DNA of 64,000 nt from Isoetes taiwanensis. Lineage: Eukaryota; Streptophyta; Lycopodiopsida; Isoetales; Isoetaceae. How positions within the stretch are numbered: the first letter of the stretch is position 1; each line of letters starts with the position of its first letter. The stretch is from assembly GCA_021234155.1 (NCBI GenBank), contig JAJEKV010000071.1:3532483-3596482 (forward strand), read 5' to 3'. The notes beneath the pieces are model-generated. The model saw nothing but the letters and a program-made list of their open reading frames with translations, searched no databases and was not told where the DNA came from. Both the position numbers and the translations under genes were made by a program. This document shows, piece by piece, positions 1 through 64,000 of the stretch.

Positions 1-122
1 AATGCACTCCACAAAAACAACTTGACAAAATAAACAAGGCCCAAACAGAACAACCTATGCAACAATTTGGCAGACTACAAGTGCAACAAAAATCTTGAAG
101 GCATCTAGGCAAAGTTGCATCT

Positions 123-370
123 GCAACAAAAAGTTTCTAAGGCATCCAAGATGCAAAAAGATTAACAAACTTTCTCTCGATTCCAAGGTCCAAAAACATT
201 GTCAACGGTTCACAAATTTCTCACCCATGAGTTGATGCCCACAAGAGCAACAAAAAGTTTCTAAGGCATCCAAGATCCAAAAAGATTAATAAACTTCCTC
301 TCGATTCCAAGGTCCAAAAACATTGTCAACGGTTCACAAATTTCTCACCCATAAGTTGATGCCCACAAGA
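123..370. repeat. 124-bp tandem repeat, two units
   Basis: Two head-to-tail units, 123-246 and 247-370, differ at only a few bases. Directly beyond the second unit, on the minus strand, lies a match to the Pol III B box (GGTTCGAATCT, about 366-376). The repeat could therefore be the body of a tRNA-derived SINE whose head is at about 371-400. The A-box match is poor and the A-to-B spacing is short, so the SINE reading is weak; the tandem repeat itself is plain. Confidence 0.85.
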
Positions 371-1657
371 TTCGAACCTGCACAAGGACGGTGGCCCACT
401 TGCCCGAAGCAATTTGGAAACCCAGGGAAGTTGTCCATATCCATCCATTTTTAAAATGGCATGATAAGCAAATCAGGTCCCAACACTAGCTGCAAAGGGA
501 TTCGTTACCCTGTATGATCAGAGAAAAGCATCCACTCCAAGAGGAGCTCAAATATAAACCAGGTTCCAACTCAAAAATCGCTCTATTTCAGGTCGCAGAT
601 AAATGCAGGCAAACAAAGCTGGGTCCTGATTCATATAGCAAAAGCAGGAGATCATGCCAGGACCAGCTAGATATGCTGATGTTGGACCCCCAACTCCAGC
701 CCAGCCGAACCCAAGCAACCACCAAATGAGGAAGGAATTTAGAATTTTGGAAAAAACTGTCAACAAAGATTATGAATCTGGTAGAGGTGAGGATTGCAGA
801 TTGCTTGAATGCCAGAAAAGCTTGTGAAGTGATGCAGAATTAAGAGGGAGATGATCTATACCAAGTAGAAACTAAAGAAACTGCATAGAGAAGAAGGAGA
901 AATCTAGCTAATGAGAATGACTGACATAGAAAAACTCTGTCCAACAACAAGATTCAGCTCAGAGGAAACGCCGATGAGGAATGCAGAAAGACACAAGGCT
1001 TTTATGGGAGAAAGGCCCAAAGAAAGCTTGCGCTATAGCAGGCTTGTGCCAAAGAAAGCTTGGGTCTAAAAAGAGAGCTGGCGCTAAAACTGGCGTCCCT
1101 ATCCCTAGAATGATGGTTCTCTTCTATATAAGAAGAGAACCATAGCATTGTAGTAGTTGCATAGCATTCCCGCCATTCAGAACTGGTAATCGAATCTATA
1201 GACAAAAACAATTAGATAAAGGACAATGACAGTGAATGAAGAGATAATTTATGAATACAAAACCCTAATGATTGCAATTGATGCAAGAAAGAAAACAGAT
1301 GAAGAAATATCCAAAACTCTAAAAGATGAAGAAAGAACCCATTAATTTGTGCAAAAAGGCTCTGTGTGTTCAATTTCGACAGTTAATTCTATTGTTTTCT
1401 ATAAAAAGCCCAACGTAAGCAAGAGGCTATAATAGAAAAGCTTTACCAAGAGTCATGTTTTTCAGACGATAATCTACAAAAAATCTGGTCCTGAATTGCA
1501 TGTCATTTGTAACCAGAAGAGATACCGTTGAATGTATTAAGGAATAGGAAGGTAAATGATGTGTTACTCACAAGTATTCATCTGAAAGAAAAAAAAAACC
1601 TTGGATCAAAATTTTTTTGAAAAAACAAAAAACACCGAGTCAGAGTTTCGAGAGCCA
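371..1657. other. No recognisable gene
   Basis: AT-rich sequence with only short open frames lacking family resemblance on either strand. I see no intact element, RNA gene or repeat in it. Confidence 0.5.
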
Positions 1658-1735
1658 CCAGAGGTTGAGAGGTCGACCAGATAAGGTCGAAATTAACCAG
1701 AGGTTGAGAGGTCGACCAGATAAGGTCGAAATTAA
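1658..1735. repeat. 39-bp perfect tandem duplication
   Basis: Two identical 39-bp units (1658-1696 and 1697-1735). The unit is a multiple of three and lies in an open frame that repeats RLRGRPDKVEI. That frame has no other sign of being a gene, so the duplication is recent but probably not coding. Confidence 0.9.
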
Positions 1736-2094
1736 GCCCGATGCACTCGCATCAAACATGAAACACCGGCAAAACTACCTTTTACTATCTCAAATCAACC
1801 ATCCACTTAGAAAAAATACCAATGGCCAAATGGTGCACAAACAAACCGGTAAATCAACCATTCAAAATAAGGTAATAAAAATTGACGTGCAAAGATCGCG
1901 CACAAACTATCATCCTATTTCGGCTCTAGTATTATATATAGATAATGTATGGTAGTGGCACTTGGCAACACAATAATAAAAAAAGCTAACCTAAACAAAT
2001 CTGATATGCCATGACAATGACGTTCTATATTTTCTATCTTTTTAAAATAGTTAAAGCTATGATAGGACAATCATATTCTATAGTTTTATATGTT

Positions 2095-2308
2095 GATAAA
2101 TGGGTGAAAATATTTTTACCCTGGTTATTGTGATTCCATCGCCAAAAATTCCATCCCGCGGAATCACAGACCCTTCGGGAACGGGATCCATTCCGGAGGC
2201 CCCGTTATCCGTACCTGACAGTGTCAGGTGTACCTTCTGATTGATCCCAGTCATCCATCTAAAGGGTGCATCCTGACCGTCCATTTTATACCTTCCGGCG
2301 GAATCACC
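2095..2308 (+). repeat. Left inverted repeat of the foldback element
   Basis: Matches the reverse complement of 4062-4230 over nearly its whole length. Shared blocks include the outer GGGTGAAAATA-like edge, a GGTTATTGTGATTCC block, CCGTTATCCGTACC, ACCTGACAG and the inner ATACCTTCCGGCGGAATCAC. Several insertions of tens of bases lengthen the left arm. Confidence 0.85.
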
Positions 2309-2528
2309 TCCGCAAAATACCGCGGGACGGAATCACCGCACTTTTATTCCATGCCTCAGAATCACCATCTGGAATATCTCACTAAAAATTCAAATTTTTC
2401 ACGTACTGTTCTTGTGGGAGGTTTTTCGGCTATGGCGGCTTGCTCCGGCTGGGGTTTCCTTCTTTTCTTGTTCTTGTTTTATTTTTGCTTCTACAGATCA
2501 GGCAGTATCTACAGGTTTTCAATCTTGG

Positions 2529-2906
2529 TTAAATGCTTGCAAGATCCGGCTGTGGAAGGAAATAGGCTGCCCATGCTTGCAGATCCGGGGTCTGGACCAA
2601 GAAGTGCTCCTGTTTCTGGCCATCTTTGCTCCAGATCTTGATGGACGAATCGGCAGAGGCGGTGTAGAGGAATCCGGCAGGGCAGATAGCGATGGAATTA
2701 ATGGCGTCGTCATGGGCGCGGAAGGAATGGAGGCATTTGAGGTCGGAGAGGCGCCATATCTTGATGCTGCGGTCCCAAGAAGCAGAGTAAAGGGTGGATC
2801 CGCGAGGGCAAAGGGCGAGGGCGGATATGGCGTCGTTGTGGGAGATCCAGAAGCTGGATTCATGGCGCCGGACTTGGACGTAGTTCCTGGCCAGGAGGCA
2901 GGCCAC
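2529..2906 (-). pseudogene. JINGUBANG-like WD40 gene fragment
   Basis: A 125-residue open frame on the minus strand. Residues 9-15 (YVQVRRH) lead into two WD40 units: residues 23-51 ending SASWDRSIKIW, and residues 64-92 (AHDDAIN...) ending TASADSSIKIW. This order and wording match my memory of plant JINGUBANG-type seven-bladed WD40 proteins, which have around 400 residues, so only about a quarter of such a protein is present. No start context or upstream exons are visible and the last 25 residues no longer look like WD40. The fragment lies wholly between inverted ends of a DNA element, so I infer gene capture. It is GC-richer than its surroundings. WD40 identity is firm; the JINGUBANG assignment is from memory and needs a database search. 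Confidence 0.75.
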
Positions 2907-3069
2907 GAAAATTTTTTTGAACGTGGGCAGAGTGGCCAGAAGCCTAAATGGAGCAGATTCGGCAGCCTAAGATTGGGGCTTTCAGCATTAGGGTGGATAA
3001 ATTAGAACACGAAGGATGTGTAACAAGCTGAGGCGAAGATTTAATGGCCCGAAGCTGCTTAGGACCTAA

Positions 3070-3294
3070 CTAGGGAAACATAGGGGGCATCAATTGATTC
3101 TTCCCTTGCTGAGCGCCCAGATCTGCTCTCATATCCATGGCCACATTGACTATGGCATCGGAATAAGGACGCTTAGATCCGGTGATGCTTGGCTTAGCCA
3201 GATTTCTGGGTTCTGCAAAAGGAGCCTGCTGTTGCTCCACTACCTTCGAAATCTGAGAATGCCATGCCTTTTGAGCTTCTGTTTGCTGTGTCTG
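3070..3294 (-). pseudogene. Unidentified coding-like fragment in the foldback element
   Basis: A 74-codon open frame on the minus strand ending in a stop (PPMFP*). It is preceded by a possible 3' splice site (TCCACAG) with an upstream in-frame stop, so it looks like a last exon. It is rich in Gln, Ala and Lys (EAQKAWHSQISKVVEQQQ) and I do not recognise the family. It may be a second captured host exon, or chance. Confidence 0.3.
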
Positions 3295-3680
3295 TGGATT
3301 GTTGAAATATTAAGCAGCCCTAAAGTTGTCCCAATTTCTCTACCCACTGATGCCGGTGAGCAACAAACTCTATAAGCTCCTACATAATTTAAGATAGCAC
3401 GAATCGTTACGGTTTTCCACAGAAAAATGTGAAGAATCCATGCAAGCATTGCCAATATTGGCAAGGGGTTCAAATCCCCATCCATAAAATTCTGGGCAGT
3501 GCATAGAATAACAATGGACAGGCACACAAAAAATGGAGTAGCACAAGTTTATATTTTCTTCCAATTCAATCCACCCTGCTTGCTTTTGCAAGCAAATGTA
3601 GCAAGCAAATGTAAGTTATACTTTGAGAATCTGCCGCTCATCTGCAGAAATTGAAAATGGCAAACATTGGGCTTCTCCAG

Positions 3681-4072
3681 GTGATTCCGTCGGGAGGAAT
3701 CCCATCTGGAGTGATTCCATTGGACGGAATCAGAATATGGTGATTCCGCCCCGCAGAAGTGGAAGGGGGTGATTCCACTGGGCAAAATCGCATGGTTGTG
3801 ATTCCATCTGGCGGAATAGCAATGTTGTGATTCTGTCTGGCGGGATACGTAAGTGGTGATTCCATCTCACGGAATCAGACGTTCGTGATTCCGTCTGGCG
3901 GAATAGCAAGGTTGTGATTCCGTCTGGCGGAATAATACGATTGTGATTCCGTCTCGCGGAATAAATAATACAGTTGTGATTCCGTCTGGAGGAATACATG
4001 AGGATGATTCCATCTCGAAAAATAGTAAATTGGTGATTCAATCTGGCGGAATAGCAAAGTTGTGATTCCGCC
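3681..4072. repeat. 29-bp palindromic tandem array, about 14 units
   Basis: Units begin near 3681, 3710, 3740, 3769, 3798, 3827, 3856, 3885, 3914, 3943, 3976, 4005, 4033 and 4062. Typical form: GTGATTCCGTCTGGCGGAAT followed by a variable AGCAAGGTT-like tail. Each unit holds an imperfect palindrome (GATTCCG...CGGAAT). There are no unique spacers of constant length and the repeat core itself drifts. It abuts the right inverted end of the foldback element. Confidence 0.9.
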
Positions 4073-4230
4073 GGAAGGTATAAATGACCTGAAAGCGACC
4101 CTGTCAGGTATGGATAATGGGGGCTCTGGTACGGATAACGGGGTCTCCAGCCTGGTGATTCCGCGGGATGGAATTTTTTGCGAAGGAATCACAATAACCT
4201 GGGTACATTTATTTTCACCCTTGATAAATA
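4062..4230 (-). repeat. Right inverted repeat of the foldback element
   Basis: Reverse-complement partner of 2095-2308. Its inner edge is the last unit of the 29-bp palindromic array, so array and terminal repeat merge, as in modular foldback ends. Confidence 0.85.
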
Positions 4231-4689
4231 GCAAAAACTATGAAGTGACAATGACATTCTATAATTCTATATGTCTATATAAAATGGCTAAAGTAAGCAT
4301 TGAAGTTTTGAAAAGAAGAAACATACCTTATTTATCATTCTTACATTGACGCTTTGCCCACGAAAAAAATACTTCACAACCTCATACAAAATAGGCCCTG
4401 CTATAACAGGGACTCAACCCTTGTATATTTCCTTACATCAAGTTCTGTTTTTGTCTTACATCAAGCTCTAGAAGGGTTCTTGTAGATCGAATGAAGTGGG
4501 GTTGGGACAGTTTCTACGGCATAGGCAATGAGAATAAAGGACTCCATTATTTCCCCCCTTCACTTTTTGCAGGAAAAAATGGGTCATAAGTGCTGTTTTT
4601 TCTTTCGAGAGGCGGGAGAATTCCGTTTTGTCTAATTTTTGGGTCATGAGTGAATTCGACAAGTTGCCAGCTTGGCCAGCCTTTTTGTC

Positions 4690-4905
4690 AATCTAGACGG
4701 CACGATAACAGTCTTATAGGGAACTTCCCCAACACTGCAAATGATTGCCCAGAGGCATATCTGAGCTCTCAGATCTATTATCTCCTGAATGTATGCTCCT
4801 AGTGATCGCACTGAAGCCATGCTCAGTGTCATGTGTAGTAGTGCGTCGAGCCTGACCAAGAGAGCGTAGCATGCTCGGATCTAATCATATGCCAAGCAGC
4901 TCTAG
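4690..4905 (-). mobile_element. Old LINE 3'-end scrap
   Basis: On the minus strand this encodes LLHMTLSMASVRSLGAYIQE and IIDLRAQIC, which aligns with the C-terminus of the LINE at 8636-8735 (LHVTLSTTSRGLLGSYLQE, VMDMRDQLC). The nucleotide match continues upstream through a CATATGAT block. Heavily diverged, no tail or hairpin retained, so much older than the plus-strand LINE downstream. Confidence 0.7.
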
Positions 4906-5089
4906 AAAGTGTGATTAAAGAGAATTTGATTACCTTAAGGAAGGGGAACACGAAAAATTGCACACGATTTTGCAGAGCCTAGAAGTTTTTTGATGCTAGA
5001 GAAATGGTAAGCCTCTTACATGAAAAGACATATATGGCCACAAAAGAAAGTAAGCAATATGCGTTGCATGGTGTTAAATGCTAAGGGGG

Positions 5090-5156
5090 CTCGACATGCA
5101 TGCATTACATGTATGCATGCTATACATGCATTGTGTGCATGCATGCACGCGTGCAT
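5090..5156. repeat. ATGC/TGCA-rich alternating purine-pyrimidine tract
   Basis: About 65 bases dominated by GCATGCATG-type steps. This alternation can adopt Z-DNA or cruciform forms in principle; nothing here shows a function. Confidence 0.7.
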
Positions 5157-5160
5157 ATCA

Positions 5161-7186
5161 AAACCATAGGTTCAGAGTGCAAACTAGCCAGAAATAAACC
5201 ACGCACTCTATAAATGCTATTGGCATACCAACCAAATGCCCTCACACAAGAACAACAACACAATTATATGCAAACTATATATTTTGTGCGCCATTTTTTG
5301 TGCAAGCTATATGCATGAGCACAGTATCACAGCTTGGCACTCGAGCATAATGTCATGGTTCTATTGCGAAGCATTCGCAAGGGACGTTACTATTTTGAGA
5401 TCGCCTTATCTTATATATACTCTTCATTTTCAGTTTTTCTCTCATCGGCGTTCTCTTGAGCTAGCTTCTCTACTCTATTAGATTCCTTCTAGCTTCCCTT
5501 TCTCTTATGCTCCCCTTTCTTTCTGCTCGGTTGGCTCCATAAGTTTTCTCATCCCTTGAAGGACTTGCTTCCTACCCTACCTTATTCTGGAAAACTCTGC
5601 AGTTCGGCTATGGCAAGGCAATAAGATGGCTATGACGGATGTAAAGCGATCGAGAACAACATGTTAGGATCCGGTTCTGCAGTGGTCTGTGCCCTGGTTG
5701 GGTAGGGGTGCTCCTGGTCGGCTTCTTCATGTGCAACTCCTGCCCTGGGTCGATTGGGTGAGCAAGCTTGGTATTTATAGATTTGCTTTCTTGTCTCCAT
5801 GATTTTGCAGGGGATTCTGGATAATCATAAAGCGTAGATCTCGTTCTGGCCGTTCAGTTTTCTATGGTGGTCCAGATTGCTACAAACAGGCATCGAAGGG
5901 TTCTTTTGAGATGGATGATTATCTGATTCTGTATGTTGCGATGCTTTAGGGTCACAGATTCATGGAGCAAGATCCGACAGGATGGCTCTTGGTTTTCCTC
6001 AATTCATTTGCTCAACGTTTTTGCTTGAGTTGCTGGTCGAGGCAGTGTCTTTTCCCAGCCAATTTCGGCTATTCCTTTCCCAACACAGTTATGGAAATCC
6101 TATTGGATCGATTTAGGGCATCGACTCAAGGCGGCGACGATTCTGCAGGGCATACCAAGTTTCGGTTTAGGGAAACGGTAAAACAGTAATAGTTTTTTGT
6201 TGTTATTTTGAGAACAGTAGTTACAAGCTATTGTTGTAAGTATGGCTCTTGGAAATCTTTGCATTCCATAACCCATAGATATTTGTCTCATTCAATGTTG
6301 CTATTGCTATTTTATGCCGTGAATATCCTTCCTTCCTTCCTTCTGCTAACTGTTTATCCGACAACATTATTTTGGAATACAGGTTCAATAGGTCACACAA
6401 CTCCTCAATCAAGAACAATGGTATTTTATGTGCTCTGCTCTATTTTGACTACAGAATCACTTCTCTATGGTTAATCCCCTTAGCACATTGTTCCCTTGAA
6501 GCATATTTTATCTTCTTTTTCCATCCTGGCGAACGACACTATGTGGTAATGTTCTCCTAAGTTGTAAGGTGTATGCCCTTTAAAATGCATTAGTTATCCT
6601 CTCTTTATGGGATGGTTGGATTTTGTATTGACATCGTATTGCATTATTGTACATAAGCATTTTTCCCCGTCATCATAATGAGTTGAATTTTTGCGGTCCC
6701 TTAAGGTTTACGGGTGCATGAACCTTACGGTTGATAGTTTCTCACTATCTCAATAGTCTCATTTTTGGGGTCGGTATATAGGGCATTTTTGCATTTGTAT
6801 AGCGGGTGTTTTTTGCCTTAAAGGTTTTCCATTATGATAGGTGTTAGATGAACATTACATATTAGATGAGCATTACGTTTGTGCATTGACTTGTAATAGA
6901 TCTGTCGCATAACTATCTTGTGGGCATCGTTTGCTATGTTACTCCTTTCTGGTTGGCCCTGTCACGTTTTTTATAGGTTTGGCACTATGCTTTTGACAAT
7001 TTTCACATTTAACTATTGTCAGATTCATTAGCATATTTCGTATGGAGGTGGTAATTGGCATTAAAATATTTATTTTTTGAAAGACATTTGTTTGTCTTGA
7101 GGGTTATGCTTTTATTTTAGCTTCATTGGCTCAATGAACATCTTTATATCTTGTTGGTTCACGTTGGTCTTATGCTTATTTGCCTT
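5161..7186. other. No recognisable gene
   Basis: Sequence is T-rich on the plus strand from about 5400 on, as plant introns and UTRs often are, but no conserved protein, RNA gene or element was found. Short open frames here look like chance. Confidence 0.45.
5410..5422 (+). promoter_or_regulatory. Possible TATA box
   Basis: CTTATATATACTC followed about 30 bases later by a pyrimidine-rich stretch of the kind used for plant transcription starts. No convincing coding exon follows, so it is only a candidate. Confidence 0.2.
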
Positions 7187-8745
7187 TGTCATATCTTCAC
7201 GTTGCGAACTCTGATTGAAGACAGCAGGAACCGCCGTCAGGATCTATATTGTTGCTTTGTGGATTTTGCGAAGGCGTTTGACACTGTGCCTCGGGAAAAA
7301 CTATGGGCAAGACTGCAACAGCTGGGGGTTCCTGTAGATTTGCAGAATGCAGTGTACAGGCTATATGAAAGATGCTCGGGTCGGTTGCAGCAGACAAGCC
7401 AACCATTTGATAGTAGTATCGGGGTTCGTCAGGGATGCCCTCTCTCCCCAACATTGTTTGGGCTTTACATTGATCAATTGGAGAGCTGGCTTGCTGATAA
7501 TGGGGGCGATGGAGCTCACCTTCTCTATCAGATCATCAGACAGTTAATATATGCTGATGATGTGGACCTCCTAGCTTACACACCAGCAGACATGCAACGA
7601 CATCTCGATGCCCTGGACACATTCTGCCAAGCGACTGATATGCGCGTCAACCTGGCCAAGACTAAGGTGGTTTTCATATCATCTTCACGTCAGCCGAGGG
7701 TCCCCTCCTTCAGTTACCAAGGCCAGAATGTGGAAGTTGCATCCACATACAAGTATTTGGGAGTGGAGTTTCCTTCTACTATGCACTGGGACACATCCAT
7801 ACGGCTACGAGTGACGGCAGGCTGGAAGGCACTATATGCAATGCAAAACAATAGTCATAGAGCGGAGTTGTATGATTGGGCCCATCAGTCACACCTGTTC
7901 AAGGTCTTAGTAGAGCCTGTCCTTTTATACGGGGTGGAAGTATGGGGCCCAGTAGTATCACTTGCTACTTGGAATGACTTGGAGCAGGTCCAGAAAGCCT
8001 TCTTAGTACGAGCACTAGGGGTGAAGTCCACAGTCCCATATCAAATTCTACTGCAGGAGACAGGATTCTTGCCTCTTCAGAGGGCGGCCCTTGATCGCCA
8101 CATTGTCTATTTTCAGAAGGTGGTCAATATGGACGATGCTCGTCTCCCTAAACTAGCTTATATCATGGCAATGGGGCCGCAGCGCCTCAAGGCCTGCTGG
8201 AGGGAAAAGAGAGCTCAATGGTTGGCTAGATGGAATGTGCAGGAGCACAGGTGCATACATATGCAAACAGAGGCAGATCGCCATAGCTTGAGGCAATATC
8301 TTGACGCTTGCTTCCTCAGCAAGCTTTGGGATGCCAATGCCCTTGAACATGTCAAGACAAAGACACTATCGGCCACATAAATCCCACATTGGAACGAGGC
8401 CCCCAATGCTACCTGCGTACCCACTTGCCCATGAAAAGGCGCAGACTCATTGCCTCCATTCGCACAGGGGCACATCATCTTCGAATTGAGACGGGCAGAT
8501 GGATTGGTGAGCCACGACAGGACAGGCTCTGTCAATGCTACCAAATGGGAGTCATTGAGGATGAATCTCATACCCTTCAAAGTTGCCCAGCATATGATCA
8601 AATTCGGACGCGCTATGCTGAGTTGGTCAGGCCTGGCCAGCCATTACATGTGACATTGAGCACAACATCCCGCGGGTTGCTGGGATCATACCTTCAGGAG
8701 GTTATGGACATGCGAGATCAGCTATGTCCTCAGGCACACACTTGA
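7187..8745 (+). pseudogene. LINE reverse transcriptase, partial and frameshifted
   Basis: The first frame, open to 8380, carries the reverse transcriptase: FVDFAKAFDTV (first catalytic Asp), GVRQGCPLSPTLFGLYID, then LIYADDVDLLAY with the YADD catalytic pair, and TYKYLGV of the thumb-side region. The frame ends at 8380, and the reading continues in another frame at 8389-8745. That second part holds a zinc-binding motif C-x-C-x10-H-x4-C (RLCQCYQMG...ESHTLQSCPAY), as in zf-RVT domains behind plant LINE polymerases, and ends in LCPQAHT. One frameshift near 8350-8390 and loss of the 5' part make it inactive. The enzyme would copy LINE RNA at a nicked target. RT identity is certain; the clade is not assigned. 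Confidence 0.92.
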
Positions 8746-8791
8746 CATGTATATATACATTGATGTATACTTGTACAGTTTGACAGCATTC

Positions 8792-8860
8792 TTATTACTG
8801 CCACGGTTTTTCCCTCGAAAACCCTTCGGGGCGGGGGTTTTTTAACCCGGACAGTAATAA
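8792..8860 (+). other. LINE 3' UTR stem-loop
   Basis: TTATTACTG (8792-8800) pairs with CAGTAATAA (8852-8860). The loop contains a second complementary pair of C- and G-rich runs. The minus-strand LINE at 22619-22688 shows the same arrangement with a different outer stem still able to pair, partly by G-U. A conserved 3' hairpin would fit a template-recognition signal for the reverse transcriptase. Confidence 0.65.
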
Positions 8861-8919
8861 GTTTGCTGCGCTCCTTGTGGGTCCCATAGGCCGATTGGCC
8901 TCAGTGGACGATAAAAAAT

Positions 8920-8946
8920 CATTCTCATTCTCATTCTCATTCTCAT
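8920..8946 (+). repeat. (ATTCTC)n LINE tail
   Basis: About four and a half copies of a hexamer end the LINE where a poly(A) tail would be expected. Confidence 0.85.
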
Positions 8947-9916
8947 ATTATACTCTTGAGCATCTTTGCTTCTTGAATTTGGACCAGTGTTACTTTGCCA
9001 TTGATGTTTTTAACCGCTTGGGGTTCCTTATTGTCTAGGACATCCAGTGCTAATAGCATCTTGATATACGTTTTTGTTGAGGGTTACAATTACAGTTTTT
9101 TGCACCTTCATCCGACTGGCTTGTTCATGGCTATGATTTGTTCTATGCTTTTATGTACAAATGTATGGTCTAGCCGTATAGCTCTCTTCTCCAGCTTGTT
9201 CTCGTCCCCTTGTATTTGAGTCATTTTGTCTTGCGTAATTTCCTGCTATCTAGTGTTTTCATCTCAGGTGCCCCCTTGGCCTATCATTCTTTCTAACTCT
9301 TGGTACTATGATAGCCCATTTTCTCTCTTTTAATCTCATTTGTTGGGGTTCCTCCCTTGAATTCATTAGTTCTCCCTTTTCTTCCTTATTGCTTCCTCGT
9401 TGGTCTTGATTCCTCTTCGTCTTTTATTCCTCTTTCTTCTATTGTCCCTGCCTAGATTCCATCTGTATGTTCTGGCTTTATTACTGCTATCTTTATTTTA
9501 TCAATTTTTGAGTCTAGTTTGCTCTCTCCCTCTAATTTTTGCTCCATCTCTTGCTTCATCTATGCCCCCTTATTTTCAGGTTTCTTTTAATACCATACCA
9601 CAAATATTCTGCCGGTGACTTCTTTTTTGACGTATTTGGTCCCTTTAGTTTTCTTTATCCTCTTTTTTGCTCCATGATCACATTAGTGATAAGTTTTCAG
9701 CTTTATAAGTCTATGTTGCAATCATGAGAAGCAGTGGCAGTGATTGCATTTTGAATGCAAGTGAGCAGACAGTGATCCTAGTGAACTCACAAGTTGCTGA
9801 ATGTTGTAACCTATGCTGCATGAAGACTTAAACAATTCAATGTGTCTGCCTATGAGAAGCAGTGGCAGTGGGCCAGACAATCTTGAGAATTATCTAATTA
9901 CCTAGGGTACAGCAGT
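8947..9916. other. T-rich region without gene
   Basis: Strongly pyrimidine-rich on the plus strand, especially 9230-9700. A 19-bp exact direct repeat (ATGAGAAGCAGTGGCAGTG) occurs at 9724-9742 and 9852-9870, with no similarity beyond it. No coding sequence recognised. Confidence 0.5.
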
Positions 9917-10537
9917 TGATGATAAATTGTCTGTTAAGTGCTAGCAAAAAATGTTCATTGAAGGTTGAGACCTAATAGTGCAATCATGGTTAAGGTTGAA
10001 GAAGAAAGCAAATTAATTCGAAGAATAAGGTTCAATGGTTCCAAGGCCGATTTTCATCAAAGTTCCTGTGGGATATTGTGAACCCAGCTTTTTCCTTACG
10101 TTCATCCTGTGGGATATATGCAGACATGGAAATAGGCCCGGATAGGAAAGTGGAGCTGTTCCTTAACCGCCGGATTTACGACTATGAATATGGAACCAGT
10201 GAGAACAGACGCACACACGAAGTTATGAAGCGGATCCGGCCCAGAAGAATGCATAATGCTCAAGTCAACTGAGCTACAGTAATCGGGTCAATGCCCGATG
10301 AACAGTAACTTCATTATATCTTTGTGAAGATTTAAGGCTAATGGTTTATTGACCATTAAAACTAGTTTTCTATAATATTGAGTTCACAATAGTGGAGATG
10401 AGAGACCATATTGTGGCTCTCCACTAAATTCTCACTTGTACTACATGTGTTCATGTAGATCTTGAATTTGGAAAATCTTGCTAGACATTTTGTTATTACA
10501 CTTGCAAAAATCACACTCTTTGCCTCTAAATTCATCA
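9917..10537 (+). mobile_element. Probable copia 5' LTR
   Basis: The right edge is set by the primer site that begins two bases after ...TTCATCA. The left edge is a guess: TGATGATAAATTG at 9917 mirrors the end as a short inverted repeat (TGATGA...TCATCA) and gives a 621-bp LTR. No partner LTR is visible in the window to test it. It belongs with the copia gag-integrase pieces at 21968-24893 and 42644-45587. Confidence 0.5.
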
Positions 10538-10538
10538 G

Positions 10539-10550
10539 TGGTATCAGAGC
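10539..10550 (+). other. Copia primer-binding site (tRNA-iMet type)
   Basis: TGGTATCAGAGC is the standard complement to the 3' end of plant initiator tRNA-Met. Its last five bases, AGAGC, are also the left target duplication of the LTR element inserted right behind it. Confidence 0.9.
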
Positions 10551-12151
10551 TGTGACGTCCCCTACTCATATACGGTGCACTCACCGTATACAAACAGGAG
10601 TTCATCCCCCATACCAGCTCCATGCTAATATAGGGCCCTCCACGTATCACTGCAACCTTGAAGAGTTCCAGTGGGAAGAATGAAGGGGTCCTTTACCCTG
10701 TCTCCCTCAGGGCCTACCTAGCTGCGGAAGCGTAAACATACATGTCAGTAGTACATACATCAACATCATATGACCATCACGAAGGATGGTCCTCCACATA
10801 TCTGCATAGACAAAGATCAGCACATCACATAGGGAATCCTACCCAAGGCTCAGACTCAAAGGGATGGTGGCGGCTTGGGTCTCGAGTTCATTGGGCATGA
10901 ATTCATGGCAATGGATTTGGGCGGGCATAAGAACATGGCATAGGGTTGTCCACTCCATCCGCCCCTCACTGCACACTTTGCGAGTAGGGCTGAAAAGTGT
11001 TGGGACTGATGTAGCCCGCGCGGATGCATAGCCAAGGGGCTATATCTGGGTTGCATCTCCCGGTTCCGATGGGGGGTAGGGATCTCTCCCTCCGAGAGAT
11101 CTACATCTTGACTCAAGGTGACTAGAGGCCCTTTGCCGTATTCGACTTGAACTCAATGGAAGGTCATATTCACCACCTCACGAGTGTCGAGCCCATGCCT
11201 TGCCCCACGCTAGCTGGCAAGCCATTAGACCTAGTCACAGTGACCCCGGCGGATCTCTACACACAGGGGTCGTTCAAGAATCGAGAACATGAACCTCCTT
11301 ATAAGCCCGTCGGCCCCTTCACCCACAACCGGGTGTGGCTCTTGTGCCTGAGCCGCATCTATAGTGTGCTAGAGAGGCTAATCTAGGAGCATCTACTACC
11401 AAGCTTTAGGTCTCTACCCCCTTCCCAATACAAGGAGTTCACAGAGATACATCATCCATATACATCACGGAAGAACTAAAGAACAAGATCTAATCTATAT
11501 CATAGAGTTAGGTTCTTTAGTTAGAGTCCTGTATCTACTCATCTAGAGATCTAGATAGCTGCTAAAAGGCGATTTAATAGGCTAAACCTGCGATACAATG
11601 GTGGGAAAGCGGTTTAGACCATTAAATGGACTACATACCTGATCCATGAGTTGCTCCTCGACTGAGTTCGACCATCCCACCGAACCGCTTTCGAATCAAG
11701 GGAAACTAATGGTGCCATTCTCTCGAGGGAGTCCGGGAGGCGGTTTTGACTCATAGAGCAGCAAAAAGCAGCTCTAAAACCCTAGGAGCGAAAAATGGGC
11801 AAGTTAGGGTTCTTCTACTTAAATAGGCAAGGGTTGGGGCTTAGGGTTTCCAATTATCCCTTTAGGCATGTGGGATAATTGGAAATGGGCCCACTTGCCT
11901 TTAATGGCTAGGTGGCCAAATGTGCCTACATGGAAATGTGTGCACCTAAATGTGCCCACATGGAAATGTGTGCACCTTAATAAATGTGCATGTGCACATT
12001 AATAAGAAGTGCACATACCTAGCAAGTTGCCCCCTAGGGCTACTCACCTGGCTACACGTCGGCATTACCCGTCGGTTGGAGTGGCGGTGTGCGGCGTGGT
12101 GAACGATGCGGTATCGTCCGGGGACAGGTATCTTTTGGCCGGAACGTCACA
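10551..12151 (-). repeat. LTR (3' LTR in element orientation)
   Basis: Collinear over its full length with 20362-21967 and 41023-42643. The edges TGTGACG and CGTCACA are inverted copies of one another. Confidence 0.92.
11815..11826 (-). promoter_or_regulatory. LTR TATA box
   Basis: CTATTTAAGTAG on the minus strand inside the LTR, a normal position for the U3 promoter. The same word is at 21630-21641 and 42310-42321 in the other LTR copies. Confidence 0.5.
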
Positions 12152-12163
12152 TTCTCCCCACCT
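12152..12163 (-). other. Polypurine tract
   Basis: AGGTGGGGAGAA on the minus strand sits directly against the LTR edge, where plus-strand DNA priming takes place in LTR elements. It fixes the element's orientation. Confidence 0.75.
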
Positions 12164-15100
12164 TGAAATGATCTTTGTCGCAAACATCGTGGGTCTCCCC
12201 ACCTTGGAATCTTCCTAACCTGCAATCAACCTGATGCATACGATATACTACTATTATACTTACACATTTATTAAGATTACCTTAAGGTAATATTTTTAAA
12301 TTATTATTACGCCATTACATTATCAAATAACTTGTCAATTGTAACTTCTATTAAAGCAGGGGTACTTATTAGTCCTCGTTATTATAACATTTAGTTTATC
12401 ACAATTTAACACTTTCATATACAATTATTATTTAAGGTACTCTTCATTCCTTGCAACACATTCCAACAAAATTTGTGTTGCAAGTCCTCACCTATAAAAT
12501 CCTGCATTAATTTTACAATATCTATAATTACATACTTACTATCTTAATTATTAGAATTACTCTAAGGTAATGTTTAAGACATTCTTGTACTATTTCATTA
12601 CCCAATTAACTTATCACTTCATAACTTAATCTACATAAGGTAATTATTAACCTTACTTAACACAACATTTAAGTTTATCAAAGTTTATCAATTTCATACA
12701 AAATTTACACTTCTAAGGTACTCTTCATCCCTTGCAACACATTATGACTAAATTTGTGTTGCAAGTTTTTCAACTTCGACCTCCTTGCCCTCGGGGGCTC
12801 TATTGGCCTCTTGAATTGGACCCTACGTTATTACTATTTTAATTATTAATAAAATTTTGGTTATATGGTGACCACCCCACCTATCTACATGGATGCATGG
12901 CTAATCTCCGGCGTAGGAAGAGGGTGAATCTTCCATTATGGCCGTGGAGGAGACAGCCTATATGCCTATATGCGCTCATGCCTACACCTCTAGTTGCCCG
13001 GCGTGGAGGATATCCTTCCGCGTGGGGGCGTGAAGGATAGCTTCCTCCTATCAAAGCATATATGGGGCTAAAGGTGTCTTTCCTATCAATGCATTCTGAA
13101 TGACCTCCTTTTCTCTAGGAGGTCGTCTACTGCCGAGTGGGGCCAGTAGACTTTCTAATCTACCTTCCACTCGTCCAGCGAAAGCAGCGGTCATGCCTAC
13201 ATTGACATTACACCGCCCTAGAGATCTTTGTAGTGGTCTCATCATCGGTAACAACGCATGCAACCCCTACCTAGCATAGGTTGCATGCGTGGATTAATCT
13301 TAACTATACAAGCATTTAATCTACACACAAAGCGACATGCACGAGAGCGATTTTTTGCTGGCTCCTTTAATGCATGTGATTAACATAATTACCCTACGGT
13401 AATATTTATGAATTAACATTATCATAGTATCGGATACATTACTTCCGATAGTACAATTATATTTACTCTAAGCTTTGCAATATTTAACGACTTTTAGATC
13501 GCGATTATTTGAACAATAACCCTGATTTAGACCTATTGTTACATAGACAAGGTTTTAATTATCATACACAAGAATTAGATGTGCTTATTCTCTTCCTTGG
13601 GTTCTGCATTACCCTTGGAAGTATATCCATCTGAATTCTATTTTCTATCTATATTTATAAGGACCCCAAGGTCATATGGCTATCCTTGGAAGGAATTGCA
13701 TCCTTGCGAAGGATTAATTAACATGCTACCTCACATTATCGTTGTTATTTAACTTATTTCCATTATGATACATATCGTCTGGTAATTCCATGCAATTATT
13801 AGGATCTATATTTAACTTATTTATAAGACACATTAAAGCTTATAATGCATAAATGCGCCTTACCTAGGCTAGAATGCATCCACCCATTGAGCGGCGTCGG
13901 TAATTTGGAGATGACTTGGTGGATTTGCATTGCTCCCATAGTTTTTGCTCCACTTCATTGGTGTAGATAGCTCTTGCGTCGGTCTCATACGTTGAAGACC
14001 TCTGAGCTATCTATCTATCTATCTTGCGCTCTATTCGCCCGGCCATTGCGGAGTGAACTCTATTTCTGGTCAATCAATTCGATGCAAGTACGTTCAATCA
14101 TAAGATTGAGCCCTCCCACTTCCTTCAAAAAGAAAATGGTCCTGCACCCCTTCAATGACGTTGTACACATCATATCTATTCTCTCCCCTTAAGAGGTTAT
14201 ATGTTTCTTACTTAGCACATTAATTTACTAGCCTTAGCTAACATATATAACCATCTAAGATGGATACACATATTATGTTATTATTTATTTCAATATAGCT
14301 ATGGGTTACCTACTTAGTTAGAAGCGATTCTAAACCACAAGGCTTTGTCATCATGACAATTCCTTTTGTCTCAAAAGACTATTTGATTACTATAATTCTT
14401 ATTTTAGATGTACCTTACATGTATTATTCTTTTATATTCTAGAGATTCCCCCTTTCTTAGTTATTTAGCTCTTGGAATATTCCTACCAATCGAATTGATG
14501 TCATCGTAACAAGTTGGCCGGACTTGTTAGATTACTTCTTTTCTTTCGGTTGGATTATTCTTTGAGGTACTAGATTTATACATGGTTAACAATTATCCTA
14601 GTAATGATTCCTTCTTAGCGCGGGGAGATCAATCTCACCAAGTGGTTTCAATCGTTGGATGTGCATTAACAATCGTGTATAATTATAGTTACTCCTATGC
14701 ATTTCCTTCCCAATCCTTGACGCTTAGCTCAATATTGGGGCAATCCTTTTAGCCAGAATATCTGGAAATGCCTTCTAATCCCAATATGGATGTTACCGTC
14801 CATACATTAACCTACTAGGCCCCATGGCCTTAGATCCTTGAGCTTGCTATAAGCTCATCCACTCGTTACTGCTTGAAGTAGCAAGGTAGCGTTCTTCAGA
14901 ATAATTTCGATACTTCACTCTTCTTGGCGGTGGCTCCTCTTTGATGTAGAGGTTGACTTTGTTCGTTAGAAGCCTCGCATTCTTTTGGTGGCTTGATGGT
15001 GTAGTTGATCACTTGAAATCTTCCATGCCGCTTTTCAAAAGCACGAAGGTGGCATCCTTGAAAAAGATCTTTCATCTTGAACTCTTTATCTTGGCGGCTA

Positions 15101-18100
15101 AAGGGCGACTACGTATCGATATTGTTTCTTGACTCCATCGATGTCTCATCGTCGAGTCCTCTTGTCGTTATCGTGTTGCCAGAAGAGTGTTGAGGATGTT
15201 GATTGCTTCCTTTTGCAATTTGCATGACATCTCTTCCTTTGATACACATTACGCTATGGATAGGAAGGAATAACAAGGGAACTATACATGCAAAACATAT
15301 AGCTTACATAATTACAATTACTACTAGAGCTATTAGGTCTCCCTTGTGCCTCCCTTCAAGTTGCACCCTACTCCTTGGCAATGTCATCGGTGTTCCTCCG
15401 GTGCAATGGTGTTGATGATCTATATCCTTCTATTTGTGCGTCGGCTCATACTCGGGGTAACTTGTTGATATGCTTGGGCCCTCCGATGTTTGTCGGCTAT
15501 GGCACAACACGCTTTGCATCACATTCCAACTAAAGGTGTGCTTGTCGTTGATGCCCGACATTTCGATCACGCTTCACGATCCTGTTCTCGGCGGTAATTG
15601 TTCTTCCTTCATGATACTTGGAGCTATTTGGGCGTCTCTTGAGGTTTGTCTTGCGATTCCTTTGGCTATACTCCTCTGGAGTTGTTTCTCTTCTGCGATT
15701 GTTCTTTGAATCGTCCATCCTTGGGTTCACCAAGTTGCATGCAAGTCCGTGTGCAAGTCATCGGCTTTCGCCTCGCCTAGTTGCTTCTCCATCGAGCTTC
15801 CAAACTTCCTTGTTTGATCCCCTCGATCACATGGCTTGGGCGTTATCACATTCCCTGGCTATCTTTGTCTTCTTGTCTTGAGGTACCTTAGGTGGCTTTG
15901 ATTGTGCTTTCGTCGGTTTTGATCCCTCTGTTGCCTCTAGGGAGCTCGTGGAAGAAGTCGGTTGCTAGCACTTCTCGACTTTCGGTTTCGACTTTTGTCT
16001 CTCTATGCATGTCGGCCTCTCGGCAAGTAAGGCTTCATGGCTCTTCTCCTGCTTGGCGATGTTGTCGGGATGATGGATCCTTATCTCTGCGCAGCTTGAC
16101 CCTTGCGTTGAAGAAGTATCTGCCTTAGATATACTCTTGTCGTTGAATAGCCTGGCTATTATCTTGAACTCTCTTTTCGCCGAAGGTGCTTTAGTTGCTA
16201 TCCTTGTCGTTAAGGCGTCCGAATGCTTCTACCTTGGGCATTTGGCGTGCCACATGTCGAGAGATATGGTCGGCTTCTTCTCTTCTAATTTTTGGTAGGG
16301 TATCGGCGAAGCCATCACCTAGTTGTTGGGGGCATATCTCCTCGTCGCGGTGCCTTTCGTAAGTGCATCTCCATCTAATCCACGTGTCATAGCGCATTCC
16401 CCTATATTACCACAAGGTGGAATTATGGTCGTCGAGATGTTGTCTTCTTAGTTGGCTCGTTGATGTCGGGGCGTTCCTCCTTCTATTGTTGAGGCCACTC
16501 GTGTCATAAGTTCGTCAAGTGTTCTTTGCTGCCACAAGATGTAGTGTTGCGTCGGCGATGTCACAGTGCGTGGCCCGATGATCTTGACATGACCGGTATT
16601 ATCTCTTATTACGACATTGGGTGGACGAGTTGTCTTCTACTTCAGGCCACTTCCGGAAGTGTTTGGAGTCGAAGGTTTGCTTGGCCTCTGGTCGTTCTCC
16701 CTCGTACTTGCTCTTCCATTTTGATCTTGGGCTATAGTTGTGCTTCCTTGCTTCCTCTTTTGGTAGTCGGTGAAGGAGCTTCTGATCTAAGCGCTAAATC
16801 CCTAAAAATGACTCTAAACTCATGTTTCTCCCTTTGTATCTGTGAGCACCGAGATATACAATAGACATATATGCATTTACATTGGGATTTTAATTCATCG
16901 ACTTTTTCAAAACAACTACGAAGATCTACTTAATTGTTTATACTCCTTTAGGGTTTCCCCTCCTCCTATCGCATTTGACCCTTTGGTTTCTTTGCATCTT
17001 CTTTGTTACGGTTGACTCGGGGTTCCTTTGAGATCTTTGCTACTATTGTTGAGCTTCATGTCGATCCGAGCTCGTCCGCCAATTGCGAAGAGTGTTCGTC
17101 GATGTGATCCCTTGAGAAAGGTGCTCCTCCTTAATGTGTATATTATTCGCCGTGAGGGAATGCGGTGATCGCTCAGCGTCCCTACATGCGGTGTGTCGTT
17201 GCAAGGTTGCCGATGTCGCGGTGCCTTTGATCGCTTAAGTAGGATCACCTAGCTATTGCGGTTGGGCATTCTTGGATGTCTTGAAGCTCACGAGATCATG
17301 GTGGTGGCGGGCATTGGCATTCCTCATGAGGTTGAATTTACGAGTCGACTCTGTTGCTTGGGCTTTGCTTCATTCGAGGTGCCTCTCACGTGCACGGAAG
17401 TGTGGTCATCTCCATTGCCCTTACCATGGCTCCTTACGGTCGCCTTTGCGTGATTTGTATCTCTATTTGGCTAGGTCGTCTCCTCAGTCCTTTGGGTCCT
17501 ATCCATTCGAGTCTCGCACTCCTTGGCTGGCGTATTAAAGCCGATCTTCCTTTGGTTTCTAGGTGTTCACGGGTCCCGAATTCTTTGTTAGCCGCGAGAA
17601 TATTCTCCTCCTTGATCTTGCCCCTAATGCTGATATAGGCCTTCAAGTTGGAGATGTTCACGATATCGTCTCCTCCCTCGTGGTCTCCTGCTGGTGCAAG
17701 GGGCTAGAAGCTCATCTTGGTCAGCCTTACTAGGTGCTTTGTGGTTGCCCTTGGATTTCGCGCCTTTCGTTGGCGTTGCATGACATTCGGCTTGAGCTCG
17801 GGGCTGGGCTGCAATGTGGTGGTTGTCTTCCCTCCGGTTTTTATCGCTCTGTGTTGCCATGACTTCTCCCCTCGACGGAAGATTATGCCTTCCGACCCTA
17901 GCTCGTGATGCTAGCGGCATCGATGTCTAACGTGTTCACGTTTTTATTTTGCTGCCTTGCATTCTTCCATTTGAAACTTCGTGGGCGTCGAGTTGGTGAA
18001 GGCGTCGAGATCCTCTTCACGATGTGACCTCGTCGTGGTGGCGGGGAGGTTGACACCTAGAAAATTCTTGATGCCGTTGGTTACCAATTATTCTTCCCAT

Positions 18101-19020
18101 TTGATGAAGATTGTGATAGGCGGTGGTGTCCGTTCTACTCGTTTGTCGATTGAGGTGTTTGTCGTTGTGCTTCCCTCTCTTGGGTGCGCTTTTTGGTCTC
18201 CTCTCCTTATCAATGCGTACATCGGTGGGGCCTTGATGTCTTCAAGGAGTTGCGCCTCTAGCTCTTACGTGGCTCGGCCCGTCCTTGAAAAGTAGCGCTC
18301 ATATATCCTAGAGTCTAAGGGTCTACTTGAAGGGCTCTCCTACAACATTACGGGCTCTATAAGCAAGCAAGGTGGCTCGGCGGACATTCTTTGGAGACAT
18401 ATCTATAATCTACAAGTCTATGGATATTAGGGCGTGTGGTATGGCATGAAATGAGGGTTGTTTTGCAAGACCTCCATGATGTTTGAGGCATACCCTAAGG
18501 TCCTAACAAAGTTGGTTTGGGGAGTCCAATCTCTACACATGGGGCGGCTTGGGCAGCTCTAGACTCTAGCTCCTTTCTAGGTACCACGGCAATAGGGAAT
18601 GTTAATGTGGCGGCTATATAAGTCAAACTCTATTAGAAGGACACGAGAATTAGGTCAAGGTTTATGCCTTGGCATGGCAGAGGTGATGTACCGGCGGTTG
18701 GACTTGGGTTGCTATGTTGAGGTCTAGATGACTATAACAAAGGGGTGTTCTTGGGCACTTCTATCTAGGAGTAAGGTATCAGCTTGAGGCGAGAGCAATA
18801 CTTGCGAGCTACTAATGGGGTAGGCTTCTATCTACAAACAAACTCTGGTTTGGAAAAACAATTCAAAGGTTTGGGCAATTTTGGTCAATTTGGGCTAGGG
18901 TTTGACATTTCTAGCCTAATTTGAGGTCATAAATGGATTCTAGGCTGTCTAATGGTCCCTATTGCAACAATTTTCAGACGATTTGGAGCTACGTAGCTCA
19001 AGTTATGGAGGTTCAAAGTT
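12164..19020 (-). other. Interior of the LTR element, no recognised protein
   Basis: AT-rich from about 12.2 to 14.9 kb, then a more GC-balanced 15-18.3 kb stretch with many short frames. Some minus-strand frames are basic and Arg/Lys-rich (near 15530-15733 and 17624-17920) and could be gag traces, but none shows a zinc knuckle, protease, polymerase or integrase motif. Confidence 0.5.
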
Positions 19021-19024
19021 TGGA

Positions 19025-19090
19025 GGTCTCACGAGGTTGCGCCTCGCTTCAAAACTAACTTTTTGTTTTGCGACGGTATGGCTGTGAGAC
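19025..19090. repeat. GTCTCAC...GTGAGAC repeat, copy 1
   Basis: About 65 bases bounded by inverted GTCTCAC and GTGAGAC with a shared core CTTCAAAACTAACTTTTTGT. Related copies are at 19222-19286 and 20036-20100, and a matching set is in the second contig at about 39682-40760. Confidence 0.75.
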
Positions 19091-19221
19091 ATCGATCTCA
19101 TTCGATCAAAGGTGTCTAATTTGGGTAAACTAATGGTGTAAGGGTGATGGGCTCATCAAATTAGGGCAGAATCGACCCCTTATTGGGTCAATTTGGGCTT
19201 TTTTGGTCAAGTTTGGCGAGG

Positions 19222-19286
19222 GTCTCACGACTTGCGCCTCGCTTCAAAACTAACTTTTTGTTTTTCGACCCGGCGCGGTGTGAGAC
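19222..19286. repeat. GTCTCAC...GTGAGAC repeat, copy 2
   Basis: Shares edges and core with copy 1, 197 bases away, and also the following GACATCACA. Confidence 0.75.
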
Positions 19287-20035
19287 ATCACACTTTTTGG
19301 TGCGAGAGTATCCTATTTTACTAAAATAAAAACTACTACTTGCTAACTTTCGTCCTAATTAAGCAAGATTTGACACATAAACTACTCAAAATTATCATGT
19401 ATTAACAAAATTATTGATTATTTACAACATATCTCTTGGGGATCTCCCTTAATTAAACTAGCTAATTACATGCCTTCCCTCATGAGGGTTTGCTCAACCC
19501 ATGAGCAGTAGCAATTTTGTTGAGTCTTCAAAATGTTGGACGACTTACGCTCTGCTTTGCTTTTTGAGCCTTGGCCTCCGCTCTCGTTACGTGTCCTCTC
19601 CTCTTCCTATTTCCTTGGCCTCCTTGGCCTCTGCACATTTCGCCTTATCGAGAAAGTCGGCGCTGATGCATTTGGTGCGCATCATGTCGATTCAGTCACG
19701 GTGTCTATCGAGATCTTTGTCTCTATCTAGCTTAAGGGCCTTGGTTCTAAATCTAAGGCTTAGCCATTAATATTATCTAACATTATTAAAGCTTAATTTT
19801 AATTAAAATTATAATTCAAGCATAAGCGATGCCGCCCTCGAGTGGTTGTACGGGGGTTTGGGGGGGTTCAACCACGTGGGTGGGAGGTTCAATTCTCGCT
19901 ACTCAAGGAATTCTTTTTAAGATGAGGTTCAAAGAGATTGAAAAAACTAGACTAATCGGCTAGATCCTAGGCTAAGATTGAATTACCAAGTTACTTTTTA
20001 AATTTTATAACTTCTCAAAATTTGTTTCCATCAAT

Positions 20036-20100
20036 GTCTCCGCGACTTAAAGCCTCGTCATAAAACTAAAGTTTAGTTATTGAACCGGTATGTGTGAGAC
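20036..20100. repeat. GTCTCAC...GTGAGAC repeat, copy 3
   Basis: Same bounded length as copies 1 and 2 with a diverged core (AAACTAAAGTTTAGTTATTG), about 0.8 kb downstream. Confidence 0.65.
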
Positions 20101-20102
20101 CA

Positions 20103-20178
20103 CCTTACGGCTCATTCTTTTTAGTTTTATTAAGTTCCAACCTTACGGCTCATTCTTTTTAGTTTTATTAAGTTCCAA
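20103..20178. repeat. 38-bp tandem duplication
   Basis: Two identical units of CCTTACGGCTCATTCTTTTT plus an AGTTTTATTAAGTTCCAA end. The corresponding unit pair is at about 40785-40836 in the second copy. Confidence 0.85.
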
Positions 20179-20345
20179 TTCACCTAAGCGTGCTTTATTA
20201 AATTCCAATCCACTTACTTCATTTACTAGCTTAGCATAAACTACAAAAATGAGAAAAAAATTTCCCACTTTTCAGGGTTTGAGGATCCTATCAAGTTAGT
20301 ACTCTTGGGGAGCATGGCGGTGCTTTGCTCTTGGTCTCCAAGAAC

Positions 20346-20361
20346 ATTGCTCGATACCCTT
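20346..20361 (-). other. Degraded iMet-type primer site of the minus-strand LTR element
   Basis: On the minus strand the bases next to the 5' LTR read GGGTATCGAGCAATG, close to the canonical TGGTATCAGAGC. The corresponding site in the second copy (41008-41022) is altered differently. Confidence 0.6.
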
Positions 20362-21967
20362 TGTGGCGTCCCCTACTCATATCACTGATTGCACTCTCAC
20401 AGGTATACAAGCGAGTTCATCCCCATACCAGCTCCATGCTAATATAGGGCCCTCCACGTATCCTTTGCAACCTTGAAGAGTTCGAGTGGGAAGAATGAAG
20501 GGTCCTTTACCCTGTCTCCCTCGGGGCCTACCTAGCCGCGAAGCGTAAACATACATGTCGATTAGTACATACATCAACATCATATGACCATCACGAAGGA
20601 TGGTCCTCCACATATCTGCATAGACAAAGATCAGCACATCACATAGGGAATCCTACCCAAGGCTCGGACTCAAAGGGATGGTGACGGCTTGGGTCTCGAG
20701 TTCATTTGGAGCCGAATTCATGGCAATGGATTTGGGGCATAAGAACATGGCATAGGGTTGTCCCTCCATCCGCCCCTCACATGCACACTTTGCGAGTAGG
20801 TGAAAAGTGTTGGGACTCCCCTTAGCCCGCCCGGATGCATAGCCAAGGGGGCTATATCTGGTTGCATCTCCCGGTTCCGATGGGGCGGTGGGGATCTCTC
20901 CCTCGAGAGATCTACATGCCGACTCAAAGGTGACTAGAGGGCCACCCTTTGCCGGTATTCGACTTGAACTCAATGGAAGGTCATATTCACCACCTCACGA
21001 GTGTCGCCGAGCCCATGCCTTGCCCACACGCGGTGGCAAGCCATTAGACCTAGTCACGGTGACCCCGGCGGTCTCTACACACCCAGGGGTCGTTCAAGAA
21101 TCGAACATGAACCTCCTTATAAGCGGTCGGCCCCTTCACCCACAACCGGTGTGGCTCTTGTACCACGAGCCGCATCTATAGTGTGCTAGAGAGGCTAATC
21201 TAGGAGCATCTACTACCAAGCTTTAGGTCTCTACCCCCTTCCCAATACAAGGAGTTCACGAGATACATCATCCATATACATCACGGAAGAACTAAAGAAC
21301 AAGATCTAATCTATATCATAGAGTTAGGTTCTTTAGTTAGAGTCTGTATCTACTCATCTAGAGATCTAGATAGCTGCTAAAGGCGATTTAATAGGCTAAA
21401 CCTCTCGATACAATGGTGGAAAAGCGGTTTAGACCATTAAATGGACTACATCCCTGATCCATGAGTTGCTCCTCGACTGAAGTTTGACCATCCTACTTGC
21501 GGCTTTCGAATCAAGGAAACTAATGGTGCCATTCTCTCGAAGACGGTCGGGAGGCGGATTTTGACTCATAGAGCAGCCAAAGCAGAGCTCTAAAACCTAG
21601 GAGCGAAAAATGGGCAAGTTAGGGTTCTTCTACTTAAATAGGCAAGGGTTGGGGCTTAGGGTTTCCAATTATCCCTTTAGGCATGTGGGATGGTGGAAAT
21701 GGCCCACTTGCCTTTAATGGCTAGGTGGCCAAATGTGCCTACATGGAAATGTGTGCACCTAAATGTGCCCACATGGAAATGTGTGCACCTTAATAAATGT
21801 GCATGTGCACATTAATAAGAAGTGCACATACCTAGCAAGTTGCCCCTAGGGCTACTCACTGTTACACGTCGGGCGCGTACCGTCGGTTGGAGTGGCGTTG
21901 TGCAGCGTGTGAACCCGATAAAGATTATACGCCCCGGGACCGTGTATCTTGGCTTTGGAACGCCACA
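20362..21967 (-). repeat. LTR (5' LTR in element orientation)
   Basis: Partner of 10551-12151. It is followed directly by the AGAGC target duplication and the resumed copia sequence. Confidence 0.92.
21630..21641 (-). promoter_or_regulatory. LTR TATA box
   Basis: Same motif in the 5' LTR of the element, where it would drive transcription on the minus strand. Confidence 0.5.
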
Positions 21968-21972
21968 AGAGC
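21968..21972. other. Right target-site duplication AGAGC
   Basis: Identical to 10546-10550, which immediately precedes the left LTR. This proves a single integration event between the two points. Confidence 0.88.
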
Positions 21973-22527
21973 CATCTCAATTATGTCAGCGGTTTTGGAG
22001 CAAGTTTGCTCAACACCATAGATGTATACAAAGGTGGTCCAGATTCCAAATATGGAAGGATGCCATAATGCATGTTACGGATGTGGAGGAGCTTTGGGAG
22101 GTAGTTGATCCTAATAGCTTAGTGGCGTGAAGTGCTAACTAGAACAACCTCAAAAAGTTCGATTCGGAGCCGCAGTGGTCAATCTGCGAGGGAAGACTTG
22201 GAGCTGGGTGCAAAGCTCGGCACTAGTCTTTGCCGTCTCTTGGAGGAGGTACCGATGGGGGAGGAGGCAAATCACCTGGGCTAAAAGTCAAAGGAAGCAC
22301 AAGGAATCATAACTTGTAAGGTAAGTCCTGCTATACGTTTGAAATTAAGGTCTCCTTAAGCACTATGAGGAGAAAACATCCTCTCAAATAGATTTATTGG
22401 AAAATGAACTAAGAAATCTAAAGCTTAGAGAGGATGAAGATGTATCCGAGTTTTTCAATAAGTTTGATAACTTAATTGCTGACCTAGAAGGGGCTATCCG
22501 AAAGAAGTCGAGGTGTTACAAATTTCA
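21968..22527 (+). mobile_element. Copia gag N-terminal part, first copy
   Basis: Resumes directly after the LTR-element insertion. Recognisable gag wording of the UBN2/copia type: LLNTIDVYKGG, WKDAIMHV, VEELWEVVDPNSL and later a Glu/Lys-rich helical stretch. Broken; the cleaner version is 42644-43207. Belongs with the LTR and primer site at 9917-10550. Confidence 0.75.
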
Positions 22528-23683
22528 AGAGCAATAGGAATAGAATAGAATAGAATATGATTTTATCGTCCCCAGAGACCAACCGGCCTATGGGACCCAA
22601 GTACAAAAGAGAGCAAAGAGTATTACTACCGGGATTTAAAACCCCCAGCCAGAAGGGTTTAGGAGGAAAAACCTTAGTAGCAATAAGGATGCCGACATCT
22701 TTGCCTACGGGTTATATACATAATCACAAGTACTGGTGAGGTTAATGCCTGGACGGGGGCATAAGCGAAGTCACAGATCCATTACCTCGGAGGTACGATC
22801 CCAACAAGCCTACAGAGGCCGTGCTCAAGAGCTCATGCAAGGCCCGATGGGGCACAACTAACCGGAGCATACCGAGCCGGATATGCAAATGACACGGAAG
22901 CACGGAGGGTGTGACTTTCATCCTCAATGGCTCCGTTGGCCCGGATTAATGACATCGCCCTCCGCAGCGGCTCGAATCCATCTCCCTGTCTCAATGCGGA
23001 GGTGGTGTGCACTGTCGCGAATGGAAGCAATCACCCCCGCGGCTTTCATGGGTAGATGGGTGCACGTAGTGGTGTGGGCCCTCGTGAGCATGGGATTAAA
23101 CTGCCGATAATTTGCCACCTTGACATGTGACAGGCCTGCGATCCCAAAGCTTGGCCATGAAGCAAGCATCCAAATGCTCTTGCTTCAAAGGCGTGGCGTT
23201 CAACGGTGTATGCTTGGTCCACATCGGTGCCTCGCACATTCCATAGCGAGAACCATCGGGCTTGCTTGTCTTTCAAAGCCGGGCTTTGAGTCGCTGCGGG
23301 CCCATCGCCCTTTGCCAAAGCAAGGTTGGGCAGCGGGCTTCATCCATAGCCACCACCTTACGAAATAAATAATGTGGCGTTCAGTATGACCCTCAGAATG
23401 GAAGGAAGCTTTTGTCTCTGGAGCAAGATCCGATATGGGACCGTGGATTTCACTCCCGGTGCCGGGCCAAGAAGGCCTTACTGCTCTAGATCGTTCCAAG
23501 TGGTGAGGGATATCACTGGCCCCCACACTTCTACCCCATAGAGGAGGACCGGTTCAACCAAGGCCCTGAACAAGTGTGCCTGATGACCCCATGCATACAG
23601 CTCGCCTTGTGATTGTTGTTTTGCATTGCATCTGAGGGCTTTCCAACTGCAGGTGACCCGTAACCACGATGGATGCATCCGGT
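22528..23683 (-). mobile_element. LINE 3' fragment inserted in copia gag, first copy
   Basis: Minus-strand relative of the LINE at 7187-8946. It starts at about the YGVEVWGP / TWNDLEQ region and runs through the zinc motif to the 3' UTR hairpin (22619-22688) and a (ATTCT)n tail at about 22540-22556. The 5' end falls inside the polymerase C-terminal region, so it is more truncated than the plus-strand copy. Sequence noise breaks the frame repeatedly. Confidence 0.8.
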
Positions 23684-24893
23684 GTGTGGTAGTAGGAGAG
23701 AATGAAACATTGGCATTGTTCATTAGAAATACAAGCAAAAGTAGGGAGGAGGCAGAAGTCATGCTTAGAACTGAATGGGAGCAAAAGAAAGTATTGAGAC
23801 AAAGCCAAAATGAAGAAACACCTGAAATATTAGTAATGAAAAGGAAAGGCAAAATAATTTGCTATCATCTTGTCATGAGGCGGGGGCACTATAAAAGTGA
23901 ATGCCCTAAATTAAAGAAAGATTTTAATTGCTACAATTGTGGGGGAAGAAAACATCACGACCTCAAGTGCCCCACACCAAAAATTATGGTAAATCTTCGG
24001 AGGAGGAAGGGGGTGACTCAGAGGAAGAGTTAAAAGCGGAGGTAGGGGTGGAGGCTCGAGAAAGCATACATTGCACAAAGAAGAACAAGAGGCTAAGGCT
24101 AAGACTGAAACACAAAGATGAAGATGAGGTATTAAGTGATTTTGCGGTTATCAATGAAAATTCATGTGCTAATAATTTTGATCATTTGATAGTTGATTGG
24201 ATTTGAAAGATCGATGAGTCAAGGATGCTGAAATCTTGAAGAAATTTTCCACTACAAAATCAAGAAAAATTCAAGTTGGAAATGGGGCCTTGCAAGATAT
24301 TCAAGGAAGTGGACTTTTGCAGTTAAAAGACTTAAATGGAAATATTGTAAATATTGAAGATGTATTGTGTGTTCGACAATAATCAAAAACTTGATTTGAA
24401 GCCGAGTTATGTGATTTGGGATATAGGGTGACATTTGAAATTTGAACAATGTAATGTCTTTCTCAAAAATGAATTGAAGTTTTATGCTAAAAGAGTTGGC
24501 AACTTGTTTGAACTAAGCAATCTTGTGCATTATGGTGTAAATGCAATATCTGAAGTTGGTGCAGAATTATGGCACAATAGATTAGCACACACAGACTACA
24601 AGAAACTAGAAAGTCTGCACAAACAAGGTCTCATTGATTATTGTGACAGCAAAGCTAATCATATCTGTGAAGGATGTGCTCTAGGAAAATTCCATAGGCC
24701 GCCATTTGCTAAAAGACAATCTAAAACTCAGCAAACATTGGAATTAGTGCACTCAGACTTATGTGGCCCATTAAATGTGAGAGGAAGAGGTAACAAAAGG
24801 TATTTCATAACCTTTACCGATGACTACAGTCGAAAATGTAAGGCATATTGCTTAGAAAAGATAATGGAGAAAGGGCAATACCTGTGTTTTTAA
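23684..24893 (+). mobile_element. Copia gag-protease-integrase part, first copy
   Basis: Same content as 44386-45587 (zinc knuckles, protease region, integrase zinc region and the start of the integrase core), but broken at several points, apparently by sequence noise. No reverse transcriptase or RNase H follows. Confidence 0.75.
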
Positions 24894-27000
24894 GCTAACC
24901 GGGCTGTAGCTCACTTTCGATTACCGATGAACATAGGTATCCACTCATCCTCTATTTATTCATTTTAAAATCTTATAGCATTCAAACACGTTGCTTGTCC
25001 TTAACCATATACATTTCTTCATTCTTATCTAATCTGGATAATGATGTTTATGGTGAAAACAGCTTGTTTGCCGAAATATCCAACTGGCACAATGATTGTT
25101 GGCAAATCTTTTTGATTTGTGACGGGAATATATATTTAATTTGTGGGCAGAAAAATACATGTGTTTCATTGTTTTAAGAATTGCAGCATGCAGAATCTAC
25201 CTAAGATGGACCCAGCTAGTCGGATTAGGATCGTGGGAGAGATTAGCATCTGAAGAGAGCAGTTATGGAGAATAGATTTAGGATGCCACCTGTTAAATGG
25301 TTGGACCTGATGATTGGGATAATGTAACGAATGTATCCCACAAAACTTTTAGGAATTTTAGAAAACTCATTCTGAGCCAAATCCATGGAGTTCAACTTGG
25401 ACCAATCACTTGCCTCAGCTTCTCCGTATTGCCGTATTTTGAAGAATCCAGGTCGTACCATCTGCCCGGCATGTATCTAGTCTATGCAAATCTGGCATTA
25501 AATCATGAAATCTAAAATTGAATGGATTGAATTGAAGCGGAGAACTAAATCTGGGGCACTTCAAGAAAAAAACAGAGTATACTTACCTTCCGTCTACCAC
25601 TAGTGAGAAGGTTAGGATACACTTTCTATTCTCCTCAAAAAATTATTGACAAAATAAGAATCGAAGTCACACAAAAAGGACTACCTCATTCTAAGATTGG
25701 GAGATTCGGTGCCAATATTATCAACGACTACGGTTTTGGTTGGAGATATGATAAGAAACTTGTTGACTACTTGTATAAACCATTTAGGATATTTTGCGGA
25801 TGAGATGATACCACGATGTAACGCCCACTTGCACGGAATGGAGAAATTCATAGACAAAAAATAGGTCATGTAAAGAACATTAGACCTTAATATTGTGAAG
25901 TCTCTTGAGGTGAAAAAATATCTTTGAAAAAAGGCTGAATAGAGTGCCTTTCGTCTCACATCCTCAATGTTCCGGGGAGCGGTTGTAGGAGTTGAACATG
26001 AGGTATTCTTGTATGGTTACGTATTATATGGAACTAGTGGAATTCGAGAGAAAAATACCTTTGAATGTGTTTTATGCTAAAGGACCGGGAATTTATGCGG
26101 TTGTAATACGGTTTGAGGGATAATCTATACTAAGAAAGACCTTAGCAATGGTTGTATGTTCACTTGGTTCATAGCACAACGAGAATTTGCCTTTGAATAT
26201 AAGAAGCATCAAAGCGATTGGACTTTTGCCACACCTAATACAATTCGTTGTTTCTGAATTAGAGACAAAATCAAGTGGCCGGTTGTGGCGGCTTGATACA
26301 TCCATTACTCCGCTTTACGTCGGATTCTTGAGATCTTCATTAGCGCCAATGAAAATCAAATTAAAGCCCTAATATCAACAAACACGGAACCTCACAACCC
26401 TCAACAGATTCACGCTCCTCCTGATTTAGATATTTCACGCTCCTCTAAGCGAGATGGGCTGGATTTTGGCAATGGGGATCAATGCACTTGCTAAAATTTC
26501 TTGCTCCCCGCCCTCGCCATAGTCTTATATTCAAAAACTTTGCAAGAAAAAACTTACGCTCGCATTGCTCTTTCATATAAAACTCCTTCATATTGTCGGG
26601 CGTGCGGCAACAGTTCAACGCCATTAAACTTGCCGGATTCTTTCTTTGGCGTCATCGATGGCCATGGCGGCGGACTTGAAAAAACATTAAACACAAACCG
26701 CTGATTGGCGGCCGGAAGAAAATAAGAATTATTTTTAGATGACGAAAAAATCAAACCTACTTTATATATGTTTAGAAAGGACATAATTTTGAGTCATGTT
26801 TTAATGCTTTTATGACATCACACACATATTATATACTTAATAAAAATAATTTAAATGGTAAAGCTTCTTGGAGGTCGGGTGGTCTTACGCCATGAACTTG
26901 GTCCCCACTGTCACAACAAAGATCAAACGAATTTGGGTGGGATGCGATGGGGAGTGTGCCCGAGGATGTGGGGAGAGTATAAGGCAACTATTAAACATCT
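24894..27000. other. Unidentified region, first copy
   Basis: Counterpart of 45588-47660, where the frames are more open; see the entries there. Here the same frames are interrupted. Confidence 0.5.
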
Positions 27001-27004
27001 CGAG

Positions 27005-27365
27005 GGACTAAGAGAGGCGGCGACATAGCTTAATGGAGTCGAGGGGGCGAAGAAGGGCATGGCGTTCTCGAGGTCCGGGGATTGCAAGATGGCGATCTAG
27101 CCAATGGAGTTAAAGACGACAAGGGCGATCAAGCCGATGAGGTCGAGGATCGCAAAGGCGCCGAACCAGCCAATGAAGTTAGAAAGCGTAGCAAAGGCAT
27201 TCTGCGGATGAGAGAGGTCGAGGTATTGCAGGGTGACGAGCTAGCTGATGGGATCGTGGCAAGGACTTTGCACCAGGTGAGGTCGAGGGACTGCATGGCG
27301 GCGAGCTAGCCGATGAAGTCGAGAAGGCGCGGGTGAAGATTGCAAAGAATTCGAAGGTTGAGGAG
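27005..27365 (-). pseudogene. LRR relic, first copy
   Basis: Counterpart of 47690-48075. About four units of 72 bp with the minus-strand pattern LQSLDL...LPxSIG remain visible, but units are interrupted. Confidence 0.5.
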
Positions 27366-27621
27366 CACGGCTATACCTATACCTATTTTGTTGAATTGTA
27401 TTGATCTTTGTATGGCACATAACCTAACTCCTTTGATAATGCATTTCTACATCCCATCTATCGTGGAAGATGTTAAAGTTTTTACGTTGCAATTTCATGG
27501 ATGTAAATCAAAGAGATACTCATGGCGTAATGGCGGTTATGTCATCGAAACAATTAATTAATCAAACTTACAATTTGATTATTTTTGCCTAAAAATGGAT
27601 TCACTTGATATACGAAGTCGA

Positions 27622-28165
27622 GAATGTCATATGACATAGACCTATGATAAAAGTTGAAATTGAAAATTGTGATGAACTATTGTTGTCATAATCTATGTTA
27701 TATGACATAGACATATGCCATATGTCATATAGGAGTATGCCATGCACCACTTTTGTAGTAGATGACATAGGTCTATTACATGTAAGGCATGGAATATGTT
27801 ATAAGATACAAACATAAACGTGTCATGTATCATATGCCATGTAGGTCTACGTCATGAAACATCTCATATGTCAGATGGTATAAGCTTGTGATTTCTATGC
27901 CATATGACATTGGTATATATGACATAGAGTATAATGTGTCATATGACATACAATGTCCTATGTCATAAGCATAATCTATGTCATATGCCATAAACATAGA
28001 AATATGACATATGCCATATAGGTATGTGTCATATGCTATATGGGCCTACGTCATGAAGCATGCACATGTGTTAGATGATATAGGGCTATGATTTTTATTT
28101 GATATGATATGGATATATGACACATCATAGAATATGTGTCGTATGACATACAATGTCCTAGAAAA
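27622..28165. repeat. ATATGACATA-rich degenerate array, first copy
   Basis: Dozens of CATATGACATAG / CTATGTCATATG words on both strands in 550 bases. This stretch and its right flank, to about 28335, match the second copy almost base for base. Confidence 0.85.
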
Positions 28166-28961
28166 GATATACCTTTGGTGCAATGAACTTTGGCAAATTT
28201 TCGTCTATAGTTTTTTTGAAAAGCTTTTTATCCATGACTTCACCATCGCCTATACATTCTTAAATTTGAGTTAATGCACTTATGAGCCTAATGACTTTGA
28301 AATCCTACAGGGAATGGTTTGCTTTGTAGAAATATCTTTGGGGATTTTTCAATTTTAACGAGTTGTAAAAAAATTTGTGGGCACTCATTGAGAATTAAAA
28401 TAAGGACTTCTTGAGCTTATACAACCGGAAAGATGATGCTAAACAAGACGTCCGTCCAAACCATTTTGGCTATGGCCATATAGCTTGAACGTAGCAAACC
28501 CATAAGGAAAAATCCCCCGCCAAAAGTAGTGGAACATTTATTATAAGTTCAAAATTAAAGATAAATTATATGGATGAAAAAATACCCCATCTAATGTTAA
28601 GAACAACAAATCCGTTTGGCGAGGAGATAAATGGCCCAAATGGTGCTCGGGGATACTTTGCTTATATTGGATCTATATATCCAATGGTTGGCTTAGGCAC
28701 CATTTGACTAATTTTTTGAAGATTCCACTTGACTGACTGATTTGCCTTTGCGCATTACTTTCTTCGTCTGAAACTGGAAGCGATGGACCACAGGGTATGG
28801 GGACATATTTTCGCGTTAATACCATCTTTGGTTTGCATGAATTTTAGCACTTGCATTGGTGGAGCTATGATAGGGGCTTTAGCCTTAACTTTGTAACGTA
28901 GTTGAACCCTTGATATGCATCGCCCCATAACATATCTTTACCCTCATATTCGACATGATTT
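28166..28961. other. No recognisable gene
   Basis: AT-rich spacer between the satellite and the LINE ORF1 relic; the second copy (48866-49664) is also empty. Confidence 0.5.
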
Positions 28962-30120
28962 TAAGATAAGATAAGATAAGATGAATTTTTACGCCCACGA
29001 ACCCAACGGGTTATGGATCCCGACATGCAAGGGCAATGACCATCTAAAACACGGGACTAGGCCCCATCACCAAAACACAATAACCAAATATTAAAAGGCT
29101 ACAAAGAATAAGATAAGATATAATGCTAATGCTAGTGGTAAATTTATGCTTCTAAAATTATCTAGACATAGCAGGTCCAAGGATTGGAAGGCCATTGATC
29201 TAGAATAATTCTCCCCTATGCCTTCCATTTCTTTGCAAAGCGTCATTTCACCTTGCAGAGCTCCGGTTACACAATTGAAGAGGGGAGAGATCCTCCCATC
29301 GGTGAAACTAGTCCCTCGAGATAGTTTCCGTCAAGAACATGTAAGGCTAAGAGCGTCTTGAAACCCAACCAAAAGATGGCGAGGACGATCGTCTTGCCGC
29401 CCCCACCTTAGTAGTGGAGACAACTCCACGCCCTCACATGCATGACATCATCGAAAAATGCAAAGCAACATCCATATCGAAGGGCATCATCTTCCTTCCG
29501 CAACCCTATAATACGCAAGTTCAGCTCCTAGTAACGTGAAGATACCGAGGTAGCCCGCCTCTGTCAAGAAGGCTCGCAAGATCCACGGACCCCTTTGGGA
29601 TTGTGGAGATGTTTGTATGCCCACCTCAACATGTTCCCTTTCCAATGTCCGTGACTTCAACCTCAACAACAAATGTTTTTCCGCGGGTCGTAATTCTATA
29701 TCTAAGTTCAGACGGTGGCATCACTTGTGCCCAGGCATCGGGCTTTAGGTCCGAACCGACATGTATTAATGGGCTTGTCCATCTCTCAATAGACACTTAT
29801 CATAGAAGCCATTCCTCCCCTGTAGAATGAATGAGTCGGGTGTAGGTGGCAAACACCTAACCTTACGGCCTGAGCAATTTTTGAGATCCTCCCGATCTTG
29901 AAGGTGTAAATGTAAGGCCGATATGAAGAGAGTGCTGGAACCAAAAGAGAAGATGGCAAATCCATTATTACACCGAATTAGCTTGCCCCCGATCATGGAG
30001 TTGTATGCTAGACCGAACTTCCGGGACGAGACCTCCTGTGCAAACAATGATTCATGAGTAGGAGGCTTTTTTTTCCCTCGGCCATCCTTACACCAAATCT
30101 CTCCTTATTACTAGCCCCTT
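28962..30120 (-). mobile_element. LINE ORF1 relic, first copy
   Basis: Counterpart of 49665-50990. The (TCTTA)n tail at 28962-28984 and a few ORF1 words remain, but the reading frame is shredded. Confidence 0.65.
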
Positions 30121-30919
30121 TACGTCATGGTGAAGCTCTCTAAAATGAAATCAACACGCTATATACAAAAAGTTAAATCAAAGCCGAAGCCTTAGTCTAA
30201 AAAGATTTCGTCGACAATATCCAATACCGCAAACCCTACCAAAGCCGGCCGGAACAGATTTTGTTTTGACACGTAAAAACGTGAATCCAAAGATGGGCAT
30301 ACCATACACCATCTAAAAAAGATCCTAGAGAGAGCTTTCCACGCGAATAAGCCTCCACGAAACGGAGTCCCGATCAAACGTTTATGCTAGAAACCGTGTT
30401 GCCTAAAAAATTGCACTACATGGAGGAAATATATTCACTCTCACATGCACGACATCATTAAGTCTACCTAATGGTTTACTTGTATTTTACCCAGAAGATG
30501 GGTTAGCACATGACAATGTTATGGCATCTTTTAACTTGCCCATGGTAGGGACTATGATCCAATTGTATTGATAGGAGTAAAACATGGGCATTTAAACAAG
30601 TCAAATTATTAGATTGTGGCCTCTATTATAGGTTTTCACCCATATGGTTGGAATGATATGGACATTTTGGCGTAGGCATTATGTTTAGCTCTTATGGAAT
30701 ACAAGGCTTTCTCCTTTAAGCTCCATGGATTTGGTTTGAAAGTCAATACTCTTTTAACCATGGAAAATACCATGGTTAAACCTATGATAATGTATATTTG
30801 TATACTTGGAAATAAATATTTACCTTGTTAATACTTTTGCCAAGTCTTACATAGCAAACATATCGAGGCGGAAACATTCTCGGCGGTGCTACTATTGGCA
30901 CCTAACTATACATTCAAAC

Positions 30920-31320
30920 CAAGCGTATATCGAAGTTAGATATCTTTGCATATATCGAACTTCGATATACAAATATCACAAGATATATCGAGTTAGATAT
31001 ATGAATATATCGAACTCTATATACGATTTTTTTTAATTTTTCGGCCGGGCCTAAAAAATTCGTGATAATACACAATATATAAGCGTCATTTTATACAATT
31101 ATCTGACATATGTATGGCGATAACTCGGCTGATATCATACGTATACATATATCGCTCATTTATATCATATTCGTTAAAAAGTTATATACGAAGTTTTTAT
31201 TTTTGGGAATCCATGGCCTTTTGCGCATTACAAAAGGCGTATATGAGTTAGATATACGCCTTTTTTGGCACCATGCCAGCGGTGATGTTTAGCTTATATA
31301 CAAAATGTCGGGCTTCGATA
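30920..31320. repeat. TATATCGA palindrome cluster, first copy
   Basis: Counterpart of 51690-52110 with several palindromes altered. Words such as ATATATCGAACTC and ATCGAGTTAGATATA persist. Confidence 0.65.
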
Positions 31321-31494
31321 TATGCGTCACTTCTATAAAATATCATTGCAGCTTCGTGTGTGAGGCCTTCGACTTCGTCCATCGTTTTTAAGGCCCCTAA
31401 AATGAACTTGTATAAAAATTAGCATGAAAACATATATGGAGGGGATTTTTTTTATCATAGCTTCAGAAAAATAAAGAAAAATCATGTGTTCTTC

Positions 31495-32290
31495 CTAGTT
31501 TTGCAAAATCAATAGTGGTTGATATCATATTATTTGTACTAATTTATAGATTTACAATAGTTTCTAGAAATCATCATTAGTTTGTATAATTGTTTTTAAT
31601 GTACAACGCATTTAGCAAAAATCATATCTTGTTTAATTACATGATTTCTACGACAGGCCAATAGGTTTTTTAAAATCATCAATAGTTTAGAAGAGGTGTT
31701 TTTAAGCATATGTGATTTGAAAACCAATAGTGGCTCATATCGTTATTTTTTTGTGCTAATTCAAATTTTTACACTTAGTTTTAGGAATCATTATTAGTGG
31801 AGTTGTTTTTTAATGTAGATTGATTTAGCAAAATCACTAATAGTTTTATCATATTTAATTACCAGGAATTCTAGAATCGTGATAATAGTTGTTTGAAATC
31901 ATCCATAGTTTAGAAGATGTATTTTAACATATATTGATTTTGCAAGACCAATAGTGCTTCCGAGATCATATTTTTGTACTAATTCAAAGATTTCTTGAGG
32001 GAATCATAATTAGTTTGTGAGATTGTTTTTAAATGTATAGTTTTTTTTAGCAAAAATCATTGCTAGTTCATATCATGTTTACTTACATGAATTCTACAAT
32101 CATACAATAGTTTTCTCTCAAATCATCAATAGTTTAGAAGATGTTTTAGGGCACATATTGATTTTGCAAAATCATTCCTAGTTCAGGTACTATATTTAAC
32201 TTATGAATTCTAGAGTTTATGATGGTCTTTGAAAATCATCATTAATTTAATGGAATGATTTTTCTATATACATTTTAGTATCATGTAATT
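31495..32290. repeat. About 220-bp AT-rich tandem repeat, first copy
   Basis: Three to four diverged units, each opening with a TTTTGCAAAATCAATAGTGG-like block. See 52278-53060. Confidence 0.75.
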
Positions 32291-32881
32291 TAGGATCGCG
32301 TTTACATGCTAGTTGTCACACAAATTTGTATTCTACCACGTTCTTCTTATTAGTTAGCTTATTCTTGTGTTAATCGTTGTTAGTCTTGTATTTTTTCAAA
32401 TGCTGTATTTTTGAGCCTTAATAAAGATGCAAAGCTTCTAAATATATAGAAGCACACGCATGTAAGGCTTCTGTAGAACCAAATGAGCCTTATCGATAAA
32501 TTTTACAAAAGAAAATAAAACAACATGCCACTAATGACATAGATTAAAATCAATGTTGCTTTTGCAAAAAGAAACCTTGTAATGAATTGATATCCGCTTG
32601 TAACTTTGTAACAATATTAGAAATCCAGATTAGTAACTTTGTGATTCATGTAACGCCAAAACCGTGGGTGAATGCTTTTGCCTCAGGTTATTTAATATTA
32701 GTAAGAAACCTTTTATAATGTCATTTAGCCAAGAAATTGACAATTGTTTTGTGAGGTTTAGCCGCAGAATAATGACCATTCATATGTAAAATAGAGATAC
32801 CATCAACACCATCTCAAATAACAATTTTTATGGCAGAGCTCAAAAACTATCACAATGTCAAGGTTAATATCTTATGAAAGC

Positions 32882-34165
32882 GCGAGCATGGGTTGGTATG
32901 CAACGACATTTCGACCGGGTCGGGTTGCATCCAAAAGGCGGAAAGTTATCCTATGACACATGTCCGAGGAGTAGGAATTGATCAAACGGGCCGCCAAGTA
33001 TGTGCTATATAGCACTAGGCTAGGAAAGGCCGAAAAGAAAGATAGACTAGTTGCTTGTACCAAAATCGAGGTTTGACTATGTTGGTCATAATCGTTTGGT
33101 CCCCAAAGAACCGGATTCTTTGGACTCATGCTCAAAGTCAAAACCATGGCGGGAATGGGTGGAGGGGCATCATTTCCCGTCCTATCCTGAAGGGGAAATT
33201 TTGGGGTTGGGACATCCGTAGGATGTTCATTTTTCTTTGAGAAGATTTCCCACGAACATGAGCTACTATTGAAACCAGCGGGATTAACAAATGGAGGCGC
33301 TTTTACAACCGATACCTAAACCCCTAGTAAATTTTGTAGGGTTTAGGTTTTGGCATCCTTCCCTCGGGATGGGGCTTTAAAATGGATAGGTTCACATTAA
33401 ATACGCTTTATCACGTCAAAATAATGCATTCCGGCCGTCGAAAAATTTTGATAAATAAAACAAAGGTTGACGCTTAATACGCCTGAAACTAAAATGTCAT
33501 GCAAACGCATGTGAAAAAGTTCAGCGTAAAAGCAGCGAAGGTTTAAACCATAAAAGTATTATTATTATTCACGGTGACCATACAAAGCGTTACCACGGTG
33601 AGTGTGCCATGCCAGGGTGGCGATTATCGTCGCCCGGCCAATTCGCTCAAAAAAATTGAATTTTTTTTCGGTGCACACCGGCTGTGAAACCGGTTAAACT
33701 ACAGCGAAAAGCATTTTACGTCGCCGAGAAGCGAAAATAAAAAGGTTTGAGTATTCATCTGAAAAAATACGTATTTTCCCAAAAATTATTATTTTTGCGT
33801 GACCTCGCCTGAAAAATGCCACATTGGAATTATCCAGCCGAGGGTGGGTGTCATTGGGGTTATGAAAATTTAAAAAAACAAAAAAAAATTGAATTTTTTT
33901 TCGAATTTTTTCACAGAAGGAACTCTGTACATTGGGGACCGGGAACATACCGGTTGGCATGCAATGGCATTTTCGGTAGAGAGGTTGCATCAAATTTAAA
34001 GTTATCCTATGACACATGTCCCATGAGTAGGGAATCGCATCAAACTTTCGGGCCGCCAAGTAACGTGCTAGCATTTAATTATAGCACTAGGCTAGAGTGC
34101 ATCGAGTGAAAGATAGACTAGTTGCTTGTAGCAAATCGAAGTTTGGCTTCTGTTGGTCATAATCA
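32882..34165. repeat. Pair of about 230-bp direct repeats around an A-rich insert, first copy
   Basis: The direct repeats begin near 32882 and 33943 and share GTTATCCTATGACACATGTC and AGATAGACTAGTTGCTTGTA. The insert differs more from its counterpart (53880-54910) than any other part of the duplicated block, which fits its many homopolymers. Confidence 0.65.
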
Positions 34166-35830
34166 TTGTTCTCATTTGTGGGGGTATAGTTCCATAAGTT
34201 GCATATAGTGTAGAAAAGTTAGCAAGATACTATAATGATTGGGCCAAATGTACACAAAGATGTTGATTCAATACATGTATTTGAACAACTTGAAGTGAAG
34301 ACCTCTCGCCACCTGGCAAGTACTCCTCAGAGCAAATATGCACCTAAACGAAAAGCCGGGGGGGATTTTGTTAAAAGCATAGGATGTAATGGTTTATGTT
34401 GTCAAAAGATATTTTCGCCCTTCAGTTTGGGAGGGAAGTCGACATCTTAGACAAAATATAAAGATAATTCTTGCTTTCTATTAAGTGGGAAAAAGCTAAT
34501 GTTTGCAATTCTTAGCCTTAAAGAATAACATGAATTTCCACAAATTCACCATCATATCAATTGTTTGCAATAACCTCGAGGTGGGAGGATGTAGATTTAT
34601 GAAAAAGACAATATACTTGATGAGCCGGGCTTCAAACAACCATAATTAAAAGAAATACATCTATCATTATTGTGCAACAAACAAAAAGCCATCTTGAATT
34701 GAGAAGCAATGAAAAAGAAAAAAGCAACTTAGACTTGAAGCAAAGACAACCTTGAAATTTTATGAGGCCCAAATGCAAGAAGTAAATTGGGTCCAAATTG
34801 GAAATATACACTTGAAGGACCCGTGACAAACTTGAGATAAGTGACATTATTGATTTATTGGTAATTCACTATAAAATATATCCCCTACAATAATAATTTT
34901 GTCACTTAAATGGTCACTCCAAGCCAGCTGCGGAGCCAAACACAAATAGGAAACAATAGTCACCATTGATTTGCATCAAACTTAATTTGTGAATCCAACA
35001 AAGCAAACTAATGAATTAAATCAAAAATTTATTCAAGTCATGTCATAGGCAAAGGGTCACATAGCGGCTTGTATATTTGTGTAAAATTCAAGAACTAGAG
35101 AATGCAAAATCCTTGGCCTTGACACAAGATATTACTTAAATCCATAGGCTAGTGACAATCCAGAACCTCCATCGCCATTACTTCTATAGCAAATAAGTGA
35201 TGCACAAAAACCGAAGTTATAATGGCTATAGTACCAATTGAAGATATTACAAAATTCATAGCTAATCACTGAGCTATGAATCTCAAAAGTTATAAAACAA
35301 AAAGTTTACTTCTAAATGTCCATCGATTCAACAAGATCACTCTTTTTCAAATATATTCCTAAAGGCAACTAACTCAATTTGTATCTTTACCGATACTTTT
35401 GACTTTACCGAATAGATTTGTTTTTCTATTGAAGTAAATAAGTCAATTGTGGCCAGGTTAGCCCATCTACATGCAAAGAGCATCAAGAAATGGCAATGGA
35501 TTTCTTATAATTCAAGATTTCTACAACATCAAATGGTCAAGTTTGTTTTAGTCTTTTACTCAAAGGTCCTTGATTTTGTCATGCTCTAAAACCACACAGA
35601 GCTAAAAAAGATTTCTATAATCTAATAGCCTTTCTTGTCGGGTCTAGTTACTGACAAATACATTACAAGATTTAATGCTAGTTTACGCCATGGGGTCTAA
35701 ATAATATCACATTATGGTCCATGGGGAAGGGATTTTATGAGCCTGGATAAGTAGGTAATAGGTGGCAAAACAAGAAGTGGCACTAGAAATGAGAAACCAA
35801 ACTTCTTCCTTTAAAAATGCGACTTTTTAA
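34166..35830. other. No recognisable gene, first copy
   Basis: AT-rich; collinear with 55141-56820. I see no coding or RNA gene in either copy. Confidence 0.5.
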
Positions 35831-35839
35831 AAATTCAGG

Positions 35840-36700
35840 TGATGATATGGCATGAGCATGTAAGATGACAACCACGAAAGTGATGACGTGGCAAAGCATG
35901 AAGGCAAAAAAATGAAGAATATGCCTAGCCAATTTGCAACTTTTAGAAGAAGCATATTCACCATAATGACATGGCGTTTTCTTTGGCACACATCACATTA
36001 TATGACTAACACGTTTGGTTTGGCAAACCTAATAGGGAGTTCAAATTGGGATGTCAATATGTGATGTGAAAAACATCCTATGAGGTTACATTCATTTTGG
36101 GTAAGACAATCATCTTTTTGTCCTCTTAGAACATGCTAATTCTATGAGTAGCTTACATCAGCACTAAAGATGTGTGTCTCTTCCTCAGGAAATCTCAAGC
36201 CTCAATACATGTGGATTTGAAATTTGCTTCATTGAGTAGAGTGGCAATGGCGAGTGGAATATGGCAATACTCTGGTGACAAATGATGCGGCCCTAGGAAA
36301 TAAGAGGGCATCAAAAGAGCAAACAAAATTCTTTCTTGTAAGAGTTTATGGAGATGACATGGCATGTGTGTGGTGAGGGTGTGGTAGAGATGAGTGGTGA
36401 GATGGCAAAAGATGAGATTGGAGAAACCTGATTTGCCTGAACATGATATTAAAGCATTCTATCAATACTTTTAAGATAAAGAAGAAATGGCCGGAGCCAA
36501 TAAGAGGGATTAAAAGATTGAAGTAGGTTATAATATGAAGTGGCAAACAAAGGTGACTAAAATGATGAGGTGTTAAAGAAAAGCGAACTTTGTTTTTAAT
36601 CGACTTCTAAAATTAATTGATGACATGGCATGAAACATGTGAGGTGGCAACTTATGAGGTAGCGACATAGCAAAGATACAGAGGAATATGAAGGGTACTG
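35840..36700. repeat. GACATGGCA-rich diverged repeat, first copy
   Basis: Diverged units containing GATGACATGGCATGA and GAGGTGGCAA recur about every 0.75 kb; see 56830-57780. Confidence 0.55.
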
Positions 36701-37413
36701 AAGCATTCACTATTTGCTGCGTATGCCTTGTTGCGTGTTTCGGATGGCATGCCATGCATTGCTGATGCGTTGCGGCGGCTATTTCGATACGGTCGCGTTT
36801 GCAGATCGGAGATGCAGAGATGATATGGTGCATTTTGTTAATCAGTCCAAGGTGCGGGGTTTGAATTGATGGGTACATGCCAATCGTCGGACAAACTTCG
36901 GTCTTTGAAGCTATCCCTAAAACATCATGGATGAGGAAGTGTGAATGAAGCAGAGGTATGTAAAGCGTGTCAACCTCCATCGATCTTGCACAATGGCTGG
37001 CGGCGATGAAATTTTTCCAGCTTCCACGTCTCACAACCATTTCTACAACATGATTTCTAACGACATATTGTTATTGCATATTACTTATATGTAAATGATA
37101 AAGATGCTAAAAAGCAACAAATAAGCGGCATCGGCCATGAACAGGGGCATATAGTATGGGACCTTAACACATTTGGTTCTCGAGGTTTACCGGGGTGAAG
37201 TTGGATGAGCGATTTGGGATTCGATCTGCCACTTAAATCCGGCTGCATTGCGGCGAATTTCTCTTTCACTCTGTTTCTTGTAGCTTCCCTGGGGTGTTAC
37301 GGTAATTCTTTTATAACATCCCTTCGCGTGTTATGGCGGATGAATGTTGGTTTTGAGGTTTCACGGGTAGGAAGCTTGACATTCAGGCCCAGCTATGGCG
37401 GTTCCATTCCAAA

Positions 37414-37426
37414 NNNNNNNNNNNNN
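37414..37426. other. Assembly gap, 13 N
   Basis: Thirteen undetermined bases. The left side ends at a point matching about 58425 and the right side starts at a point matching about 16784, so the gap joins the end of one copy to the start of the other. Confidence 0.99.
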
Positions 37427-40400
37427 CTCGATCTAAGCGCTAAACCCCTAAAAATGACTCTAAACTCATGTTTCTCCCTTTGTGTCTGTGAGCACCCGAG
37501 ATATATACAATAGACATATATGCATTTACATTGGGATTTTTTAATTCATCGACTTTTTCAAAACAACTACTTAAGATCTACTTAATTGTTTATACCCTTT
37601 TAGGTTTCCCCCTCCTCCTATCGCAGATTTGACCCTTTGGTTTTGTCGCGATCTTCTTTGTTCCCGTTGACTCGGGGGTTCCTTTGAGATGCTGCTACTA
37701 TTGTTGAGCTTCATATCCGATCCGAGCTTGGCTCCACGCCAATTCGCGAAGAGTGTTGGCCGATGTGATCCTTGAGAAAGGTGCTCCTCCTTAATGTGTA
37801 TATTAAATCGTGAGGAATGCGGTGATCGCCAACGCCCCTACATGCGGTGTGTGTCGTTGCAAAGGGTTTGCCGATGTCGGTGCCTTGATCGCTTTTTGGG
37901 ATCACCTAGCTATTGCGATTGGGCATTTTGGATGTCTTGAAGCTCGAGATCATGGTCGTAGGCGTGCATTGGCATTCCTCCGCAGGTTGAATTTGTGAAA
38001 AGCGACTCCTGCTGCTTGGGCTTTGCTTCATTCGGGGTGCTCTCCTCGTGCTCGAAGTGTGGTCATCTCCATTGCCTCCTTACCATGGCTCCTTCCGTCG
38101 CCTTTGCGTGATTTGTATCTGCGCTAGGGTCTCCTCTAGTCCTTTGGGTCCTATCCATTCTAGCTCGCACTCCTTGGGCGACGACAAGCCGATCTTCCTT
38201 TGGTTTCTAGGTGTTCCCGGGTCCCGATTCTTTGTTCGCATTGCATATTCTCCTCCTTGATCTTGCCCCCTAATGCCGATATAGGCCTTCAAGTTGAGAT
38301 GTTCCCCGTATCGTCTCCTCCTCGCGGGTCTCCTCGCTGGTGCAAGGGAGCTAGAAGCTCATCTTGGTCAGCCTTTTACTAGGTGCTTCAGGTTGCCTAG
38401 CTTGGTTTACGCTTTCGTTGACGTTGCATGACATTAAGCTGAGCCGCTGGCTGCAATGTCGCGGGTTGTCTTCCCTCCGTTTTTTATACGCCTGTGTTGC
38501 CATGACTTCTCCCCTCGACGTAAGATTATGCCTTGACCCTAGCTCGTGATGCTAACGCCGCATCGATGTCTAACGTGTTCTCGCGACATGTATTTTCTTT
38601 GCCTTGCATTCTTCCATTTGAAACTCATTGGGCGTCGAGTTGGTGGAAGGCGCCGGTGATCCTCTTCCGTGTGACCTCGTCGGGTAGCCGGAGGTTGACA
38701 CCTAGAAAATTCTTGATGCAGATTTGGTTACCAATTATTCTTCCCATTTGATGAAGATTGACGATAGGCCGGTGGTGTCCTGTTCTACTCGTTTGTCGAT
38801 TGAGGTGTTTGTCGTTGTGCTTCCCCTCTCTTCGGGCGCTACCGGTCTCCTCTCCTTATTCTGCTCTCCATGACATCGGCTGGGGGCCTTGATGTCTTCA
38901 AGGAGTTGCACCTCTAGCTCTTCTGTGGCTCGCCCCGGTCCTCCTCAAAGTAACGCCATATATCCTAGAGTCTAAGGGTCTACTTGAAGGGCTCTCCTAC
39001 AACATTCGGGCTCTATAAGCAAGCAAGGTGGCTCGAGCAAGATTATCGGAGACATATCTATAATCTACAAGTCTATGGATATTAGGACGTGGTATGGCAT
39101 GAAATGAGGGTTGTTTTGCAAGACCTCCATGATGTTTGAGGCATACCCTAAGGTCCTAACAAAGTTGGTTTGGGGAGTCCAATCTCTACACACATGGAGC
39201 TTTGGGCAGCTCTCTAGACTCTAGCTCCTTTCTAGGTACCCCGGCAATAGGGAATGTTAATGTATGGGCTATATAAGTCAAACTCTATTAGAAGGACAAA
39301 ACTAGGTCAAGGTTTGTGCCTTCCTGCATGAGCGCTGAGGTGATGTACCCACAGACTGGACTTGGGTTGCTATGTTGAGGTCTAGATGACTATAACAAAG
39401 GGGTGTCTTGGGCACTTCTATCTAGGAGAAGGTATCACCTTCGAGCCTAGAGCAATACTTATGCAGCTACTAATGGGGTAGGCTTCTATCTACAAACAAA
39501 CTACGATTTGGAAAAACAATTCAAAGGTTTGGGCATTTTGGTCAATTTGGGCTAGGGTTTGACATTTCTAGCCTAATTTGAGGTCATAAATGGATTCTAG
39601 GTTGTCTAATGGTCCTATTGCAACAATTTTCAGACGATTTGGAGCTCTGTAGCTCAAGTTATGGAGGTTCAAAGTTTGAGGTCTCACAGGTTGCCCCGCT
39701 TCAAAACTAACTTTTGTTTTGGCGACCAGGAGCGAGCCGGAGACATCAGTCTCATTTCGATCAAAGGTGTCTAATTTGGGTAAACTAATGGTGTAAGGGT
39801 GATGGGCTCATCAAATTAGGCGTAATCGACCCCTTATTGGGTCAATTTGAGTCGCTTTTGGTCAAGTTTGCGAGGGTCTCACAACTGCGCCGCGCTTCAA
39901 AACTAACTTTTGTTTTACGCGACCAGCGCCGAAGCCGTGAGACATCACACTTTTTTTGGTCCGAGAGTATCCTATTTTACTAAAATAAAACTACTACTTG
40001 CTAACTCGTCCTAATTAAGCAAGATTTGACACATAAACTACTCAAAATTATCATGTATTAACAAAATTATTGATTATTTACAACATATCTCACGGGGATC
40101 TCCCTTTAATTAAACTAGCTAATTACATGCCTTCCTCATGAGGGTTACTCGCTGCATGAATGAACAAGCAGGCCGTTGAGTCTTCAAAATGTTGGACCCC
40201 CGCCGCTGCCGCCGCTTTTTTTGAGCCTTGGCCTCCCGGCTCGCTCGTCCTCTCCTCTTCCTATTTCCTTGGGCCTCCTTGGCCTCGGGCCGCTTCGCTT
40301 TTGTCGAGAAAGTCGAGCGGTCTCGCTTTGGTGCGACATCATGTCGACGGAGTCCCGTGTCTATCGAGATGTCGTCTCTATCTAGCTTAAGGGCCTTGGT

Positions 40401-42643
40401 TCTAAATCTAAGGCTTAGCCATTAATATTATCTAACATTATTAAAGCTTAATTTTAATTAAGAATTATAATTCAAAAGAACGATGCCCGCCCCAAAGGGT
40501 TGGCACTGGGGGTTTGGGGGGTTCAACCCCTGGGTGGGAGGTTCAATTTCGCCATCATGGAATTCTTTTTAAGATGAGGTTCAAAGAGATTGAAAAACTA
40601 GACTAATCCATAGATCCTAGGCTAAGATTCGGAATTACCAAGTTACTTTTTAAATTTTATAACTTCTCAAGTCAAGTTTCCATCAATGTCTCACAAACCA
40701 TGCCTCGTCAAAAACTAAAGTTTAGTTATTGAACCAGGCGCGAGCTGTGAGACCACCTTACCTGGCTCATTCTTTTTAGTTTTATTAAGTTCCAACCTTA
40801 CCTGGCTCATTCTTTTTAGTTTTATTAAGTTCCAATTCACCTAACTGTGCTAATATTAAATTCCAATCCACTTAACTGTTACTAGCTTAGCATAAACTAC
40901 AAAAATGAGAAAAAAATTTCCCACTTTCCCGAGGGTTTGAGGATCCTATCAAGTTAGTACTATCGGGAGCATGGCCGCTGCTTTTTGCTCTTGGTCTCCA
41001 AGAACATTGCTCGACACTAACCGTGGACGCCCCTACTCATATATATACTTGCACTCACCGTGATACAAACAGGAGTTCATCCCCATACCAGCTCCATGCT
41101 AATATAGGGCCCTCCACTTATCAAGGCAACCTTGAAGAGTTCCGATTGGGAAGAATGAAGGGTCCTCTTACCCCCCGTCTCCCTCGGGGCCTACCTAAAG
41201 CTTTTAAGCGTAAACATACATGTCTAGAAGTACATACATCAACATCATATGACCATCAATAAGGATGGTCCTCCACATATCTGCATAGACAAAGATCAAG
41301 ACATCACATAGGGAATCCTACCCAAGGCTCGGGGACTCAAAGGGATGACCGACGGCTTGGGTCTCCGAGTTCATTGCGCATGAATTCATGGCAATGGATT
41401 TGGTCGGGTATAAGAACATGGCATAGGGTTGTCCACTCCATCCGCCCTCCTGTGCACACTTTGCAGTAGGGCTGAAAAGTGTTGGGACTGGATCAGCCGC
41501 CCGGATGCATAGCCAAAGGGGGCCATATCCGGGTTGCATCTCCCGGTTCCCATGGGGCGGGTAGGGATCTCTCCTCCGGAGATCTACATCGACTCAAAGG
41601 TGACTAGAGGGCCTTTGCCGTATCTCGACTTGAACTCAATGGAAGGTCATATTCACCACCTCACGAAAAAACAGGCCCATGCCTTGCCCACACGGGTGGC
41701 AAGCCATTAGACCTAGTCACGGTGACCCCGGCAGTCTCTACACACCCCAGGGGTCGCTCAAGAATCAGAACATGAACCTCCTTTATAAGCCGGCCGGCCC
41801 CTTCACCCACAACCCGTGTGTGGCTCTTGTGCAATGAGCCGCATCTATAGTGTGCTAGAGAGGCTAATCTAGGAGCATCTACTACCAAGCTTTAGGGTCT
41901 CTACCCCCCTTCCCAATACAAGGAGTTCACAGAGATACATCATCCATATATATCACGTAAGAACTAAAGAACAAGATCTAATCTATATCATAGAGTTAGG
42001 TTCTTTAGTTAGAGTCTGCATCTACTCATCTAGAGATCTAGATAGTTGCTAAAGGCGATTTAATAGGCTAAACCCATCGATACAATGACCGGAAAACGGT
42101 TTAGACCATTAAATCACTACATACCCGATCCATGAGTTGTTCCTCCTCGACTGAAGTTCGACCATCCCACCGAACCGCCTCGAATCAAGGGAAACTAATG
42201 GTGCCATTCTCGCATTTGAGTTCGGGAGGGAGGTTTTGACTCATAGAGCAGCCAAAACAGTAGCTCCCAAAACCCTAGGAAACTAAAAAATGGGCAAGTT
42301 AGGGTTCTTCTACTTAAATAGGCAAGGGTTGGGGCTTAGGGTTTCCAATTATCCCTTTAGGCATGTGGGATAATTGGAAATGGGCCCACTTGCCTTTAAT
42401 GGCTAGGTGGCCAAATGTGCCTACATGGAAATGTGTGCACCTAAATGTGCCCACATGGAAATGTGTGCACCTTAATAAATGTGCATGTGCACATTAATAA
42501 GAAGTGCACATACCTAGCAAGTTGCCCCCTAGGGCTACTCAATTGCTACGCCGGGCAGACACGCCGGGTTGGAGTGGGCGGTACGCGTGACGAGACAAGA
42601 CATTATCGCCCAGGACCGTGATAATCGTGGCCGGAACGTCACA
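37427..42643 (-). mobile_element. Partial LTR element, second copy
   Basis: The same insertion as 10551-21967, cut off on its left by the gap. It comprises about 3.6 kb of interior and one LTR (41023-42643), followed by the same AGAGC and the resumed copia gag, which shows it is the same integration event. Confidence 0.85.
41023..42643 (-). repeat. LTR, second copy of the 20362-21967 LTR
   Basis: 1621 bp, ends ACGTCACA before AGAGC at 42644-42648. Left edge blurred (about 41022-41024). Confidence 0.85.
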
Positions 42644-43207
42644 AGAGCCATCTCAATTATGTCTAGCAGATTTGGAGCAAGTTTGCTCAACACCATAGAT
42701 GTATACAAAGGTGGTCCAGGATTCCAAATATGGAAGGATGCCATAATGCATGTTCTGGATGTGGAGGAGCTTTGGGAGGTAGTTGATCCTAATAGCTTAG
42801 TGGCAGCAGAAGTGCTAACTAGAACAGCCTTCTGCTGTGTTCGCCATCGAGTCGCGCAGGTGGTCAATCTGGCTGGGGAAGCACCGAGCCGGTGCGTGCT
42901 CGTGCACTAGTGCCGCGACGCATCGGAGGAGGTACAAAGACAGAGGAGGCAAATCACTACAGGCTAAAGTCAAGGAAGCACAAGGAATCATAACTTGTAA
43001 GGTAAGTCCTGCTATACGTTTGAAATTAAGGTCTCCTTAAGCACTATGAGGAGAAAACATCCTCTCAAATAGATTTATTGGAAAATGAACTAAGAAATCT
43101 AAAGCTTAGAGAGGATGAAGATGTATCCGAGTTTTTCAATAAGTTTGATAACTTAATTGCTGACCTAGAAGGGGCTATCTGAAAGAAGTCAGGTGTTACA
43201 AATTTCA
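42644..43207 (+). mobile_element. Copia gag N-terminal part, second copy
   Basis: Begins immediately after the LTR-element insertion; frame words include SRFGASLLNTIDVYKGG, WKDAIMHVLDVEELWEVVD, then an acidic helical stretch ending ...FFNKFDNLIADLEG. This is copia gag of the UBN2 type. Cut at the right by a LINE. Broken. Confidence 0.8.
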
Positions 43208-44385
43208 AGAGCAATAGGAATAGAATAGAATAGAATATGATTTTATCGTCCACAGAGACCAACTGGCCTATGGGACCCAAGTACAAAGAGAGAGCAAAGC
43301 AGCGTGATACTACCGTGGATTAAAAACCCCGCCCAAGGGTTTTCTGGGAAAAACCTTAGTAGCAATAAGGATGCTGACATACCGCACGATTATATACATA
43401 ATCACAAGTACACCTGAGGTTAATGCCGGATGTGGGGCATAAGCGAGTCCACAGATCCATTACCTCTCCCGAGGCACGATCCCAACAAGCCTACAGAGGC
43501 CGCGGCTCAAGAGCTCATGCAAGGCGGGATGGGGCATTGGACCAATCGAAAGCATACCGAGCCCGGATATGCTCGCATCACCGACAAAGCCCGGAGGGTG
43601 TGACTTTCATCCCTCAATGGCGCCCTGTTGAAGATTGACAGACTCTCCCCTCACGCTGCCCCGAATCCATCTCCCCGCCTCAATGCGGAGGTGGTGTGCA
43701 CTGCGCTAATGGAAGCAATCACCTCGCTTTTTCATGGGTAGATGGGTGCAATGTGTAGTGGTGTGGGCCCCTCGAGCATGGGATTAACCGGCTGTCGATA
43801 ATTTGCCACCTTGACATGTGACAGGCCTCAAGATCCCAAAGCTTGGCCATGAAGCAAGCATCCAAGTACGCTTCAAGGCGCTGCTTCCTTGCATGCACTT
43901 TGGTCCACATCCTGCGGTGTGCCCCGCACATTCCATAGCGAGAACCACTGGGCTTGCTTGTCTTTCAGCGAAGGCTTTGAGTCGCCGGCGGGTCCATCGC
44001 CACCGCCAAAGCAAGGTTAGGCAAATGCGGGCTTCATCCATAGCCACCACCTTCTGGAAATAAATAATGTGACGTCCAGCAGCCCTCTCAGAATGGAAGG
44101 AAGCCTGCCTCCCGGAGCAAGATCTCGATATGGGACGATGGATTTCACTCCCTGCTCCCCGCCAAGAAGGCCTTCTCAGACTGCTCTAGATCGCTCCAAG
44201 TGGTGAGGGATATCACTGCCCCCACACTTCTACCCCATAGAGGAGGACCTGTTCAACCAAGGCCCCAACAAGTGTGCCTGATGACCCCATGCATACAAAA
44301 TGCCTGGATCGTTGTTTTGCATTGCATACGTGGCTTTCCACTGCAAAGGACCTGCAGAACCCGATGGATGCATCCCAGTGTGTGG
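43208..44385 (-). mobile_element. LINE 3' fragment in copia gag, second copy
   Basis: Minus-strand LINE piece. From right to left it encodes LVEQVLLYGVEVWG-like polymerase C-terminal sequence, the region before the zinc motif, the 3' UTR hairpin (about 43306-43370) and a (ATTCT)n tail at about 43222-43236. Frame interruptions are numerous in this noisy part of the contig. Inserted antisense to gag; gag resumes on the right at about 44386. Confidence 0.82.
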
Positions 44386-45587
44386 TAGTAGGAGAGAATG
44401 AAACATTGGCATTGTTCATTAGAAATACAAGCAAAAGTAGGGAGGAGGCAGAAGTCATGCTTAGAACTGAATGGGAGCAAAAGAAAGTATTGAGACAAAG
44501 CCAAAATGAAGAAACACCTGAAATATTAGTAATGAAAAGGAAAGGCAAAATAATTTGCTATCACTGTCATGAGGCAGGGCACTATAAAAGTGAATGCCCT
44601 AAATTAAAGAAAGATTTTAATTGCTACAATTGTGGGGGAAGAAAACATGCAGCCTCCAAGTGCCCCACACCAAAAAATTATGGTAAATCTTCCAGAGGAA
44701 GGGGTGACTCCAGCAGAGGAAGAGCAGGCAGAGGTAGGGGTGGAGGCTCTGAGAAAGCATACATTGCACAAGAAGAACAAGAGGCTAAGGCTAAGACTGA
44801 AACACAAGATGAAGATGAGGTATTAAGTGATTTTGCAGTTATCAATGAAAATTCATGTGCTAATAATGCTGATCATTTGATAGTTGATTCTGGAGCTGAA
44901 AGATCAGTAGTCAAGGATGCTGAAATCTTGAAGAAATTTTCCACTACAAAATCAAGAAAAATTCAAGTTGGAAATGGGGCCTTGCAAGATATTCAAGGAA
45001 GTGGACTTTTGCAGTTAAAAGACTTAAATGGAAATATTGTAAATATTGAAGATGTATTGTGTGTTCCAGCAATAATCAAAAACTTGATTTCAGTAAGCCA
45101 GTTATGTGATTTGGGATATAGGGTGACATTTGAGGCTGAACAATGTAATGTCTTTCTCAAAAATGAATTGAAGTTTTATGCTAAAAGAGTTGGCAACTTG
45201 TTTGAACTAAGCAATCTTGTGCATTATGGTGTAAATGCAATATCTGAAGTTGGTGCAGAATTATGGCACAATAGATTAGCACACACAGACTACAAGAAAC
45301 TAGAAAGTCTGCACAAACAAGGTCTCATTGATTATTGTGACAGCAAAGCTAATCATATCTGTGAAGGATGTGCTCTAGGAAAATTCCATAGGCTGCCATT
45401 TGCTAAAAGACAATCTAAAACTCAGCAAACATTGGAATTAGTGCACTCAGACTTATGTGGCCCATTAAATGTGAGAGGAAGAGGTAACAAAAGGTATTTC
45501 ATAACCTTTACTGATGACTACAGTCGAAAATGTAAGGCATATTGCTTAGAAAAGATAATGGAGAAAGGGCAATACCTGTGTTTTTAG
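44386..45587 (+). mobile_element. Copia gag-protease-integrase segment, cleanest copy
   Basis: One open frame of about 400 codons. In order: gag C-terminus; two CCHC zinc knuckles (CYHCHEAGHYKSEC and CYNCGGRKHAASKC); a Gly/Arg-rich stretch; an aspartic protease site VDSGAERS; the GAG-pre-integrase zinc region (HNRLAH ... HICEGC); and the start of the integrase core (VHSDLCGP, FTDDYSRK). This order (integrase before polymerase) is diagnostic of Ty1/copia. The sequence changes abruptly at the end of this segment; polymerase, RNase H and the 3' LTR are not in the window. A broken fossil with at least three major interruptions. Confidence 0.93.
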
Positions 45588-46193
45588 CGCAACTGGCTGC
45601 CGCTCACTCAGTACCCGATGAACATAGGTATCCACTCATCCTCTATTTATTCATTTTAAAATCTTATAGCATTCAAACACGTTGCTTGTCCTTAACCATA
45701 TACATTTCTTCATTCTTATCTAATCTGGATAATGATGTTTATGGTGAAACAGCTTGTTTGCCGAAATATCCAACTGGCACAATGATTGTTGGCAAATCTT
45801 TTTGATTTGTGACGGGAATATATATTTAATTTGTGGGCAGAAAAATACATGTGTTTCATTGTTTTAAGAATTGCAGCATGCAGAATCTACCTAAGATGGA
45901 CCCAGCTAGTCGGATTAGGATCGTGGGAGAGATTAGCATCTGAAGAGAGCAGTTATGGAGAATAGATTTAGGATGCCACCTGTTAAATGGTTGGACGACA
46001 GATTCAGATAATGTAACGAATGTATCCCACAAAACTTTTAGGAATTTTAGAAAACTCATTCTGAGCCAAATCCATGGAGTTCAACTTGGACCAATCACTT
46101 GCCTCAGCTTCTCCGTATTGCCGTATTTTGAAGAATCCAGGTCGTACAATCTGCCCGGCATGTATCTAGTCTATGCAAATCTGGCATTAAATC
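45588..46193. other. Junction region after copia, no recognised gene
   Basis: AT-rich, begins where the integrase core stops. A short frame ends GETACLPKYPTGTMIVGKSF (to 45805) and looks protein-like, but I cannot place it. It may be a deletion joint or a further insertion. Confidence 0.4.
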
Positions 46194-46682
46194 ATGAAAT
46201 CTAAAATTGAATGGATTGAATTGAAACGGAGAACTAAATACAGGGCACTTCAAGAAAAAAAACAGAGTATACTTACCTTCACGTCTACCACTAGTGAGAA
46301 GGTTAGGATACACTTTCTATTCTCCTCAAAAATTATTGACAAAATAAGAATCAGAAGTCACATAAAGGACTACCTCATTCTAAGATTGGGAGATTTCGGT
46401 GCCAATATTATCAACGACTACGGTTTTGGTTGGAGATATGATAAGAAACTTGTTGACTACTTGTATAAACCATTTAGGATATTTGCAGATGAGATGATAC
46501 CACGATGTGTCTGCCACTTGCCTGGAATGGAGAAATTCATAGACAAAAAAATAGGTCATGTCAGAACATTAGACCTTAATATTGTGAAGTCTACTGAGGT
46601 GAAAAATATGCTGAAAAAAGGCCTGAATAGAGTCTGCTCGTCTCACATCCTCAATGTTCCCAGGAGCAGTTGTAGGAGTTGA
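46194..46682 (+). CDS. Hypothetical protein, possibly retroelement-derived
   Basis: A 162-codon frame. Residues from about 60 on read like real protein (DYGFGWRYDKKLVDYLYKP, then RTLDLNIVKSTEVKNMLKKG LN). The last part loosely recalls the N-terminal NLS...L..GL signature before Penelope-like polymerases, but no polymerase follows, so this is only a suggestion. No start context is convincing; the upstream 30 codons may be intronic or non-coding. The first copy is at about 25507-25990. Confidence 0.35.
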   Translation: MKSKIEWIELKRRTKYRALQEKKQSILTFTSTTSEKVRIHFLFSSKIIDKIRIRSHIKDYLILRLGDFGANIINDYGFGWRYDKKLVDYLYKPFRIFADEMIPRCVCHLPGMEKFIDKKIGHVRTLDLNIVKSTEVKNMLKKGLNRVCSSHILNVPRSSCRS

Positions 46683-46929
46683 ACATGAGGTATTCTTGTA
46701 TGGTTCTGTATTATATGGAACTAGTGGAATTCCAGAGAGAAAAATACCTTTGAATGTGTTTTATGCTAAAGGACCAGGAATTTATGCGGTTGTAACCCTG
46801 GTTGAGGGGATAATCTATACTAAGAAAGACCTTAGCAATGGTTGTATGTTCACTTGGTTCATAGCACAACAGAATTTGCCTTTGAATATAAGAAGCATCA
46901 AAGCAGATTGGAGCTTTTGCCACACCTAA
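46654..46929 (+). CDS. Hypothetical protein fragment
   Basis: A 91-codon frame, protein-like in composition (VGVEHEVFLYGSVLYGTSGI, PLNVFYAKGPGIYAVVTLVE), overlapping the end of the previous frame by 29 bases in another phase. I do not recognise the family. The two frames may be neighbouring exons or two relics. Its counterpart is at about 25971-26240. Confidence 0.35.
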   Translation: MFPGAVVGVEHEVFLYGSVLYGTSGIPERKIPLNVFYAKGPGIYAVVTLVEGIIYTKKDLSNGCMFTWFIAQQNLPLNIRSIKADWSFCHT

Positions 46930-46979
46930 TACAATTCGTTGTTTCCTGAATTGCCGAGACAAAATCAAGTGGCTCGGTT

Positions 46980-47219
46980 GTGGCAGCGATACATCCATTA
47001 CTCCAGCTTCTGTCGGATTCTTCGAGATCTTCATTAGCAGCCAATGAAAATCAAATTAAAGCCCTAATATCAACAAACCTGGAACCTCACAACCCTCAAC
47101 AGATTCACGCTCCTCCTGATTTAGATATTTCACGCTCCTCTAACAGAGATGGGCCTGGATTTTGGCAATGGGGATCAATGCACTTGCTAAAATTTCTTGC
47201 TCCCTGCCCTCCGCCATAG
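46980..47219 (+). CDS. Hypothetical protein fragment
   Basis: A 79-codon frame with plausible coding text (SSRSSLAANENQIKALIS, then GPGFWQWGSMHLLKFLAPC) ending in PPP and stop. It could be a continuation of the preceding frames after an intron. Function unknown. Confidence 0.3.
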   Translation: MAAIHPLLQLLSDSSRSSLAANENQIKALISTNLEPHNPQQIHAPPDLDISRSSNRDGPGFWQWGSMHLLKFLAPCPPP

Positions 47220-47689
47220 TCTTATATTCAAAAACTTTGCAAGAAAAACTTACGCTCGCATTGCTCTTTCATATAAAACTCCTTCATATTGTCGGGCGTG
47301 CGGCAACAGTTCAACGCCATTCCGGCTTGCCGCAGATTTGCGTTTGCTGGCGTCATCAGTGGCCATGGCGGCGGACTTGAGAAAAACATTAAACACAACT
47401 GTTGATTGACGACGGAAAGAAAATAAGAATTATTTTTTAGGCGGACGGAAAAAATCAAACTGCTTTATATATGTTTAGAAAAGGACATAATTTTGAGTCA
47501 TGTTTTAATGCTTTTACATGACATCACACACATATTATATACTTAATAAAAAATAATTTAAATGACGGCGCTTCTTGGAGGTCGGGTGGTCTTCTGGCCA
47601 CAGAACTTGGTCCCCACCTGTCACAACAAAGATCAAACGACTGCAGGGTGGGATGCAGTAGGGGAGTGTGCCTGAGGATGTGGGGAGAG

Positions 47690-48075
47690 TATAAGGCAAC
47701 TATTAAACATCGAGGGACTAAGAGAGCGACGACATAGCGAATGGAGTCAGGGAGCGCAGCAAGGGCATGGCAGCCCGAGGTCCAGGGATTGCAAGATGGC
47801 GATCTAGCCAATGGAGTTGGGCAGCACGACAAGGACGTCACAACCGATGAGGTCGAGGGATCGCAAGGCAGCGAACTAGCCAATGAAGTTAGAAAGCGTA
47901 GCAAAGGCATTGCAGTAGCAGAGGTCGAGGTATTGCAGGGTGACGAGCTAGCTGATGGGATCGTGGCAAGGACTTTGCACCAGGTGAGGTCGAGGGACTG
48001 CATGGCGGCGAGCTAGCCGATGAAGTCAGAGAGCGCGGTGAGATTGCAGCAATTGCGAAGGTTGAGGAGCACGGC
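47690..48075 (-). pseudogene. LRR relic of plant disease-resistance style
   Basis: About four tandem 72-bp units. On the minus strand each reads roughly LQSLDLxxCxxLxxLPxSIGxLAx, the 24-residue leucine-rich repeat found in plant NBS-LRR proteins (seen: MQSLDLTWCKVLATIPS, then LRSLDL, and NSIG before ILQSLDL). Stop codons occur at the position after SIG in several units and the frame shifts at least once, so it cannot be translated through. No NB-ARC or TIR sequence is nearby. The regular 72-bp unit makes LRR a good reading; a non-coding minisatellite with this look is the alternative. Confidence 0.6.
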
Positions 48076-48321
48076 TATACCTATACCTATTTTGTTGAAT
48101 TGTATTGATCTTTGTATGGCACATAACCTAACTCCTTTGATAATGCATTTCTACATCCCATCTATCGTGGAAGATGTTAGAAGTTTTTACGTTGCAATTT
48201 CATGGACAGAAATCAAAGAGATACTCATGGCAGAATGGCGGTTATGTCATCGAAACACGAATTAATCAAACTTACAATTTGATTATTTTTTGCCTAAAAA
48301 ATGGATTCACTTGATATACAG

Positions 48322-48865
48322 TGTCGAATGTCATATGACATAGACCTATGATAAAGAGTTGAAATTGAAAATTGTGATGAACTATTGTTGTCATAATCTA
48401 TGTTATATGACATAGACATATGCCATATGTCATATAGGAGTATGCCATGCACCACTTTTGTAGTAGATGACATAGGTCTATTACATGTAAGGCATGGAAT
48501 ATGTTATAAGATACAAACATAAACGTGTCATGTATCATATGCCATGTAGGTCTACGTCATGAAACATCTCATATGTCAGATGGTATAAGCTTGTGATTTC
48601 TATGCCATATGACATTGGTATATATGACATAGAGTATAATGTGTCATATGACATACAATGTCCTATGTCATAAGCATAATCTATGTCATATGCCATAAAC
48701 ATAGAAATATGACATATGCCATATAGGTATGTGTCATATGCTATATGGGCCTACGTCATGAAGCATGCACATGTGTTAGATGATATAGGGCTATGATTTT
48801 TATTTGATATGATATGGATATATGACACATCATAGAATATGTGTCGTATGACATACAATGTCCTA
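48322..48865. repeat. ATATGACATA-rich degenerate array
   Basis: Roughly 545 bases filled with ATATGACATA, TATGTCATA and ATATGCCATAT words in both orientations at irregular spacing. Each word is close to self-complementary, so many small hairpins are possible. Nearly identical to 27622-28165. Confidence 0.87.
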
Positions 48866-49664
48866 GAAAAGATATACCTTTGGTGCAATGAACTTTGGCA
48901 AATTTTCGTCTATAGTTTTTTTGAAAAGCTTTTTATCCATGACTTCACCATCGCCTATACATTCTTAAATTTGAGTTAATGCACTTATGAGCCTAATGAC
49001 TTTGAAATCCTACAGGGAATGGTTTGCTTTGTAGAAATATCTTCGCTGGGGGATTTTCAATTTTAACGAGTTGTCCCCAAAAATTTGTGGGCACTCATTG
49101 AGAATTAAAAATAAGGACTTCTTGAGCTTATACAACCAGAAAGATGGCGCAGCGCACGTCCCAGCCATTTTGGCTATGGCCATATAGCTTGAACGTAGCA
49201 AACCCATAAGGAAAAATCCCCCGCCAAAAGTAGTGGAACATTTATTATAAGTTCAAAATTAAAGATAAATTATATGGATGAAAAAATACCCCATCTAATG
49301 TTAAGAACAACAGTCCAGATTTGGCAGAGATAAATGGCCCAAATGGTGCTCCGGATACTTTGCTTATATTGGATCTATATATCCAATGGTTGGCTTAGGC
49401 ACCATTTGACTAATTTTTTGAAGATTCCACTTGACTGACTAGATTTGCCTTTGCGCATTACTTTCTTCGTCTGAAACTGGAAGCGATGGACCACAGGGTA
49501 TGGGGACATTTTTTCGCGTTAATACCATGCTGGTTTGCATGAATTTTAGCACTTGCATTGGTGGAGCTATGATAGGGGGCTTTAGCCTTAACTTTTGCAC
49601 AGTTGAACCCTTGATATGCACGTCCCATAACATATCTTTACCCTCATATTTCTGACATGATTTT
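48866..49664. other. No recognisable gene
   Basis: AT-rich spacer; nothing found. Confidence 0.5.
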
Positions 49665-49866
49665 AAGATAAGATAAGATAAGATGAATTTTTACGTCCAC
49701 AGGAACCCAACGGGTTATGGGACGGCACATGCAAGGGCAACAGCCCATCTAAAACCTGGGGACTAGGCCCCATCACCAAACACAATAACCAAATATTAAA
49801 AGGCTACAAAGAATAAGATAAGATATAATGCTAATGCTAGTGGTAAATTTATGCTTCTAAAATTAT

Positions 49867-50508
49867 CTAGACATAGCCAGTCCAAGGATTGGAAGGCCAT
49901 TGATCTAGAATAATTGCTGCGCCTCCCCTATACACTGCCCATTTCTTTTGCAGGCGGGCTGCCTTCACCTTGCAGAGCTCCTCCTTACGGTTACACAATT
50001 GAAGAGGGGAGAGATCCTCCTGTACTGAGAAACTAGTCCCTCTGAGATAGTTTCCATGCTGAAGAACATGTAAGCGGCTAAGAGTGTCTTGAAACCGAAC
50101 CAAAAGATGGCGAGGACGATCAGGTCTTGCCGCTCCCACCTTAGTAGTGGAGACAACTCCATCAGCCTTCACATGCATGACATCAGTGAAAAAATGCAAA
50201 GCAACATCCATATCAGAAAGGGCATCATCTTCTGCCTCTGCAACCCCTATAATACGCAAGTTCAGGCTCCTAGTAACAGAAGATACTGAGGTAGCCTGCT
50301 CCTGTCTGCTAGCTCGGCACTGCGACTCCTGGACCCCTTGGGATTGTGGAGATGTTTGTATGCCCACCTCAACATGTTCCCTTTCCAATGTCTGCACTTC
50401 CGCTTCAACACAATGTTTCTTCTGTGGCTGTAATTCTATATCTAAGTGTCTGTACTGAGGCATCACTTGTGCCCACATACTGGGCTTTAGGGTCTGGAAC
50501 GAAGACAT
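49867..50508 (-). CDS. LINE ORF1-like RNA-binding protein, C-terminal part
   Basis: A 213-codon frame. Residues 33-60 are a Glu-rich, coil-like stretch. Residues 81-200 resemble the L1-type ORF1 RRM/CTD (transposase_22): LNLRIIGV, RPRHLLVRFQDTLSRLHVLQ, RGTSFSVQEDLSPLQ, RKEELCKVKAARLQKKW and YRGGAAIIL. Such proteins bind LINE RNA as trimers. An in-frame stop lies directly upstream, and the likely N-terminal half is the frame at 50566-50901, in the same phase but separated by stops. The first copy (about 29.2-29.7 kb) is shredded. Confidence 0.65.
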   Translation of the reverse strand: MSSFQTLKPSMWAQVMPQYRHLDIELQPQKKHCVEAEVQTLEREHVEVGIQTSPQSQGVQESQCRASRQEQATSVSSVTRSLNLRIIGVAEAEDDALSDMDVALHFFTDVMHVKADGVVSTTKVGAARPDRPRHLLVRFQDTLSRLHVLQHGNYLRGTSFSVQEDLSPLQLCNRKEELCKVKAARLQKKWAVYRGGAAIILDQWPSNPWTGYV

Positions 50509-50565
50509 GTATTAACTGTAATAAGCGTGTCCATCTCTCAATAGACACGATCATAGATGTGGCCG

Positions 50566-50901
50566 TCATTCCTCCCTCAGAATGAATGAGTCGTGTGTAG
50601 GTGGCAAACACTGAACTTGCCGGTCTAGAGCACTTTGGAGATCCTCCCGATCTTGGAAGGTAAATGTACCAGGCCTGCTTGTGCCGATATGAAGAGGCCG
50701 CTGGGAACCAAAAAGAGAAGATGGCAAATCCATTATTACACTGGAATTAGCTTGCCCCTGATCATGGAGTTGTATGCTAGACCGAGCACTTCTGGGACGA
50801 GAGACCTCCTGTGCAAACAATGATTCATGAGTAGGAGGCTTTTTCTTTTCCCTGGCCATCCTTACACCAAATCTCTCCTTATTACTAGCCCTTTCTGTCA
50901 T
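50566..50901 (-). CDS. LINE ORF1 N-terminal part, probable
   Basis: A 111-codon frame starting with a good Met (MTERASNKERFGVRMAREKK), rich in Ser, Arg and Gln, in the same phase as 49867-50508 and directly upstream on the minus strand. It has no family motif of its own; the assignment rests on position. Confidence 0.4.
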   Translation of the reverse strand: MTERASNKERFGVRMAREKKKPPTHESLFAQEVSRPRSARSSIQLHDQGQANSSVIMDLPSSLFGSQRPLHIGTSRPGTFTFQDREDLQSALDRQVQCLPPTHDSFILREE

Positions 50902-50990
50902 GGTGAAGCTCTCTAAATGAAATCAACACGGCTATATACAAAAGTTAAATCAAAGCGGAAGCCTTAGTCTAAAAGATTTGAAACACAATA

Positions 50991-51689
50991 TCCAATACTG
51001 CAAACCCTACCAAAGCCGGCCGGAACAGGACTGTTTTGACACAGAAAACGTAACCAAAGATGGGCATACCATACACCATCGAAAAGATCCTAGAGAGAGC
51101 TTTCCAACGCAATAAGCCTCACCTGAAACGGAGTCCTGGATCAAACGTTATGCTAGAAACTGTGTTGCCGGCAAAAAATTGCACTACATGGAGGAAATAT
51201 ATTCACTCTCACATGCACGACTGTCAAGTCTACCTAATGGTTTACTTGTATTTTACCTGTAAAGATGGGTTAGCACATGACAATGTTATGGCATCTTTAA
51301 CTTGCCCATGGTAGGGACTATGATCCAATTGTATTGATAGGAGTAAACATGGGCATTTAAACAAGTCAAATTATTAGATTGTGGCCTCTATTATAGGTTT
51401 TCACCCATATGGTTGGAATGATATGGACATTTTGGCCGTAGGCATTATGTTTAGCTCTTATGGAATACAAGGCTTTCTTTAAGCTCTAAGTATGGACGTG
51501 GTTTGAAAGTCAATACTCTTTTAACCATGGAAAAATACCATGGTTAAACCTATGATAATTGCATATTTGTATACTGGAAATAAATATTTACCTTGTTAAT
51601 ACTTTTGCCAAGTCTTACATAGCAAACATATCCAGGGCAGAAACATTCTCTGGCGGTGCTACTATTGGCACCCTAACTATACATTCAAA
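50991..51689. other. No recognisable gene
   Basis: AT-rich; may hold the LINE 5' edge. A 22-bp near-palindrome around two CCATGG sites is at about 51525-51547. Confidence 0.4.
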
Positions 51690-52110
51690 ACCAAACGTAT
51701 ATCGAGTTAGATATACTGCATATATCGAACTCGATATACAAATATACAGCATATATCGAGTTAGATATACGGAATATATCGAACTCTATATACGATTTTT
51801 TTTTTTAATTTTCGATTCTGGCCGGCCGAAAAATTCCGTATAATACACAATATATAAGCGTCATTTTTATACAATTATACGGCATATATAGCGTATATCG
51901 AACTCGATATATGCCATATACATATATCGCACTCGATATACGCCATATACGTAAAAAGTTATATACGAGTTTTTATTTTTGCAGCCCATGGCCTTTGCCA
52001 CATTACAAAAGACGTATATCGAGTTAGATATACGTCTTTTTTTTGGCACCATGCCACTGACGTATATTTAGCGCGATATACAAAATGTATATCGAACTCG
52101 ATATACGTCA
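51690..52110. repeat. Cluster of TATATCGAACTCGATATA palindromes
   Basis: At least eight imperfect copies of the self-complementary TATATCGAACTCGATATA or its variant ATATCGAGTTAGATATA, near 51697, 51719, 51752, 51773, 51893, 51925, 52014 and 52090. Two sites carry longer matching arms (for example ACGTATATCGAGTTAGATAT followed by ACGT near 52013-52037). Spacing is irregular. Confidence 0.85.
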
Positions 52111-52277
52111 CTTCTATAAAATATCAATAGCTCGTGTGTGAGACGCATCGACTCGTCCACGTTTTCACAAGGCCCCCAAAAATGAACTTGTATAAAAAAT
52201 TAGCATGAAAACCAGTATATATGTGATTTTTTTATACGACAATACAAAATGTAAAGAAAAATCATGTGTTCTTCCTA

Positions 52278-53060
52278 GTTTTGCAAAATCAATAGTGGTT
52301 GATATCATATTATTTGTACTAATTTATAGATTTACAATAGTTTCTAGAAATCATCATTAGTTTGTATAATTGTTTTTTAATGTACAACGATTTAGCAAAA
52401 TCATATCTTGTTTAATTACATGATTTCTACGATTGTACAATAGGTTTTTGAAATCATCAATAGTTTAGAAGAGGTGTTTTAAGCATATGCTGATTTTGAA
52501 AAACCAATAGTGGCTCATATCGTATTTTTTTGTGCTAATTCAAATTTTTACACTAGTTTCTAGGAATCATTATTAGTTCGTAAGGTTGTTTTTAAGTGTA
52601 GATTGATTTAGCAAAATCACTAATAGTTTATATCATATTTAATTACCTGAATTCTAGAATCGTATAATAGTTGTTTGAAATCATCCATAGTTTAGAAGAT
52701 GTATTTTAAGCATATATTGATTTTGCAAGACCAATAGTGCTTCAGATCATATTTTTTGTACTAATTCAAAGATTTACGGAAATCATAATTAGTTTGTGAG
52801 ATTGGTTTTAAGTGTATAGTTTTTTAGCAAAATCATTGCTAGTTCATATCATGTTTACTTACATGAATTCTACAATCATACAATAGTTTTCTGAAATCAT
52901 CAATAGTTTAGAAGATGTGTTTTAGGCACATATTGATTTTGCAAAACCATTCCTAGTTCGTACTATATTTAACTTATGAATTCTAGAGTTTATGATGGTC
53001 TTTGAAAATCATCATTAATTTAATGGAATGATTTTTCTATATACATTTTTAGTATCATAA
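52278..53060. repeat. About 220-bp AT-rich tandem repeat, 3.5 units
   Basis: Units begin near 52278, 52492, 52719 and 52934 (spacings 214, 227 and 215) with a TTTTGCAAAACCAATAGTGG-like block, then AATCATCATTAGTTTGT, TTTAGCAAAATCA, ACATGAATTCTA and AATCATCAATAGTTTAGAAG. Unit divergence is considerable, so an old satellite-like array. Confidence 0.85.
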
Positions 53061-53650
53061 TTTCAGATGCGTTTACATGCTAGTTGTCACAAATTTGTAT
53101 TCTACCACGTTCTTCTTATTAGTTAGCTTATTCTTGTGTTAATCGTGTTGTTAGTCTTGTATTTTTTCAAATGCAACTATTTTGAGCCTTAATAAAGATG
53201 CAAAGCTTCTAAATATATAGGAAGCACACGCATGTAAGGCTTCGTAGAACCAAATGAGCCTTATCAATAAATTTTACAAAAGAAAAATAAACAACATGCC
53301 ACTAATGACATAGATTAAAATCAATGTGTTGCTTTGCAAAAAAAGAAACCTTGTAATGAATTGATATCTGGCTTGTAACTTTGTAGCAATATTAGAAACT
53401 TGTGATTAGTAACTTGTGATTACTGTAACGTCAAAAACCAAAGGTGAATGCTTTGCCTCCGTTACTTAATATTGTAAGAAACCTTATAATGTCATTTAGC
53501 CAAGAAATTGACAATTGTTTTGTGAGGTTTAGCGCAGGAATAATGACCATTCATATGTAAATATAGAGATACCATCAACACCATCTCAAATAACAATTTT
53601 ATAGCGCGTAGCTCAAAAAACTACTACAATGTCAAGGTTAATATCTTATG
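53061..53650. other. No recognisable gene
   Basis: AT-rich spacer between two repeat blocks. Confidence 0.5.
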
Positions 53651-53880
53651 AAAGGAGCATGCCGGTTGGCATGCAACGACATTTCGACTGTGCGGTTGCA
53701 TCCAAAAGGCCAGAGTTATCCTATGACACATGTCTGAGGAGTAGGGAATTGATCAAACGCTCGGACTGCCAAGTATGTGCTATATAGCACTAGGCTAGGA
53801 GTGCGTCGAGTGAAAGATAGACTAGTTGCTTGTACCAAATCGAGTTTGACTATGTTGGTCATAATCGTTGGTCCCTACAG
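53651..53880. repeat. About 230-bp direct repeat, left unit
   Basis: Shares with 54910-55140 the order GCATGCCGGTTGGCATGCAA, ATTTCGACTGTGCGGTTGCA, GTTATCCTATGACACATGTC and AGATAGACTAGTTGCTTGTA. The pair brackets 1.0 kb of sequence that includes the inverted-repeat element at 54162-54778. Confidence 0.85.
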
Positions 53881-54161
53881 TAAACTGGATTCTTTGGACT
53901 CATGCTCAAAGTCAAAACCATGGCAGGAATGGCTGAACTGGAGGGGCACATCATTTCCCCCTCGTGTCCTATGCCGGTGAAGGGGAAATTTTGGGGGTTG
54001 GGACATCCGGCGGATGTTCATTTTTTCTTTTTGAGAAGATTTCCTGGAACATGAGCTACTATTTGAACGGTGGGATTAACAAATGGAGCTGTTTTATTGC
54101 CCGATACCTAAACCCTAGTAAATTTGTAGGGTTTAGGTTTTGGCATCCTTCCCCCGCCTCT

Positions 54162-54521
54162 GGCGGGGATAGGTTCAACATCGATAACGCTTTATCGTAT
54201 CACGTATTTTTCGTTTGATCGGCACAAATTTGACGTTTATCACGCCAAAAATACGCCCAAAAAATTTCCGGCGTCGAAAAATTTCGCGTAAAAACCTTCA
54301 GGGGTTTTCGCTGAACTTTTTCGCGAAAGCAAAACCACGCGAAAAAAAAAAAAAAATCGCGTAGTTTAAACCTTTTACCGGTAAAAGAAAAAAGTTTAAA
54401 CCGAAACCGAAGGTTTAAAAAAAAAAAAAAAAAAAAAATTATTATTATTATTGCGGTGACCCTCGCCTAGCGTGCCACATTGAATTGTGCCATGCCGAGG
54501 GTGGGTGTCATTGCTGACGCG

Positions 54522-54562
<41 letters not shown>

Positions 54563-54778
54563 AATTTTTTTTCTAATTTTTTTTCACAGAAGCGAACCTT
54601 TCAGTTTTACGCTGAACTGCTTTGGCTTGTTTAACGTAAAAAATAAAAAAAAAAAAAAAAAAAATTCCTACCATGAGTATTAAATACTGAAAAAAATATT
54701 TATTTTTCCCAAAATACGTATTTTTGAATTTATACGCCCTGAAAAAATAATTTCATACGCATGTAACCTATCCCCGCC
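54162..54778. mobile_element. A-rich element with 14-bp terminal inverted repeats
   Basis: GGCGGGGATAGGTT at 54162-54175 and its perfect reverse complement at 54765-54778 enclose 617 bases of A-homopolymers, TTTAAACC words and CGCG-containing words. Size and ends suit a MITE or other non-autonomous DNA element. No clear target duplication found. The same region in the first copy (about 33370-33800) is strongly altered. Confidence 0.5.
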
Positions 54779-54909
54779 TCAAGGGGTCGAGCTCAGGTAT
54801 TGTGGTTCCTTCGAGGGTTCGAAGAGAGATAGGAGAACAAAAAACTCTCCCCAAGTGCCAGTTCCAAACTTGCCCCATTGTGATGGCTCGCGAACTCTGT
54901 ACATTGTGC

Positions 54910-55140
54910 GACCGGAGCATGCCGGTTGGCATGCAATGGCATTTCGACTGTGCGGTTGCATCCAAAAGGCCAAAGTTATCCTATGACACATGTCTAAGGA
55001 GTAGGGAATCGATCAAACACCCGGACTGCCAAGTACGTGCTAGCATTTAATTATAGCACTAGGCTAGGAGTGCATCGAGTGAAAGATAGACTAGTTGCTT
55101 GTAGCAAATCGAGTTTGGCTCTGTTGGTCATAATCATTGT
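54910..55140. repeat. About 230-bp direct repeat, right unit
   Basis: Partner of 53651-53880; about 90% similar by eye apart from a 14-bp insertion (TTTAATTATAGCAC region). Confidence 0.85.
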
Positions 55141-56820
55141 TCTCATTTGTGGGGTATAGTTCCATAAGTTGGGGTATATAGTGTAGAAAAGTTAGCAAGA
55201 TACTATAAGGATTGGGCCAAATGTACACAAAGATGTTGATTCAATACATGTATTTGAACAACTTGAAGTGAAGAGCCTCTCGCTACCCTGCGTCGCCTCT
55301 CGTATAAATATGCACCTAAACGAAAGCGGGTTCGAAGGGGGATTTTGTTAAAAGTATAGGATGTAATGGTTTATGTTGTCAAAAGATATTTTTGGCCCCT
55401 TCAAGGCTTGGGAGGGAAGTCGCACATCTTAGACAAAATATGCAGCATAATTCTTGCTTTCTATTAAGTGGGAAAAAGCTAATGTTTGCAATTCTTAGCC
55501 TTAAAGAATAACATGAATTTCACAAATTCGACCATCATATCAATTGTTTGCAATAACCTGAGGTAGGAGGATGTAGATTTATGAAAAAAGACAATATACT
55601 TGATGAGCGGACTTCAAACAACCATAATTAAAAAGAAAACATACATCTATCATTATTGTGCAACAAACAAAAGCCATCTTTGAATTGAGAAGCAATGAAA
55701 AAGAAAAAGCAACTTAGACTTGAAGCAAGACAACCTTGAAATTTTATGAGGCCCAAATGCAAGAAGTAAATTGGGTCCAATTTAGAAATATACACTTGAA
55801 GGACCTGTACAAACTTGAGATAAGTGACATTATTGATTTATTGGTAATTCACTATAAAATATCTCCCCTACAATAATAATTTTGTCACTTAAATGGTCAC
55901 TCCAAGCCTTTGCGAGCTGCACAAATAGGAAACAATAGTTAGCCATTGATTTGCATCAAACGAATTTGTGAATCCAACAAAGCAAACTAATGAATTAAAT
56001 CAAAGAGCTTTATTCAAGTCATGTCATAGAGCAAAAGGGTCACATAACGGCTTGTATATTTGTGTAAAATTCAAGAACTAGAGAATGCAAAATCCTTGGC
56101 CTTGACACGAGATATTACGAAATCCATAGGCTTGTGACAATCCAGAACCTCCTTCGTACACTTCTATAGCAGTCAGAAGTGATGCACCAAAACCGAGTTA
56201 TAATGGCTATAGTACCAATTGAAGATATTACAAAATTCATAGCTAATCACAGAGCTATGAATCTCAAAAGTTATAAGCTCTAAAAAAGTTTACTTCTAAA
56301 TGTCCATCGATTCAACAAGATCACTCTTTTCAAATATATTCACAAAGGCAACTAACTCAATTTGTATCTTGCTGGGATAACTTTGACTTGCTGGAATAGA
56401 TTTGTTTTCTATTGGAAGGCAAATAAGTCAAATTGTGGCCAGGTTAGCCCATCTACATGCAAACAGAGCATCAAGAAATGGCAATGGATTTCTTATAATT
56501 CAAGATTTCTACAACATCAAATGGTCAAGTTTGTTTTAGTCTTTTACCTCAAGGTCCTTGAGGTTTCTTTGTCATGCTCTAAAACCCACAGAGCTAAAAA
56601 GATTCTCTATAACGAATAGCCTTTCTTGTCGTCCTAGTTACGAGCAAATACATTACAAGATTTAATGCTAGTTTACGCCATGGGGTCTAAATAATATCAC
56701 ATTATGAAACCATGGGGGGAAGGGATTTTATGAGTCGGATAAGTAGGTAATAGTGGCAAAGCAAGAAGTGGCACTAGAAATGAGAAACCAAACTTCTTCC
56801 CTTTTAAAAATGCGACTTTT
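55141..56820. other. No recognisable gene
   Basis: AT-rich; frames are short and without family resemblance. Confidence 0.5.
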
Positions 56821-56829
56821 TTAAAAATT

Positions 56830-57780
56830 ATGGGTGATGATATGGCATGAGCATGTAAGATGACAACTACGAGTGATGACGTGGCAAAGCATGAAGGCAT
56901 AAAAAAATGAAGAATATGCCTAGCCAATTTGCAACTTTTTAGAAGAAGCACATGGCATTTCTTTGGCACATCACATTATATGACTAACACGTTTGGTTTG
57001 GCAAACTGAATAGGGTTTCAAATTGGGATGTCAATATGTGATGTGCCAAATATCCTATGAGGTTGATATTCATTTGGGTAAGACAATCATCTTTTGTCCT
57101 CTTAGAACATGCTAATTCTATGAGTAGCTTATGCTGCACCAAAGATGTGTGTCTCTTCCGAGAAATCTCCAAGCTCAAGCCGCCTTGCGGGGTTGAAATT
57201 TGCTTCGTTGGAGTAGAGTGGCAATGCAGGAGTGGAATAGTGGCACATACGGTGACATGACAATGATATGGCCCTAGAAATAATGAGGTGGCATCAAAAG
57301 AGCAAACAAAATTCTTTCTTGTGTAAAATTTATGGGAGATGACATGGCATGTGTATGGTGAGGTGGTAAGATGAGTGGTGAGATGGCAAAAGATGAAGGG
57401 GTGGAGAAACACAGAATTTGCCTAGACATGATAACTAAGCATTCTATGTGCTTTAGATAAGAAAATGACTAGGCCAATAAAAAAAAAGGGGGATTAAAAG
57501 ATTAAGTAGGTTATAGTGGCAAGCAAGGTGACTAAAAATGATGAGGTGTTAAAAGAAAGAGAAACCGAACTTTGTTTTTTTGAAAATGCGACTTCTACAA
57601 AAATTATGGGTGATGACATGGCATGAGCATGTGAGGTGGCAACTATGAGTGACGACATGGCAAAAGATGAAGGAATAGAAAAATGAAGAATTTGCCTCGT
57701 GCAACTTTTTAAAAGAAGCATATTCACCATACTGACGTGGCATTTATTTGAAAGATGTGGCACGTCACATTACATGCCTG
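56830..57780. repeat. GACATGGCA-rich diverged repeat
   Basis: Two related blocks begin near 56830 and 57605, both reading GGGTGATGAxATGGCATGAG, then a GTGACGACATGGCAAA-like word, GAAGAATTTGCC and GCAACTTTTTA(G/A)AAGAAGCA. A partial block lies near 57335. Many ACATGGCA and GGTGGCAA words recur in between. Confidence 0.65.
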
Positions 57781-58514
57781 TCACATTCGCAGCCGCCTCC
57801 TATTCTTGCAATGATCACATTGCACATAGATCGGGAATCGAATATGGTATTTGTTAATCCGTCAAAATTTGCAGGTTTGAATTGATGGGTACATGCCAAT
57901 CCCGTCCAGACAAACTTCGGTGCTGAGCTATCCTAAAACATCATGGATCGGAAGTGTAGAGGCCAAATTGCTCTATGCGGCAAATAATCTTAACCCTCCA
58001 TCCTGATCTTGCCTGCTGACTGCTGACGTGAAATTTTTCCCGCTTCCACGTCTCACAACCATTTCTACAACATGATTCCTAACGACATATTTATATTATA
58101 TGGAAGTGATAAAGATGCTAAAAAACGAACAAATAAGCAGCATCATGCTTCAGAGCAAGACATATGTTATGGGACCTTAACACATTGGTTCTCAGGTTTA
58201 CAGGCTGAGATTGAATCTCAGCCGTTGATTCCAGTGCTGTTACCACTTAGTAACATTCCACTGGCCCGAAATTTCTACTCTCTTTCACTCTGTTTCTTGT
58301 AACTTCCTAGGGTGTTACAGTAATTCTTTATAACATCCTTGCGTGTTATGGCAGATCGATGGTTTTCAGAAGTTTCTGGAGTAGGAAGCTTGACATTCGA
58401 GCCAGCTATGGCAGTTCCATTCCAAGCTGAGCTATGGCTTCAAAGACACCCACGCATTTCTTTGCATACAACCCCTGATTCTTGCCCCTGCTTCCGGCGG
58501 AATCCCTAACATAG
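57781..58514. other. End of duplicated block, no gene
   Basis: Single-copy-looking sequence up to 58425, where similarity to the first contig ends. 57560-57870 differs strongly from the corresponding 36550-36840. Confidence 0.5.
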
Positions 58515-58736
58515 CAAACTCTCATTCCGGTGCCCCTGCTCCTCTGAATAGCAAACCCTCAGGCGCCAAGCTCCTCATTCCGGCGCCAAGCTCCTCTGAA
58601 TAGCAAACCTCTGAATAGCAACCTCTGAAATTCCTTCAAACTCTCATTCCGGTGCCCCTGCTCCGCTGAATAGCAAACCCTCTGGCGCCAAGCTCCTCAT
58701 TCCGGCGCCAAGCTCCTCTGAATAGCAAACCCTCGA
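58515..58736. repeat. 122-bp tandem repeat with nested shorter units
   Basis: CAAACTCTCATTCCGGTGCC recurs at 58515 and 58637. Within each unit GGCGCCAAGCTCCTC and CTGAATAGCAAACC are repeated. Confidence 0.88.
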
Positions 58737-58757
58737 ACCAATGTGTTAGGCGATGAG

Positions 58758-58879
58758 CCACTGCCCCTCGGCGTTATAAGTAAAAAAAATTTTGGGCCAT
58801 CAAAATGGCTAAACAAGACATGCCCTACCGCCATTTTGATGGCCCTCAAATTTTTTCGATACGACCGAGGTGGCGTTAT
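58758..58879. mobile_element. Short foldback hairpin, MITE-like
   Basis: About 120 bases that fold on themselves. The inner arms AAATTTTGGGCCATCAAAAT (around 58787-58808) and GCCATTTTGATGGCCCTCAA (around 58829-58848) are near-perfect complements, and the outer CCTCGGCGTTAT pairs imperfectly with a GACCGAGGTGGCG-type arm. No protein. Confidence 0.65.
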
Positions 58880-59109
58880 CTACTCCATGTCTTTGTAATA
58901 GTATAAAGTAATTGGTGATAAAAACCAACTAAACCTTTAACGCATCATAATCTACAACGTTTAAAATTAATAGAGATGGACGGTCGAGATGATTCCGGAT
59001 ATGGACGGTCGAGATTGTGATCTCCGTCCTAACATTCGATTGGCTGATACTGAGCTATTAGCCTATTTATTGTTTTGGGAAGGAAGTCTGGCGCCTTCGC
59101 ATTGCCGCC

Positions 59110-59260
59110 GAAATTCAAGCCTCCATCTCTGCGGCCAGATCCAGCTCCAGCTCGCTCCATTGCGGCCATTGCTTCTGCTCCAGCTCTGATAGCAGCCACT
59201 GCTGCCTCCATCTCCACTGCCGCCTTCATCTCCAGTTCGCCTCCATCTCCAGTCCGAAGC
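59110..59260. repeat. TCCAGC/TCCATC-rich low-complexity tract
   Basis: C- and T-rich hexamer-like words (CTCCATCTC, CCAGCTCC, GCCGCC). Both strands are open for 65-90 codons with Ala-rich text, which follows from composition and is not good evidence for a gene. Confidence 0.6.
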
Positions 59261-59367
59261 ATTTCAAAATAGGGGAAGAGGCTCCAAGAAGCGGAAAAAC
59301 CCATTTTTCTTCCCCTGCTTCAGACCATTTTGCAGTCACGATTTTTGCAATTAGACCAGACGCCTTT

Positions 59368-59469
59368 GGATATTGGCCTTGGGGTTGGGGCTTTTCCAAG
59401 CTTTGTTGAATTACGCTTGGATGTTGGCCTGTGGGTTGGAGCTTTTCCAGTCTCTGTTGAATTACTCTA
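59368..59469. repeat. 51-bp tandem duplication
   Basis: Units start at 59368 and 59419 (GGAT[A/G]TTGGCCT...GAATTAC). The unit equals 17 codons, and the minus strand stays open across it (VIQQxLEKxQPxGQxPx twice), as does one plus frame. Confidence 0.8.
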
Positions 59470-59546
59470 CAAGAGAGCAGTACGTTTTGGCTGCACCTTT
59501 CCGAAGTTTCTTTTTGTCTGTTTAAACCCTCGGTGAAGTACTTCAT

Positions 59547-60149
59547 AGGAGAGGATGGAAGTTTTGCGTGAGAAGGGCCTCTTTACTTATGCTGGCATAT
59601 ACCTGTATTCAAAGTCGTCTTGAAATGTACTTCTTGATATCTTCTTTCAAAACAAAAGAAGTGAAGATCTAATCATTGTATTTTCTGGAAATTTTAACTC
59701 CGTTGTTTTGCCAGCCACACATGGTTTCTTCTTGTAACAGGTTTATCATATGTTGCTTTTCATGTTCTATCTACAAAAGTTCAAAACAGAAAGGTTTAAG
59801 CAACTCAGAATCCCTACAGAAAACTGGCAATAATAGATTGGGCGCTGTTTCGTTAAGTTGTTGAATAGCAGGTTTCGAATAGCCAGTGGGGGTTCTTGTT
59901 TCTCTAGTTCTGTATTCTGCAAAATGAACTAGTTACTCCAACTAGTGGAAATGCAGTATAAACAAATGTAATGTTCTCAGATGTGGTAATCTAAACATCC
60001 AGGTGCCTAGTATCTTGTTTCAAATTCAATTCAGATCTCAACTTACTATCCAGGGAGGGACTTGGCCTTAGGTACAACAATTGTTGCACTACAAATGTAC
60101 CTTTTACATTTCGAGTGATCCCTTGTGTTATGATCACTTTAAAACCTAC
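59547..60149. other. No recognisable gene
   Basis: Plain AT-rich sequence. Confidence 0.5.
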
Positions 60150-60705
60150 TAGTTCATGTTTTCATATTTTCAACATGCTGTTGTTTTTAAACCACGTTTT
60201 TCATTAGAAGAAAAACCCAGAAAAACAACCCATCATGTTATTTTTAAAACTGAGTCATTTGTTGTTTCGAAAAAACAACACTTAAAAACACTTATTTTTA
60301 TAAAACTACATGTGATATTTCTGTAAAACTATATATCAATGGGAGAAAAACAGTACTAAAAAATAACACTTATTTTTGAGAAACCATATATTTTTCTTAA
60401 GAAACACATATAATTTTTTGTAAAAATCGACACTCGGAAACAACATAATTAAGAAAAAAAACTATAAAACTACGTGTAGTTTCTGCAAAATAATCGTTAA
60501 AAACAATATGTGGACTTTAAGTTTTACTGAGAACCACATGTCTATTTGTTAGAAAAACAACACTTGAAAACAACAGTTACTTTTAAAAAACAACATGTAG
60601 AAACACATACAAAAACCACCATGTGGTTTTTTTACGTTGTTTTTTGGCAAAAACCACACTGAAAAAACAACATGTGGACCCAGTATTGGGGTTGTTGTGT
60701 GAGAT
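60150..60705. repeat. AAAACAACA / CATGTGGTTTTT degenerate array
   Basis: Many words of the type AAAAACAACACTTAAAAAC mixed with their complements (GTTGTTTTT) and with CATGTGG or ACATGT words at roughly 30-60-base intervals. Asymmetric strand composition (A-rich) and inverted pairs make multiple hairpins possible. Confidence 0.7.
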
Positions 60706-60923
60706 AATTATGTTTTAATACTATAGAGAAAAATAGGATAAAAAAAATCATATTAGCGTATTTAAACCAAGATCATTTACCACATTATATATTGGTGATT
60801 AATCACAGTAAAATATCACGAGAATTATGCGCTTAAAATTACCACGTCAATATATTGAAGAAGATAGATGTGATCAAACACTAGTCTAATAAACTTGATG
60901 TACTAAACACTAGTACATATCAT

Positions 60924-61131
60924 ATAATTTAAGTTATTATAGAAACCAATTAAACTTGCTATGTTTCAATATCATGCCATAAAACCGTGTTGTTTTGTCA
61001 CTTTAGAAAAATATGTTGATGAACCCTATAATTTAAGTTGTTACGGAGACCAATCAAAATTATCATGTTTCAGTACCATATCATAAAACAATGCTGTTTT
61101 ATCACCTTAGAAAAATATGTTGATGAATCAT
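60924..61131. repeat. 104-bp tandem repeat, two units
   Basis: Units 60924-61027 and 61028-61131 share ATAATTTAAGTT, CATGTTTCA, CATAAAAC and TTAGAAAAATATGTTGATGA; about 80% identical by eye. Confidence 0.85.
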
Positions 61132-61536
61132 CTTAGAGAACTAGACATGGTTTGTAAACTTTTGAACCCACTAACATGTACTGATTTATGGAATTGGTTT
61201 TTACCAACAAACCATTGAAAAAAAAGCATAATGGTTCAATTTTGGGGGCCTTGTGTTTGGTGATCTTCCTTCTGGTCTTTTGCTCATGGTGTCTGATTTT
61301 TCATCTATAAGTTTTTATTTTATTTCTTTTTAACGCGTACTTTTGTTACAGATAGTCTTCCTCCTGTTCCTGTAGCTATCGAAGATGAGGGTATCAATTC
61401 TATTCATTTTGTATTAAACGTATGTCACTATTTTGATTTTGTGCCATAAGTATGTATGAATAGAATAATATTCTTGTAACTATATTAGGACAAGAATTAT
61501 TGTATTGTATATTTGATATTGTACTAGAGATTGTAG
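61132..61536. other. Upstream region of the SWIM-like gene
   Basis: T-rich sequence with possible splice-like sites and short coding-like scraps (around 61350-61420, SLPPVPVAIEDEGI). An upstream exon may exist but I cannot fix it. Confidence 0.3.
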
Positions 61537-62538
61537 ATGGAGACCAACTATGATTCGGAGGCTAGTGGTAGTGATGATGATTTTTCAAATATCTCTGATG
61601 AGTTCTCTAGTGACATAGAGGGTTTTTCTGAAGAAGGGGAGCTCTTAACCGATGAAGAGCTTGACATTGGGGACGATGTATCTAGGTCCTCAACCTTACG
61701 GGAGGATTCTGTGGGTGTGAGTGGAATTGGAAGCCAACATCCTCCTAGAAGCCATCGAGAGTTATTGATAGAGTGTGCAACAAGATATCCTGACCCTATT
61801 GCATGGTTAGATAGTAGAATAGTTAAGGGATATGGATTTACGTCTGAAACATATCAGCTTATGAGACATTGCATAATGCATCATAGTAATCCCTTGTCTT
61901 TTGACATTGATAGATGTGATCCAAACTTTCCTTCCACTCCTCAAAGGAAAAATAGGCCCCCAGCCCCAATTGCTGATCGAAAGGTCGAGCGTTGGAATGC
62001 ATATATGTCTAGACTTCATACAGACCCTGCAGTAGGGTCCTATTTGTATAGGCTCGACCATGGGCCACAACGTAGGATTCCATGGGAGGCACAATCTTGG
62101 ACCGCTGCAACGAGCATTGGAGCCTTGGTATATATTATGAATTACTTTATTTATTGCTGACTGTATGAATCCATCTAATCTTCAACACATCCTCTGTCAG
62201 CTGAGTTTGGAAGATATAGCCCACGATCCAATGCAAAGAGGTGTGCTGCAGCACAACGCATTTTGCATGCTGCTAGTCAAGATCCAGAGTTCATTATCGT
62301 TATAGATCGTGAGCAAGTGGTGTTGTCCATGACTGCAGAATCTTGTTCTACAACCAGATACCATGTATGGATGAAGACTAGATTTTGTGAATGCCCTTCC
62401 CATCATGCTATATACAAGCACATAATAGCTGGGGACTACTATCTGGCCCAATATGAGTCCAGAATATATCAACAGTTGTTTCCAAATCGGCACTGTACAT
62501 GTCACCCACGACCACCTCCACGTCCTACACCACCTTGA
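61537..62538 (+). CDS. SWIM-like zinc-motif protein, possible transposon gene
   Basis: Two-exon model: 61537-62127 and 62206-62538, with a GT...AG intron (62128-62205) that keeps phase; total 307 residues. The N-terminal 60 residues are very acidic and Ser-rich (DSEASGSDDDFSNISDEFSS). A middle region contains RELLIECATRYPDP and LDHGPQRRIPWEAQ. The C-terminal exon holds DPEFIIVIDREQVVLSM and then FCECPSHHAIYKHIIAGDYY. The last matches the SWIM zinc pattern C-x-C-P...C-x-H, except that the third Cys is Tyr. SWIM motifs occur behind Mutator-like transposases and in FAR1-type proteins; no transposase catalytic region is seen here. The model ends at a stop that may itself be spliced out, because the same frame stays open after it. 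Domain reading is moderate; function unknown. Confidence 0.5.
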
Positions 62539-62544
62539 AATGAC

Positions 62545-62853
62545 TTGGCTACACTTGAGGTGTTGTTGCAGGAATGGACTACCCTGCTACATGCCGAGCT
62601 ACAAGAACGAGAAGATGAACTAAGGGTCATTCACACACATGTATATAATAATGTGTCTGAGGGCATCACCCGCATTCGACGACAAATACGATACTTTTTG
62701 GATGCAGCTGCTCCTCGTCAACAAATATTTAGAGGCTCATTTTCCACCATGCAACAGGGGGCACGTGCAGGTCCTTTTCCACATCGAACACCAACCTCTG
62801 TACCCAGGGAACACCCACCTGATCCTCGAAGGGAGCGATCCAGAAGGCATTAA
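62545..62853 (+). CDS. Hypothetical exon following the SWIM-like gene
   Basis: Same phase as the preceding exon and separated from it by one stop codon. It encodes EVLLQEWTTLLHAELQERED, then an amphipathic, probably helical stretch (GITRIRRQIRYFLDAA) and a Pro/Arg-rich tail. It could be the continuation of the gene after an unrecognised splice, or a decayed 3' part. A possible donor site (GAATGTATTG) follows its end. Confidence 0.35.
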   Translation: MATLEVLLQEWTTLLHAELQEREDELRVIHTHVYNNVSEGITRIRRQIRYFLDAAAPRQQIFRGSFSTMQQGARAGPFPHRTPTSVPREHPPDPRRERSRRH

Positions 62854-62919
62854 GGATTGCGAATGTATTGTCTTAATTATGTAGAGATACGTCCTTGTGG
62901 CACCGAATATCTAATCTTG

Positions 62920-63326
62920 TTATGCATGCAGCTATGGCAGATGGAGCATCATTACATTCTAAACAAGAGCACCATGAGTCACCCTTGCGTCCTTTGACAT
63001 TGGGTTTGGAAGGGGTTGAGTGCATCCAGTGGTTGGAGGAGTACGACAGGCTGCATGAGATTGCGGATGGGTGTTCTTGTGATAAGGTGGCCATGCGTAC
63101 TGTCGATGGGATGAGGCAAAGCAAGCGGGCCATGGACGAGCTTCGCAACAAACTGGAGAGCCTGCCTCTAGATGCAGACAAGGCTGAGGTGGTGTCCTTG
63201 CATGCAAACTATGCAGAAGCCGTTCGTGACTTCTATGAGTATTGTGAGGAGCGAGAGGATGTTATTGATTGTTTCTTAGCCCCACCCTTACCTAGTTTTT
63301 CTTCCATGTCACCACCTTCTGAGTAA
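62920..63326 (+). CDS. Hypothetical acidic helical exon
   Basis: A probable last exon starting after a good 3' splice site (TTATGCATGCAG at about 62919-62930) and ending with MSPPSE and a stop. About 130 residues: GLEGVECIQWLEEYDRLHEI, RQSKRAMDELRNKLESLPLD and a very acidic end (YEYCEEREDVIDCFL). Looks helical, possibly coiled coil. The family is not recognised. Likely part of the same transcript as 61537-62853. Confidence 0.45.
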
Positions 63327-63663
63327 CCTTGGCTGATTGTGCTCCTATTGACAATATTGACAGCTTGCAAGAGATTGTTCATATGGTTGCAATTAATTGG
63401 ACACAAGAAAACCATCATGATATATTACAATGACATAAATGTACAAACTCTAGATGTTACTGATGCTGGCCCATCTCTCTAAGTCTACGATGATACCAGT
63501 ACACCTTGGAATACAAAAGAGCCAACATAATTGGCCACTGAGTCCTCTCAGAGCGGATGTCCTCCTCTGTGTACCAACTTCTCCCAACCTGCACAAGTAT
63601 AAGAGTTAAAAATTGGTTGAACACTTATAGCATATACAAAAGCATAATAGATAGTAGACTCAC

Positions 63664-63845
63664 ATGTGTATGTGGAACCTCAGGCCGTAAAAGAGTCCTA
63701 ACGACCAGCCGAATGCTCAAAGCTGCGTGAACACCACAACTCGACTGATCCTGCTGCTGTGGAACTGTGAGTGAGCTGATGGTTGCTCTATGGATCCAGT
63801 CTCTCCAATGACTAGTGGCACTCAAAGTAGCAAATATGTGGCCAC
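63664..63845 (-). CDS. Ulp1-like (C48) protease exon
   Basis: A minus-strand exon bounded by a 3' splice site (ATGTTAG) and a 5' splice site (GTGAGT). It encodes HIFATLSATSHWRDW and then VPQQQDQSSCGVHAALSIRL. The Q-x(n)-C-G element with the preceding VPQQ is the oxyanion Gln and catalytic Cys signature of Ulp1/C48 cysteine proteases, which process SUMO-like modifiers and are also carried by plant MULE and CACTA transposons. About 60 residues only; the rest would lie off the right edge and possibly further left. Confidence 0.65.
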
Positions 63846-63924
63846 CTAACATATAGAATATATAATTAAAACTAGATGTAATACACTTCATTAATTACTA
63901 TTTGAGGAAAATACACAAACTTAC

Positions 63925-64000
63925 TGATGTAGTGTGTTCTCCTGCACCCTAAACCCGCTAGTCAATGGAACAGAATCAAGGTAGAACCATCCAAGTGTGA
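63925..64000 (-). CDS. Ulp1-like protease, upstream exon (partial)
   Basis: The minus strand reads LGWFYLDSVPLTSGF, which fits the Asp-bearing (W/F)xxLDS strand of Ulp1 proteases, before a strong 5' splice site (GTAAGT). The phase at this donor does not match that of the acceptor at 63845, so one of the two splice sites is wrong or the gene is decayed. Truncated by the window edge. Confidence 0.5.

What the first reader, a model, noticed from the sequence alone, without database searches (positions are those of the whole stretch)
16781..58425. A 20.8-kb 'tandem duplication' that meets exactly at a 13-N gap
Everything from 16781 to 37413 recurs in order at 37427-58425, including a nested set of unrelated elements, the same AGAGC insertion point and the same broken copia end. 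One copy stops and the other starts at the N run. A real duplication need not break at a gap; two overlapping contig ends placed in series would. Divergence is worst in the last 800 bases of the left contig, as expected at a contig end. Any gene or repeat count from this region would be doubled.
Basis: partly seen in the sequence, partly recalled or inferred. Interest (0 to 1): 0.8.

Follow-up and report, generated by a model that had tools for sequence, protein, structure and literature searches.

The report
Scaffolding artefact, not tandem duplication
Two overlapping pieces of one probably plant-derived stretch of DNA appear to have been laid end to end by scaffolding software, so about 20.8 thousand bases are written twice, and the differences between the copies look largely like sequencing errors at sites where plants methylate DNA.

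Summary
In detail: 16784-37412 and 37430-58425 align as one collinear match (86.96% identity), meeting at the window's only N run, 13 N at 37414-37426. Best reading: two overlapping contig ends of one locus placed in series. (1) A 13-N spacer between contigs that share sequence, with the shared part written twice, is documented Bionano scaffolder output (PMC7649008, passages). (2) The repeat's inner ends are the contig ends, and the tested flanks have no distant second copy. (3) The 13% difference does not look like evolution: with B as reference, 22% of CG and 29% of CHG cytosines differ against about 8% elsewhere; of 298 CAG/CTG sites of the right copy that differ in the left, 14 are simple deamination-type changes. 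More than 12 columns from CG/CHG, isolated substitutions number 8 in 6189 columns. This fits unpolished nanopore consensus over methylated transposons; platform, software and species are inferred. Correction: CAG/CTG loss begins near 11 kb, about 6 kb before the overlap, so the overlap alone did not cause it. Without reads or optical-map data, a very recent real duplication is not excluded.

The parts
16781..37413 (+). Copy A: overlap at the right end of the left contig; mostly unpolished-looking (CAG/CTG observed/expected 0.21-0.96 in 14 windows)
37414..37426 (.). 13-N spacer, the only N run in the window; matches the fixed gap that the Bionano scaffolder writes between contigs that share sequence
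   Evidence: PMC7649008 passages
37427..58425 (+). Copy B: overlap at the left end of the right contig; better in patches (CAG/CTG observed/expected 0.38-1.27 in 14 windows)
10551..21967 (+). Long-LTR retrotransposon, LTRs 10551-12151 and 20362-21967, with AGAGC on both sides (10546, 21968); the overlap begins inside its internal region
41026..42643 (+). Second reading of the same 3' LTR, in the right contig, followed by AGAGC at 42644
44241..45584 (+). Copia-type open frame in copy B (zf-CCHC, Pol_BBD, gag_pre-integrs above Pfam cut-offs; rve below); in copy A it matches in two pieces in different frames
33366..33930. Block of copy A that does not align with its counterpart in B (54156-54892); left out of the counts and of the totals
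10781..16780 (.). Tract outside the overlap that already shows CAG/CTG depletion (observed/expected 0.23-0.50 in 4 windows)

Best explanation
Assembly artefact. The left contig ends at 37413 and the right contig begins at 37427; they are overlapping ends of one locus that an optical-map scaffolder placed in series with its fixed 13-N spacer instead of merging. They were probably not merged because their ends differ through nanopore basecalling errors at methylated CG and CHG cytosines in transposons; the left copy stayed largely uncorrected while the right copy was corrected in patches. Shown here: the geometry, the 13 N, the sequence contexts of the differences and the low rate of isolated substitutions elsewhere. 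Inferred: the Bionano software, nanopore reads, a methylated plant source and the polishing history.
For: One N run of exactly 13. One collinear dovetail match whose inner ends are the contig ends; tested flanks single. The Bionano tool writes contig 1, 13 N, contig 2 and so duplicates the shared region, and short reads tend to polish only one copy (PMC7649008, passages). With B as reference, CG 22.3% and CHG 29.4% differ against CHH 7.6% and A/T 8.0%; with A as reference 23.9% and 19.2% against 6.9% and 7.8%; same ranking with a second aligner apart from CG versus CHG order. CAG/CTG: 91 shared, 106 A-only, 287 B-only; 61 of 298 differing B sites align to CGG or CCG in A, 14 of 298 are simple deamination-type. 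Columns more than 12 from any CG/CHG: 8 isolated substitutions in 6189 columns, 0 in 3084 over 16784-28500. A 225-bp repeat pair is 89.9% alike within B but 75.0% within A. Two optical-map label sites are at matching places in both copies (19731/40386, 22355/43036).
Against: CAG/CTG depletion begins near 11 kb, about 6 kb outside the overlap, so the overlap is not its only cause. C>T makes up 30-44% of the differences at CG and CHG cytosines, and 117 of 310 A CG sites differing in B read TG or CA; part of this may be A miscalling CAG/CTG as CGG/CCG, but some true deamination is not excluded. One block does not align. One DLE-1-type site in each copy and three BspQI-type sites of B lack an exact counterpart. 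PMC7649008 says such overlaps usually are allelic. The isolated-substitution rate is also low with control motifs (6 in 2571 for GC/GDC), so it bounds the divergence rather than proving its cause. No reads, depth or optical map were available, and the organism was not identified.
Confidence: 0.87

Rival explanations
1. Haplotypic (heterotype) false duplication: the two contigs are two alleles of a heterozygous locus placed in series. Still an artefact, but with real allelic differences.
For: PMC7649008 says these overlaps usually correspond to allelic duplications (passage); heterotype was the main source of false duplication in the vertebrate study PMC9516828 (passages).
Against: Isolated substitutions more than 12 columns from CG/CHG: 8 in 6189 columns, 0 in 3084 over 16784-28500. 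The differences are concentrated at CG/CHG, with CAG/CTG loss strongly one-sided (106 A-only, 287 B-only).
Confidence: 0.07
2. Real, very recent tandem duplication of about 20.8 kb, with the assembly broken at or near its junction and both copies carrying basecalling errors.
For: Near-identical true sequence away from CG/CHG is also what a very recent duplication would give; sequence alone cannot separate the two.
Against: Needs the contig break to fall at the junction and the 13-N spacer known from overlapping contigs to be there by coincidence.
Confidence: 0.05
3. Real, old tandem duplication whose copies have diverged by about 13%.
For: Overall identity 87-88%.
Against: Exact run of 687 columns against at most 116 in 1,000 permutations (the permutation ignores clustering of CG/CHG); transitions 707 to transversions 793; 14 of 298 differing CAG/CTG sites deamination-type; the 225-bp pair is 89.9% alike in B and 75.0% in A.
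Confidence: 0.01

Closest known systems
Bionano 13-N artificial duplication (the case BiSCoT corrects; PMC7649008, passages)
   Same: Two contig ends with shared sequence, written in series with a 13-N gap; one copy less polished than the other
   Different: Use of this software for this assembly is inferred; the CAG/CTG loss extends about 6 kb beyond the overlap
Homotype false duplication at contig boundaries (PMC8081667, passages; PMC9516828, passages)
   Same: One locus written twice in tandem with a gap between, tied to sequencing error, of roughly long-read size
   Different: Read depth and k-mer copy number, used there to classify, were not available here
Nanopore basecalling loss in plants (PMC9749173, passages)
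   Same: Names plant DNA methylation as a likely cause of lost basecalling accuracy
   Different: The passages seen do not describe the CAG/CTG to CGG/CCG replacement seen here

Membership tests
Bionano 13-N artificial duplication | A gap of exactly 13 N between the two copies | tested here: met
   37414-37426; rule in PMC7649008
Bionano 13-N artificial duplication | The end of contig 1 repeats the start of contig 2 | tested here: met
   A 16784-37412 to B 37430-58425
Bionano 13-N artificial duplication | Shared optical-map labels | tested here: inconclusive
   Of the CTTAAG sites, three lie in each copy and two pairs match in place; GCTCTTC has three in B and none in A. Enzyme sites are recalled and the enzyme used is unknown
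Bionano 13-N artificial duplication | The assembly was scaffolded with Bionano maps | not testable with these tools
   No genome is held and the record is unnamed
Homotype false duplication | Read depth or k-mer copy number below that of a true duplication | not testable with these tools
   No reads
Homotype false duplication | Copies do not carry true haplotype differences | tested here: inconclusive
   8 isolated substitutions in 6189 columns, 0 in 3084 over 16784-28500; the filter can hide true differences
Heterotype (haplotypic) false duplication | Haplotype-specific variants confirmed by reads | not testable with these tools
   No reads; low isolated-substitution rate speaks against
LTR retrotransposon (10551-21967) | Paired LTRs flanked by a 5-bp target-site duplication | tested here: met
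   LTR pair 10551-12151 and 20362-21967; AGAGC at 10546 and 21968
LTR retrotransposon (10551-21967) | Pol domains between the LTRs | tested here: not met
   No Pfam match in six frames scanned between the LTRs (16493-16861; five); other frames were not scanned and the tract looks error-rich, so this is weak

The most novel reading that the evidence does not exclude
A genuine, very recent tandem duplication of about 20.8 kb of nested retrotransposons, whose copies look 13% diverged only because methylated CG and CHG sites were miscalled differently in each.
Probability: 0.05. Interest if true: 0.3.

Novelty: not a real feature. Interest (0 to 1): 0.18.

Why it matters
If the reading is right, gene, transposon and copy-number counts from this region are doubled. 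The more general caution is that unpolished nanopore consensus over methylated transposons can mimic more than 10% divergence, so ages of LTR insertions or duplications taken from such tracts would be wrong. Depletion of CAG/CTG (0.21-0.58 of expectation in 12 of 14 windows of copy A, against 1.01-1.34 in seven left-flank windows and 1.04-1.23 in four right-flank windows) may serve as a quick flag, and a paired false duplication gives an internal measure of that error.

Tried and rejected
The window's own genome is not held, so copy number across the genome could not be examined; the species was not identified. Rfam gave no match at gathering thresholds. Nine literature searches were made. Phrase searches for the 13-N rule were unspecific or empty, though one search listed the BiSCoT paper, which one search then targeted. 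A passage look at PMC10027222 gave nothing relevant.

'Clean patches are simply polished patches' was rejected as the full account. Windows with no difference hold few CG/CHG columns (mean 5.0 per 100 in 16 windows, 15.3 in 189 others), differences rise with motif content (Spearman 0.70), and the 687-column exact run (A 27652) holds only 6 CG and 2 CHG. The permutation test does not allow for this clustering.

A three-copy clock argument was weakened on re-checking. One search used a left 3' LTR cut 37 bases short, which inflated A-private differences (A 103, B 122, O 49); the tests based on those numbers should be disregarded. With full ends (three gap settings) private differences are O 56-71, A 85-90, B 123-136. 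B exceeds O in all three (p below 1e-5); A exceeds O only weakly (p 0.012, 0.029, 0.16). The insertion/deletion contrast between A and B is not significant there (p 0.08-0.11).

Overlap-driven mis-mapping as the only cause of the poor tract was rejected, because CAG/CTG depletion begins near 11 kb, outside the overlap.

Rows left out: the unalignable block A 33366-33930 was dropped and from the totals (not from its 298 replaced sites); one search kept 20,706 of 21,462 columns.
Full report
Observation. The window has a single N run, 13 bases at 37414-37426. Sequence 16784-37412 aligns with 37430-58425 in one collinear match of 21,462 columns at 86.96% identity, with 1,500 mismatches and 739 gap openings. 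The match ends one base before the end of the left contig and starts three bases after the start of the right contig. The flanks tested (15000-16783, 58426-60000) have no second copy elsewhere in the window, only short local repeats in the second. That is the geometry of a dovetail overlap.

Anatomy. A retrotransposon with LTRs of about 1.6 kb sits at 10551-21967 with AGAGC on each side (10546, 21968). The right contig starts inside this element and shows its 3' LTR (41026-42643) and the same AGAGC (42644) again. The 5' target site lies in a sequence that resembles a tRNA primer-binding site (recalled motif). A copia-type frame follows downstream: 44241-45584 in B matches Pol_BBD, gag_pre-integrs and zf-CCHC above Pfam cut-offs and rve below. 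In A the B frame matches in two overlapping pieces in different frames (60.6% and 66.5% identity). Of ten frames scanned (five in each copy) only 24432-24890 of A matched; no reverse-transcriptase domain was found in these or in 46191-46679.

What the differences are. They are not spread evenly: the longest exact run is 687 columns against at most 116 in 1,000 permutations, and of 207 windows of 100 columns 16 have no difference and 32 have 20 or more (unalignable block dropped). They are concentrated in methylation contexts: with B as reference 22.3% of CG and 29.4% of CHG cytosines differ, against 7.6% of CHH and 8.0% of A/T; with A as reference 23.9% and 19.2% against 6.9% and 7.8%. A second aligner gives 31% and 34% against 11% with B as reference, 31% and 26% against 10% with A. 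The rate falls with distance from the nearest CG/CHG in either copy: 0.365, 0.235, 0.146, 0.086 at 0, 1, 2, 3 columns, and 0.036-0.038 beyond 12. Part of this fall comes from counting motifs in either copy; at control motifs the rate is 0.196 (GC/GDC) and 0.128 (TA-type).

They are not simply methylation-driven mutation. C>T makes up 30-32% of differences at CG and CHG with B as reference and 38-44% with A; the rest are transversions and deletions. Among B CAG/CTG sites that differ in A, 14 of 298 are simple deamination-type changes, while 61 of 298 align to CGG or CCG. Outside the unalignable block 91 CAG/CTG sites are shared, 106 are A-only and 287 B-only. Against this, 117 of 310 A CG sites that differ in B read TG or CA there (48 of 248 the other way). 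Some of these will be the same events, a CAG or CTG read as CGG or CCG in A, but true deamination in part is not excluded. A two-unit tandem repeat shows the loss directly: both units in B carry CCTGG where both in A carry CGG. CAG/CTG observed/expected is 1.01-1.34 in the seven windows of 281-10780, 0.23-0.50 in the four of 10781-16780, 0.21-0.96 in the 14 of A, 0.38-1.27 in the 14 of B, and 1.04-1.23 in the four of the right flank; the reversed control GAC/GTC fluctuates between 0.49 and 1.44 without such a step. I read this as nanopore consensus in which methylated CHG and CG cytosines were miscalled, corrected in patches of B but hardly in A. The platform and the methylation are inferred.

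How different the copies really are. In columns more than 12 from any CG/CHG in either copy there are 8 isolated substitutions (5 transitions) in 6189 columns, and none in 3084 over 16784-28500; other differences there are 155 indel columns and 65 clustered substitutions. So about 0.1% looks SNP-like, though the filter removes some true differences, and control motifs also give low values (6 in 2571 and 2 in 1223 for GC/GDC). Internal repeats agree that A carries extra error: a 225-bp pair is 89.9% alike within B but 75.0% within A, and three 223-bp units match their own counterparts at 91-95% but other units at 72-80%. Substitutions are strand-asymmetric near B's start (A-to-B changes GA+TC 188, AG+CT 81) and purine-biased near A's end (80 to 32); of the ten such tests in five segments most others are weak or absent. 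This could fit consensus from few reads at each contig end.

Mechanism. PMC7649008 (passages) states that when two contigs share labels the Bionano tool outputs contig 1, a 13-N gap and contig 2, duplicating the shared region; that such overlaps usually are allelic; and that short reads tend to align to one copy, leaving the other unpolished. PMC8081667 (passages) describes one locus written twice at contig boundaries with a gap between. PMC8389630 (passages) calls these artifactual duplications (negative gaps). PMC10151396 (passages) notes that polishing repetitive regions is difficult. PMC9749173 (passages) names plant methylation as a likely source of basecalling loss. Not shown here: the software, the platform, the species and the reads.

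Results against the reading. CAG/CTG loss begins near 11 kb, about 6 kb before the overlap. One block (33366-33930 against 54156-54892) does not align; it is rich in A/T runs, and B's version has 14-bp inverted ends and folds better than 20 of 20 shuffles. Label sites are only partly shared. The third-copy comparison supports excess difference in B strongly and in A weakly (which replaces). Read depth was not available.

Verdict. The tandem duplication is most likely not real, and its apparent divergence is probably largely basecalling error in methylated contexts.

Noticed in passing
10781-16780: CAG/CTG trinucleotides are at 0.23-0.50 of expectation in this tract, outside the overlap and largely inside the LTR element, against 1.01-1.34 to its left.
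   Followed up: partly
10535-10555: The long-LTR element appears inserted at a tRNA primer-binding-site-like sequence (recalled motif) of another retroelement.
   Followed up: no
54162-54778 (counterpart about 33366-33930): Fold-back element with 14-bp perfect inverted ends and long A runs in copy B; the A version does not align and no such 14-bp ends were listed there.
   Followed up: partly
7121-8380: Open frame of 419 aa with a reverse transcriptase (RVT_1) match; 7771-8942 is about 68% alike to 22538-23697 and 67% to 43218-44328 in inverted orientation.
   Followed up: no
3711-4069: Minisatellite with units of about 29, 58 and 87 bases beginning GTGATTCC.
   Followed up: no
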